This document shows positions 1 through 64,000 of a stretch of 64,000 nt of DNA, in pieces. The notes below the pieces were generated by a model. The model was not told the origin of the DNA. It did no database searches and worked only from the letters and a program-made list of their open reading frames with translations. Position numbers and translations under genes: made by a program. Source of the DNA: Cephalotus follicularis (taxonomy: Eukaryota > Streptophyta > Magnoliopsida > Oxalidales > Cephalotaceae); the NCBI GenBank assembly GCA_001972305.1, contig BDDD01001467.1, forward strand, positions 186,001-250,000. Direction: 5' to 3'. Each line of letters starts with the position of its first letter. The first letter of the stretch is position 1.

Positions 1-236
1 CCACCCCAAGATGTTTGTCTTTAGTCCCATTTTGAATGAAGTCACATGTGCCTTAAGGTTAAATATGGGACACTCACTATCTATGTGACGACCCGAATTC
101 CCTTTTTGTACTGTTCATGCATACCTTGCACTGTATTGTACTGTATTGAATTGTTTTGGACTTTTGGTTATAGATGGAACGTATGCATGTATAATGGGGA
201 TTTTGGACTGAGTTTCGGAGGAGTAATAGGATTGAC

Positions 237-243
237 TATATAA
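237..243 (+). promoter_or_regulatory. TATA box of solo LTR A
   Basis: TATATAA lies 153 bp inside the LTR, just before a pyrimidine-rich stretch typical of a plant LTR leader. Position and sequence fit the U3/R boundary. The transcription start itself is not shown by the sequence. Confidence 0.55.
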
Positions 244-733
244 GTCAATCCCTTTCTCTTTTCTCTCATTCTTCTCCTCCATCTTCCTCTCTCTACACTT
301 CTCCTCTCTCCCTAGCTGAGTAATCCCCATAGCAGCTCCGGATTGGCCTTCTCCATCAACAAAGATAGCATTTGCAAGTGGTATCATACCAATTGAACAA
401 GAAAATAGAGTGGGCTCTTGGGAATCTTCTGCTTCGATCGATTGTTTGTTCAACCGTTAAAGCTACTTTCATAGGTAGGACTTCTTACTTGAATTACCTA
501 CAATTTCTATTGATTGATTGAAATGTATGATTGAATGAATGTATTGAGTGAATTGTAGGTTTTTGGGGTTTTTATTTAATCCTTGACCAAATTGATATAG
601 AGAATGATAGAATTGTAAATTGAAGGTAGTAACTTGTCTTACTAACCTTAAATGATTGCTTTTAACATTTGGTTTTCAAAGAATAGGTTTTAAAGGGGTT
701 TTGACCTGAGATTTGACTATTTTTCTGCATAAA

Positions 734-1078
734 AATCGACCCTGCCCAGCAAAGACATCGACCTCTAGCCCATAGAAATCGATGTCTTTTGCTTGAGATG
801 TTGCATCATTGGTTTCAGCAGCAAAGACATCGAAGTTTTTCAAAGACATCAACGTCTTTGCCCAGGATTTCTCTTCTTTGAGAAGGACATCGATGCCGAA
901 CATCGATGCGCAATTACAGGGTATTTTTAATGAAACGCGTCGACGCCTTTTCCAAAAGACATCGACGTCTTTAAGCCAGACCTCTATACAAATAGGGAAA
1001 GACATCGATGTCCTTCTACAGTTTTAAAGAAGTTCCCTGCAATGCATCGATGTCTTTCGCCAAAGACATCGACGCCTT
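734..1078 (+). repeat. Palindrome cluster in A, type AAAGACATCGATGTCTTT
   Basis: About ten interspersed copies of a near-palindrome with consensus AAAGACATCGAYGTCTTT occur here, for example at 775-790, 841-860, 955-971, 997-1016 and 1044-1076. Intervening bases are not repeated, so this is not a simple tandem array. One copy (about 935-948) has the variant flank ACGCGTCGACGC. The cluster is 0.65-1.0 kb inside the LTR and downstream of the TATA box, so it should be transcribed. Confidence 0.85.
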
Positions 1079-1326
1079 CAGTGCAGAATGGGTTTTTTAC
1101 TGTTTTAAAAGACGATTTTCAACTCCTTTTCACATCGCCGCTTGACCGGAGCCTCACTTGAGGTATTCAAGCGTTTAAAACACTGTTTTCTATGGTTTTC
1201 AAAGATTGAATCGATGAATTGCTAGAGTGACGGAGTGAGCCATAGGCGACGATCCAGTGATTTTCATCAACCGGATGGACATTTCTTGCCATCTTGTTGA
1301 TTCGATTGTCACCATCTATTAGCTAC

Positions 1327-1350
1327 TGATTGATTGATTGATTGATTGAT
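1327..1350 (+). repeat. (TGAT)6 microsatellite
   Basis: Six exact TGAT units occur inside solo LTR A. TTGATTGATT-like words are scattered through the rest of this LTR, so the microsatellite probably grew from local composition. Confidence 0.95.
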
Positions 1351-3103
1351 TGAGTCATAAGTGCTGTGAGTCTAAGTTTGGAACGTTGGACGCACATTCC
1401 CATTTCTCCCTTAGACATCACCACTTATTGGCATTATACTGACAGATTGATGAATTGTATTGTGTGAATCCTATGGAGCGACCTTATGACTCGCATCGGC
1501 ATGTTAGGTTGTCGACCTTGTCGACCTATTTCATCGATCGCGTCATTTATTGTATTGATCTGTTGACGAGAAGTACCGTTATTGTTTGACGATTGATGCT
1601 TTCGGAGGGTCGTAGCTCCCTAACGGTATAGTAGCTCCTCCATGGTTGTAGCTCATCGATATTGTATTGACCCAGCCATAGGCTGGAAGAGCTATGAGTC
1701 CTAAACCTGATCAGTTTGAGGCAAATGGGTAGATCTCCCACCCTTTTCGAAGGACTACCTTCCGTGGGATCGATCATTTCTATTGATTGACATTGTATTG
1801 ACCCGAGGTCGCATGCTCTATAGGATATGATTGTTTGTTTGGGTGTTTGATACACCACCATTGAGTGTCTGCGATTGATTGATTCTTATAGATCATATCC
1901 ATATGCTCTGTTCTGGACCAGTGACATATGGATAGTAGATTGCCAACTGTATTCATGCATTTTCCATATCATGCATTGATATTGTACACTGCACATTTAT
2001 ATTGTATAAACTATCACCAATACTGCACACTGTACATGCATACATGCTGCATGGGGTTTCTGCTTAGCCTTGTGGCTAACCCCATCCTTCGGGGTGGGGC
2101 TGTGTTGTACTTTTACGTGCGGCATAGGTAGGGCAGCAGGTAGCAGCGGGCAGAATGATTGAAGTTCGGTGCGACCACACGACCGTTTGCTTTTACAGAG
2201 CCGTTCAACAGATCATACCAAGGAGACTGAAGACTTGTATTGTAGGGGAATATATTGAATAAAATGACTGTTTTAGTATTGTAATAGAATAAGTGTTGTA
2301 TTGTAATGACTAGTACTATACCGTTTTGTATTGCATAGATGGACTGCCGTATTATATCTCCCGCATGTGACATGTGCTGAAAAGTTTTAAGTTTTCCGCA
2401 TGTTTATATTGCTAGTCCCGACCATTGTACTGTATATTGGATTGAGTGTAATGCCACGTGTCCGTTCTGCGGGCACGGGGTGTTACAATCTATGACAAGC
2501 ATGGGCACAATTATGGGCTTCTATGAGACGTTATGACTTAAGGTGTGGCCTCCCTCTCTTGTGTAAGAAGAGGGCCGGCCTTGGGAGGAAAAATAGAGAC
2601 TTTGAGTCTCACTTTACACATGTACACAATTGACTTCATTCTCTCCCTCTTTTGGTCGTGCGCTGTGAATCTCCCTCTCTTTCTTCTACATTTCTTCATC
2701 CTCCATTGTTAGCCATTCGAGAAGGAGGCTTGGAGCTTCAAGAAGAAAGAAAACACTCATCTCTTCATATCCTCCCTTTGATCATTATCGATGGAGATAC
2801 ATAGAATCTTCCATTGTATTGTTACTTTTGTTGATCTCTAGTTAGTTCTATATTTATTTTGAGTGTGTTCAAGGAATTTTCGGTCCCCATTGGCAGCACT
2901 TGTACCCAAGGGTTTTTGGAGAAGCTTGGAGCTCAAGGAAGGAGCTTTGGATACTAGAAGTGTTGAGGGATTAAATCTTGAAGGAAGTAATAAAGACTTG
3001 AGGTAATGGCACATTTACATCCTTCTCATCTTGCTTTGTAGTTTCGGGGTTAGCTAGGGTTTTGTAACCCTGGCTGAACCCTTAGGTTTTTTTATGGAAC
3101 CCT

Positions 3104-3126
3104 AACCAAACCCTTAGGGTTTGGTT
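3104..3126. repeat. Inverted repeat with 10-bp arms in element O
   Basis: AACCAAACCC and GGGTTTGGTT are separated by TTA and form a perfect 10-bp-arm hairpin. It lies in a stretch rich in CCCTAA/TTAGGG-like words. No function can be assigned. Confidence 0.7.
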
Positions 3127-3681
3127 CCTTTTTAGTACGAGTTTGTTAGGCTTTGCTAGGAAAATCCTAATTCGTTTATTGATTCAGCTGGGGGTAGGGT
3201 TTGGTAACCCTAGCTCCAACCCGTGGCTATATGCATGCTTGTGTGATGTTTGTGGTTCGATTGCGTTGCTAATTAGAGATCCTTGGATATGTTTGGACAT
3301 TTATGGACATAGAATTTTAGGGTGTTCCGATTGCTTGAAGCAACTTTGGTTGAAAAATCAAAGTTGAACACTCTTGACACCTATGAACTAAAATGACCTA
3401 AACCTCTAAAATGTCTTACACCATACCATCCATATCATATCTCGGTCCCTATCGGAGTTAATAAGACAATGGAGATGAGGTCCAACTGGGAGGTTCATGT
3501 CCAAACATCCCAATTGAACTAACATAACCATATATTGAAAACTTCATTGAAATTCATTTTGAAGATTGATTTGAGGATCAATTGTGTTAAAAGAGAGCTT
3601 CCTATACAACCTATTTGAAGATAAAAGAGTTCGAGGTTGAAAAAGGGATGAAAACATAGCATTTTGTATAAAACAGGGCAA

Positions 3682-3830
3682 CAAAGCGCCAACACTTTAC
3701 ACAAAGCGGTGACAATTGGGGTTTTAGGCCAGAGCGTCGACGGTTTATAGTTTAGGCAAAGCATCGACGCTTTAAACATAAGTACCGACGGTTTGACAGT
3801 CTAGACATCAACGTCGAGCTATCAACAATT
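3682..3830 (-). repeat. Palindrome cluster in B 3' LTR, type AAAGCGTCGACGCTTT
   Basis: About seven degenerate copies occur, including AGAGCGTCGACGG near 3731 and AAAGCATCGACGCTTT near 3758. The other LTR carries the matching cluster at 48360-48530, where many CG cores have become TG or CA (for example AAAGCGTTGACGG), as expected of methylated-cytosine decay. Confidence 0.8.
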
Positions 3831-4352
3831 GGAAAATCGATCCCAATTCTGTTTAAACCGTTTAAAACTGGATTCAAAAGAAGCTATAAGCTCCAACGAT
3901 TTATTATAACTTAAAAACAGCTTTAAAACACTAAAATCCAAACCCATAAACCAATAATTGAGAGAGAAAGGAGATTGGAGCTAAATGTCCCAAAACCCAC
4001 TAATCTCTCTATGATCTCCATTCCAATCCGTTATCAATCATAACAATCACCCTAACTCATCCATCTAACATCTGTATATCAATTCATAACCATATCATCA
4101 TGAGATTCAATCACAAAATGAGATTCAAAGCATATATATAGAACCTAACTGCAACTGTTGAAAATGAAGAATGGAAAGGATTTGCTATTGAATCCTATTT
4201 TTGATCCTTCCTTCAAATTCCAAACTCCACCACGAATCCAATAAGCCCTTCCTTCCTCGATTCTGACCTTTCTCTCTCTTTCTACCTCACTCTCTAACTC
4301 TCTCTCTTGAAAGGGGAGGAGAAAATAATGAGAAAAGAGAAAGAGTTAACCG

Positions 4353-4359
4353 ATATATA
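4353..4359 (-). promoter_or_regulatory. TATA box of B 3' LTR
   Basis: GATATATA on the plus strand reads TATATATC on the coding strand, about 185 bp from the LTR start. The same place in the other LTR (52476-52483) reads TATATATA. It precedes a CT-rich leader on the minus strand. Confidence 0.5.
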
Positions 4360-4559
4360 GGCTCCTTTAGGGGAAAAACCCAGAAATAATCTCTAGTCTC
4401 GATTGAACCCACACAACCCATAAACAACCATAAAAGTGAAAATACCATAATACTATATACATTTCATGTCATTCAAAATTATAATACCGTACAATACATC
4501 TGAAATACAAAAAATTATGAACATCTATAACTCGGGGCTTACAGCATTTCGTCCTTAGA

Positions 4560-5030
4560 GAAATCTCGTCCCAAGATTCCCTAAGGTCAGAACAAGTGAG
4601 GGTATAATGGTCTCACGTCTTCCTCATGCTCCCAAGTGTCTTCCTCAAGCCCGTGGTACTGCCATAACACTTTAACCAATGTGATGCTCTTGTTCCTTAA
4701 CTACTTAACTCAGTGATCTAAGATCTGAATTGGTGTCTCCTAAAAACTTATATATGCTCTTAATTCCAATAGCTCAAACTACAATACCTGCGAAGGATCT
4801 GGATGATACTTCCTCAGCATCGATATGTGGAAGACATTGCGCACCTTTGACAAATCAGGCGGTAAGGCAAGTCTGTAGGCAATTGCACATACTCTAATAA
4901 TGATCTCAAAAGGGCCAATACACCATGGGGCTAGCTTTCCTTTCTTGCCAAACCTCATAACTCCTTTGGTTGGTGAAACCTTGAGGAACACATGATCTCC
5001 CACTGAGAACTCTAAGTCTTGCCTTCGATG
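4560..5030 (-). pseudogene. B pol C-terminus: integrase tail and chromodomain remnant
   Basis: On the minus strand 4779-5003 encodes the conserved post-core integrase region, with GDHVFLKVSPTKG and the GPFEI...AYRLALPPDLSKVRNVFHIS pattern followed by LRKYHPDPSQVL. Below 4779, after stops, the reading VLWQYHGLEEDTWE appears near 4610-4660. It matches the chromodomain signature of plant chromoviruses, KVLWxxHxxEEATWE, known in some elements to bind histone marks and guide integration. Stops between the two parts make it non-functional. It places B in the Tekay-like chromovirus group. Confidence 0.8.
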
Positions 5031-5950
5031 GTCTGCTTGACTCTTTTGTCAACTCTAGGCTGTTAGATGTCTTTCTCTGATAACTCTGGCCTTTTTTGTT
5101 GTCTCTTGCACATGCTCGGGCCCTAAAAGACTATGCTCACCTACCTCAAACCAACAAACTGAGGTTCAACACTTTCGACCATAAGGAGCCTCAAACGGTG
5201 CCATCCCAGTGCTAGAATGATACATGTTGTTGTATGAGAACTCCACTAAAGGTAGATGCTTGTCCCAACTGCCACCCCAATCCATCACAAATGCTCGGAT
5301 CATGTCCTCAAGAGTCTGGATTGTCCGCTCAGACTGACCATCTCTCTAGGGATAAAAAGGCATGCTGAAGCTTAATTGACTACCAAAAGCTGCTTGTAGT
5401 TTACCGTGGGTCCCTGTCGGACACAATACTGACTGGTACTCCGTGAAACCTAACAATCCCCTCAACATACAAGGATGCCAATCATTCAAGCGAATAAGTC
5501 ATCTTGATTTCTAGAAAGTGTGCAGACTTCATAAAGTGATCAACGATAACCCATATGGCATCTCGGTTAGTCCTCGTCCTTGGTAACCCTGTCATGAAAT
5601 CCATCGCGATGTGCTCCCACTTCCACTATGCCAGTCCAGCTGGCCTCTGATGTTCTCCCTTAACTTTTAGACTAATTAGGTAAGAAGAAACATACTCTTC
5701 TATCTCACTCTTCATGTCATTCCACCAATAGCTAAGCTTCAGGTCTCGGTACATCTTAGTACTCCCTAGATGTTCTGAGAAACTGGAGGGATTAGCCTGC
5801 GACAAAAGCTCATCCTTCAGCTCCTTACTGTTAGGAATACAAACTCTGCTCTAAAACCTCAACAATCCATCACCATGAAGTGAGAACTAGTCTTATGCAA
5901 GCCTTCATCCACACCTTGAGCCGCTCTAATTCTATCCAACAACCACAGTC
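5031..5950 (-). pseudogene. B integrase remnant
   Basis: Minus-strand frames carry integrase pieces broken by shifts: the catalytic-Glu block GQSERT near 5320-5340, the LVEFSYNN block and the [11 protein letters not shown] block near 5190-5250, and remnants of the zinc-binding HHCC region near 5690-5800. Integrase would insert the element cDNA into host DNA. No continuous frame remains, so no protein is expected. Confidence 0.75.
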
Positions 5951-5989
5951 GTGTCTGAATATGAGCAACTGTTAAGCAAGCTAATCGGT

Positions 5990-7400
5990 GACTTAAGGCA
6001 TTTGCAACCATATTAGCTTTGCCTGGGTGCTACTGTATCTCATAGTTGTAGTCATTAAGCAACTCCATCCACCTCATTTGTCTCATATTCAGATCCTTTT
6101 GGGAGAAAAGGTGCTTCAAACTTTTATGATTCGTGTAAACATCAAACTTGGTACCATACAAGTAATGCCTCTATTCGAGTAGTGCAAAGACGATCGCTGC
6201 TAACTCTAGATCATGAGTCGAATAACTCTCCTCATGAGGCATCAAATTCCTTAAGGCATAGGTGATCACCTTCCCATACTGCATCAGAACACAACCTAAA
6301 CCATTCCCTGATGCATCACTGTACACTATGAAGTCCTCACTACCCTATCGCAAAGCCAAGATTGGCATAGAAATCAAACGGTGTTTTAACTCCTGAAAAC
6401 TCCCTTCAGAACTATCATCCCAAACAAACACTGTCTTTTTCTGCATCAACCGAGTTAAAGGTGTAGCTATCCGTGAAAATCCCTCAACAAAACAGAAGTA
6501 GTAACTAGCTAACCCCAAGAAACTACAAACTACTATCACGTTTGTTGGTTATCTCCAATCCCTCATTGCTTCTATCTTTGCTGGGCCTACTGATAAACTG
6601 CCAATGGAGATAACGTGACCAATAAAAGCCACATCTGACAACCAAAATTCACATTTGTCTAGCTTGGCATACAACTGGTGGTCTCTCAAAACCTACAATG
6701 CCAAGTGCAAGTGTTCCCCATGCTTATCCATAGTCCTGGAATACACCACGATATCATCGATGAAGACTATGATGAACTAGTCAAGATATAGATTAAACAC
6801 CTTGTTCATAATGCTCATGAATGCAGCAGGGGCATTGGTCACCACAAACGGCATTACAACGAACTCATAGTGTCCATACCGTGACCTGAAGGTTGTCTTT
6901 GGAATATCTTTGGCTCTAATGCTAAGCTGATGATATCCTGATCTCAAATCCAATTTGGAGAACACTGAAGAACCTCTCAACTAGTCTAACAATTCATCGA
7001 TATACGGTAGAAGGTACTTGCTCTTAACTGTAACCCTGTGGAGCTGCCGATAGTCAATACACATCCATAGGGATCCATCTTTTTTCTAGACAAACAACAC
7101 GGGTGCGCCCCAAGAGGAAACACTCGGTCTGATAAAACCTCTATCAAGCAACTCCTACAAATGAAGTTTCAACTCTTTCACCTCTGGGGGTGCCATATAA
7201 TAAGGAGCTCTCGATATTTGTGTTGTTCCTGGTAGGACATCAATAGCAAATTCTGTATCCATCACTGGAGGTAAGGACGACAACTCATCTGGAAACACAT
7301 CATACTCACTGACAACTGGGACATCCTCCAACCTCGATACCCATCTCCTACCATCTGTCACATGTGTTAGGTAACCACTGCAACCCTGTTTCATAAGCTG
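5990..7400 (-). pseudogene. B reverse transcriptase and RNase H remnant
   Basis: Read on the minus strand, 6777-6980 gives fingers/palm residues ([38 protein letters not shown]), then a stop, then the palm motif FIIVFIDDIVVYS, so the catalytic Asp pair survives. 6345-6539 gives the connection block FLGLASYY...TRLMQKK. In RNase H the expected TDHKSL reads TNHKSL (codon at 6129-6131), so a catalytic Asp has become Asn. In-frame TAG codons at 6693-6695, 6777-6779 and 6981-6983 stand where related copies have Gln, consistent with C-to-T change at CAG. Confidence 0.85.
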
Positions 7401-7850
7401 TCAGCATGAATGGCCTATATCATCTGATCTGGCTGGTACTCCAAGGTCCCAATAAACTAAAACTGAGACTGCCTCAGAATCTTGAAGGTCACGACCTTCC
7501 TGTAACAATCCACTTGAGCATAGTGTGCTGCTAACCAATCCATCCCTAAGATTACATCCAACTCATCCATCGGCAACACTATTAGATCCGCTATCAAGAC
7601 ACGGTCGGCAATTTCTATGGCACAATACTTACACACCCATTCGGAATAAAAAAGCTCTCCTACTGGGGTGCTAACTTCCATAACAAAGGCAATGGTTCAG
7701 GTTCCATATTGACATAACATAGAGAATGTAATGCAGTATATGAGTGAGATGAACCTAGATCTATGAAAGTCCATGCTATATGTTCAGAGATACAAATAGT
7801 ACCTCTTATAACTGAAGCGGATCCCGCTACAACTCTCTGGTCCATAGCAT
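7155..7850 (-). pseudogene. B aspartic protease and protease-RT linker remnant
   Basis: 7660-7845 encodes RGTICISEHIAWTFIDLGSSHS, the protease active-site block in which the usual D-S/T-G reads DLG. A frameshift near 7680 moves the reading to 7457-7681, which carries IVLPMDELDVILGMDWLAAH, the conserved flap-to-C-terminus block. 7155-7394 carries the linker (EYDVFPDELSSLPP) running toward the reverse transcriptase. The enzyme would release Gag and Pol proteins from the polyprotein; this copy is broken. Confidence 0.8.
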
Positions 7851-7879
7851 AAAGCCTGCCCTACACTGTAGGTGTTGAT

Positions 7880-8613
7880 CCCATAGACTGCTTACTATGA
7901 TCTTCCCTTACTGTAGAAGGTGAACTGGTACTAGGGTAGCTCCGATACTGCTGCCCGAAACCACAGCCTTGCTGATAATTGATACTTTGGTTCTACCGAG
8001 AACCTCCCTGAAATCGACCCATACTCTGACCTTGCAGATTTCCCATACAAAACCTGTCACGAGGACACTCCCTAGCCATGTGATCCGAAGCTCCACAAAC
8101 CATGCACTTACTAGCCTTCCACCAACAATCATCTGATGTATGGTTATTACATTGAAAATGCACGCATGAATAAAAAAAAGCCTAACAACCACCACTAGAA
8201 AGTCTAGAGTGACGTCCATGTGTCCCTTGTTTTCTCTACCGAGAGCCCTGCCCTTTACTCCTGTGTTGTGAACCTCTAAACTGCCCCCTCTGTCTTGAAA
8301 AACTAGGTGGATTGCCAACACTCTGAGGAGAGCCACCCTAACTTGGGCTGCTATTCCTTGATCTCTAGGGCTTGTTGTTGCTCGTAGAACTCCTCCTCGA
8401 CTGCCAATCTGAAGAAGCAGGTCTACTGCTACCAGTCTGAATCCTCAAGTTACGCATTTCCTCAGCCACACACTTAAGCTCTCTGGCTCTGCTAGCCAAC
8501 TCAAAGAAAGACCTCAACCGTAGTGGCACTAACTTCTGTCTCATATCTGGTCTAAGCCCACTAAGAAACTTCTTGGCTTTCCTTGCTTTTGTGCTAACCA
8601 TGTGAGGGGAAGT
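7880..8613 (-). pseudogene. B gag, C-terminal part with zinc knuckles
   Basis: 8365-8625 encodes SPHMVSTKARKAKKFLSGL, a conserved capsid C-terminal block of chromovirus Gag. Further on, near 8050-8170 on the minus strand, lie two CCHC-type knuckles: a degenerate one ending NNHTSDDC and a good one, CMVCGASDHMAREC. The knuckles would bind genomic RNA in the virus-like particle. Solo LTR L separates this part from the N-terminal gag at 10361-11021. The first residues of the open frame at 8625-8614 come from the edge of L. Confidence 0.8.
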
Positions 8614-8847
8614 CCTCGTGTTCACGTAAAAAGAATGTATTAAAATTTATAGCCGCAAGTGCACAGATCATGCAGTAACGGGTCAAACGCAGGGAAACGT
8701 TAAACTAGTTATAAGTTATCCAACCTAGGAGAAGTATACCAAATTTGAGATAAACTATCAAAAACTACTCCTAATTATGCAAAAATAATAAAACAATTGA
8801 AAACAAGAAATAAATAAAATGAAATAACAGACTAAAATAATTGAAAA

Positions 8848-8995
8848 TAACACGTGCAAATTAAAACTAATTAAAACAATAAATAAAACTAAAGAAAATA
8901 TATAATGGAAATAATATAAAATAACACGTGCAAATTAAAACTAATTAAAACAATAAATAAAACTAAAGAAAATATATAATAGAAAATCGGTTTTA
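8848..8995. repeat. 74-bp tandem duplication in L
   Basis: Two nearly identical AT-rich units begin around 8848 and 8922; CACGTGCAAATTAAAACT starts at 8851 and again at 8925. They differ by a few bases only, so the duplication is recent compared with the decay of B. Confidence 0.9.
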
Positions 8996-9070
8996 GGGTA
9001 TAGAAACTCACCATAGATTGTATTGAACAATTCACTTTAATTAAACAATCATACCTTGATAACCAACGGC

Positions 9071-9230
9071 AGCTAGGTCGATACGGAGTGCGACTGTGAT
9101 GAAAAATCGTATGAGTAGTCATGCTAGGTCTATACGGAGTGTGGACTTGAATCAGACAAACCGTATGAGTAATCATGCTAGGTCTATATGGAGTGTGTTC
9201 GGCGTGACAAACCGTATGCGTGGACTTCAT
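9071..9230. repeat. Three diverged ~56-bp units in L
   Basis: The pattern GCTAGGTCTATACGGAGTG followed by ACCGTATGAGTAGTCAT repeats three times with divergence. The equivalent place in element M (53347-53500) has the same units. ACGGAGT and CCGTATGAG words alternate. The conserved multiplicity suggests an old, kept feature of this LTR family. Confidence 0.75.
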
Positions 9231-10360
9231 TGATCGCATTAAACACCGTTCGTTCAACAACTTTCATATTCACCGATGAGATGTTTGTGGATTTTTATCA
9301 GACAGATAAAGTGTGTGTGAAGGTAGAAAATTGAAGAATAAATAAAATATTCAAGGATTTTTATTGATGGAATTGAAACAATAACAATCTAAGTTTTGTT
9401 CAAACCGAAAAACCTTAAGAAACTAGCTACAATACATTAATAAAACTAAACTAAAACCTGGTAAAGAAAAGAGAAGAAAAAGGACCAAGGGAGCGGCTGC
9501 GTCACTCTGCCGTTGTGTGTCCCACCTCTTCAATATATATGGCCAAAAAAAAGTAGAACCTAAAGCAATCAAAGCCGGCAATTTCTTTATTTCCTTTCTT
9601 TGGAGCACGTGGAGATGGACTGCATACAGGTGCAGGTTGTTGCATGGACTTATTGGCATGTTATGGACTCTTGTACGTATGTATGTTGGGCGTGAGATGC
9701 TGATTTGATGCTGGGCTTGTGCTGGCGCATGAAATGGACTCGTGGCGTGTTGCATGCATGAAATGGGAGGATATTTATTCAATGTTGGACACTGGACACG
9801 GATTGGACTTGTATGCATGGGGTTCTGGCGCATGGATTGCTGCATGTGGGCGTGCTGTGCTGACTTGAGGACTGCATGGTTGGTGTATGGATGCTGGCTA
9901 CATGTATGGGGAATGTTGATTGGTTGCTTGCGCATTGATTGAAGAATGCATGCGTAAATTGCTTCACAATTTTGATGATTTGTTGATGCTGATGCAAGCG
10001 ATAGGCTCCACAAGTTTCAACATTTGTTTTCTTGTAATATCGATTCATCGTACCTTCAGAATAAACTGGCCCAAGAACTAAAAGTGTAACAAATAATTCT
10101 ACGAACAAAATGAGCCCAATATTTAATATCTTCTGAGCCTTAAATTTTGACTTCTCTCGCTTAAGTGAGTGTACTTTTGAACCGATTTTTGACATCAAAC
10201 CACTTTAGCTCGAAAAGTAGTGTTTTAGCTTCATTTTCTCTTATTCCGCAACAATAAACATAATACCTGAAAATCAAATAAACACAACCACAGTAGTCTA
10301 TTCCAAGCATAAAAATTCAATAAATAAATCATTAAAGACAACATATTTTTATGCTAAACA

Positions 10361-11021
10361 CCTTGCTAATTCAATATGCTTGGCCTCATACTGGGGCACT
10401 ATCAAGCTGCCCTGCACCAAACCAAGGAACTCAGCCTCCTTTGTGTCAACAACAATCTCGGGAAAGTATTTCTCATTCTGTGACAAACAAATCCAAAGAC
10501 CTCACTATCCCTGATTCCTCCCAAGAAGAATCAAACATCATCCACCAATGCTCTGCCTCACCCTGTAGCATATAAATATCAAAAACAACTTTCCGCAAGT
10601 CTGAACACTCCAAGATTCCAAAGATCTTGTCCATCTACATCAACCATTTCTCAGAGGCAACAGCATCAGAATCTCCCGTAAAAACTGGAGGATTTAGCTT
10701 CTTGAACCTAATTAAATGATCCTCCCTGCGTGCAGAACGAACAACTAGTCTCTCTGGTACTTCTGCATGCTCAGTTATTCTAGCAGCTATGCCTTGATCT
10801 GATGCAGCCACTTGGCACTGCAAGATCTCATTCATCTGGGCCATGGTGGCATATATCTCCCTTAGGAAATTCCTTGGCGCTTCTTGAGCGGATGCAACAA
10901 ACTCCACATATGGTGTCACATTAACTCATTCCGGTTCCTCAATACCCCCACTAGCTCTGGTGCACCTGGTCGATGGCCCACCTTTGGCTCTTCTAGCAGT
11001 TGCTCCACGACGACCTTCCAT
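10361..11021 (-). pseudogene. B gag, N-terminal part
   Basis: The start codon at 11019-11021 (minus) follows the primer-binding site by about 145 bp and opens MEGRRGATARRAK, a basic N-terminus. A TGA near 10920 interrupts it; 10635-10919 then encodes the matrix/capsid N-terminal region, ending in LNPPVFTGDSDAVASEKWLM, a typical chromovirus capsid start. Downstream pieces (DKIFGILECSD, YMLQGEAEHWWMM) continue the capsid with frameshifts until L interrupts at 10360. The product would be the structural capsid protein; this copy cannot make it. Confidence 0.82.
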
Positions 11022-11165
11022 ATCTACCTTATATAAGAGAAAAGGTTAGATGTCCACTTATCTCAATAACAATTGCAAAATAAACTGAAACAATAAACAG
11101 TCCTAACAAGAACTCTTAATTCTAATAGCCAAGGATCATATCCTGGCATAGCCAACTTAAAGTAG

Positions 11166-11177
11166 GCTCTGATACCA
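11166..11177 (-). other. Primer-binding site of B (tRNA-iMet)
   Basis: GCTCTGATACCA on the plus strand reads TGGTATCAGAGC on the element strand. It is complementary to the 3' end of initiator methionine tRNA, and lies a few bases from the 5' LTR edge at 11184. Confidence 0.93.
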
Positions 11178-11183
11178 CTCAAC

Positions 11184-11373
11184 TGTCACGCACCGAACCA
11201 TGGGAGAACCCCATGGATCGACACATGGCAGAGCGTCCATACAACCCATCTTTATAAATAGCATACTACCCAAAATTATGCTATAAATTAAAACTTTAAT
11301 CATCAACCATACAGCGGAAAATAACCATCCAGACACTTGCATAAATAAACCCAACGGTTATACATAATACTCA
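11184..11373 (-). repeat. 5' LTR of B, segment 1
   Basis: The LTR edge TGTCACGCACCGAACC begins at 11184, next to the primer-binding site. The segment ends where H is inserted with TSD ACTCA. The LTR resumes at 44671. Confidence 0.88.
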
Positions 11374-12107
11374 TGTAAGCCCCTGATTTTTTTTAATGTA
11401 CAGAATTGTATGTATTTGTTTATACTTATACAGTATTGTACGGTATTGTATGTACGGATGACATGGATTGTATATGATATATTCTATTTTCCACTTCTAT
11501 GACTGTTTGCGGGTAGTGGGGGTTCAATCGAACCTGATCGTAGCTTTTGAGATTTTTGCCTAAAGGAGCATATATCTATATATTGGCGGTTCAGCTCTTT
11601 CATTCTCATTTCATTTCTCATTCAAATTCTAGAGATTGAGTGAATTATATAGAGAAAATGGACGAAATCGAGCAAGAAATGAGTCGTTGGGATCGTGGTA
11701 GAGTGTAGAACCTGAAAGGACAAACAGAATGAGGATTCAAGCAGATTATTCTCCGTTCTCAATCAATTTGAGGTAGGTTCTACATATGCTTTGATTTTCA
11801 TATTGTGATGGATTTGCAAGATGGTAGGGCTATAGATTGATGATTGTATGTTAGATGGATGAATTAGGGTACTAGGTATGGGTAATAACGGATTGAAATT
11901 GAGATTTGAGAGAGATTTGAGAGTTGGGACTTTTTACCCAATTTTTATTTTCTCTCGATCTATCGGTTATGGGAATGATTTCAATGTTTGGAAAGTTGTT
12001 TTTGAGTTATAATTGATGTTTGGAGCTTGTATCTTCTTTTGATTCAAGATTTAAACAGTTTAAATGAGTTTTGATCGATTTTTAAAGTGTTGAGAATGCA
12101 CCGTGTG

Positions 12108-12205
12108 TCGAAGTGTTCTAGTTCTGAACGATTTTGCAGTGTTGAAGTAACCCAGCGCATCGACGTGTTCATATTGCACGTCAACGTGTTCTTCAGTGCC
12201 CAGCA
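12108..12205 (+). repeat. Palindrome cluster in H, left half
   Basis: Copies include GCATCGACGTGTTC (about 12159) and GCACGTCAACGTGTTC (about 12177). The cluster continues at 43250-43540 on the other side of C. The consensus is CACGTCGACGTG to ACGCGTCGACGCGT. Confidence 0.75.
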
Positions 12206-13139
12206 TGTAACACCCTCGAATGGTGGGAGTCGTTACGGTTCATAGTCTAAAACTAAACATAACATATCATATAACAAAGCTCAACTTTATTCCTTTTATC
12301 AAAATAAAATCTTAACCTTATTTAAACGTGGTGGTCTAAACATATCATATATGTAATCTAAAACATAGTTTGAAACTTAATTCATAACCTGAAAGCTTAA
12401 ACACAAGTTAAAATCATAATCCAAAGTCATAAACAAAAACGCTTAACATTGTGCAAGGCAGGTCCTAACATGACCATAAGGAAACAACACATAAACGGAT
12501 CAATATCCTAGGTGATCCTCAGACATAGGTGACATCTCTCTCATCACACGTTTCTCGGATGCTGTCCCAGAATACCTGCTGCATGGAAAACAAAAACGCG
12601 GCTGAGCAAACCTCAATACAGATATAGAATCATAAAACATAAAACGATACTTTAAAGTATAGAAAATACCTGAACCTTTAAATATCATATATCTCAAGTA
12701 TGAAATAATTTAACTTAATCTCAGAAAAACAAACAAAAATAGTCATATAAATAATTTTATCAATTCAAAACAATTATTCAAATTTCAAAATGTTATCAAC
12801 TTTTCAAATCGATATTCAAAGGCAAAATCAGATTTTCAAAGCAATATTCAAATTTCAAAGCATAATCCAAGTTTCAAAGCCAATCTAATTTTCCAAAACA
12901 GTATCCGAAACGACATCAAAATTTCTTTAACATTATCCGAGTTAAAGATTCCAAAACAGAATAAAGCAGAGATTTATCTGATTCCATAATCTCATCCAAG
13001 AGATCAAAAGTTCATACACATGCATAAATGCAAGGGGTTCATGCAACTCACATGCCAAACAGAACGACATGTACGGCACTACACAATCAATCTCTAGAAT
13101 CCAAGTCCTTAACATATGCTAGAGTCGACCCATACACCT

Positions 13140-13285
13140 CTATCATACATAACGGATCAATAAATCCACCTCATGGGATTTATTCATAACATAGAGTGAC
13201 ATCGTAGACTAAACACACAACTATGGAAGTGTCATGTCCCGGTGTCAGGCCTACGACATGCCTATGGTACCTCCATAGGTAGGAA
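13140..13285 (-). repeat. LTR block conserved between C, D and G, with hairpin at 13261-13279
   Basis: The stretch ATAAATCCACCTCATGGG...TAGACTAA...ACGGAAGTGTCATGTCC...AGGCCTACGACATGCC recurs at 17800-17945 (C, other LTR), 19040-19180 (D), 20590-20735 and 28490-28635 (G), although the rest of these LTRs has diverged. It closes with CCTATGGTACCTCCATAGG, a hairpin with perfect 7-bp arms and a 5-base loop. The conservation suggests a function in cis, such as RNA structure or 3'-end formation; this is inference. Confidence 0.75.
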
Positions 13286-14198
13286 ATATCTTTGTATATC
13301 ATTGTTCCAAAAGTATTGTTTTGTTCCAAAAGTATTGTTTTATTCCAAAACAATTCAAAAACATAAACAGATTTTCTAAACGTTGTCTGAACATATCATA
13401 ATCATTAACATACTTCCTAATGTGAAAGTCATGTTTGTTTAACATACTTCGATAGTGAAAGTCATGTTCCATATCAAAAATCAGTAAACTTTCATAAGTG
13501 AGAGTCATACTCAATTTATAAAACTGGTAATATTAACTTCAGTAATAAAACAGGTTTTGTAGAAGAAGAACTAAAACAAACATCCGATAACAAATTCCAT
13601 ACCTTTTCATAAACCAAAAGTAGTATCAAATGCAGAATATCCACTCATGTCATTAACAGATTCGATTCAGATAAAAACAAAGAATCCATATTTGGTTTCA
13701 TATACATATCACACTGATTTCATTTCCAAACATATCAAAATACGGATCAGAACGTAGTTCATAAATTCAAAAGATTCATATTCATAAAACTGATTTTATT
13801 TCGAATAAATCAGATGTCCAAGAAGAGAAATATCTGTACACAAAACATAATTGAATTCATTTCAATTAAAACCGAACGAGTAAACCAAGAAAGAGAAATA
13901 CGTACATTATTCATAAAGTAAAACTATCTTTTTACTATAATAAAACCAATAGGAGGGTATCAAGGAACGAAACATCCGTACCTTAAACGATCACAGAATG
14001 ACTTATTAATTGATCAACAATTTCTAATTGCCCCTCGTAGCACAAAGATCTAAAAGATACAATATCATTCATATAAGGATTCGAAAACTACTTCTGAATA
14101 TCAAAACAGAAGTTCAACAGTGTTTAAAACAGATTCCAATTCTTTAGAAGAACAAACGATTAACAAAACTTGAAACTAGAAATTTTACTGGACAAAAC

Positions 14199-14405
14199 CA
14201 GCTGACTGTTACAAAATCCAGTCCACTATTTGAGGCATGGCAGTCAACTGTATCACATGGCCAGCGGACTACAAAAGTAGAGCTGCAGCCAGTCCACTGG
14301 TACAGGGGTCCAGTCGACTGTGCAAGAGATAGCAGTCAACTGATTGAAGAGGCAGTCGACTACTTAAAGCGCGATAGCTGACTGTGCATGGAAACAGCCG
14401 ACTGC
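14199..14405 (-). repeat. Palindrome cluster in C 3' LTR, type CAGTCGACTG
   Basis: About ten copies are spaced 15-35 bp apart, including CAGTCGACTG near 14311, CAGTCGACTA near 14353, and variants CAGTCAACTG, CAGTCCACTG, AGCTGACTG and CAGCCGACTG. The matching cluster in the 5' LTR is at 41903-42105. Confidence 0.88.
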
Positions 14406-15398
14406 TATCTCTTGAGAGTATAAATGGTGTATAAACTCAAAGAGAGAGAGACAAAAACTAAACAATTGCTTACATTTCAAGATAGCTAAGGTATTGTCGA
14501 ATTTACCAACCATCAGTCATTAAAACCAGATTATAACTTATGCATGACGCCTAAGGGCTGATCTACATACTCATAAACAGAGACAAAGCATAGAGTGACA
14601 GGAATAAAAAAGGACATACTAACAGCCTATATGAACATGCAACAGGATTGTAACCAAAACAAAAATAAACTATTACAGTTAAACAAGAGACTAACCTACA
14701 ATGGCGACACAAACACTGCAGAAGGAACACAACGATTCCAGTGACTTACACGGCTGTTCAAACAAGAAGGAGAAAATAGGACATACGACTTCAAAGCTTA
14801 TTCATGGAAACCATCTAACAGCATAATCATAAAGTACAAACCTAATTTTGATGAAACAAACGTATGAAGAACACAACAGATTCCTAGCTTTGCAAAAAAA
14901 AAAAAACGGTAGTAACCGTGCAAGTGAGGAGAGAATAGCATAAAACCATGGCATTGGCATTCTTTTAACAGAAAAAGGAGGACAAAATCGGAAGGGATAA
15001 GGTAAGAGAGATCAAAATCTGATAGGATAGGAAAAAGGGGCAGAAAATTCGGGATTGAGGGATAGAAAGAAGGAGGAGAATCGGTGATAAGGAGAGAAGA
15101 GAGGAAGAAACGTACGGGAGAGGGAGAGAAGAATAAGAGAAGGAATAAGTTTTTTCCCAAAATTAGTTATTTTATTTCCTAATAAAATATTTTTACCATA
15201 TTCATATTTAAAACCAATTTAAAATATGAAACAATATATTTTACTTATCCATAATCATATTCCAAACAATATAGCAAAGCCCAAAGATGGTATCACATAG
15301 CCCAAAACATAAGAGCCCAAAAATCAAAATAGACCAACAAGATAACAAAACAAACTAAAAGCCCGAAAATATGCACATGAACAAACCTGGTATTAGAT

Positions 15399-15410
15399 CC
15401 TTCCCCCCTT
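15399..15410 (-). other. Polypurine tract of C
   Basis: CCTTCCCCCCTT on the plus strand reads AAGGGGGGAAGG on the element strand, directly next to the 3' LTR. It would prime plus-strand DNA synthesis. Confidence 0.85.
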
Positions 15411-15559
15411 AAAAAGATTTCGTCCAAAAATCTAAGCATCTACCAATCCGAATCAATAACCGAAAAAGCACCCCAACATGCATAACAAAATAACTCAGTT
15501 ACCACAGAATAAGTTGACTCATCAACAAAAGAAACTCCTTACGGTTACCAAACAACAAG

Positions 15560-16702
15560 AATAACCAAAACAATACCTGGGGCATTCGCAGCCTGATGCG
15601 TCGTTATGGCGAAGACTCTTCCTCCCACGTTACGTTGTCCCGCATCATTGCCATCTCCTCCCTTTTTTCTTGTATGAGGATTTGGACAATTCTTAAAGAG
15701 ATGACCCTTTTGTCCACAAGCAAAACACGCCCCAGTGGCCTTGTAACATGTCCCAATCGGATGTCGCCTCCCACACGTATCACACTAGGTAATCTGAACA
15801 TTGATATTACCCCCATCCTTATTCTGATTATGATCCTTTTTATGATGTTTACCATCACCTTGTTACCCAGAATTTTGTCCTTGGGAATCACTCCTATTCC
15901 GTTTCCTTTCCCCCTATTGCTGAGCTGCCTGAAAGTCCAACCTCTCCAGTTCAATATTCTTCGCAGCATTTGCTACTTCTGCCACGTCAGCAAATCTGGA
16001 ATTTATCAGTTTCTGTATAAGCTGGTACTGCAGTTTCCATTTGAACTTCTCAGCTTGCTCAAATGCCGACCCTGCCACGGATCCAGCAAAACCTGCTAAC
16101 CTAATGAACCGGGCCAAAAACTCGGTGACCTATTCACCATCCCTTTGCCTTGTGTTCACAAATTCCCTTGTGAAAGCCTCCTTGTCAGTAGTGGGGAAAT
16201 ACTGCTGATAGAAAACTTCATAGAACTCAAACCGGGTCAAGGCATCAATGTAGTCTCCTCCCTTAGCTAACCTCAAAGTTCGCCAACACTTTTGAGCGTC
16301 TTCTTCCAACTTAAATGCTGCCAACCTTACCTTCTGTTCGTCATCACATCCCAACACATTAAAAATTTTCTCCATGTGCGCAATCAGATGTTCAGCCTCT
16401 ACGAGTGTCAGGGCTGAACTAAATGACTGCGGCTTTTGCTTTTGGAACCGCTCAAGCCAGACATACACAGGAGTGTCGGGCCAGTCCCCAGCTTCCCTTC
16501 CAGCCTAAACATCAGCCGGTGCATTCTCCGTCGCAACTTGCTCTTGGCGTCCTTGCACCTGATTTTGCATAGCATGAATTAGTCGATCCACTTCTTTGGC
16601 AACTGCCTATCGCACCAACTCCTCAACTGCAGGCTCGTTTCGTACATCTTCATGAGTCTCAGTCGGTTCATTTCCTTGTCGGGTAATCCTTGTAAGCACC
16701 AT
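15560..16702 (-). pseudogene. C gag with protease stub, pol deleted
   Basis: The start codon at 16700-16702 (minus) opens MVLTRITRQGNEPTETHEDV. A TAG at 16607-16609 stands where related copies have Gln. 16130-16468 encodes the capsid region (VYVWLERFQKQKPQSFSSAL, then a helix-rich domain ending FTREFVNTRQRDGE). After a frame break, 15914-16117 continues with FIRLAGFAGSVAGSAFEQAEKF. The zinc knuckle CFACGQKGHLFKNC (CX2CX4HX4C) lies near 15690. The reading then enters GGRVFAITTHQAANAP, the N-terminal protease block of G, and stops short: the active site and all of pol are missing before the polypurine tract. Confidence 0.88.
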
Positions 16703-16861
16703 CTATGAAACATAAATCCAAAACATAACACAACAACAAAAGAAACCAAGGTCGAAACAAAAGACATGTCAGAATGACCACAATGAAAAGATTGTAACCC
16801 AAGGTCTATCCAATCCCACAGGTCAAACCTAGATAGGTCTTCTAAGGAAAGAAAAACCCAT

Positions 16862-16873
16862 TCTCTGATACCA
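16862..16873 (-). other. Primer-binding site of C (tRNA-iMet)
   Basis: TCTCTGATACCA on the plus strand reads TGGTATCAGAGA on the element strand. It matches the initiator-Met tRNA 3' end in all but the last base, and is 4 bp from the LTR edge at 16878. Confidence 0.9.
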
Positions 16874-19155
16874 TTTCTGTAACACTCCCGAACGGCGGGA
16901 GTCATTACGGTTCATAGTCTAAAACTAAACATAACATATCATATAACAAAGCTCAACTTTATTCCTTTTATCAAAATAAAATCTAAACCTTATTTAAACG
17001 TGGTGGTCTAAACATATCATATATATAATCTAAAACATAGTCTGAAACTTTATTCAAAAACTGAAAGCTTAAACACAAGTTAAAATCGTAATCCAAAATC
17101 ATAAACAAAAAGGCTTAACATTGTTCAAGGCAGGTCCTAACATGACCACAAGGCAACAACACATAAACGGATCAATATCCTAGGTGATCCTCAGACATAG
17201 GTGACATCTCTCTCATCACACGTTTCTCGGATGCTGTCCCAGAATACCTACCGCATGGAAAACAAAAACGTAGCTGAGCAAACCTCAGTACAGATATAGA
17301 ATCATAAAGCATAAAAGATACTTTAAAGTATAGAAAATACCTAAACCTTTAAATATCATATATATCAAGTATGAAATAATTTAACTTTATTTCAGAAAAA
17401 CAAAGGGAAATAGTCACATAAACAATTCTATCAATTCAAAACAAATATTCAAATTTCAAAACGTTATCAACTTTTCAAATCGATTTTGGAAGGCAAAATC
17501 TGATTTTCAAAGCAATATTCAAATTTCAAAGCATAATCCAAGTTTCAAAGCCAATATAATTTTCCAAAACAGTATCCGAATTTCTTTTACATTATCCAAG
17601 TTAAAGATTCCAAAACAGGATAAAACAAAGATTTATCCGATTCCATAATCTCATGCAAGAGATCCAAAGTTCATAGACATATGCATAAATGCAAGAGGTT
17701 CATGACAACCACATGCCAAACAGAAAGACGTGTACGGCACTACACAATCAATCTCTAGAATCCAAGTCCTTAACATATCCTAGAGTCAACCCATACGCCT
17801 CTATTATACATAACGAATCCATAAATCCACCTCATGGGATTTATTTATAACATAGAGAGACGTCGTAGACTAATCACACCGCTACGGAAGTGTCATGTCC
17901 TGGTGTCAGGCCTACGACATGCCTATGGTACCTCCATTGGTAGGAAATATCTCTGTATATCTTTGTTCCAAAAGTATTGTTTTATTCAAAAACAATTCAA
18001 AAACATAAACATATTTTCTAAACGTTCTCTGAACATATCATAATCATTAACATACTTCCTAATGTGAAAGTCATGTTCGTTTAACATTGTAACACCCCCG
18101 GTTCGGGATCAGGATGTCACCCCCGACTCAAAACCGGAAATGTCACGCTAAACCGAACTAATCGAAACATATCAGTATATCCTAAACTTATGTCATTAAA
18201 AACAGTAATAAATTTCCAATTAAATTGATAAAAGAAAATTTAAGATTCAAAACTTAAATTCTACTCATAAATGAATTGGTCTCCAAATTAACACATGGTG
18301 GTCTAAACATAATCCGATAACACAACTAGAACTGGAAATCATAGTTCTGAAAAACATAGCCGTTCTAAAAGAATTTAACTCAATAAAATCCTCAAGTCAT
18401 AGGTTGCTCTCTTATCACACTTGCCCCCAACGCTCCAGATAACCTGCCGCATGGAAACAAAAACGCGGCTGAGCAAACCTGATTACATATATAGAAACAT
18501 AAAACAGTACGAAACAAAACAGATTACGAAATAGATCAGTTTCCAAAATCATAACAGTTACGAGACGAAGCCAAATAAAACGGTTGTGAATCACAACAAA
18601 TGCAAAACTGAACAGTGTCCGATACAAAACAGTATTCAAAACTTCATAATACGAAATAAAACATTTTACAAAACAAAACAAATTATGAAACAATTTACGA
18701 AATGGAACAATACAAATCTTTTCAAAAACAGAACAATTCATAACTAAAGCTGTTTATGCAATTCAAAAGATACTCATGTCAAGTCATGTATATATATAGA
18801 TTCACAATTCAGCATAAAGTGAAAGATATATATCAAAGCATATCAGTTTGCAAAACTTTTCTTAAATCTATGTCTTATACTGAGAGATGCAATATCGAAT
18901 TAATACATACATATATGCAAGGGATCCTGCAGAATCCACTTGCCAAACGGAATGACGTGTACGACACTACACAATCAATTCTCACAATCCACAACATATC
19001 ACATATCCATATACTAGAATCGATTGATACGCCTCTATCATACATAGCGGATCCATAAATCCACCTCATGAGATTTATTCATAACATTCAGAGACGCCGT
19101 AGACTAATCATACCGCTACGGAAATGTCATGTCCCCATGCCAGGCCTACGACATG

Positions 19156-19174
19156 CCTATGGTACCTCCATAGG
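19156..19174 (-). repeat. Conserved LTR hairpin in D
   Basis: CCTATGGTACCTCCATAGG has perfect 7-bp arms and is identical to the hairpin of C at 13261-13279, though the two LTR families differ widely elsewhere. Confidence 0.85.
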
Positions 19175-19895
19175 TAGGAAACAATATATTCTCAGTATTT
19201 CAAAAATAATGATTTATCAAAATCATTTCCAATTAGTGGTTTACTCACAAAACCAAATCATATCTTAACAATTTGCATACTTTCGTAGTTGAAAATCATG
19301 CTCGTAATCCGTATCATAAAAATTTAGCATACTTTCTTAGGTCAAAAACATGCTAATTTTGTAAAATCAGTAATATTTAACTTTACGCCAAAAAGTAATA
19401 AAACAGATTTTATCATGTCGAAACATGTCTACCAAAACAAAAAATACGTGCGAAAAACAAATCTGAATTCATTTCAATAAAAGCATAGGATAAGACCAAA
19501 AGACGAAGAAATCAGGACATTTTCACATTCAGGAACCAACTCATTTAATTTTCACAATAAAAGAGATGTTTGTAAAGAATTTTTCGTAAACGAATCATAA
19601 CTCAATTTTACAAAGTCAGGATTATTTAATTTCAAAAATAATATTAGAACTGGCATTAGTTTCAAAATTCGTAAAAGTAAAGGAACGTCGAAAGTTCGTA
19701 CCTAGATTAAAGATCTAAATTTTATTCCGAATAAAATCAGGAGAAAATTCATAGAAACATAACATGATTTACTTAAGAAACAAAAGGAGTATACCAAAGA
19801 ACAATGTATCGGTACGTTGTTCACAAAAGTATAAAACTGAATTTATTTAGATAAAACCGAACGAGATATCCAAGAACGAAGAATCCGTACATTAA

Positions 19896-22703
19896 TGTAA
19901 CACCCCCGGACGGCGGGAGTGGTCACAGGTCATAATACAGAATCTATCAAAACATAACATAACATATCTGAACAAAAACATAACTTATCAACCAAAAACG
20001 TGGCGGTCATAGCATAACTAAAAACTTAAAAACTTAACAATTTCTGAAAACTTAAACATTTTCCAGTTCAAAACTAAAACACGTGTATCTTATTGTTCAG
20101 ACCACTAAAGAAAAAACATAATGGGATCACACTCCTAGGGATCCGAAACTTAAGGTGGTCATCTCTCGTTCACACATTCCCCCGCTGCTCCAGATAACCT
20201 GCCACATGGAAAACAAAAACGCGGCTGAGCAAACCTCAGTATGGATAATGGAATTAAAATGGTAAACGATAAATTTTAAAAGCAGTAAGATTTCAATAAA
20301 AATTCATAACAAAAATCTTAAGCAATTAAAAACAATTAAATATTCGTAAAATCACATTTGTACTTTCATAAAATCCATATAACTTTTGAAACATTTACGA
20401 AACATTTCAAAACATCATATCACGATTCATAAGTCATATTGAGCCACATACATATCACATAACATATATTTGGCAAGGGAGGCGCTAATTCAACATGCCC
20501 ACTAGAATTGAAGTGTACGGCACTACACAAGTCAATTCTCACATATCGCATATGATATCACATATCATATACTAGAATCGATTCATACGCCTCTATCACA
20601 TAGCGGATCCATAAATCCACCTCATGGGATTTATTCATAAAACTCAGAGACGCCGTAGACTAATCACACCGCTACGGAAGTGTTATGTTCCCATGCCAGG
20701 CCTATGACATGCCTATGGTACGCCCCATGGGTGGGTACAATACTCAGTATTCAATCATTTCGAAAACATTGATTTATCAAAATCAATTTAAGAACACATA
20801 AATATGCTTTCACAAAACATATTTGAAAATCGTTCACAACAATATCATATCATACATTTCATAGCCAAATCATCAACTCATTCATACTTCGCTATAAAGA
20901 GGTGATCATAACATATCGTAACATATCGTATCGTTTCGTATCATATAAATAAAGTCGAAATCATTTATAAATGTCAAAAACCAACTTCATTTTCGAAACA
21001 CGTCAAAACCATAAAACATTACCAATTTCATAACGAAGAGGCATAGCATGAAACAAAACTGAATTGTGTTCGATAACCAGATAGCCAAGGAACGATAGAA
21101 ATCCGTACCTTATGCGTTCACAAAAGCACCTACGGATAGATGATTTAAATCAAACTCTTCTTGAAGCACAACAATCTAAAAGACACCCAAAACCATTCAT
21201 ATAAGGGTCTAAGAAACATTAAAGACATTAAACAGAATTATAACAGTGTTTAGAAAAGACCCAGATTGTTTCGGAGAACAAACGAAGCAAAACAGTTGAA
21301 AACAACACTATTCTGGGCAAAACAGCCGACTGTTACAGAGCACCAGCCGGCCGGGGAAGTTTGGCAGTCGACTAATCACAAGGGCCAGCCGTCTACACAA
21401 ACCAGAATGCAGGCAATCGACTGTCACATTGATCCAGTTGACTGTGCATAACAAGGCAGTCGACTATACAACACAAGGCAGTCGACTGTGTTCATATGGC
21501 AGTCGACTACTCATCCAATCCAGCCGACTGTCCACAAGAACAGCCGACTATTCTGGACGATAGAATAGCAGAAACTTGAAAATTTCATGCAGAAACTGGT
21601 TTAAACGAAAATGACATTAAACCAGAGACACAAGAACATAAACATATGACATAATATGGCATTTAGATGATACAGAAACACATAATTGACATAGGAATAT
21701 CTAGACAGTGGCTTAACTTCCAAGAGAAAGCAAGAAGAACATTTACATGTGCATACAAATATGTCCAGATTCCTGTCCATTATCATTTGCAGACTTTTAA
21801 AACCAGTTTGTGACAAGTCTAGGTATACAAACATGCTGACAGACTTACTAACACCATGACGGAACATATATACGCAGGAAATCAAAACTTAAAGGACATT
21901 AAGAACAAAACAAAAGACAAAGTGAAACAAATCATTACAGTGAATTTACTAACCTGCAATGATTGTCCAGAACACAGAAAACACAGCAAGAACACCACAA
22001 TTTTACTGGTTAAACAGCTGTGCAGAAGGGAAGCCAAAGAGAACCAAAAACAAGGAGATACATAACTATGCTTATCAAACTAGAAGAATTCAACCCAAAA
22101 GAACAACCAAAGGATTGAGATTACCTCTTGAAACTTGAGGAAACGATTTCACAGCAGGTTACACAGGCTTCATAGTGCAACTTCGGCAGTGGCACTTAAC
22201 AGAAAAGAGAGACACATTTAAAATGGCAATGTCACTCTCCAAAAGGAAAAAGAGAAGACAAAATCTGCCCACATATGGAAGAAGAGGAGACAAGAATCAG
22301 TTTATTAAGGAAGAAAAGGATTGAAAATGTGTAGAAATAATGAGGGGAAAGAGAGAGCTTCGGGAGAGGAGGGGAAGAAAAGGAAAGAAATGAAAAAAAA
22401 AGAAATAAAGGAATAAAGAAATAAAGAAATAAAATACAAGAAATAATAGGAATTAAGGAATTTTAAAATAAAAAGAAAGTAAATTGTTTTAATAAAATAA
22501 GTTGCATTTTAATAAGATAGATAGCAGCCCAAACCCAACATTGCACTACATATCCAAAAATTTCAGGCTGGTATCAGACAGCCCAAATCACATAGGCCCA
22601 AGACAAAAGGGCAACCAGACTTTAAAATTAAACAAAATTAAAAAGGCCGAAAGCAAACACATAAAAAGTCCTTAAAACACATACGAACAAGCAGGGTATT
22701 ACA
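19896..22703 (-). repeat. 3' LTR of G (2,808 bp)
   Basis: It begins TGTAACACCCCCGGACGG and ends GGGTATTACA, and pairs with 27803-30603 almost base for base. It holds the conserved block with a variant hairpin near 20710, a palindrome cluster at 21318-21556 and a purine-rich stretch at 22320-22450. No gene is visible inside; open frames here are not conserved. Confidence 0.95.
21318..21556 (-). repeat. Palindrome cluster in G 3' LTR, type CAGTCGACTG
   Basis: Eleven copies are recognisable, including CAGTCGACTG near 21479, CAGTCGACTA near 21456 and 21500, and CAGCCGACTG near 21322 and 21521. It has one unit fewer than the other LTR (29210-29460): the 20-bp unit carrying CAGTCGACTTGTTCATCGGG is absent. 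Confidence 0.92.
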
Positions 22704-22724
22704 TCCACCCCCCCTAAAAAAAGG
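22704..22724 (-). other. Polypurine tract of G
   Basis: TCCACCCCCCCTAAAAAAAGG on the plus strand reads as an A/G-rich tract with a run of seven G on the element strand, adjoining the 3' LTR edge at 22703. Confidence 0.85.
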
Positions 22725-22759
22725 ATTTCATCCCGAAATCACAAACATAAATATACCTC

Positions 22760-22890
22760 AAACAAACAAGTGCGGATATCGCTCCCGAATATGCTCCTCA
22801 AGCTCCCAAGTGGCCTCACGTTCGGGATGATTCTTCCACAGCACTTTTACAAAAGAAACGGTCTTGCTACGTGTCACTCGTTCCTGTCAA
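22760..22890 (-). pseudogene. G chromodomain at the end of pol
   Basis: After a TGA (Trp-to-stop by comparison, about 22885) the minus strand reads TRSKTVSFVKVLWKNHPERE followed by ATWELEEHIRERYP. This is the C-terminal chromodomain of chromovirus integrase, with the aromatic W of KVLW and the EATWE block in place. In characterised chromoviruses this module interacts with chromatin and biases integration. One in-frame stop separates it from the integrase tail. Confidence 0.88.
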
Positions 22891-23285
22891 TCCAGAATAG
22901 CCTCGGCCTCCTCATCACAAGATAGGTCTTCCCGAATACTGTCCAACGGATAGTGAACCACATGTAGGGGATGATACTGATAACCTCTCAGCAAAGACAC
23001 GTGGAACACGTTATGGACGTGTGCTAACTGCGGAGGCAAAGCTAACCGATAAGCAACCGCGCCTATCTTCTCCAGAACTTCGAAAGGCCCGATAAACCGC
23101 GGACTCAACTTTCCCTTCAGCCCAAAACGGGGGACTCCTTTCCAAGGTGAAATTTTCAAGAACACATGTTCACCTACTTTGAACTCTAAGTCCCTCCGAT
23201 GTCTGTCTGCATAACTTTTCTGTCGAGATTGAGCTGCTTTCAATCTCTCCCTTGCTATTGCCACTTTCACCGTAGTGATCTGCAC
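22887..23285 (-). pseudogene. G integrase C-terminal region
   Basis: This 132-residue open frame holds the conserved basic stretch (AAQSRQKSYADRHRRDLEF), the GEHVFLKISPWKG block and the GPFEVLEKIGAVAYRLALP block of gypsy integrases. A TGA just upstream, near 23288, separates it from the catalytic core. It would help bind DNA. It leads into the chromodomain. Confidence 0.9.
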
Positions 23286-23294
23286 TAGCTCGGG

Positions 23295-25145
23295 TCATTC
23301 GATAACTCGCTCTCCAACCTCATCCCAACATGTCGGAGCTCGACACTTCCTCCCATAAAGAGCTTCAAACGGAGCCATACCGATACTAGCATGCCAACTG
23401 TTATTGTAGGCAAACTTCACCAAGCTCAAATACTCATCCAAGCTCCCAGTCCATTCCAACGCACACGACCTCAACATATCCTCTAAGGTCTGGATGGTTA
23501 TCTCAGTCTGCCCATCTATCTGTGGATGGAAAGCTATACTGTAACTGAGCCCAGTATCCCAAGCCTTCTGAAACCCTTTCCAAAACCGTGAAGTGAAACG
23601 AGGGTCCCTATCTGAAACAATGGATACCAGAGTCCCATGCAGTCTCACTATCTCCTGCTGAAACACTTCAGCCAAACGATCAACAGAGAAGTCCTCTCGG
23701 ATAGCTAAGAAGTGAGCCGATTTAGTCAATCGATCCACTACTACCCAGATAGCATCGTTACTCTTGAAAGTTCTCGGCAAACCCGTAACAAAGTCCATCG
23801 ATATACTCTCCCATTTCCATACTGGGACTTCCAAGGACTGTAACAAACCACTAGCACGTTGATGCTCAATCTTTACCTGCTGACAGATCAAACACCTCCC
23901 AACATACTCCGCTATATCCCTTTTCATTCCATTGCACCAGAAGTTCTTCTTCAAGTCCGTATACATTTTCGTAGAACCCGGATGTATAGAAAATGGAGAA
24001 CTGTGTGCCTCTGACAAAACAGCATCTCTGATAGAAGAATCTGACGGAACACACAACCGATTACCCAGCCATATCACGCCATGCTCATCTATACGGAACT
24101 CTGATTGCTTACCCTTTTCAACATTCTGGACTACGGCCCAAAGCTCACCATCATCACTCTGAGCTGTCTTAATCCGTGATATAAGCGTAGGCTCTACATT
24201 CATTGCAGCAACACAACCTTCAGAACCCCGAACATACAAATGTAAATCCATCCACTCCATATCAGCTATCAACTGCGGCTGAGTAAGCAAAGCCGCTACA
24301 CTCCCAGAACTCTTCTGACTAAGAGCATCAGCTACCACATTTGCTTTACCAGGATGGTACTGAATATTCAGATCATAGTCTTTCAGAAGTTCCAACAATC
24401 TTCTCTGACGCATGTTCAACTTTTTCTGCGTAAAGATATACTTGAGACTCTTATGATCGGTAAAGACGTCACAAGTTTCTCCGTACAAGTAGTGCCTCCA
24501 GATCTTCAACACAAACACTACAGCTGCCGACTCATGATCATGTGTAGGATAGTTAACTTCATAAGGCTTCAACTGTCTCGAAGCATAAGCTATCACATGA
24601 ACGTGCTGCATCAAAACACACCCCAAACCCTTCTTAGAAGCATCGCTGTAAATCTTGTATCCACCCAACCCAGATGGTAAACTAAGAATCGGTGCCGACA
24701 CAAGACCATTCTTCAGTTTCTCGAAGCTTGCTTCTCTCTCCTCGTTCCATTCAAACTTAGCTCCTTTCCTCATAAGCTGAGTTAATGGTAAGGCTATATA
24801 GGAAAAGCCTTCCACAAACCGCCTATAATATCCAGCCAAGCCCAAAAAGCTCCTAACTTCCGTCACTGTGGTAGGTCTCAACCATTTAGCAATAGCCTCA
24901 ACTTTAGCAGGATCCACACTAATCCCTTCAGCTGTAACCACATGACCCAAAAACGCCACCTGTTCCAACCAGAATTCACACTTTGAAAACTTCGCGTATA
25001 ACTGATTCTTCCTCAGAATACCCAGCACTATACGAAGCTGTTCTTCATGTTCTTCTTTCGACGTGGAATACATGAGGATGTCATCTATGAATACAATCAC
25101 AAACTGATCCAAGTACTCATGAAACACCCTATTCATCAGATCCAT
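23295..25145 (-). CDS. G pol: reverse transcriptase (C-terminal half), RNase H and integrase core
   Basis: This 616-residue frame is the longest in the window. Residues 1-130 carry the reverse transcriptase palm [13 protein letters not shown] (Asp21, Asp22) and the [11 protein letters not shown] block. Residues 160-280 are RNase H (Asp168, Glu205, Asp230, and VADALS near 273). Residues 380-425 are the integrase zinc domain (His381, His388, Cys418, Cys421). Residues 445-600 are the integrase core, with Asp451, Asp512 and Glu548 giving D-x60-D-x35-E spacing. The enzymes copy element RNA to DNA and insert it. The first Met is internal: the true reading comes from 25136-25486 through a small deletion, so this is part of a broken polyprotein. 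Confidence 0.93.
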
Positions 25146-25700
25146 GAAAACTGCCGGTGATTAGTGAGTCCGAAAGGCATCACCAAAAACTCATAATGCC
25201 CATACCGAGTACGGAAAGCAGTTTTAGGCACATCTTCATCCTTTATCCAAAGCTGATGATAACCCGATCTCAAATCGATCTTAGAGAAATACCGAGCACC
25301 CTGGAGTTGATCAAACAAGTCATCAAGCGTAGGCAGTGGGTATTTATTTCGAACAGTAATCCGATTCAACTCTCTGTAGTCTATGCATAGCCTCATAGAC
25401 CCGTCTTTCTTATTCACAAAAAGAACCGGAGCACCCCACGGCGAAAAACTAGGCCGAATGAAACCCCGATCCAACAGCTCTTGCAACTTTCCTTCAACTC
25501 TTGCAGTTCCAACGGTGCCATTCTGTAAGGTGCCTTAGATAAAGGTGCCCTCCAGGAATGAGTTCGATGGTAAACTCTACTTCCCGTTGCGGTGGCAAAC
25601 CCGGTAACTCCTCCGGAAACACATCAGAAAATTCTCTTACCACATGATAGTCTTCAAGGCGAGGCTCAACCTTTGAGACATCCTTCACAACAGCTAAGAA
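25136..25700 (-). pseudogene. G reverse transcriptase N-terminal half and linker
   Basis: 25136-25486 encodes [43 protein letters not shown] and [17 protein letters not shown], the fingers and proximal palm of a gypsy reverse transcriptase. About 2 bp are missing near 25155, where FGLTNAPA is expected, which shifts the frame before the palm. 25494-25688 encodes the protease-RT linker (REFSDVFPEELPGLPPQREV), joined through another frame break near 25490. Confidence 0.9.
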
Positions 25701-26199
25701 CCTCCAGCGCCCTTAGCCACCAACTTCCTAGCCTTCAGAGCAGAGATAACTTTCATTTCTTTTCTCGGTCGTGAACCCTGATGAATAAAATCAGGTCTAT
25801 TCACATCCCCAAACAGAACCCTCCGAGCATAGCAATCAATCGTAGCCTGATGACGATCCAACCAGTTCATACCCAGAATCATATCGAAGTCATACATATC
25901 GATAGGAAGTAGATCCGCATCACGAATCCGATCATCGAAAACAAGAGGACAAGCATAAAACACTCATATATCACAACAGAAGAACCCGTAGGGGTCGAAA
26001 GAACCAAAGCTGGATCAAGAAACTGTGAAGACATCCCAAGATGCCGAACAAAAGACCTCGCTACAACCGAGTGGGCCGATCCAGTATCATACAAAACATA
26101 AGCCCTACGGTTACCAACAGAAATAAAGCCCGAAACAGTACCTGGTGCATTAGCAGCCTGCTGAGTCGTGATAGCAAAGACACGGCCTCCCACATTGCG
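25694..26199 (-). pseudogene. G aspartic protease
   Basis: On the minus strand GGRVFAITTQQAANAPGTVS leads to YVLYDTGSAHSVV, the retroviral-type protease active site with an intact D-T-G. A frameshift near 25965 passes to 25694-25963, which carries DMYDFDMILGMNWLDRHQ, the conserved C-terminal block. The enzyme cuts the Gag-Pol polyprotein. Gag runs directly into it: the TAG at 26200-26202 stands where the gag-only copy in C has a Gln codon (CAA), so gag-pol was one reading frame. Confidence 0.9.
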
Positions 26200-26202
26200 C
26201 TA

Positions 26203-27633
26203 TCCATGATCTGCATTATTCCCCTTCCTTTCCTTTGCACGAGGGTCAGCACAATCCTTCACGAAATGCCCTTTTTGACCACATACAACACATGCCCCGA
26301 TAGCCTTGTAGCACACTCCTACTGGATGCTGTCTACCGCAAACGTCACACTTGGCAATCTGGACATCCGCAGCTCCCTGTGTCTGCCTTTGATCATTACC
26401 GGGATGTTGCGGTCCCCGGTTATCATTCCTCCTTCCTCGCTTGCCATTTCTATTCTTATTATTCTGTCCAGAACCTTGCCCTTGAGAATCCCCTCTGTTT
26501 CTCTTCCTGTCACTTTCCTGACGAGCTGCCTGGAAATCTAACCTTTCCAGTTCTATGTTCTTTGCCACATTTGCCACTTCAGAAACATCAGCAAACATGG
26601 TGTTGATCAGTTTACCCCGGAGCTGATAGTGTAACTTCCACTTGAACTTTTCTGCCTGCTCCAATGCCGTCCCTGCCGCGGACCCAGCAAAACCAGCAAG
26701 CCTAGTGAAACGAGTCAGAAACTCCGTGACCGATTCCCCATCCTTCTGTCTGGTATTGATGGACTCCCTGGCGTAAGCCTCCTTATCAACAGCGGGAAAG
26801 TACTGCTGATAAAAGACTTCGTAAAACTCGGACCAGGTCAAAGTCTCCGCATAGTTGCCACCCTTAGCCAAATCCACAGCCTTCCACCATTTCTGAGCAT
26901 CACCCTCAAGCTTGTAAACAGCTAACTTAACCTTCTGCTCGTCACTACAACCAAGCACATCAAAGATCTTGTCCATACGAGCAATCCAGTTGTAACGCCC
27001 CAGATCCGAGTCCATTTTATGCTCAAAGCGGACATCGAGGATTCGGTGCGTTACGTTGGGTGAAACCTCAAATTCTTTAACAATCATACTAATTTCTAAT
27101 ATCTATAAATAACCTGATATATTAAACCTTAAAATTTCATACTCTTATTTAAATCATCATACATCTTCACAGGATCTATCAAAGGACATAATACAGCGGG
27201 AGCGGAACCCCCGTACTCCCCGAGCGTAGGGTCATACTACGGGTCCCCTGAAATATCTGCCAAAACACAAAAGAAATCATTTCCATACTTAATATCTTAC
27301 ATAGAAATATGGATCCTTACACCAGTGCTCAGCCTCCACAAGAGTCACGGCTGAGCTGAAAGACTGTGGTCTCTGCTTCTGAAACCACTCAAGCCAGATA
27401 TAAGTAGGTGTGTTAGTCCTGCCCCCGGCTTCTCTTCCCAACTGAACATCAGCTGGAGCATCCTCCTCAGCAACCGGCTCCCTACGGGCCAGATCCTGAT
27501 TCTACTGACTCATAACACGTCGTACTTCCTGAGCGACTGCCTGACGTACTAACTCCTCCATAGTAGGCTCATTTCTGACTTCCTAGGCCTCAATGGGTGC
27601 AGTCCTCCGAGTAGCGGTCCTTGTACGTGCCAT
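26203..27633 (-). pseudogene. G gag, interrupted by solo LTR P
   Basis: The start codon at 27631-27633 opens MARTRTATRRTAPIEA; TAG codons at 27583-27585 and 27502-27504 interrupt the N-terminus. The capsid region continues (TYIWLEWFQKQRPQSFSSAV) to 27322, where P begins. Beyond P, 26203-26990 continues with IARMDKIFDVLGCSDEQKVK, a capsid of the same family as C, the GFAGSAAGTALEQAEKFKW block, and a zinc knuckle CVVCGQKGHFVKDC. A first, atypical CDVCGRQHPVGVC lies upstream. Gag would form the particle and bind RNA. The apparent Met start at 27087 comes from P, not from gag. Confidence 0.92.
26991..27321 (-). mobile_element. Solo LTR P (331 bp) in the gag of G
   Basis: It starts TGTAACGCCCCAGATCC and ends GGATCCTTACA on the plus strand, with a perfect TSD CCAGT at 26986-26990 and 27322-27326. 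The GGGGCGTTACA end on the minus strand fits the orientation rule of the other gypsy LTRs. Its size is like that of short-LTR chromoviruses; family is not assigned. It has no TCGA palindrome cluster, unlike the long LTRs around it. Confidence 0.92.
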
Positions 27634-27785
27634 CTACAAAAAGGCACCCAGAACATAAAACATCACAAAGAACAAAAACTGAAACAGAAAACATATCATA
27701 AGACCATAACGGAAAAGCCTAACCCATTGTCTACCCAGTCTCACAGGTCAAACCTAGTTAGGTCTTCTAAGGAAACAAAACCTAT

Positions 27786-27797
27786 GCTCTGATACCA
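27786..27797 (-). other. Primer-binding site of G (tRNA-iMet)
   Basis: GCTCTGATACCA reads TGGTATCAGAGC on the element strand, 5 bp from the 5' LTR edge at 27803. Confidence 0.94.
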
Positions 27798-27802
27798 CAA
27801 TC

Positions 27803-30603
27803 TGTAACACCCCCGGACGGCGGGAGTCGTCACAGGTCATAATACAGAATCTATCAAAACATAACATAACATATCTGAACAAAAACATAACTTATCAGCC
27901 AAAAACGTGGTGGTCATAGCATAACTGAAAACTTAAAAACTTAACAATTTCTGAAAACTTAAACATTTTCCAGTTCAAAACTAAAACACATGTATCTTAT
28001 TGTTCAGACCACTGAACAGAAAACATAATGGGATCACACTCCTAGGGATCCAAAACTTAAGGTGGTCATCTCTCGTTCACACATTCCCCTGCTGCTCCAG
28101 ATAACCAGCCGCATGGAAAACAAAAACATGGCTGAGCAAACCTCAGTCCGGATAAGGGAATTAAAACGGTAAACGATAAATTTTAAAAGCAGTAATATTT
28201 CAATAAAAATTCATAACAGAAATCTTAAGCAATTAAAAACAATTAAATATTCGTAAAATCACATTTGTACTTTCATAAAATCCATATAACTTTTGAAACG
28301 TTTACGAAACATTTGAAAACATCATATCACGATTCATAAGTCATACTGAGCCACATACATATCACATAACATATATTTGGCAAGGGAGGCGCTAATTCCA
28401 CATGCCCACAAGAATTGAAGTGTACGAGAATACACAAGTCAATTCTCGCATATCACATATCATATACTAGAATCGATTCATATGTCTCTATCACATAGCG
28501 GATCCATAAATCCACCTCATGAGATTTATTCATAACACTCAGAGACACCGTAGACTAATCACACTGCTACGGAAGTGTCATGTCCCCGTGCCAGGCCTAC
28601 GACATGCCTATGGTACGCCTCATAGGTGGGTACATTACTCAGTATTAAATCATTTCAAAAACATTGATTTATCAAAATCAATTTAAAAACACATAAATAT
28701 GCTTTCACAAAATATATTTGAAAATCGTTCACAACGATATCATATCATACATTTCATAGCCAAATCATCAACTCATTTATACTTTGCTATAAAGAGGTGA
28801 TCATAACATATCGTAACATATCGTATCATATAAATAAAGTCGGAATCATTTATAAATGTCAAAAACAAACTTCATTTTCGAAACGCGTCAAAACCATAAA
28901 ACATTACCAATTTCATAACGAAGAGGCATAGCATAAAACAAAACTGAATTCAGTTCGATAATCAGATAGCCAAGGAACGATAGAAATCCATACCTTATGC
29001 GTTCACAAAAGCACTTATGAATAGATGATTTAAATCAAACTCCCCTTGAAGCACAACAATCTAAAAGACACCCAAAACCATTCATATAAGGGTCTAAGAA
29101 AAATTAAAGACATTAAATAGACTTATAACAGTGTTTAGAAAAGACCCAGATTGTTTCGGAGAACAAACGAAGCAAAACAGTTGAAAACAACACTTTTCTG
29201 GGCAAAACAGCCAACTGTTACAAAGCCCCAGCCGACTGGGGAAGCTTGGCAGTCGACTGGTCACAAGGGCCAGCCGACTACACAAACCAGAATGCATGCA
29301 GTCGACTGTCACATAGATCCAGTCGACTGTGCATAACAAGGCAGTCGACTTGTTCATCGGGCAGTCGACTACACAACACAAGGCAGTCGACTGTGTTCAT
29401 ATGGCTGTCGACTACTCATCCAATCCAGCCGACTGTCCACAAGAACAGTCGACTGTTCTGGACGACAGAACAGCAGAAACTTGACAATTTCAGGCAGAAA
29501 CTGGTTTAAACGAAAATGACATTAAACCAGAGACACAAGAACATAAACATATGACATAATATGGCAATTAGATGATACAGAAACACATAATTGACATAGG
29601 AATATCTGGACAGTGGCTTAACTTCCTAGAGAAAGCAAGAAGAACATTTACATGTGCATACAAATATGTCCAGATTCCTGTCCATTATCATTTGCAAACT
29701 TTTAAAACCACTTTGTGACAAGTCTAGGTATACAAAACATGCTGACAGACTTACTAACACCATGACAGAACATATATACACAGGAAATCAAAACTTAAAG
29801 GACATTAAGAACAAAACCAAAGACAAAGTGAAACAAATCATTACAGTGAATTTACTAACCTGCGATGATTGTCCAGAACACAGAAAACACAGCAAGAACA
29901 CCACAATTTTACTGGTTAAACAGCTGTGCAGAAGGGAAGCCAATGAGAACCAAAAACAAGGAGATACATAACTATGCTTATAGAACTAGAAGAATTCAAC
30001 CCAAAAGAACAACCAAAGGATTGAGATTACCTCTTCAAACTTGAGGAAACGATTTCACAGCAGGTTACACAAGCTTCATAGTGCAACTTCGGCAGTGGCA
30101 CTTAACAGAAAAGAGAGACACATTTAAAATGGCAATGTCACTCTCCAAAAGGAAAAAGGGAAGACAAAATCTGCCCACATATGGAAGAAGATGAGACAAG
30201 AATCAGTTTGTTAAGGAAGAAAAGGATTGAAAACGTGTAGAAATAATGAGGGGAAAGAGAGAGCTTCGGGAGGGAGGGGAAGAAAAGGAAAGAAATGGGA
30301 AAAAAAAGAAATAAAAAGAAATAAAGAAATAAAATAAAAGAAATAATAGGAATTAAGGAATTTTAAAATAAAAAGAAAGTAAATTGTTTTAATAAAATAA
30401 GTTGGATTTTAATAAGATAGATAGAAGCCCAAACCCAACATTGCACTACATATCCAAAAATTTCAGGCTGGTATGAGACAGCCCAAATCACATAGGCCCA
30501 AGACAAAAGGGCAACCTGACTTGAAAATTAAACAAAATTAAAAAGCCCGAAAGCAAACACATAAAAAGTCCGTAAAACACATATGAACAAGCAGGGTATT
30601 ACA
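27803..30603 (-). repeat. 5' LTR of G (2,801 bp)
   Basis: This is the partner of 19896-22703, with the same termini. Sequence differences are few and scattered, plus small indels, so insertion is recent relative to C and B. It contains the palindrome cluster at 29210-29460 and the conserved block at 28490-28635. No gene is seen. Confidence 0.95.
29210..29460 (-). repeat. Palindrome cluster in G 5' LTR, type CAGTCGACTG (12 units)
   Basis: Twelve units occur in 250 bp: CAGTCGACTG five times, CAGCCGACTG twice, and single CAGCCAACTG, CAGCCGACTA, CAGTCGACTT, CAGTCGACTA and CTGTCGACTA. Spacing is about 15-30 bp and spacer sequences are mostly unrelated. This is the densest and cleanest cluster of this type. 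Confidence 0.95.
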
Positions 30604-30937
30604 ATTAATCATAAAAGTGAAACGAGATTGTTTCAATAAAATCAGATAGCAAAAGAATGATAGAATCCATACGTTATTAACATATTCCAACTTCATTTCA
30701 ATAAAACTGATAGAGAAACCTAGCAAAGGAAATCCATACCAAATACAGAATTTGAAATTATTTCAAATAAAATCAGAATGATAGCCAAGAAAGAAGGACA
30801 TTCGTACCTTGCGTAAACACCGAAATTATCCTCAAGAGAAAAATCAAACAACCCTACGCAGCACTTCCATTGGTAAAGTTATCTAAAAGATATAAAAACA
30901 ACAATTCAAATAAGAAATTAGAAATCCTTGCGAAAGT

Positions 30938-31150
30938 ATCAGCGCTTTATCTAGAACAAAGCCGAAAGCATCGACTCTTTCTAGCATAAGCGTCAACGTT
31001 TTTCAGGACACATGCAACATTTAAACATTTTAAAAACTCAAACTTTGAGGACAGAGCGTCAATGCTTTACAGAACAAAGCAGGATTATGCACAATTGAGG
31101 GAAGGCGTCGACTTTTTGATGAAACAAAGGGGTAAGGCGTCGGCGCTTTA
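30938..31150 (-). repeat. Palindrome cluster in D, type AAAGCGTCGACGCTTT
   Basis: Copies include AAAGCATCGACTCTTT (about 30965), AAGCGTCAACGTTTTT (about 30988), AGAGCGTCAATGCTTT (about 31053), AAGGCGTCGACTTTTT (about 31103) and AAGGCGTCGGCGCTTT (about 31134). CG-to-CA changes are evident. Confidence 0.78.
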
Positions 31151-31253
31151 CATGAGTTTAGTGTGTTTACAGTGTTACGCTTATGTTGAAGAAAGTGAGG
31201 ATTAAGACAATGCATTTGTGAGCAGACTAATCTAACTCAACACCCATTAACAC

Positions 31254-31845
31254 TGCATGCACAACACACCCCGGCTGCACTTAACTTACACACACAGCCT
31301 ACACAACACACACACACACACACGCATACCAAATGCATAACACATACTCTGTCTAGACACAACAAAACACACAGACTCGTATAACACTGCACCCTATGCA
31401 CACACACAATTACTGCATGCCAAACACACACAGCACACAACACATGCACACACAACCTATAACACATACACACGCACCTACACAACACACATACACATAT
31501 TACATGCAAAACATACACTGCACACATACACATACTACACACACGCACGGCCACACAACACACACAGCACACATATGCATATTAAATGTAAAACACACAC
31601 TGCACACATACACATACTACACACATGCACGACCACACAACACACACAGCACACATATGCATATTACATGTAAAACACACACCACACACATGCACATATT
31701 ACATGCAACACACATACACACCACATACACAGCACGCCCCGCACACACACACATAACACACACAAAGCACGCTTGTTTACTGCCTTCACCACATACACGC
31801 ACACATACGCAACACACAACATGCAAAACACACCCAACACGCACA
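31254..31845. repeat. AC-rich low-complexity tract with ~82-bp units in D
   Basis: This is nearly 600 bp of ACACAC, CACATGCA and TACACATA words. Within it, GGCCACACAACACAC (31549) and GACCACACAACACAC (31631) start two copies of an approximately 82-bp unit with CACATATGCATATTA. Long open frames here on both strands follow from composition and are not genes. It accounts for part of the unusual length of this LTR. Confidence 0.9.
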
Positions 31846-34571
31846 TGCAGAATGATTCTAGTACTGCGCATGAACCAAGGTGATGGATTTCTGGGCAACA
31901 ACGGTATCAACACAACCAGCTACACAAACCATTACATGATGCCGATGGAAACAACAAGAACTATAGAAAAACAGGGGAGAAAGCAGGCATATGCAACAGT
32001 GGCTGTGTTAAGGAGAGGGATGGGATCAATCCTTACACATGTGACTGGGTTGATATCCAACCTGACCATGACCCAAGCCAAACACCATGACTGCTAAAGA
32101 ACTAGTAACCAGTGGTGCAGGCTTACACAGAGAGAAGGAGATTAACACATGCATATCTATATACAGTTTATATCAAACGAATCGGATCACCACAAGGAAG
32201 CAAGAAACGAACCTGAAGTGATGTAGGACTCTGGCGGCTGAGCAAGAAGCTTTCCTCTGAGCTGCAACTATGGTGCTTCCAAGAGAGAAAGAGGGAGAGA
32301 GACAAAATAGGGGAGGCAAAGAGAGATTAAACACTTGCATAATTATACAGTTTATATCACCGCATAACAAAATCTTAAACCAAAGCACAGTGAAGCAAAC
32401 CTGGGTGATGAAGGAGCTGAGGGAGAAAAGGGCAAGAAATTTTACTGAGCTTCCTCAATAATGGCATCCTGAGCATGATAGGTAAAGAAGAAGAGAAATA
32501 GCCAAAAAAAAAAAGAAAAAGAAAGAGGTGGCTGGCTTATTATGGGCAAAAACGCGTAAGGAAGCAAAAAAAGAAATAAAGTAATGCATGGTAGAGAAAT
32601 TTCGGCAGAGAGGGTGCCTGATGCGGGAGAGAGTAAGTGAGAGAGTGTTGATGTGGGAGAGAGTGAGTGAGAGATAAGGAGAGAAACCATTTTGGGAAGG
32701 GAGAGATTAAGGGAGAGAGAGTGGTGGCAAAAGGGCAAAATAAAGGAATAATAAACCATTTCCTTTTCAAATTGATTTTGCATAATTTGGTTTTTAAAAC
32801 AAAATGGACAATTCCCTTTTTAAAAAGATTTTCTTCTTAAAATGCATAATTTGGCTTTTCTAAAATAGAAGTGATAAATGGCTTTAAAAAAAATTATTTT
32901 TTTTCTTTAGCCATTTACCAAAGATGTTTATTAGTCAAAATTCAAAATTAAATTAGCCCAAATACAATAAAGCAAACCAAAATTTTTGGGTTATTCATAT
33001 CTAAAACAAATAGGCTGTCCATAGAAAAAAAAATTAAAAGGGTCCAAATTAAAATAAATTTTATACTGAAAAATGGGTATTACAAACATACTTCGATAGT
33101 GAAAGTCATGTTCCATATCCAAAATCAGTAAACCTTCATAAGTGAGAGTCATACTCAATTTATAAAACTGGTAATATTAACTTCAGTAATAAAACAGGTT
33201 TTATAGAAAAAGAATCGAAACAAACGTTCGATAACAAATTCCATACCTTTTCATAAACCAAAAGTAGTATCAAAAGCAGAATATCCGTTCATCTCATTAA
33301 CAAATTCGATTCAGATAAAAACAATGAATCCATATTTTGTTTCATAAACATATCACACTGACTTTATTTCCAAACATATCAAAATACGGGTCACACCCCT
33401 ATTTTCGGTTCCATTTCATTAAGACAAACATATATGGTGATAGCATAATTAAACATAACATTCCAACATTTCATTCAACAGTTTATTAAATAATATGCGG
33501 AAGCAGTCAATAAGCCGGAATATAAAACACAAGTCGTCCGCACGCAGCCCATTCTATGTGCAGGTAATTCAACATAAATATCCTTACATAAGGAAGTACG
33601 ATAGCAACGGGGTATGAACCGTTCAATACAATACCACATCATAAAAGAAAAACAACAACCTTCAGTTGAAAGTACAAGCTCACCAAGCTTCTGCCGCGAC
33701 TCCAAGTCTTCGCTTAATCTGAAACTGTAGGGGGGTTAGCCGTTGTCCTCACTTGGCTAAGTAGGAAGATAATGCATGCTAAGGAATATATGAATGCAAC
33801 AAGTATGATAGTTTATATTTGAAAAAGCATTTAAATGTGCCAAAATATAAGCAAACATGCCAAGTGGCCATAGACAATCCATATGCAAGAATACCGCACA
33901 AGGGTACAATCAATCAGTCCAGTGGTTTGTCCGAAGACCAGTATTGGGCTCAAGACGTCGTTAACCCGTAGCCTACGTAAAGCCACCTAGCTATCACCCC
34001 AAACTCCGCTGATGATAGGAGGTAAACAGTGCTGCTGGCATTTAGTGGGCAGATAACAGTGCACGGTCTGTAATGCAGATCAGTATGGTGAATAAGCACT
34101 AGCCAACTACTGGCACGTAGGCTCACCGCCGTAATCAGTGATATCTTCCCATCACTCGACCACGGTATGCATAGACAATCAATCAGTCAATTCAGTTCAA
34201 TAATATTACATATATATACGATATGCAATATAAAATGCTTTCTTTAGAAACATGTAACATTTCAGTGATCGTACATCTCATGTGAGGAAACGATATCAGT
34301 ACAATAGTGGTTTCCAATTCGGAAACAAACAGTAGGTGATAAAACAGTAGTTGATAAATCAGTAGTTTCTTGTAAATAATAGTTTTCATTTGAAAGTGAT
34401 GGTTAAACAATGAATTGTGCATATAGCACATAGTTCGTTCGATCATTGCAATATAAGTAGTAGCGATGTTAAATAACATCAAACAGTATATACTATATGA
34501 TGGTAGCATATACAATTCAATAACAGTACAAGACAGTAACAATTCAATCAATGTTATGCAATTTTACTCAG

Positions 34572-34687
34572 AACAGTCGACTGTCCTCAAGAATAGTCGA
34601 CTGATTGGTGGAGTAGTCGAGTGCTTTGTCTCAGCAGTCGACTGGATTGGGTTGAGTAGTCGACTGCCATGAAGAACAGTCGACTGC
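34572..34687 (-). repeat. Palindrome cluster 2 in E 3' LTR
   Basis: Six copies occur in 115 bp: CAGTCGACTG twice, TAGTCGACTG twice, and CAGTCGACTG and TAGTCGAGTG variants. The matching cluster in the other LTR is at 40042-40157, and in F at 55888-55980. Confidence 0.9.
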
Positions 34688-35726
34688 TCCTGCCCAGAAA
34701 TGCAGGCAGTAGCAGTTTGTATGCAATTCAATGTCCAATTTCACACATGAAATCATATAGAAAATAACATACATGATATGCATAAAATATCTTCCATAAC
34801 ATATCACTAACCCAACCTCAATAGCTTATCCCAAGATCAATTGGAGTAATCTATCTCTTTGAGTTTCCAAAGACTTTCAACAAAAATCCTTCAATCCAGC
34901 AGGTTCAATCTATGCATGCATGTTTTAGGGACACATGCATTAGCACCAAGAAGTTCAATAGCCTTAAGACAACTATGATCTAACAGTAGTTACTCTCTAG
35001 ATCATTAGGCCTCATGACTATCCCCTTTTTCCATATATCTATGAACCTTGTCAATTATCTTTCTATACCAGGTTCTTTGATCTTGAACATGTGGACAGAA
35101 GATATATGCATACTTAAGGGAATCAATAAGCATATTTCAGACATTGATAACAACTATAAACCAATTAGAGTTGTTAAGATTCTCTAAGCTTGTGTCCATA
35201 TTCTTACTCCCATATTACCATGTCAATTCCATTCTAGAACTGTTAATCCTTTGCCATGTCAACAGAAGATAACCAACCTTCTTAGATACATTATTAACAG
35301 TACTACATAAGCAGGGAGTTCGAATTTGGAACTTACCAGGAAGAATCCAAGCTCCGAGTCTCCTTCTTTGAGCTCCTTAATTCCTTCCAAAGCAAGGCTT
35401 CACCAATTCCAGCATTTGCCTCAATCTTCAGTGTTTTCTAACACTCACCTCACAACTCATCATCTGATATAGGGTCTCAAAGACTTTTGAATTCATCAGA
35501 TTCCTTCAGTCACATGCACTTCTCTTTCTTTTCCTTCTCTCTTTCTATCTCTTCTCACCTTTCTCTTCTTTCCATTCTGTTTTGCAAGTTGCAGGAGGAT
35601 AGAAGACATGCAAGCATGCCTTTTGCATGCTCTGGCCGCTGGTGATCTCGTGCAACACCTGTCCCCCATGCAATGCCCCCTTGGTTCAGTCACACAGACG
35701 TGCACAGACACCTGTTCTGTACAGAT

Positions 35727-35810
35727 CCAGTCGACTGCATTCACTTCGCAGTCGACTGCCATACCACGCATTTAGACAGTCGACTGCCCCCATGTGGCAG
35801 TCGGCTGTCA
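35727..35810 (-). repeat. Palindrome cluster 1 in E 3' LTR
   Basis: CAGTCGACTG occurs three times and CAGTCGGCTG once. On the element strand this cluster lies upstream of the TATA-like site, unlike cluster 2. Its copy in the other LTR is at 41197-41280, with decay (CAGTCAACTG, AAGTCGACTG). Confidence 0.9.
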
Positions 35811-35973
35811 ATGGTTGTTTTAGGGTTTCTTAAGTTTGATACTTTACCAAAATTGCATCTCCATTCATCCCAAGCAATTACCAATCACAAAATTGGACAA
35901 ATAATTAAATTAAAATGTATATTTATTTTAAACATGGAATCAATATACATTAATTGAATTTGTGGTTATTACA

Positions 35974-36140
35974 TTCCTCCATCCTTAAAGAAAAGTCATC
36001 CTCGAATTTAGCCTTTACATCCCGAACAAGTGAGGGAATGTCTCCATCATTTTGTCTTCACGTTCCCACGTAGCTTCCTCAGCTCCGTGGAAACGCCAAA
36101 GCGCTTTTACCATAGGAATGGTCTTGTTTCTCAGTACCTT
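35974..36140 (-). pseudogene. E polypurine tract and chromodomain
   Basis: The minus strand reads KTIPMVKALWRFHGAEEATW followed by EREDKMMETFPHLF and a stop, a well-kept chromodomain C-terminus. The purine-rich tract TTTAAGGATGGAGGAA then adjoins the LTR at 35973. The chromodomain survives although the integrase core before it is deleted near 36140-36190. Confidence 0.85.
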
Positions 36141-36179
36141 TTTCCATTCGATCCTGTGACCTCGGCAATCCCGATACAA

Positions 36180-37300
36180 GTCCAGGGTCACGTGCTCCCA
36201 TTTCTATTCAACCACTGGTAATGATTGTAGCAGTCCTGCTGGTTTCTGATGTTCAGCCTTCACTCTCTGACAGGTCAAACATCTTGCTACATATTCAGCG
36301 ATGTCCCTTTTCATACCACTTCACCAGTAGTTCTTTTTCAGGTCGTGCCACATCTTGGAACTTCCTGGGTGAACACTGTACTTCGATTTGTGAGCTTGTT
36401 ACAGTAGCTCACCCTTGATACTCTTATCATTCGGAGCACATATCCTTCCTCGGAACCTCAATATGCTATCAGTATGAATGGAGAACTCAGAATCTGTGTC
36501 TAGGTTCTCACGAGTACTCCATAATTCAGAATCATTGTACTGAGCGGTCCGAATACGCTCCAGAAGTTCCGGTTGTGTTCTCATACTGGACACAATAACT
36601 CCTCGGGAAACCATGAACGGATTCCATCTCTGAAATTCCTCCATTAGCTTCCACTGTGAAACCATTGCTCCAACAATCATTGCCTTGCGACTCAGCGTAA
36701 TGGCCACTACATTCGCCTTTTCCGGGTGGTATTAAATATTGCAGTTATAATCATTAAAGAATTCCACCCATCGCCTCTGTCTCATGCCGAGCTCCTTCTA
36801 GGAAAACAAATATTTTAAAGTCTTGTGGTCCTTGAGGATCTCAAACTGTGCCCCATAGGTGTAGTGTCTCCATTTCTGCAAAGCAAACACTATGGCTGCT
36901 AACTCAAGATCATGTACGGAATAACTTTCCTCGTACAGTTTAACTTCTTTGATGCGTATGCGATCACCCTACCATGTTGCATAAGAACGCATCCCTTTCC
37001 TTTCCCAGAAGCATCAGTATAGACATTAAATCCCTCATTACCCTCCGATAATGCCAACACTGGAGCCGAAATCAACCGACTCTTCAACTCTTGGAAGCTT
37101 GCCTCACAAGAATCATCCCACACAAAGCTTGACTTCTTCTGAGTCAACTGTCTCAGTGGTGCAGCAAGCTTCGAAAACCCTTTGATAACTCTCCGTTAGT
37201 AGCCAGCCAACCCCAAGAACTACGAACCTCAGCAGCGTTCCTCGGTTGGGGCCAATCAACAATACTTTCAATCTTAGAAGGATCCACAGACTATCCTTCA
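36180..37300 (-). pseudogene. E RNase H and integrase zinc-domain remnant
   Basis: 36899-37147 encodes [18 protein letters not shown] and the RNase H start [19 protein letters not shown] (catalytic Asp present). 36399-36707 encodes the spacer ([20 protein letters not shown]) and the start of the integrase zinc domain. Remnants of the Cys pair region lie near 36280. The same blocks read continuously in F at 61030-62486. Frame breaks and the missing integrase catalytic core make it inactive. Confidence 0.85.
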
Positions 37301-37925
37301 CTTGACACTATATGACCTAGGAAAGTCACATGATCTAGCCAAAATTCGCACTTGCTGAATTTGGCGTACAGTTGTTCCTTCCGTAGTGTCTGCAATACAA
37401 TCCTCAATGCTGCATGTGTTCCTCAACGCCCTTTGAGTAGATCAGAATGTCATCCAAAATATAAAGGTGAACTGATCAAGGTAGGGTTGGAACACTCTGT
37501 TCATCAGAGACATAAAGGTTGTGGGAGCATTCGTCAACCCAACTACAGTATCGGATAGTGCCCATATCTGGTTCAAAATGCGGCTTTCTCCACATCGCCT
37601 TCTCTGATCCTCAACTGATGATAACCTGTTCTTAGGTCAAGTTTGGAGAATACAGTTGAGCCTTGCAATAGGTCGAACAACTCCTCAATATGTGGCAGAG
37701 GATACTTGTTCTTCACCGTTATTTGATTTAGCAGCCTGTAATCAATGCATAGCCGCATCGATCCATCCTTCCTTTTCATGAACAGAACCGGTGTTCCCCA
37801 TGGTGATACACTCGATCCGATGAATCCCTTGTCAAGATAATCCGGTAGTTGAACCCTCGACTCTTTCAGTTCAGCAGGAGCCATTCGGTACGGTGCTCTG
37901 GGTATAGGGGCAGTTCCAGGCAACA
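37301..37925 (-). pseudogene. E reverse transcriptase remnant
   Basis: 37573-37923 encodes the linker end ([20 protein letters not shown]) and the reverse transcriptase start: [48 protein letters not shown]. Downstream the palm and thumb pieces (about 37330-37570) lie in shifted frames. Upstream, the protease is mostly deleted. Confidence 0.88.
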
Positions 37926-38179
37926 GCTCACTACGGAACTCTCACCATCGTGACCGTACGATTATATATTGTCGCATTGGTCAGCAGGAAGTCGCTAGTT
38001 AGAGCATTCGCCTCCCATTACATATGTAAACAAACTGTAATACTATGCAAGTCATACAGAAAACATGATGCAACGAATGCATATGTGACCCTAAGGTCAA
38101 CTAATACACTAGCATTTATATATCTCATATCAGTTATATCTTATTGGGTAAGTATAACTTTACCTTCCATGATTCTTTT

Positions 38180-38779
38180 TCCTGTGTCTCCCCGCGGTTG
38201 TGCAGCCGCGCCACTTCCACCAACTCCATCACTACTTGGTTGAGCTTTCATGAAGGGACACTCATTCATGCGATGATCAGATGAACCACATCTCAGGTAC
38301 TTCCCTGCCTTCTTCCAGCACTTAGTTTCCTCATGATTTGGAAGACCACAAAAGTTACATCCTCCAAAATTCGGGTGACCACTTCGGATGGGAGTCCTTG
38401 AATAAGAGGTCTCTCGGGTAGCAGTCTGTCAAGGCTGTTTGGAAGCTCGCCTAGACCGTCCCAAAGGTTGTCTAACCTGATGCGCTTGAACGTACAATCG
38501 CTGCATTTCCTCCGTGTGAGCTGCGCTAGCAGTCATCTGTTGTCGGAGAAAATCAGTTATCCGCTCCATATTGGCCGCGTTGGCTTGAATTTGCTGTTGA
38601 AAGAGGTCAGCCATGCGGTCAAAGTTACTTCTCTCATCATGTGCTGGAGGAACATTCATTCCTTCATTCACTGCCGGATCATTTCCAGGTACTGGCGGTG
38701 CATTGACACCTTCGTCGGCTCCACGCCTTACCCTTCTACCACTTCGCAAGTCCATTCGGTTTCCTATATGGAATGACAT
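38180..38779 (-). pseudogene. E gag remnant
   Basis: The start codon at 38777-38779 opens MSFHIGNRMDLRSGRRVRRG, an arginine-rich N-terminus. It runs through QQQIQANAANMERITDFLRQ to about 38402, then jumps to RTPIRSG and the zinc knuckles near 38270-38350: CNFCGLPNHEETKC, and a second in which the first Cys is Tyr (YLRCGSSDHRMNEC). The capsid core, present in F, is deleted. A short protease stub follows near 38180. Confidence 0.87.
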
Positions 38780-38842
38780 AATCATTAGGAAACAATTCAC
38801 TCAATTTCTGAGAAACTTATCCCAGCTAGCATATATGGAATA

Positions 38843-38854
38843 TGCTCTGATACC
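38843..38854 (-). other. Primer-binding site of E (tRNA-iMet)
   Basis: GCTCTGATACCA reads TGGTATCAGAGC on the element strand, 4 bp from the LTR edge at 38859, the same spacing as in F. Confidence 0.93.
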
Positions 38855-38858
38855 ATGC

Positions 38859-41443
38859 TGTCAAACCCTGATTTTTGGTTCCATTTCATTAAGACAAGCA
38901 TATATGGTGATATCAGAATTAAACATAACATTCCAGCATTTCATTCAACAGTTCATTAAATAATATGCGGAAGCAGTCAATAAGCCGGAATATAAAACAC
39001 AAGTCGTCCGCACGTAGCCCGTACTACGTGCAGGTAATTCAACATAAATATCCTTACATAAGGAAGTACGATATCAACGGGGTATGAACCGTTCAATACA
39101 ATACCACATCATAAAAGAAAAACAACAACCTTCAGTTGAAAGTAGAAGCTCTCCAAGCTTCTGCAGCGACTCCAAGTCTTCGCTTAATCTGAAACTGTAA
39201 GGGGGTTAGCCGTTGTCCTCACTTGGCTAAGTAGGAAGATAATGCATGCTAAGGAATATATGAATGCAACAAGTATGACAGTTTATATTTGAAATAGCAT
39301 TTAAATGTGCCAATATATAAGCAAACATGCCAAGTGTCCATAGACAATCCATATGCAAGAATACCGCACAAGGGTACAATCAATCAGTCCAGTGGTTTGT
39401 CCGAAGACTAGTATTGGGCTCAAGACGCCGCTAACCCCTAGCCTACGTCGAGCCACCTAGCTATCACCCCAAACTCCGCTGATGATAGGAGGTAAACAGT
39501 GCTGCCGGCATTTAGCGGGCAGATAACAGTGCACGGTCTGCAATGCAGATCAGTATGGTGAATAAGCACTAGCCAACTCCTGGAACGTAGGCTCACCGCC
39601 GTAATCAGTGATATCTTCCCATCACTCGACCACGGTATGCATAGAAAATCAATCAGTCAATTCAGTTCAATAATATCACATATATATATGATATGCAATA
39701 TAAAATGTTTTCTTTAGAAACATATAACATTTCAGTGATCGTACATCTCATGTGAGGAAACGATATCAGTACAGTAGTGGTTTCCAATTCAGAAACAAAC
39801 AGTAGGTGATAAAACAGTAGTTGATAAATCAGTAGTTTCTTGTATATAATAGTTTTCATTTGAAAGTGATGGCTAAACCATGAATTGTGCATATAGCACA
39901 TAGTTCGTTCAATCGTTGCAATATAAGTAGTAGCGATGTTAAATAACATCAAACAGTATATACTATATGATGGTAGCATATACAATTCAATAACAGTACA
40001 AGACAGTAACAATTCAATCAATGTTATGCAATTTTACCCAGAACAGTCGACTGCCCTCAAGAATAGTCGACTGCTTGGTGGAGTAGTCGACTGCTTTTTC
40101 TCAGTAGTCGACTGGATTGGGTTGAGTAGTCGACTGCCATGAAGAATAATCGACTGCTCCTGCCCAGAAATGCAGGCAGTAGCAGTTTGTATGCAATTCA
40201 ATGTCCTATTTCACACATGAAATCATATAGAAAATGACATACATGATATGCATAAAATATCTTCCATAACATATCACTATCCCTACCTCAATAGCTTATC
40301 CCAAGATCAATTGGAGTGATCTATCTCTTTGAGTTTCCAAAGACTTTCAACAAAAATCCTTCAATCCAGCAGGTTCAATCTATGCATGCATGTTTTAGGG
40401 ACACATGCATTAGCACCAGGAAGTTCAATAACCTTAAGACAACTATGATCTAACAGTAGTTACTCTCTAGATCATTAGGCCTCATGACTATCCCCTTTTT
40501 CCATATATCTATGAACCTTGTCAATTATCTTTCTATACCAGGTTCTTTCATGTTGAAAATGTGGACAGAAGATATATGCATACTTAAGGGAATCAATAAG
40601 CATATTTTAGACATTGACAACAACTATAAACCAATTAGAGTTGTTAAGATTCTCTGAGCTTGTGTCCATATTCTTACTCCCATATTACCATTTCAATTCC
40701 ATTCTAGAACTGTTAATCCTTTGCCATGTTAACAGAAGATAACGAACCTTCTTAGATACATTATTAACAGTACTACATAAGCAGGGAGTTCGAATTTGGA
40801 ACTTACCAGGAAGAATCCAAGCTCCAAGTCTCCTTCTTTGAGCTCCTTAATTCCTTCAAAAGCAAGCCTTCACCAATTCCAGCAATTCCCTCAATCTTCA
40901 GTGTTTTCTAACACTCACCTCACAACTCATCAGCTGATATAGGGTCTCAAAGACTTTTGAATTCGTCAGATTCCTTCAGTCACATGCACTTCTCTTTCTT
41001 GTCCTTCTCTCCTTCTATCTCTTCTCACCTTTCTCTTCTTTCCATTCTGTTTTGCAGGTTGCAGGAGGATAGAAGACATGCAAGCATGCCTTTTGCATGC
41101 TCTGGCCGCTGGTGATCTCGTGCAACACCTGTCCCCCATGCAATGCCCCCTTGGTTCAGTCACACAGACGTGCACAGACACCTATTATGTACAGATCCAG
41201 TCAACTGCATTCACTTAGCAGTCGACTGCCATACCACGCATTTAGAAAGTCGACTGCCCCCATGTGGCAGTCGGCTGTCAATGGTTGTTTTAGGGTTTCT
41301 TAAGTTTGATACTTTACCAAAATTGCATCTCCATTCATCCCAAGCAATTACCAATCACAAAATTGGACAAATAATCCAATTAAAATGTATATTTATTTTA
41401 AACATGGAATCAATATACATTAATTGAATTTGCGGTTATTACA
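38859..41443 (-). repeat. 5' LTR of E
   Basis: It starts TGTCAAACCCTGA and ends GGTTATTACA, and has exactly the length of its partner. Clusters of CAGTCGACTG palindromes lie at 40042-40157 and 41197-41280. No gene is visible. Confidence 0.95.
40042..40157 (-). repeat. Palindrome cluster 2 in E 5' LTR
   Basis: Five clear copies (CAGTCGACTG, TAGTCGACTG three times, TAGTCGACTGG) and a decayed TAATCGACTG at 40147 occur. The spacing equals that of 34572-34687. Confidence 0.9.
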
Positions 41444-41902
41444 ATACAGATCATAACGTAGTTCATAAATTCGAAAGATTCATATTCATAAAACTGATTT
41501 TATTACGAATAAATCAGATGTCCAAGAAGAGAAATATCTATACACAAAACATAATTGAATTCATTTCAATTAAAACTGAACGAGTAAACCAAGAACGAGA
41601 AATTCGTACATTATTCATAAAGTAAAACTATCTTTTTACTATAATAAAACCAATAGGAGGATATCAAGGAACGAAACATCCGTACCTTAAACGATTACAG
41701 AATGACTTATTAATTGATCAACAATTTCTAACTGCCCCTCGTAGCACAAAGATCTAAAAGATACAATATCATTCATATAAGGATTCGAAAACTACTTCCG
41801 AATATCAAAATAGAAGTTCAACAGTGTTGAAAACAGATTCCAATTCATTAGAAGAACAAACGAATAACAAAACTTGAAACTAGAAATTTTACTGGACAAA
41901 AC

Positions 41903-42105
41903 AAGCTGTCTGTTACAAAATCCAGTCGACTGTTTGAGGCATGGCAGTCAACTGTATCACGTGGCCAGCCGACTACAAAAGCAAAGCTGCAGCCAGTCAA
42001 CTGGTATAGGGGTCCAGTCGTGCAAGGGATAGCAGTCGACTGATTGAAGAGGCAGCGGACTACTTAAACCACAACAGCTGACTGTTCATGGAAACAGCCG
42101 ACTGT
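41903..42105 (-). repeat. Palindrome cluster in C 5' LTR
   Basis: This is the partner of 14199-14405. Copies include CAGTCGACTG (41933, 42033), CAGTCAACTG (41945, 41995), CAGCCGACTA, CAGCTGACTG and CAGCCGACTG. One unit near 42015 has lost the 3' half (CAGTCGTGC against CAGTCGACTGTGC). Confidence 0.9.
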
Positions 42106-43249
42106 ACTGGGCGACATAATACACAATTCTAACAATCCTCTGCAAATTTCTTGTCAAAACCTGGATTTCTCATTACCAGAGGGTCACAAACCTTTCAACA
42201 AGACTATATGAGGTAATTAGAATGGTAACAGAACATAGAATTAACATTAGTGTATAAACAGTGGCTAAACTCAAAGAGAGTGAGACAAAAACTAAACAAT
42301 TGCTTACATATCAAGATAGCTAAGGTACTATCAAATTTACCAACCACCAATCATTAAAACCAGATTATCACTTATGTATGACGCCTAAGGGCTGATCTAC
42401 AGACTCAGAAACAGAGACAAAGCATAGAGTGACAGGAATCAAAAAGGACATACTAACAGCCTATATGAACATGCAACCAGATTGTAACCAAAACAAAAAT
42501 AAACTATTACAGTTAAACAAGAGACTAACATGCAATGGCAACACAAACACTGCAGAAGGAACACAACAATTCCAGTGACTTACACGGCTGTTCAAACGAA
42601 TAGGAGAAAAGAGGACATACGGCTTCAAAGCTTATTCACGGAGTATACAATAAAACAAACCCATCTAACAGTAGAATCATAAAGCACAAACCTGATTTTG
42701 ATGAAACAAACGTATGAAGAACACAACAGATTCCTAGCTTTGCCAAAAAAAAAACGGCAGTAACCGTGCAAGTGAGGAGAGAATAGCATAAAACCATGGC
42801 ATTGGCATTCTTTAAACAGAAAAAGAAGGCCAAAATAGGAAGGGATAAGGTAAGAGAGATCAAAATCTGATAGGATAGGAAAAAGGGATAGAAAATTCAG
42901 GATTGAGGGGTAGAAAGAAGGAAGAGAATCGGTGATAATGAGAGAAGAGAGGAAGAAACATACGGGAGAGGGAGAGAAGAATAAGAGAAGGAATAAGTTT
43001 TGTCCCAAAATTAGTTATTTATTTCCTAATAAAATATTTTTACCATATTCATATTTAAAACCAATTTAAAATATGAAACAATAAATTTTACTTATCCATA
43101 ATCATATTCCAAACAATATACCAAAGCCCAAAGATGGTATCACATAGCCCAAAACATAAGAGCCAAAAAATCAAAATAGACCAACAATATTACAAAACAA
43201 ACTAAAAGCCTGAAAATATGCACATCAACAAACGGGGTATTACACAGCA

Positions 43250-43540
43250 CGTGAACGTTCAGTTTGAACGTCGACGCGTTATGTGATCCCTTGCATTTTT
43301 ATGCACTAATCAACGCAACATGTCGACGCGAATCATCGACGTGCAACGCACAACATTAAGTGCACATAGCATGATGATGCGCATCATTGCAGTGCAACAC
43401 ATAGCATCAAGGCACAACTTTCACGTCAACGCGTGACCTTGGGGTATTGCTTACACGTTGACGCGTAGTGTTGGACTTTGACGTGTTATGTGTTCTCAAC
43501 GCCCAACACATCGATATGCTGCATAAGCGTCGATGCCCAG
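43250..43540 (+). repeat. Palindrome cluster in H, right half
   Basis: It has GAACGTCGACGCGTTATG (43280), ATGTCGACGCGAA, CATCGACGTGCAACG, CACGTCAACGCGTGA, ACACGTTGACGCGTA, ACACATCGATATGC and AAGCGTCGATGCCC. The left half ends at 12205, where C inserted, so C landed inside the cluster. Confidence 0.8.
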
Positions 43541-44670
43541 ATAGGGATCTACACAATAAACATGTAATTTCAACATGGTTTTCAATCCCCAATGATTTTA
43601 TTTTCAAATGGATTCCATAGGAAGCCTCCCTAAGGCCTTGTAGCTTATGAGAATCCTCTTTTAACTCTTTTAACCTCCCAGTCAACTTTTAAAGTAAATA
43701 TTTAAAGAAATTTTTATCAAAAAGGATTTTTATACAAATGGTTTTCAAAAATGGTTAGGATAGCTCAATTGGGACCTCTGTACGCGAATATCTTAGTTGG
43801 ACTTCCTCACCATTATCTTTTAAGCTCTGATAGGGACCGATAGTAAATTGTATTGTTATAAAGGGGACATAGTGGGTAAGTGATTGAGTGGATCTTAGTG
43901 GATAGGTGATTGAGTGGACCCTAGTGGATTTCAAGCTAGAACCTTCGGGGACTGGCTAGTGGATTTCAAGTTTGGCTAGCAGGGCTAGTGGGTGGATTTC
44001 AAGCTAGAACCTTTGGGGACAAGCTAGCGGATGATTAAGGGGATAACAATTGATTGAGTGAATAATTTTCTGGATTGATTGTACACATTGTATTCCTATT
44101 GACCGATTGTATGTATACCTATGGTGTATGCTTGCGATTCTATGTTAGGACATCGTTATGTACGCCACCGCTTAATGACGGTTGATGTACTAACATTGCC
44201 CATAATTGGCATCCATACATATATGTATATGTTATATCCGTTGCATTCCATTGCATATTGTATTGCCTACACCACCAATGGTTTCTGACCCAATCTTGAA
44301 ATTGGTCAGGTACAGGTGAAGCACCGAAGTGATTAGACTGACCGAATCGCAGCGCATGATTTCTTGTAGTAGTTCAGTTCTCACCATCTACCTCGTGTAT
44401 ACAAATTTGGATGTAAAAGAGACATATTGTATTTCAGCTATCAGCCTACCGACTTGTGGCAGTGCCTTAGATATTATGATCCCATGTATATTGATGGGCT
44501 TCTCTACATCAATATTGAATGACTATCTTTCGCATGCATTTTATATGTTAAACTTTTAAATTTGTAGTGAAATTTGGACTATTATGCCATGTATGTCAAG
44601 GATAGTATGGACGGACCTGCCATGTGTCAGACCTTGGGGTCCTCTATGGGGTTTGGGGCGTGACAACTCA

Positions 44671-45708
44671 ACATATTCTGTGGCACTGCCATAAGTCGAT
44701 AGGTTGATGCAACTAAAAAAGAACAAGTCTTATAAAAGGTAGATAAAAGAGAAACTGAACTGCAACTAGAAGTCCTGCCCTGAAGGTCTGGTCTGACTCA
44801 CTTCGAGGTGTCCTCTGCACTCGTCCCTAAAAGGTGTGCCCATTTCGAGAATAGGTAAGCCAAACATGGCTATGTAGGCAATACTATATACAATGAAGTG
44901 AACACGTATATACAAATATATGCATGGCATGTGAAATGCATGAATGCCAATTATGGACAACATTAGTACATCAATCGTCCCTAACCGGTGGCATACTTAA
45001 TGAGTCCTAACCATAGAAATTACCATCCATACATCCTAGGTCTATAGACACTCCATAAGTCAATCCATAACCATCCATGTGTGCGACAATACATAAGATA
45101 TAAGTACTACTCTGCCTTTTCGACCCGAGATAGTACCTCCACCACCTACACACTCTCCGTGTCGTAGTAGATAGAGCCGAGATAACAATGACCACATCAA
45201 CCATACCATAATGTCAGTCCCCATAGGTGCTAGCCCATAACCATATTTCCATTAGTCCATTTCATACTCTGTTTCCACAGGTCCATCCACAATGCGGTAT
45301 CCCCATGCATTCACCCCTAAATTGGGTTCCTATAGGTATATAAAACTTTCATACTATGTGGTCTAACACCCCTAACCTTCATGACATAATGAAGATTAGG
45401 AATGGCTTATCTCGTCAAGTCTCCACAATATCAAACCATGAATTCATAACCATAAAACGATTTAAAGGATATGGACCTAGCCATAAATAATCACGTGGGA
45501 TCCATCTGTCAAAACCATTTTCATAACCATCTAAACCATTTCCATACCATATCTATGTCCCTATCGAAGTTAATAAAACAATGGAGGAGGTCCAACTAGG
45601 AGGTTCGCGTCCAAACATTCCAGTTGAACTAACCTAACCATATATTGAAAACTTCATTGAAAATCATTATGAAGATTGATTTGAAGATCAATTGTGTTAG
45701 AAGAGGGT
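44671..45708 (-). repeat. 5' LTR of B, segment 2
   Basis: It follows the H insertion and continues from 11373. From 45536 it matches 3421 onward. Short CCATAACCAT-like words are common. No coding sequence is seen. Confidence 0.85.
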
Positions 45709-48268
45709 TCACATAGGTTATAAGACCTTAGGAATGTTAGATTAGGGTGTCCCTACAAGCCACGAGGAGGCTGCACACATATGTACTTTACATATGACAC
45801 ACTCTTGAATCATACATTCGTAGTTCCATTCGTATTCTATTGTGCATATTCAGTAAACATTGGCATTTTGCTATATGTATTATCCCAAACCGTCTCTACG
45901 GATCAGTTGATCACCATGTCAACTGAATACACATATAGCGCCCTGTCCGAAAAGGGTTGGATCTCGTGCCTGAGAGGTTATGAGAATGAGATCCTTACTC
46001 CCTTGTGACAAAAGTTCCAAGTCATAGGTTCACTTTCTTAGGGCAATTGATGAACTGCAAAGACTTGCCATGTCATGCTTGCTCTATATGGTAAAAGGGG
46101 ATAGATTATCTCATTGCCATTTGGGTTTTACCCTAAAGCTGATGCGGGGTGCGTGCAGAGGCACGACACTGAACCGACCCATCATAGGTTATCTATTTGA
46201 AAAGTCAACACCTCTGTCAATAGAGTTCCTATTGTCGCGGTAGTGTTTAGTCAAAGGTGACTAGTAGATCTTACGCGATTTACATTGTGTCCTTAGACTT
46301 GAGAAGCTAACATGCATTGTTTAGTAACTGCTTGGCTTTGATTTTTGCCTTCCCCAACACTAGCCATGTGCTGGCAAAAGGGTTGTCTTTGGGCCTTGTG
46401 GGAGCTACATTGAGATGTATGGGAGAGTGCGCAAGATGGGATCGTCACACCCGTGTTGAGGGTTATAGGCTCTATAACATCTGTGACCGTTGAGGACTTA
46501 AACTCCCAACCGGGCACTGGGAGATTGGGAACAAGTGATTTTCGAGGATATCTCCCATAGTCTTAGTGCGTTCATAGAATTATAGTTATCGCATTTTTTC
46601 CTAGGGGTGACATTAAACCAAACCCTAGTCCGCGGTCGGAGCAGATATGATGAAGGATACGCTGTGCACAAACCGATGACAGTGATAAAGCACTGGGGAG
46701 CCAACTAACAAATGATAGACGTGGTACTTTGTGGTCCACAGACCCGGGGGTGATTATAGATCACACTAGGGATATTAGCTCGATAGTCGTACCAGAACTT
46801 TGAGATGTTATGGGAAATTTATCATCGTACCGAAATTCCACCGGGCTTTCGGGTCCTGCCTGATTATTGGAAAAGTGACGCATGATGCACACATGCTCGC
46901 TTGGTGGTAAATCTAGTTTTTTAACTAGTATATATTAATTTGACATTTGTGGTTTGTTTCTCTCTCCACAAATTGCCTTATTGATATATAGAGAGATTTT
47001 ATAGCCGGAGCATAATTTGATTTTAATTAAATCAAAATTAAAGAGAGAGTCTTTAATTAATTAAAAGAAAGAGTCTTTAATTAATAAAGGGAGACACGTT
47101 GAATTAAAACGAAGAGAGATACATTTTAATAAAGAGAAGGAGATATTTTCGGACATAAGAGAAATTATTCTTTTTGTCTTAAAATCGTCGGGCTCGTGCG
47201 CTCACAAGAGAGAGACGAGCTTTGTGCCCCAGCGCGTAAGAGGGGCACGTTCGGCCAGAGGATATGACGGCGCTTCGCGCCGGTAGCACAGGATGAAGCA
47301 TCCGTTCACCCACGATATGCCTCTTCCTCACACTCTCTCGCATTTTCTCCTTCTTTCTCCCCCGTTTTGTCCCTTACGGAAGTTTACGTATTTTTCCGTT
47401 TCTTGCTCCTGGCGTCTCTTTCCGCCGCCGATGATCACTATTGGTGGAGCAAATCAATGGCTCTATCCATTTTGGTCCTTGTTTTGCGTTTCCCATGCGT
47501 TTTGGCCAGTGTTTGTGCGCTGTGAGTCAACTCGCTGGGTTGACCTGTCGGCCCGTGTGACTTGGCGTTTTGCGTTGAGTCACGGTGGGTCTTGGTTTCT
47601 AGCGCTTAGATCCGGTGGTCTAAGGCGCATGGCTGATGTGGTCAGGCTTGGTTTAGTTGGACGAGTTTACTAAGTGAGTCTGACTCGCCGATTCGTTGTG
47701 ATCGCCCGTTCCATGGTGAGTCGCAGTGGGTCTCCACCATAAACGTGGAGATCGGGTCTTTTGGTGACTGGATATGGTGCGGCCGGTCCATGGCGGGTTG
47801 AACTGGAACTCGCTAAGTCCAACTCAGCGATTCACTGCCGCTGCAAGCTGCATCCGGGCGATTCATGACACTTCTTGCCGGGTCTCCACCACAAGTGCGC
47901 GTTTGGAGTCCAATGGAGTCTTGGTCGGTCCCTGGCGGGTTGGCTGGATTCCAGCCAGTGGGTCTGATGAGGGGCGGTGGCTGCTGCAAACATGTAGCGG
48001 CAAAGTGGTGGAGCCTCCAACGTTGGTATTGTTACTTCCCTTTTATTTTTGTTGTTTCCGATATGGTTTTGGTTTATCTTTATGTGCATGCTTGATTTTG
48101 TTTTTGTTCAATTGTTAATTAAACAGAGATCCTAAGCATATTGATTATGGTAGTAAGATGTTAGTGTGAACCTTGACTTGCAGTCTTGGTGTTTTTTGAA
48201 AAATTAAAATTATACACACTGGCGTCCTAGACCCAAAATCGACCGGAAGCCCTCTAGGGTTTCTAACA
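45709..48268 (-). mobile_element. Insertion Q: probable solo LTR, Copia-like ends
   Basis: B LTR sequence is interrupted here and resumes at 48269. The right end reads TGTTAGAAACCCTAGAGGG on the minus strand, a common start of plant Copia LTRs. The left end (near 45709) is poorly kept, and the flanks AGGGT/AGGAA match at only three of five bases, so the left boundary is uncertain. Inside are repeated GTCTTTAATTAAT words at 47040-47090 and a GC-richer part at 47200-48010 with GAGTC...GACTC words. Open frames in that part resemble no known protein and are probably chance. Confidence 0.6.
47515..47830 (-). repeat. Degenerate TGAGTCGACTCA-type words in Q
   Basis: GTGAGTCAACTCGCTGG (47522), GTGAGTCTGACTCGCC (47673), GGTGAGTCGCAGTGG (47716) and AACTCGCTAAGTCCAACTC (47807) are spaced tens to about 130 bp apart. 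They are imperfect, and are grouped here by likeness to I and K. Confidence 0.5.
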
Positions 48269-48856
48269 AGGAAAGCTTCCTATAGAACCCATTTGAAGAT
48301 AAAAGAGTTCGGGGTTGAAAAGAGGATGAAAACATAGCATTTTATATAAAACAGTGCAACAAAACACCGACACTTTAGACAAAGCGACGACAGTTAGGAT
48401 TTTAGGCCAAAGCGTTGACGGTTTGAGCAAAGCGTCAACAACTTAGAGTTTAGGCAAAGCGTTGACGATTTAAATATAAGCGCCAACGGTTTGACAGTCT
48501 AGACATCTACATCGGGCTGTCACCAGTAGGAAAATTGAACCAAATTCCCTTTAAACTATTTAAAACTCGGTTCAAAGGAAGCTAGAAGCTCCAATGGTTG
48601 ATTATAACTTAAAAATAGCTTCAAAACACTAAAATCCATACCCATAAACCAATAATCGAGAGAGAAGGGAGATTGGGGCTAAATGTCCCAAAACTCACTA
48701 ATCTCTCTCTGATCTCCATTCCAATCCATTATGAACCATAACAATCACCCTAACTCATCCATCTAACATGTGTATATCAATTCGTAACCATACCATCATG
48801 CGGTTCAATCACAAAATGAGATTCAAAGCATATATATAGAACCTACCTACAACTGT
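48269..48856 (-). repeat. 5' LTR of B, segment 3, with decayed palindrome cluster
   Basis: It matches 3597-4156. The cluster at 48360-48530 mirrors 3682-3830 with more CG loss (AAAGCGTTGACGG, AAAGCGTCAACAA, AAAGCGTTGACGA). No gene is seen. Confidence 0.87.
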
Positions 48857-50509
48857 TGTCACGCCCCGAACCACAACTAAACCAGTATCATAACATTCTA
48901 ATGCCTCAATCGATGGGCCTGTCCCTGTTTAATGCATTAACACATATAAATCTAACACTGCCACAAGCCGGCAGGTCAATAGCTGAATATAAAACATAAC
49001 TCTAATATATCTTTACATTTGTCTCTTATACAATAACAATAAATACAACCATTTTCAATATCTGTCCTTTTACAATATCACATTTATACAAAGTAGGTCG
49101 GAGGAGAGGTAAATCCTTACCCTGCGATTTAACCTGGCTGGTCACTGCTGTGCGTCCCCTGGACCTGAACCTAACCCATTACATTACAATACAAGGCAAT
49201 GGGTCAGCAACCCAAAGATTGTGTAGGATATACATATGCAATGAACATATAGAAGTGCAGCAGATATGTGTACAATATGTGAGATATATGTATGACAAGA
49301 GATGCATGAATGCCAATTCATAGCAATGTAACTCATAATATAAAGGTCATGGACCATAACCTAGAGACCAATAGAACATGTAATCTACCATTCGTATACG
49401 ACCGTCCCATACCGGTGTATAGGAATGAGATCAAATCAATCGTCACTCCTTAGCAGGCCAATGCCAGACCCCAAAGGTTCTAGCCCAGTACAACCATTCC
49501 CCCAGATTCATATACGCTAGTGATCTACCATTCGTATACAACCGTCCCATACCGGCGTATAAGAATAGGATCAACAACAACCATCTAGGGATACATACCA
49601 TTGTCCTATCGTAACCATAGTATAGCCATACCATAACAATCAGGACCATCATGATCCATAACGATATGGTCCATAACCATATCGTATCCATCCATAGCCA
49701 TAACCGTTGCCCTTATCATTCAGCGTCCATATAATTCCAAAATCCTTTCAAGCGTATACAATCTCTTCTCGGCTTCCTCTGCCGAGGTAACAGACTAGGC
49801 GCTCTTGGCGACCTAGGCAGAAGCCCTTATTCCACTGGCAGACTAGAGTAGGATCCATAAGTAGAACAGGGAAGAGAAGATGGACATTCTCTAAAACTGG
49901 TCTCTCTAGCTACAACCACCCTCTATATCCATATATCATCACAATCTGACCATTACAACACGTAACAACACGATTCGTAACCATATTGTATCCGTCCCAT
50001 GACGCACCATAACCATTTGGTATCCGTTCCATAATTGTACGATCCATCGTCATACGAACCAAAGCCGTACGATTCATAACGTATAATCCATAGTCGTACG
50101 ATCCGTATGGCGAAACCATACTATATGCCATAATGCAACAAAATAAAGATATTCCATGCATGCCACAGGGTAGTAAGGTTTTGTGCATGCATCAAGTGAA
50201 ATCATAAGTCATGTGGTGAACAATATACATATATGTGTATCAGTATGCAAAGTGATTTCATGTGTATAAATGACAATCATGGACAACTTCAATATACCAG
50301 CCGTCCCTAAGCGGTGTATATTTAGCTAGTCCTAATCACGTCGAGTCCATAGGCCTGTCGACAATCCATATAACAATTCATATCGATCATAGGGACAATC
50401 AGTCCATAGGGTCCATCCCACCCTCGATGCACTTTTGGTGTCATGGGGGAGTAAGGAATGAGATAACACTGACCACATCGTTTATTTCATGATTTGTATA
50501 GGTCCTCTC

Positions 50510-50765
50510 AATATGTAGGGTCCACGCAATGTATATGGGTCCTCCCTACATGTGGGGTCCACGCATCGTATCGATCCTCCCACAATAGTGGGGTCCACAT
50601 ATCCTATCGGTCCTCCCACAATAGTGGAGTCCACGTATTGGTCCTTCCACAATAGTGGGGTCCACATATCGTATCGGTCCTCCCACAATAATGGGATCCG
50701 CGTATCGTATCGGCCCTCCCACAATAGTGGGGCCACGTATTGGTCCTCCCAATATAGTGGGGTAA
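50510..50765. repeat. Minisatellite in I
   Basis: Six to seven diverged units of TCCTCCCACAATAGTGGGGT plus CCACATATCGTATCGG vary between about 30 and 45 bp. CCCACAATAGTGGG in each unit is itself a short inverted repeat (CCCAC...GTGGG). Confidence 0.9.
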
Positions 50766-51459
50766 GCTCTTTTGTATGGTCCATAATCACAATGTGGTGT
50801 AAACTGTGGTCTAACATTCATAACGTTCATGACGGAAATGAAAGTCAGGAATGGGTTATCTCTATAGCCTCATACAGTACAATCGATAATCCATCCCGTA
50901 GTTGTGACCCAAAATCATGTATGCTTTTAAGTAATAGGGACCATTTGTAAAGGATCTCATGGACCCACATCTATACAATCACGCATCCATATAATTATAA
51001 CTCGTACGCATACCAATTCATATAACCATTTAGAAAGCATGAATGCAATGCAAGTAGTATAACCTACTCTAGTGAGCTACCATTCATATACTACCATCCC
51101 ATACCGGCATATATGAATGGGATCAAGGCAACAGCCATCTGAGCACGTACCATCGGAACATATGTATACCTACCTGTTAACGGTTGAGCTTGCGAGTCGG
51201 GACGACTTGCAGCAGAATCCATGAATTGCCACCTCCTCTAAGCTTCACTCGCTGTCACGAGCACAACTCCATCTTTTGTCAATGGAGTTCTCTTTCTCTC
51301 CTCGTATCACTGCAATAACCATCACACATTCTGTTCTGACTTACACAAATGTAGCAATTACACATTGTCGTCACCGGAGTTTTGACCAATTTTCGACCAA
51401 CACATCGAAACTCCGACCACGCAATAAACAGGCTCCAAATTGGCCAATCTATGCACTGG

Positions 51460-51800
51460 TAGTCGTGACTCACCGTGAATCGCAGTCACAGCCAATAATG
51501 AGTCAACTCACTGGTCAACCACAACTTCGGTCACCACCCGAAATCACCACACAATCATCAATTCTATGTGTCACTGCCAGAGACTCGCCGTAGAACGGGC
51601 TGTCACAGCCAGCCAGTGAGTTCAGCTCATTGAGTTGACTCAACGGTCGTCTACAACTCCGGCCACCACCATAAAACGCATCACAATCATCATATCAACA
51701 CATCCATGCCTTTAACTCACCGAGACTCAGCGCAAAACACGCGATCAAAGGCGACAGTGAGTTAACTTCATTGAGTCAACTCGTCAGTAGGAATCTGTCC
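51460..51800 (-). repeat. TGAGTCGACTCA-type words in I
   Basis: GAGTCAACTCACTGGTCAAC (51500), CAGTGAGTTCAGCTCATTG (51613), GAGTTGACTCAACGG (51633), and GTGAGTTAACTTCATTG with GAGTCAACTCG (51757-51783) occur. The core is mostly GTCAAC or GTTGAC, a decayed GTCGAC. Confidence 0.65.
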
Positions 51801-52184
51801 GTTTCTGGCCGAATGGCGCCAAACCAGCAACTGAAATAGGTGTATCCGGCCTCCTAGGTGAAGACCTGACCTTCCTGCGATGCTAACCGGCGGTGGAACG
51901 CGCGACAATGGCGTGACAGTGGTGACAGTGATGGGGAGAAGAAGGAAAGAAAAGAGAAGGGGAAGGAGGTTACCGGTCAGTTGTGGGTGACCCGTGCCCC
52001 GCCATCTCCTCCGGTGACGGCCGCTTGTTCGCTGGCGTGAAGCTCTCTCTCCCACTCTCTCTCGTTTTCTCTCCCATCATACTTTCTTTGGCGCAAGTGA
52101 TGCGCTCGTCGCATAACACACTTGTGTTATGCACCTGATGGCTTTTTTTTTTCAATATACAAATATATATATTGGGGGCTTACA

Positions 52185-52667
52185 ACTATTGAAAACAAAG
52201 AATAGAAAGGATTTGATGTTGAATCCTTGTTATGATACTTCTTTCAAATTCAAAACTCTACCACGAATCCAACAAGTTGCAACTGTTGAAAACAAAGGAT
52301 AGAAAGGATTTGATGTTGAATCCTTGTTATGATACTTCCTTCAAATTCCAAACTCCACCACGAATCCAACAAGTCCTTCCTTGCTCATTTCTAACATCTC
52401 TTTGTCTAGCTCACTCTCTCACTCTCTCTCTAGAAAGTGGAGGAGAAAATAATGAGAAAAGAGAAAGAGTTAACCTATATATAGGCTCCTTTAGGGGAAA
52501 AACCCATAAGTACTCCCTAGGCTCGATTGAACCGACACAACCTATAAACAACCATAAAAGTGAAAATACAATAATACTATATAAATTTCATGCCATCCAT
52601 AAATACAATACCGTATAATACCATATAAATACAAAAAATTCTGGACATCTATAACTCGGGGCTTACA
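52185..52667 (-). repeat. 5' LTR of B, segment 4, with a 97-bp tandem duplication
   Basis: This is the outer end of B (ATAACTCGGGGCTTACA at 52667). Two units of about 97 bp start at 52185 and 52282; the 3' LTR has only one (near 4156). Solo LTR I sits at the left edge of the first unit. A TATA box (TATATATA, minus) lies at 52476-52483. Confidence 0.88.
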
Positions 52668-53045
52668 ATACAAGTCATAATAGGCATAATCAGTATCATT
52701 TTAGGTAGAGAAACTATACCAAAATGCTTGAAGCTTGTGGGTTGCTCAAAGTGTAGAAAATGGAGATTGGACTCAAGTCCAAGGATCCCCAAGCCTTAAG
52801 CTTTAATGGCAAGTAGAGATGGTGTGTAAATACATGCAAATGGAAATTCAATCTTCTCCTTGGAGCTGGGCAGTTTCGACTGGTGCAATGAAGAGAACAA
52901 GAGCGTTTACAGGTTTTCCAAATGTGTTAGCAGTGTGTGTGTTTATCAGTATATTGTCACGAAGGCTCTATGTGGAAAGCTCCAACTATGGACATCAGGG
53001 TTTAGGGTTACAATTTTAAAAATTTTATTACATTTGATCCCCAAG
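52668..53045. other. Unassigned spacer between B and M
   Basis: These 378 bp follow the outer end of B. There is no conserved frame, LTR terminus or repeat recognised. It may be the sequence B inserted into, or a remnant of an older element. Confidence 0.4.
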
Positions 53046-54241
53046 TGTTCACGAATTTTGAATGTTTTAAATTTGTATCGCAAGTGCACGATTGTGCAGT
53101 AATGGGTCAAACGCTAAGAAACAAGCTAAATAAATTTTAATCTATCCATCCTAGGAAAAAAGTATGCAATCTTGAAGGAATATTGAACTAACAAGAATGA
53201 CGCATGCAAAATTATGAATTATCAAAGCAGTAAATAAAACCGGATAAAATATGCAAGACAAAATCGGTTTTAGGATATAGAAACTCACCATAGATTAAAT
53301 TGAACAACTCACTTACTTGATTCATCAGACCTTGGTAACCAATGGCATCTAGGTCAATACAGAGTGCGACTGTGATGACAAATCGTTTGAGTAGTCATGC
53401 TAGGTCTATACATAGTGTGACAGCAGCGAAAAATCATATGAGTAGACATTCAATGTATATACGGAGTGTGTTCGGCGTGACAAACCGTATGAGTAGACTC
53501 CATTGATTGCGTTAAAAACCATTCATTCAACAACGTTCTTATTCAATGACAAAGTATTTGTGGATTTTAATCAGACAGACAAAGTGTGTGTAAAGGCAAA
53601 AAATTGAAGAACAAATCAAAAGTTCAAGGATTTTATTGATGGAGTTGAATCAATACAATCTAGGATTTGTTCTAACCATAAAAACCTTGAGAGTTTAGCT
53701 ACTAAACATTATAATAAAGCTACAAAAATTGTAGAAGAAGGAGGCAGCTACTTCTCTCTACTCTCTACTGCTTATGGCCGACTATTATTTATATATATAC
53801 ACTTACAAAACTGATTAAAAATGGAAATAAAGTTAACCTAATTACAAAGCTAACAAAAATCTAAAACTTTCTGATTTTGTTGTCAGGCGTAAGCATCGAC
53901 ACTTATGTTCTTAGCATCGATGGTTTGCTGCTTTGACGTGAACATGTTCCGCACTTTATTTGTTAAGCGTCGACGGTTTAGTACAAAGAGTTGTGGAGTT
54001 GCTCTACACGGCTTAAGCATCGATTCTAAAGTGTAACCCATCAGCGCTTTAGAATGTCTGAGCTGAGAGTCGACGCTTAAGGAATGCACTTCGATTGTTA
54101 AGCTTCTGTACCAAAGCGTTGAGGCTTTAATCTTAACTGCTGGCACTTTGTGTCTAAGCGTCGACGCTTATGTTGAAGGCGTCGACGCTTAACTCTGTTT
54201 TTCTGCAGAAATTTGTCATTCTTCAGGATTTGATCTTTTAT
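53046..54241. mobile_element. Element M: LTR segment related to L, cut by N
   Basis: It begins TGTTCACGAATTTTGAATG after CCAAG and shares CGCAAGTGCACGATTG (53073), ATCGGTTTTAGGATATAG (53264) and the ~56-bp units (53347-53500) with L. A TATATATATA stretch lies near 53795. It carries a palindrome cluster at 53886-54195 that L lacks. N interrupts it at 54242; the rest, and the right TSD, are beyond F and K outside the window. Confidence 0.75.
53886..54195. repeat. Palindrome cluster in M, type TTAAGCGTCGACGCTTAA
   Basis: About twelve copies occur, including TAAGCATCGACACTTAT (53890), TTAAGCGTCGACGG (53966), TTAAGCATCGATTCTAA (54013), GAGTCGACGCTTAA (54067), TAAGCGTCGACGCTTAT (54157) and AGGCGTCGACGCTTAA (54177). 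Confidence 0.88.
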
Positions 54242-54600
54242 TGTAATATCCAAAAATTCTATTTTATGCACTTTGAAATTCTCAGTGTAATTTTTCATGA
54301 ATTAATGAGAAATGATGGATTTTTTCTAGCATAATGTTAAATGTTTAATGAAGAAAGTTGTGGTGATTGAAAATGTTGGCATTTTGACCTAAAGCGTCGA
54401 TGCCCAGAATCAAGGCGTCGGTGTCATGAAAACAAAACACGCGTTTAAGGCTCACACGCTTAAAGCGTCGATGGCAGAGATAAGCGTCGACGCCAATACA
54501 TGCACAAGGTTAAGCGTCGATGCCCACGACATAACCGATGATGCTTGGTCTGTCTGACAGCACATATGCGCTAAGTGTCCACCATTTTCTTCAAGAGAGA
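54242..54600 (+). mobile_element. Element N: LTR start, cut by F
   Basis: It begins TGTAATATCCAAAAATTC after TTTAT (54237-54241). Only 359 bp precede the F insertion. A palindrome cluster (54392-54560) includes AAAGCGTCGATGCCC, AAGGCGTCGGTGTC, AAAGCGTCGATGG, TAAGCGTCGACGCC and TAAGCGTCGATGCCC. The remainder is outside the window. Confidence 0.65.
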
Positions 54601-54748
54601 TGTAATAACCATAAATTCAATCCATGTACATTGTAATATTGATTAATAAAATGTGCACTTACTTGAATTCAATGTCCAAATATTGTACGATTCGTGGTTG
54701 TAGTTTATTTAAGCATATGAACTTAAAAATAACCAAAACAGCCATCGA

Positions 54749-54828
54749 CAGCTGACTGTCACAAGGGAACAGTTGACTGTCTGATGCGTGGTATGACAGT
54801 CGACTGCCTGTTGAAGACAGTAGACTGG
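54749..54828 (+). repeat. Palindrome cluster 1 in F LTR
   Basis: CAGCTGACTG, CAGTTGACTG, CAGTCGACTG and CAGTAGACTG correspond to 35727-35810 of E. It lies upstream of the TATA-like site. Confidence 0.85.
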
Positions 54829-55887
54829 ATCGGTACAGAACAGGTGTCTGTGCATGCCTGTGTGACTGAATCAAAAGGCATTGCATGAGGGACAGGTGTT
54901 AGGCGAAGTCACCAGCTGCCAGAGCATGCAAAAAGGAGTGCTTGCATGTTCTCTGCAGACCTGCAACCTGCAAACTAAAAAGGAAAGAGAGAATGGTGAG
55001 AAAGAGGAATGCATGTGAGAGAGAGAAGGAAGGAGAGGATGCTGAATTATGAGAATCTGGCGAATTCAAAGGTTCCTAAGCCTGTATATCAGCTATCCAT
55101 GAGCTGACTGCGTGTTAGAAAAACACTGAGAAAAGAGGAGAATTGCTGGAGAATTGTTGGCAAGTGGATGCATGTTGAAGGCTTAGAGTGCAAAGGGGGA
55201 CTTTGAAGCTTTGGATTTTTCCTGGTAAGTTTCCAAATTCGAACTCCCTGCTGATGTAGTGACTGTTAATGATGTAACTAGGAGGGTTAGATGTCTTCTG
55301 ATAACATGGTTAAGGTTAACAATCTCTAGAATGGAATTAGAAATGGTAATGAAAGGGAGAAATAAATATGAATATGAAGCTTAGAGAATTGTTGATAAAC
55401 CTATGATTCGATTAGGATTGTTGTTATAGGTGTCTCTAAGTATGTGTATACTGACTAAACATATATACACCTTCTGTAACATGCAAGCATGGTAGTTACT
55501 AGAAGTAGAAGTGAATAATGGAGAAAAGTTATTGATAATGGAAATAGTGACTTAATGAACTCTTGATAAACTACTGTTGAAGTAGTAATTGCAACTGGAT
55601 AAATAGTTAACCTACTGATTAAGTGACTGAATCTCCAAACATGCATTGTATAGATTGATTCTGCTGGAATTAAAGGATTGTTTGGTGAAAAAGCTTAGAA
55701 AACTCAAGAGAGAGATCAATCCCAATTGATCTTTGGATAGCAATTGAGGTAGGGGTAATGACATATTTTAGAAGATATGAGTATGCATGTCATGTATGTT
55801 TATTTTCTGTTTGATTGCATGCACTGATTGAATTATATTAGACATTGGAATATACAAACCTGCTACTGCCTGCATTTCTAGGCAGAA

Positions 55888-55980
55888 GCAGTCAACTGTT
55901 CTTAATGACAGTCGACTGTTAAGACAAAACAGTCGACTGCTCAATTAAAACAGTCGACTATTCTTGAGAACAGCCAACTG
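55888..55980 (+). repeat. Palindrome cluster 2 in F LTR
   Basis: CAGTCAACTG, CAGTCGACTG twice, CAGTCGACTA and CAGCCAACTG are spaced 19-23 bp apart. It corresponds to 34572-34687 of E. Confidence 0.9.
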
Positions 55981-56487
55981 TCCTGGGCTAAAGTTCTGAT
56001 ATATGTCATGTTCAGAACTTAATTTGAATTGCTACTGTCTTGCCACTGTTTTTGTATATGCTACTGTTAATTAGTATATATTAATGATTGTTATAAACCC
56101 TATTGTTCCATATTTCCGAATATTGAACAAACTATGTGCTATATGCACAATTCATGATATTATCTATCATTTCAAATGAAAGCTTATTGTTAAAAAGAAC
56201 TACTGATTTTCCTCCTATGAGAGGTAACCACTATTTTGCTTCCCAAACTGGAAACCACTATTGTATTGATATCATTTTCCTCCTATGAGATGTACGGTCA
56301 TTGAATTGTTATATGTTTCTAAAGAAAACACTTGATATTGCATATTATATATATATGTATTATTATTGAACTGAAATGATTGTCTTTGTTATTGCCGATG
56401 AGTCGAGTGATGGCAGATGTCACTGGCTAACGGAGGCGTTCCTATGTGCCAGGAGTTGGCTAGAGTACACACCCAAAACTGTTTGTA

Positions 56488-57019
56488 TCGCAGATCTTAT
56501 TTGTTAAACTGCCAGCTAATGCCGGTAGTAATTGTTACTTGATCTATCATCTTCGGAGTGTAGGGTGATAGATAGGTGGTGCACAGTCGGTGTTAGGAGA
56601 TAGCGACGTGTGACACCCAAACCACAATATGAATTGATTGTACCCTTGTGCGGTATTCTTGCATTGTATTGTCTATGGCCACTTAGCATGATTGCTTATA
56701 TATTGGCATACTTAAATGATATTTTAAAAATAAACTGTCATACATGTTGCATCCATGTATTCCTTAGCATGCATTATCTTCCTACTTAGCCAAGTGAGGA
56801 CAACGGCTAACCCCTACAATTTCTGATTAAGCGAAGACTTGGAGTTTGCTGCTGGAGCTTGGGGAGCTTCTATTTGTCACCTTAAGATTGTTATTTTATG
56901 ATGATGTACTGTATTTCTAATGAACGGATCATACCCCGTACTCTGTTGTACTTTCCTTATGTAAGGATAATTGTTGGATTATGCCTGCACGTAGTTTGGG
57001 CTGCGTGCGGATGACTTGT
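56488..57019 (+). repeat. 532-bp direct repeat, copy 1 (F LTR)
   Basis: Identical to 57866-58397 except for three substitutions seen by eye; the offset is a constant 1,378 bp. It includes the block GACAACGGCTAACCCCTAC also present in E. It flanks J on the left. Confidence 0.95.
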
Positions 57020-57865
57020 GTTGACGATTAAGTCCCAATCCTTGTTTTGATGATAACATATTTGCATCTAACTAAGTTACTTGATGTTCAAGGAATTACA
57101 AGTTGAATATCAAAGTCTAAAACCATTCTGCAGAAAAAGAAGTCGACTCCTTTCCAATAGCATCGACTCCTTTTGTAACAGAATTAACTGCAAGGAAAAC
57201 ATCTACCTCCCAGTTATAGCATCGACGTCCGTACCAAAAGAAGTCGACCACTTCCAGAAGACGTCGACTACATTCAAGAAGACATCGACTACTTCCAAGA
57301 ATACATCGACGGGTTTAGTCATTTTTGGAACAGAAGCTACTGTCTGAGAAATGCACTCAAAGACATCGATCCTCAGAGAAAGACATCGACGTCCAAGAGA
57401 AAGACATCGACGCCTTTTTATAGAGATCAACGACATTTTCATCATACCCAGAAAAAGCATCGACACCAGCTAAAGAGGTCGATGCGACATTCAACCTGGA
57501 GTTTCGCAGAAAAGACATCGACGCCTTTCAGAAAGAAGTCGACGCCTTTTCAAATAGACAACACCCGGGAAAGCTGGAACGGCTAGATCAACCACTTCCA
57601 ACGGCTACCAAGTAAAAGACATCGACTCCTTTAGAAAAGAAGTCGACGCCTTTTCAAGAGAACAAGAACCGGGAAAGCTGGAACCTTAATCAAATCGAGC
57701 TAGTGGAAACTCAAGGAGCTCCCTTGGGAAAAGTGGACGTAGGCAAGAGTTAGCCGAACCACTCTAAAACTCGGAGAAGTTTTTTCTTTCCTTATCTCTT
57801 TAAATTTAAAGTTTTTAAATTTCTGCATATTCCTCAATATTCAATTCACCCCCCCTCTTGTATAT
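57019..57865 (+). mobile_element. J: truncated Copia-like (SIRE/Maximus-type) LTR fragment
   Basis: It starts TGTTGACGATTAAGTCCC followed by TTGTTTTGATGATAACATAT, a pattern usual at the start of SIRE/Maximus Copia LTRs. It ends with ATTCAATTCACCCCCCCTCT, usual near the 3' end of such LTRs, but without a CA terminus. The right end runs straight into a second copy of upstream F sequence, sharing TTGTAT at the junction. It holds 17 TCGA-core motifs (57137-57660). The Copia assignment rests on these two patterns only. Confidence 0.7.
57137..57660 (+). repeat. Palindrome cluster in J, type AAAGACATCGACGCCTTT / GAAGTCGACTCC
   Basis: Seventeen motifs occur, such as AAGACATCGACGCC (57403), AAGACATCGACGTCC (57382), AGACGTCGACTAC (57260) and GAAGTCGACGCC (57536, 57641). 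The flank type is that of solo LTR A (AAAGACATCGACGCCTTC at 1061), although A is gypsy-like. Confidence 0.9.
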
Positions 57866-58397
57866 TCGCAGATCTTATTTGTTAAACTGCCAGCTAATGC
57901 CGGTAGTAATTGTTACTTGATCTATCATCTTCGGAGTGTAGGGTGATAGATAGGTGGTGCGCAGTCGGTGTTAGGAGATAGCGACGTGTGACACCCAAAC
58001 CACAATATGAATTGATTGTACCCTTGTGCGGTATTCTTGCATTGTATTGTCTATGGCCACTTAGCATGATTGCTTATATATTGGCATACTTAAATGATAT
58101 TTTAAAAATAAACTGTCATACATGTTGCATCCATGTATTCCTTAGCATGCATTATCTTCCTACTTAGCCAAGTGAGGACAACGGCTAACCCCTACAATTT
58201 CAGATTAAGCGAAGACTTGGAGTTTGCTGCTGGAGCTTGGGGAGCTTCTATTTGTCACCTTAAGATTGTTATTTTATGATGATGTACTGTATTTCTAATG
58301 AACGGATCATACCCCGTACTCTTTTGTACTTTCCTTATGTAAGGATAATTGTTGGATTATGCCTGCACGTAGTTTGGGCTGCGTGCGGATGACTTGT
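57866..58397 (+). repeat. 532-bp direct repeat, copy 2 (F LTR)
   Basis: See 56488-57019. After this copy the F LTR continues normally (TTTTATATTCTGGC) to 58534, as E does. Confidence 0.95.
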
Positions 58398-58538
58398 ATT
58401 TTATATTCTGGCTTACTGAATGCTTCCGCATATTGTTTATGAATTGTTGTATGGATGCTGGAATATTACATTTAATTTCTGATATCACCATATATGCTTG
58501 TGCCTATTTGGAATTGGGAAGGCGGGGTGTGACAAGCA

Positions 58539-58550
58539 TGGTATCAGAGC
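58539..58550 (+). other. Primer-binding site of F (tRNA-iMet)
   Basis: TGGTATCAGAGC lies 4 bp after the LTR end GTGACA at 58534. Confidence 0.95.
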
Positions 58551-58615
58551 ATATTCCATATATGCTAGCTGGGATAAGTTTCTCGAAAATTTAAGTGAAT
58601 TGTTGCCTAATGATT

Positions 58616-59846
58616 ATGTCATTCCATATAGGAAACTGAATGGATCTCCGAAGAGGAAGAAGAGGAAGGCGTAGAGCTGATGAAAGCGTCAACGCACCGC
58701 CGGTACCTGGAAATGACCCGGCAGTGAACGAAGGAGTGAATATACCTCCATCGCATGATGAGAGGAGTCACTTTGTCCGCATGGCTGATCTCTTCCAACA
58801 GTAGATGCAAGTGAACGCGGCAAACATGGAACAGATTCGGCAAATGTACGAGGCTAACTGTACCTATCAGCAAGGATCTGAAGCTTGCCATGCCGGTGGA
58901 TTTGGCCGAGATCTGGAGTGGTTCAGGAGACAGAATCCTCTGACTTTCAATGGTGAACTGAATGCTACTGTGGCCGAACAATGGATTAGAGACCTGGAGA
59001 AAATATTTGCTGCTTTGGAGTGTACCGATGAGCAGAAACTCAATTTGCTGTGTACCACTGATGGGGTGAGGCTACATACCGGTAGGAAAGGACTAAAGCA
59101 AAATGGGAAGCCCGTGGACTTGACAGGACTTGGGATAGATTTTAGTCCGAGTTCCTTAAGGCTTATGTGCCACAGATAGAGCGTGACCGATGGGAGACAG
59201 AATTGATGGAGTTACGTCAAGGAGACATGACGGTAGCTCAGTACCAGACCAGATTTATGGAGCTAGCAAGACATACACCTTATCTGGTAGAGGGTGAATC
59301 ACGGATGATCCGAAGGTTTCTAAAAGGCCTTCGACCTGACATCAGATCTAAACTGTTGATGTTGCAGCTGACCTCTTTTGTTGAAGTTGCTAAGAGGGTG
59401 ATGATTCTTGAAGCAGATGCCAAAGACAGAAGAGCAGAACGGTCTCGAACTAATCAATCGAGGGCCGCACAGTCACAAGGGCAGGGAAGTAACAATCCTG
59501 CTAAATCGGCAAAGTCTGGTAACCGGAGGCAAGGAGGTTCTCAACGCAGTAACTCACGATCAAGGACTCCTAGCTGGAACAATCAACAGAATGCAGGTGG
59601 ATGTACTTTTTGCGGTCGTCAGAACCATGATGAGACTGAATGCTGGAAGAAGATGGGAAAGTGCTTGAGGTGTGGTTCACAAGATCACATGCTGAATAAC
59701 TGCCCAATGATGAGGGATCAAGCACGCGGCCAACAGGGAAGTGCTAGTGCTAGTGGTAGTGTTGCGGCAACTCAACCGCGGAAGGATACCGGGAAGGGAA
59801 TCGTGAAAGGTAGGGTCTACACCTTATCTAAAGATGATGTGCCATA
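58616..59846 (+). pseudogene. F gag
   Basis: The start codon at 58616 opens MSFHIGN, as in E, then TGA at 58637-58639 (E has CGA). The arginine-rich N-terminus RRGRRGRRRRADE follows; a TAG at 58802-58804 stands where E has Gln. 58805-59050 encodes the capsid start (FRRQNPLTFNGELNATVAEQ, then IRDLEKIFAALECTDEQK). After a frameshift near 59050 the reading resumes at about 59167 with WETELMELRQGDMTVAQYQT and FLKGLRPDIRSKL. Two zinc knuckles follow: CTFCGRQNHDETEC and CLRCGSQDHMLNNC. Gag makes the particle and binds RNA. It ends with a stop at 59845, where pol should continue. Confidence 0.92.
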
Positions 59847-59859
59847 ATCTACTACTGTT

Positions 59860-60621
59860 GTGGGAGGTACTATTTACATATCTGGCATACTAGCTCATGT
59901 GTTGATTGACCCTAGTGCGACACATTCATTCACTGCATCTGAATTTGCTCGCAATTTGCATGGTATTACTTCTAGACTACCTTATGTATTGGAAGTGAGT
60001 ACTCCTGCGGGTACTTGTCTTCTATCTGATACTATTATGAAAGACTGTGAGATCATGGTGGCTGGGATACAATCATCTGCTGACCTGATAATGCTACCTA
60101 TCCAGGATTTTGATGTAATCTTGGGGATGGACTGGCTGTATGCTCTTCATGCTTGTGTGGATTGCTACAACAAGATGATGACATTTTACCTTCATGATGG
60201 GACTGAGTGCAAGTTTATCGGGGAGAAGAATGTTACTACTCCGATCATTTCATATACTCGAGCACATAAGTATCTCAAGCAAGGATGCGAGGGCTATTTG
60301 GCGTATGTGATTGATCATACGAAAGGTATGCCCAGTATTGAACAAGTGCCTGTTGTATGTGAATTTCCTGATGTGTTTCCAGATGAACTCACTTCGTTGC
60401 CACCGGAGAGGGATATAGAGTTCAGTATTGAGTTGTTACCTGGAACTGCTCCTATATCCAGAGGACCGTACCGAATGGCTCCTGTCGAACTAAAAGAGTT
60501 GAAAGTTCAATTGCAGGATTATCCTGACAAGGGCTTTATCAGATCGAGTGTATCACTGTGGGGAGCACCAGTTCTGTTTGTGAAGAAGAAGGATGGATCG
60601 ATGCGGCTATGCATCGACTAG
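59860..60621 (+). pseudogene. F protease and start of reverse transcriptase
   Basis: GGTIYISGILAHVLIDPSAT holds the protease active-site position, but the expected D-S-G reads D-P-S, so catalysis is unlikely. IMLPIQDFDVILGMDWL is the conserved C-terminal block. The linker has DVFPDELTSLPPERDIEF. From about residue 225 the reverse transcriptase begins ([24 protein letters not shown]) and stops at 60619-60621 (TAG), where E has Tyr. The gag-pol frame is broken at both ends. Confidence 0.92.
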
Positions 60622-61029
60622 ATGCTGTTAAATCAGGTGACTGTGAAGAACAAGTATCCTCTGCCACATATTGAGGAGTTGTTCGACCAATTGCAAGGCT
60701 CAGCTGTAATCTCCAAGCTTGACCTAAGAATAGGTTATCACCAGTTGAGGATCAGAGGAGGTGATGTGGAGAAGATCGCATTTCGAACCAGATATGGGCA
60801 TTATGAATTTCTGATACTGCCGTTTGGTTTGACGAATGCTCCTGCAGCCTTCATGTGTCTGATAAACAAAGTGTTCCAAGCTTACCTGGATTAGTTTGTC
60901 GTTATATTCCTGGATGACATCCTGATTTATTCAAAGAGCATTGAGGAACACATGTAGCACTTGAGGATAGTATTACAGACACTACGGAGGGAATAGCTAT
61001 ACGCCAAATTCAGCACTTGGCTGGATCAT
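60622..61029 (+). pseudogene. F reverse transcriptase palm
   Basis: 60622-60894 encodes [34 protein letters not shown] and [24 protein letters not shown] at 60892-60894 (Gln in G) precedes [13 protein letters not shown], so the catalytic Asp pair is intact after the stop. A second TAG lies at 60955-60957. A short deletion near 61010 removes part of the KCEFW block. Confidence 0.92.
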
Positions 61030-62486
61030 GTGACTTTCCTAGGTCACATAGTGTCAAGTGAAGGATTGTCGGTGGATCCTTCGAGGATTGAAAGTATTGT
61101 CGATTGGCCCCAACCGAGGAACGTTACGGAGGTTCGTAGTTTCTTGGGATTGGCTGGCTATTATCAGAGATTCATCAAAGGATTTTCGAAGCTTGCTACA
61201 CCTTTGACACAGTTGACTCAGACAAAGTCCAGTTTTGTGTGGGATGATTCTTGTGAGGCAAGTTTCCAAGAGTTGAAGAGTCGGTTGATTTTGGCTCCAG
61301 TGTTAGCACTACCGGAGGGTAATGAGGGATTTACTGTTTACACTGATGCTTCTGGGAAAGGATTGGGATGCGTACTTATGCAACATGGCAGGGTGATTGC
61401 ATACGCATCAAGGAAGTTAAAGCCATACGAGGAAAACTATCCCGCACATGATCTTGAGTTGGCAGCCATAGTGTTTGCTTTGCATAAATGGATGCACTAC
61501 CTCTATGGTGCTCAGTTTGAGATCTTTACTGACCATAAGAGTTTGAAGTATTTGTTTTCCCAGAAGGAGCTCAATAAGAGACAAAGACGATGGGTGGAGT
61601 TCTTTAATGACTACAACTTCAATATTCAATACCACCCCGGAAAGGCGAATGTAGTGGCTGATGCGCTGAGTCACAAGGCAATGATTGCTGGAGCAATGGT
61701 TTCACAGTGGACGCTATTGGAGGAATTTCAGAGATGGAATCCGTTCATGGGTTCCCGAGGAATTATTGTGGCAAGTCTGAGAGCACAACTGAAACTTCTG
61801 GAACGTATTCTGACTGCTCAGTATAGTGATTCTGAATTGTGGAGTATTCGTGAGAACCTAGACACTGATTCTGAGTTCTCCATTCATACTGATGGCATAT
61901 TGAGGTTCCGAAGGAGGATATGTGTTCCGAATGACGAGAGCATTAAGAATGAGCTACTACAACAAGCTCACAAGTCAAGATACAGTGTTCACCTTGGGAG
62001 TTCCAAGATTTGGCACGATCTGAAAAAGAACTACTGGTGGAGTGGTATGAAACGGGAGATTGCTGAATATGTAGCAAGATGTTTGACCTGCCAGAGAGTG
62101 AAGGCTGAACATCAGAAACCTGCGGGACTGCTAAAATCGCTACCAGTGGTTGAATGGAAATGGGAACATGTGACCATGGACTTCGTGTCAGGATTACTGA
62201 TGTCACGGAATCAGCATGAAGCAGTGTGGGTAGTAGTGGACAGACTTACTAAGTCTGCTCACTTCCTTCCGATGAACATGACTTATTCTATCGAGAAGCT
62301 TGCTCGATTGTATATCTGGGAGATAGTGAGATTGCATGGGGTGCCGGTCAGTATTGTCTGCGACCGAGATGCTAGATTTACTTCAAGGTTCTTGAAGAAG
62401 TTCCAAACAGCGATGGGAACAACCTTGAACTTTAGCACTGCATTCCACCCACAGACTGACGGACAGTCTGAGCGTACTATTCAGAC
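61030..62486 (+). CDS. F reverse transcriptase thumb, RNase H and integrase, truncated by K
   Basis: This is a frame of 492 codons whose last few residues (VTPRIS) come from K. It begins at [20 protein letters not shown]. RNase H has [11 protein letters not shown], the [10 protein letters not shown] Glu block, IFTDHKSL and VADALSH. The integrase zinc domain has the His pair around [11 protein letters not shown] and Cys pair CLTC. The core has [15 protein letters not shown] and GQSERT, so the D, D and E of the active site are all present. The protein ends right after the Glu because K inserted there; the C-terminal part and chromodomain lie beyond K. Confidence 0.93.
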
Positions 62487-63125
62487 TGTAACGCCCCGAA
62501 TTTCATAAATAATTATTTTGAAATTGGTGCGTGTACAGTCGTGATAAAATCGATAGAGTCCAGAGTAATAAAAAGGCATTACGCATTTAAGTCGTAATCG
62601 TGTTAGCTAAGACGGCTCCCAAATGTTCGCATTTTTATTGCGATTATTTTGTTGGTTGTTTGGATAATTTATGTCAGGATTTGCGGAAAAATCGGGACCC
62701 GTACCTTAGTATTTTACCAGAAAATACTAAAAAGAAAGCAAAATAACGAACAATAAAGGAAGGAAGAAGGGGAAACACGGGCGCATAGCGCGCCCGTGCG
62801 TGTTACCTGCAGGGAGAGAGAGACAGGGCAAGAGTGCAAGAGAGATTGGGAGAGAGATCGGAGCAGAGGGAGAGAGAGCGCGCCGGAGCTACCCACCGGA
62901 CCAGTGGACGACGGCGAGCAACCCAGGCCCTCAACCCGCCGGTAAGCCCTTCCCCCTCCTCCTCTTTTCTCTTCTTTTTCCTTTGTTCCCCGCCACTGCC
63001 GCGCCTTCTCCCGGCATTTCCCGGCGCCGTTAGCGTCGCGGGTGGGGTGGGTTTTAATCTAGAGGACCCGCTCTTCCCATTTCGGCCACCGGTGAGGCGT
63101 GATTCGGCCGGAAACGGCCGGAATC

Positions 63126-63310
63126 AGTTGAATGAGTCGACTCAGTGAGTCGACTCACTGTCGCCTTGGACCGCGAGTTTAGCGCCGAGTCTTGGCGAGT
63201 CACGGGCATGGGTGTGTATAACTGATGGATATGTGACGTTTTTGGGTGGTGATCAGACCTGTGGAGGTCCAGCGAGTTGACTTAGTGAGTCACGACTCAC
63301 TGCCGGACGT
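63126..63310 (+). repeat. Palindrome cluster in K, type TGAGTCGACTCA
   Basis: AATGAGTCGACTCAGTGAG (63131) and GTGAGTCGACTCACTG (63146) are near-perfect and adjacent. GCGAGTTGACTTAGTGAGTC and ACGACTCACTGCC follow at 63268-63303. Confidence 0.85.
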
Positions 63311-63785
63311 GGCGCGGCATTCGGCGCCGATTCCCGGCGAGTCTTGACCGGTTCTGTGTACACCGTTCAATGTGGAACCCGTTGATGGGTGTTTCATCGC
63401 CTGGTTGTGTCAGTCAGAATCCGGTCAGCGTTTCGGTGACGGAAATGTTTTGTGTGTCGAACATAACGGAAATGTGTTGTATGTGCAGTGTGTAAGCGGC
63501 AATTGGATTTGGCATCGAGGAATTGATCAATTGGCGAGAACCGGCTTTGGTTCAACGATTATCGAAAAGGTTCGGCAATTGAACGTGCAGCTCGACTGTA
63601 CGGTTGTTACCGCTGTAACAGGTAGGGGAAGCTATACATGCAAGTTTGAGTTCAATAATATTGTAATGCCATTGATGAATGGTTTACGGATTTGAATTGT
63701 GTGTCTGTGTTAGGGTTGCTATGAATAGATCACCTGTCTGCATATTGTGTTTCGAGACGTGTTGAAGGAACCGTGTTTTGGTTCG

Positions 63786-64000
63786 CTTAACCGTCGACGC
63801 TTAGGAAAGAAGCGTCGACGCTATGGATTGTTATACGAATAATGAGTCATGATTCGCGATAAACGTCGATGCCATGATTCGTCGTGTGTGAGAATGGACA
63901 CGTGTGCTGTTGACGCCTGAGGTTCCTACCTCAGAGCATCGACGCCAAAGGGATGAGATGTTGATGCGTAAAGTTTCTGGTTGGAAGCGTTGACACTAAG
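63786..64000 (+). repeat. Palindrome cluster in K, type AAGCGTCGACGCTT
   Basis: TTAACCGTCGACGCTTAG (63787), GAAGCGTCGACGCTATG (63809), AAACGTCGATGCCATG (63862), GAGCATCGACGCC (63936) and GAAGCGTTGACACTAAG (63983) occur. It continues beyond the window. K thus carries two types. Confidence 0.88.

Follow-up and report, generated by a model that had tools for sequence, protein, structure and literature searches.

TCGA-centred palindromes form regularly spaced arrays in LTRs of plant Ty3/gypsy elements and may act as cis-regulatory platforms

A stretch of 64,000 nt from one plant, Cephalotus follicularis (contig BDDD01001467.1, positions 186,001 to 250,000; hereafter the window), was found to be a nest of plant Ty3/gypsy elements, in whose LTRs and candidate LTRs short palindromes centred on TCGA are clustered. 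The palindromic units are symmetric, frequently stand about 21 bp apart and are more conserved between related families than the spacers that separate them. From these observations we infer that the arrays are probably, though by no means certainly, phased cis-regulatory platforms of these elements, to which a symmetric, probably dimeric, DNA-binding protein of the host would bind. Each unit would be a two-fold symmetric putative binding site with the core RTCGAY, and its repetition every 21 bp or so, about two turns of the helix, with a 28-bp step now and then, could allow the protein to load side by side. Once loaded, the protein may activate transcription of the element or set its timing, or may hold the promoter region open. 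The whole evidence base is this one window from one plant. Little is understood of how the LTR promoters of the large, genome-filling gypsy families of plants work. A defined unit, a defined step and a map of kept bases provide a short list of probes (CAGTCGACTG, CAGTCGGCTG and AAGCGTCGACGCTT) with which to search for the protein by which these promoters are driven or restrained.

Enrichment and clustering of TCGA palindromes

Window-wide counts were compared with 200 dinucleotide shuffles in 1-kb blocks. TCGA occurs 240 times (164.8 in shuffles, sd 11.4) and is the centre of 62 palindromes of 8 bp (11.2, sd 3.4) and of 32 palindromes of 10 bp (2.8, sd 1.7). When the 16 palindromic 4-mers were compared over 100 shuffles, TCGA reached a z of 15.3 for 8-bp palindromes and of 26.5 for pairs located 19-22 bp apart, whereas the next best cores reached 2.4 and 5.4, respectively. 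The TCGA palindrome clusters claimed in a preliminary description of this DNA were thus borne out, and shuffled sequence did not attain the same density.

The 20 array stretches (4,131 bp, array D left out) hold 51 of the 62 8-bp and 28 of the 32 10-bp palindromes, two of the 62 lie in the gag-pol stretches (14.1 kb), and GTCGAC was counted 53 times in the 20 stretches versus five times in the remaining 60 kb; these in-array enrichments are partly circular, as the list of arrays is that of the preliminary description, while the window-wide shuffle tests are free of this circularity. The CpG observed/expected ratio is 1.04 in the arrays and 0.64 outside, at an array GC content of only 0.476, and CpG other than in TCGA amounts to 33.6 per kb in the arrays versus 22.9 outside.

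Two classes of units were distinguished, which have different arms and a common TCGA centre. The core is RTCGAY, surrounded by AG/CT or CR/YG. The arrays are the following:

Array A, 734..1078, + strand (presumed sense), 11 listed units of class 2 (AAAGACATCGACGTCTTT type), candidate LTR
Array B1, 3682..3845, unstranded, 5 listed units of class 2 (AAGCRTCGACGGTT type), steps 20, 28, 27, 21, candidate LTR
Array B2, 48360..48490, unstranded, five units with 0 intact TCGA cores (TTGA, CCGA, CCAA, ACGA)
Array H, left part, 12108..12205, unstranded, broken up by the insertion of element C
Array H, right part, 43248..43540, unstranded
Array C1, 14199..14405, - strand, 10 units of class 1, in the C LTR 12206-15395
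Array C2, 41903..42105, - strand, 10 units as in C1, in the other C LTR, a 4-bp deletion cutting one core
Array G1, 21323..21550, - strand, 11 units of class 1, in the G LTR 19896-22703
Array G2, 29208..29458, - strand, 12 units of class 1, in the G LTR 27803-30603, steps 21,21,21,28,21,22,20,22,21,21,20
Array D, 30938..31150, unstranded, decayed class 2 units, two intact TCGA
Array E1, 34574..34686, - strand, 6 units of class 1, in the LTR 33390-35973
Array E2, 35728..35807, - strand, 4 units of class 1, steps 21,28,21
Array F1, 40044..40156, - strand, 6 units of class 1, in the LTR 38860-41443
Array F2, 41198..41277, - strand, 4 units of class 1, steps 21,28,21
Array M, 53886..54195, unstranded, 9 listed units of class 2 (AAGCGTCGACGCTT)
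Array N, 54392..54560, unstranded, 5 listed units of class 2
Array J0, 54749..54827, + strand, 4 units of class 1, steps 21,27,21, positional homologue of E2/F2
Array J1, 55889..55980, + strand, 5 units of class 1, positional homologue of E1/F1
Array J, 57137..57660, + strand, 16 listed units of class 2, in the 843-bp block 57023-57865
Array K, 63126..63165, unstranded, pair of adjoining GAGTCGACTC palindromes with centres 13 bp apart
Array K2, 63786..64000, unstranded, class 2 units, reaching the end of the window

In the curated list, the units per LTR number 11-12 for G, 10 for C, 10 each for E and F (in two arrays), 16 plus 9 for J, 11 for A, 9 for M and 3-5 for B, N and K2. The hand-curated lists, from which H, D and K are left out, drop chance arm matches (e.g. 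21309, 21406, 21572, 29194, 29401, 29477, 35708, 41178, 48543, 54453, 63770 and 63990) and the TCGA sites 903, 3814, 3837, 54091, 54745, 57695, 63752 and 63939. Added to them were one cut unit (42018) and TCGA sites without an arm-search match, eight of these in J and others at, for example, 736, 890, 29408, 34617, 40150, 54468 and 63866. For G, the described 12 units within about 250 bp are present, but the TCGA core is intact in just 8 of the 12. In D (30938-31150) two TCGA were found and several units have decayed, whereas the B copy at 48360-48530, likewise described as a TCGA cluster, has no intact TCGA left.

Host elements and LTRs

Pfam searches of element G identified gag, reverse transcriptase, RNase H, an integrase zinc domain, SH3_Tf2-1 and, after the integrase, a chromodomain (PF00385, E 3.7e-6, in a 42-aa frame at 22761-22886). 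G is therefore a Ty3/gypsy chromovirus, the single element so verified, and presumably belongs to the Tekay lineage. J has matches to gypsy-type gag, protease and pol, and its pol shares 88% identity with Cephalotus follicularis across 76% of the query. Among the ORFs of at least 150 aa, 6 of 11 were scanned with Pfam, which yielded gag, protease or pol in five and no match in one.

The preliminary description placed clusters in almost every long LTR. This stands for the LTRs whose status was checked, which are those of C, G, E and F together with the 5′ one of J; the clusters A, B, D, H, K, M and N lie in candidate LTRs, and the weak clusters I and Q are putative arrays. Clusters C and I had been listed as separate, but C and part of I belong to one LTR (12206-15395). 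The second copy of this LTR is in pieces (16878-18087, 33085-33393 and 41437-43242), and CAGCA flanks both copies on their outer sides. Some LTRs hold two or three arrays, and that of J contains both unit classes. The block of its large array is bracketed by a 535-bp duplication.

Spacing of the units

Across the window, and without any selection of sites, 42 TCGA pairs are 19-22 bp apart versus 2.0 expected. Spacings of 20-22 bp make up 37 of the 77 between adjacent in-array TCGA sites and 50 of the 78 in the curated list, which includes decayed units and leaves out G1, C1, F1, F2 and B2 as duplicates. A second step lies near 28 bp (27-30 bp in 8 of the 78 curated spacings), and some gaps of about 50 bp in G and M correspond to 21 + 28. 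The lengths of G1 and G2 differ by 20 bp, which is one unit, and those of C and G by about 42 bp, which is two.

In all seven arrays tested, spacers of one array were more alike than shuffled ones (0.35-0.56 versus 0.29-0.37, p ≤0.016). Tandem duplication therefore accounts for part of the regular spacing. Several arrays were called by TRF as repeats of 20-22 bp.

Same-face helical phasing was considered as the whole rule, as 21 and 42 bp are two and four turns, but the 27-30-bp step does not fit. With the 24 curated spacings of at least 27 bp, a period test yielded an R of 0.60 at 10.5 bp, and its best value in the range 9.8-10.8 bp was matched by 0 of 5000 jittered sets; this test was set aside because spacings are shared among related arrays and the phases cluster away from zero. 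Nor does 28 bp correspond to an integral number of helical turns, which counts against a platform.

Conservation between families and decay after insertion

Families were compared by calling the units in one and scoring them in its relative, with circularly shifted masks as control. Between C and G, the identity of units was 0.81 and 0.79 and that of spacers 0.50 and 0.54. For E/F versus J, units reached 0.85 and 0.86 in array 1 and 0.91 and 0.92 in array 2, with spacers at 0.53 and 0.55 and at 0.69 and 0.79, respectively. These are three alignments of related copies inside one window, and the shifted masks equalling the observed value were 1 of 247, 1 of 248, 1 of 112, 0 of 92, 0 of 79 and 0 of 58. 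Spacers were less conserved than flanks in five of the six tests, the exception being 0.79 for spacers versus 0.76 for the DNA outside. Because units outlast both spacers and flanks between families, the proposal that the elements keep a cis-acting array is supported.

The spacer likeness left inside the arrays and the TRF repeats are what neutral relics would leave behind, that is, tandem repeats of 21 bp born by slippage and palindromic by chance. However, slippage alone would not retain units while the spacers diverge beyond the flanks, nor would it yield a common TCGA core and step across differing arms, and we consider this origin quite improbable.

After insertion, the arrays decay like other DNA. 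At CG sites compared between copies, 25 were kept, 17 deaminated and 7 otherwise changed in the arrays, and 99, 70 and 16, respectively, outside. The five copy pairs were G, C (in part), E/F, B (a candidate LTR pair) and I (outside counts only), and their CG sites did not reveal the slower array decay of an unmethylated island. Copy-to-copy identity was lower inside the arrays than outside in all four array-bearing pairs. This speaks against a role retained at these particular copies, and the like decay of units and other DNA suggests that selection acts on active elements and not on these copies.

The arrays also resemble those of VANDAL transposons, whose non-coding DNA holds short motifs in dense, family-specific arrays that gain and lose repeats (PMC5735166). 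By analogy with VANC, the element or a partner element might encode the motif reader of an anti-silencing platform, and the two unit classes in the J LTR would suit such a reading. Nevertheless, beyond gag, protease and pol no known gene was seen among the 6 of 11 ORFs scanned, and CG loss after insertion is equally high in the arrays and in the rest of the compared copies. This makes an element-encoded reader hardly likely, and we favour a host protein.

Constrained bases within the units

We mapped substitutions in 72 class 1 units, a set that includes homologous copies. Changes were seen in 7 of 288 cells at the inner A, G, C and T and in 27 of 144 at the outer C/G. Of the transitions at the two CHG sites, 24 fell on the outer bases and two on their inner partners. 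Auxin ARF sites (TGTCGACA) were tried as a match and rejected: nearly every unit has an A or a C, and not T, two positions ahead of the core.

CBF/DREB-type AP2 proteins might instead read the platform through RYCGAC, which would make the elements responsive to cold or drought. CRT/DRE elements are asymmetric sites of host promoters, whereas the window units have symmetric arms, stand in dense arrays and, in the case of ATCGAT units, lack the RYCGAC hexamer. In addition, a monomeric AP2 domain does not require constraint on both arms, and class 1 units are constrained on both, which argues against a lone AP2 monomer. The four RYCGAC members are nonetheless the most enriched of the 16 NNCGAC hexamers (GTCGAC 143-fold, ATCGAC 38, GCCGAC 19 and ACCGAC 4; at most 3.1 for the remaining 12), a ranking that is partly built in, as arrays were picked on GTCGAC/ATCGAT and GCCGAC is one transition from GTCGAC. 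RYCGAC (PLACE CBFHV) was counted 94 times in the 20 array stretches, none of which lacks it; PLACE gives it as the site of barley CBF1 and CBF2, and GTCGAC (CRTDREHVCBF2) as the preferred HvCBF2 sequence (PMC4222965). The LTRs of tomato Rider likewise carry cis-elements matching host stress motifs, but these have been described as individual sites of several kinds and not as phased arrays of one palindrome, and Rider transcription was reported to be unaffected by cold despite a CBF site in U3 (PMC6762207). A CBF/DREB reader thus appears unlikely to us, and a symmetric host protein remains our preferred candidate.

Position relative to promoters and RNA folding

The location of the arrays relative to the promoter varies among the elements, a further point against a platform. 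Within the LTR, the array occupies 1139-1399 of 2801 in G and 986-1197 of 3190 in C, and the E/F arrays lie at 162-249 and 1284-1404 of the 2584-bp LTR. A TATA-like TATATAAG at 237 is followed by a CT-rich stretch, and array A lies about 490 bp downstream if the + strand is sense. The J block, too, is preceded by a TATA-like site, the array of G stands between TATA-like sites, and a TATA-like cluster on the - strand is located 94-100 bp to the left of array M. The earlier argument that a cluster upstream of the TATA-like site speaks against an RNA role is therefore not general, given A and G.

At the RNA level, units might pair within or between element genomes, for dimerisation, packaging or translation control, and the downstream positions of A (with + as sense) and of the J block would fit. 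Folding was much stronger than in shuffles for all five array stretches (z -4.1 to -5.5) and not for the two LTR controls (1.4 and -0.3), although repeated palindromes of any kind fold well, so that these z-scores are not independent evidence. Pairing has no need of a 21-bp step, and this spacing favours a role as DNA. Moreover, the core variants that are commonest apart from deaminations, with 18 A to G and 5 T to C, disrupt one side of the dyad. The excess of A to G would suit G-U wobble, but all 18 fall in the related families G and C, and C-to-T changes, which wobble tolerates, are about equal to G-to-A changes, which it does not (14 versus 10 at the outer pair, 8 versus 7 at the central CG). 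We therefore hold an RNA role to be improbable compared with a DNA-bound protein. That the arrays fold strongly as RNA does count against a platform.

Relation to Sirevirus palindromes

The preliminary description was aware of no report of such an LTR component, but palindromic repeated motifs (RMs), some with TCGA cores, have been published for the LTRs of Sireviruses, where an element has 8 or more and as many as 32 (Bousios et al. 2010, PMC2829016). TCGA is the core of 2 of the 13 RMs, CGGTCGACCG of Vitis and ACAATCGATTGT of Tnd-1, and all published RMs except that of Tnd-1 (12 of 13) have a CGG-CCG core signature (PMC2829016). RM boxes are also the subject of Bousios et al. 2016, as cited in PMC5311732 and PMC10760457. 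RM boxes as published in PMC2829016 and the window arrays have in common high-copy palindromic units that are clustered in LTRs, CpG-rich and variable in their arms between elements. Clusters of RM boxes are characterised by forming a CpG island and by a place in the upper LTR half, ahead of a conserved TATA box. Here at least 8 palindromic copies per element, the number used for Sireviruses, are present in G, C, E, F, J, A and M. Sireviruses are, however, Ty1/copia elements, whereas G and J are Ty3/gypsy; the CGG-CCG signature is absent from the RTCGAY core, and several arrays per LTR and the 21/28-bp step set the window arrays apart from the RM boxes of the published text. A word search of the main text of PMC2829016 found no statement on unit spacing. 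Palindromic LTR arrays are thus already known, and the novelty lies in their occurrence in gypsy elements, in the RTCGAY core and in the 21/28-bp spacing.

A wider reading, which we put forward tentatively and think doubtful, is that TCGA dyads at 21- and 28-bp steps are a shared LTR grammar. A cooperative protein family would read them, with the arms setting the class, array modules would be gained, lost and swapped, and gypsy and copia (Sirevirus) elements would be convergent. The same data offer a way to ask if copia and gypsy converged on one host factor. Among the matches listed in literature searches, none was recognised by title and start of abstract as dealing with arrays of palindromes in the LTRs of gypsy elements, and no relevant title was seen among the 15 listed of 29 papers with CAGTCGACTG; PMC6911290 deals with palindromes at which LTR elements insert, and PMC3601003 with LTR structure.

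A tblastn search confirmed no pol relative in viral contigs, and a pattern scan of these contigs returned 10 stretches. Five pol relatives were found in genome contigs, which were taken without regard to LTRs and so provide no test: L011, L012 and L013, which match most of the query, have 0 TCGA pairs at 19-22 bp, L014 has one and L015 two.

Regularly spaced palindrome arrays in gypsy LTRs

The window holds nested LTR retrotransposons of the plant Ty3/gypsy type, and five of the six long open frames scanned matched gag, protease, RT, RNase H or integrase families. Element G carries SH3_Tf2-1 and a chromodomain in its tail, in two adjacent frames, and is therefore a chromovirus. For the pol frame of element J, the closest organism-labelled matches among the 120 listed of 7979 were a pair of proteins from Cephalotus follicularis, 88 and 87% identical across 76% of the query. 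LTR ends were located for G, C, E/F and J, as listed below; for the remaining arrays (A, B, D, H, K, M and N) a position within an LTR is putative.

19896-22703 and 27803-30603: LTRs of G, ATTAA flanking both sides
12206-15395, other copy split into three pieces ending at 43242: LTR of C, CAGCA flanking both sides
33390-35973 and 38860-41443: LTRs of E/F, flanks ATACG/ATACA
about 54601-58534: 5′ LTR of J, start placed by similarity to F, followed by a PBS-like TGGTATCAGAGC

The preliminary description had noted clusters of TCGA-centred palindromes in almost every long LTR and had held that their density, as in G, is not due to chance. An excess beyond chance was borne out in our sample of one window from one plant, with arrays partly chosen by that description and copies that are related: such palindromes of 8 and 10 bp were 5.5-fold and 11.6-fold above 200 dinucleotide shuffles, respectively. 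When 16 palindromic cores were compared, 8-bp palindromes were in large excess for TCGA only (z 15.3; runner-up 2.4). Furthermore, 39 RTCGAY sites opened a 200-bp window with at least four RTCGAY, compared to a mean of 0.08 and a maximum of 2 in 100 shuffles.

TCGA sites in arrays (n=96) were preceded by G (65%) or A (34%) and followed by C (77%) or T (18%), whereas the 144 sites outside showed no such flank preference (purine before in 50%, pyrimidine after in 57%). The palindromic units fall into two classes, which differ in both arms around a constant TCGA centre. Class 1 units (CAGTCGACTG) were found in C, E, F, G and the J arrays J0 and J1, whereas class 2 units read AAGCGTCGACGCTT or AAAGACATCGACGCCTTT and occur in arrays A, B, H, M, N and K2 as well as in the J block (57023-57865). 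Units of the A and J-block types are frequently imperfect beside the core (ATCGAC).

The units also keep a preferred step, a spacing absent from the preliminary description: 42 TCGA pairs lay at 19-22 bp, where 2.0 (sd 1.6) were expected. Adjacent TCGA sites in arrays were 20-22 bp apart in 37 of 77 cases; in a hand-made list including decayed units, 50 of 78 spacings were 20-22 bp and eight were 27-30 bp. The arrays of G and C, whose surroundings are about 61-62% alike, have a common step order of about 21, 21, 21, 28, 21, 22, 20, 22, and the second array of E, F and J (E2, F2, J0) has steps of 21, 27-28 and 21. Since the spacers within each of the seven arrays tested were somewhat alike, the regular spacing may partly be a trace of tandem duplication.

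Units are constrained between families

Related LTRs of different families were aligned, and the units defined in one family were used to score the other. Identities are given below.

C vs G: units 0.81 and 0.79; spacers 0.50 and 0.54; outside 0.61-0.62
E/F vs J, array 1: units 0.85 and 0.86; spacers 0.53 and 0.55; outside 0.71-0.72
E/F vs J, array 2: units 0.91 and 0.92; spacers 0.69 and 0.79; outside 0.75-0.76

In all six tests, at most one position of the unit mask, when slid around the array, reached the observed value. Between families, much of the spacer sequence is lost and spacer length is mostly kept.

Among 72 class 1 units, which include homologous copies and are thus not 72 independent trials, the inner A, G, C and T were nearly invariant (changed in 7 of 288 cells), the core T/A tolerated C/G, and the outer C/G often became T/A. 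In CAG/CTG, the outer and inner bases are parts of one symmetric CHG site, and equal decay is expected under methylation. The 24 transitions at outer bases vs 2 at inner bases therefore argue for selection on the inner ones.

Within the compared copies, deaminated CG sites were as common in arrays (17/49) as outside (70/185), and identity was lower in the arrays than in the rest in all four pairs holding arrays. The constraint thus belongs to active elements and not to these dead copies.

Candidate binders and alternatives

Symmetric units, constraint on both arms, a preferred step and freely changing spacers would be compatible with side-by-side loading of a dimeric DNA-binding protein on the units. 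Because the scanned frames showed no gene other than gag-pol, a host transcription factor is the simplest candidate. The RYCGAC hexamer of the units matches the barley CBF site in PLACE (PMC4222965); however, this match is weakened by the way the arrays were chosen and by the constraint on both sides of the unit, and we consider a CBF-type site unlikely. Five arrays fold with z-scores from -4.1 to -5.5, unlike two LTR control stretches, and a TATA-like site lies upstream of array A if the plus strand is sense; action at the RNA level, to which both observations would point, seems to us unlikely.

Related motifs and other repeats

PMC2829016 describes palindromic repeated motifs in Sirevirus LTRs, reported absent from classic Ty1/copia elements, and TCGA cores in 2 of 13 published motifs; in maize these motifs are small-RNA hotspots (as cited in PMC5311732 and PMC10760457). 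Our arrays are similar in look but differ in two marks of membership, superfamily and core signature. Among the matches listed from the open-access literature, none was recognised that reports arrays of this kind for gypsy LTRs or a 21/28-bp step.

A 23-kb IMG/VR viral contig (L004:58-860) holds 15 AGTCGACT palindromes within 800 bases at irregular spacing, 12 of them in the form TAGTCGACTA. Assemblies labelled Mycobacterium sp. and Streptomyces clavifer (L011, L012) contain gypsy pol 56-59% identical to J, probably plant contamination of bacterial genomes.

In the J LTR (56488-58400), a 535-bp stretch is present twice (99.3% identical), flanking an 843-bp block with a class 2 array of 16 units; the related LTRs of E and F lack this block in the alignment. 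The J LTR therefore has the look of a recent mosaic, with a second array module acquired. Segments 8905-9448 and 53182-53722 are 81% identical, each holding a 51-54-bp tandem repeat, the latter directly left of array M; the pair may represent a promoter or a leader in the M family. A long AC-rich simple-repeat tract (31424-31850) has higher-order units of 35 and 82 bp, and a 36-bp tandem repeat at 50501-50763, distinct from the palindrome arrays, has higher-order units of 67 and 103 bp.
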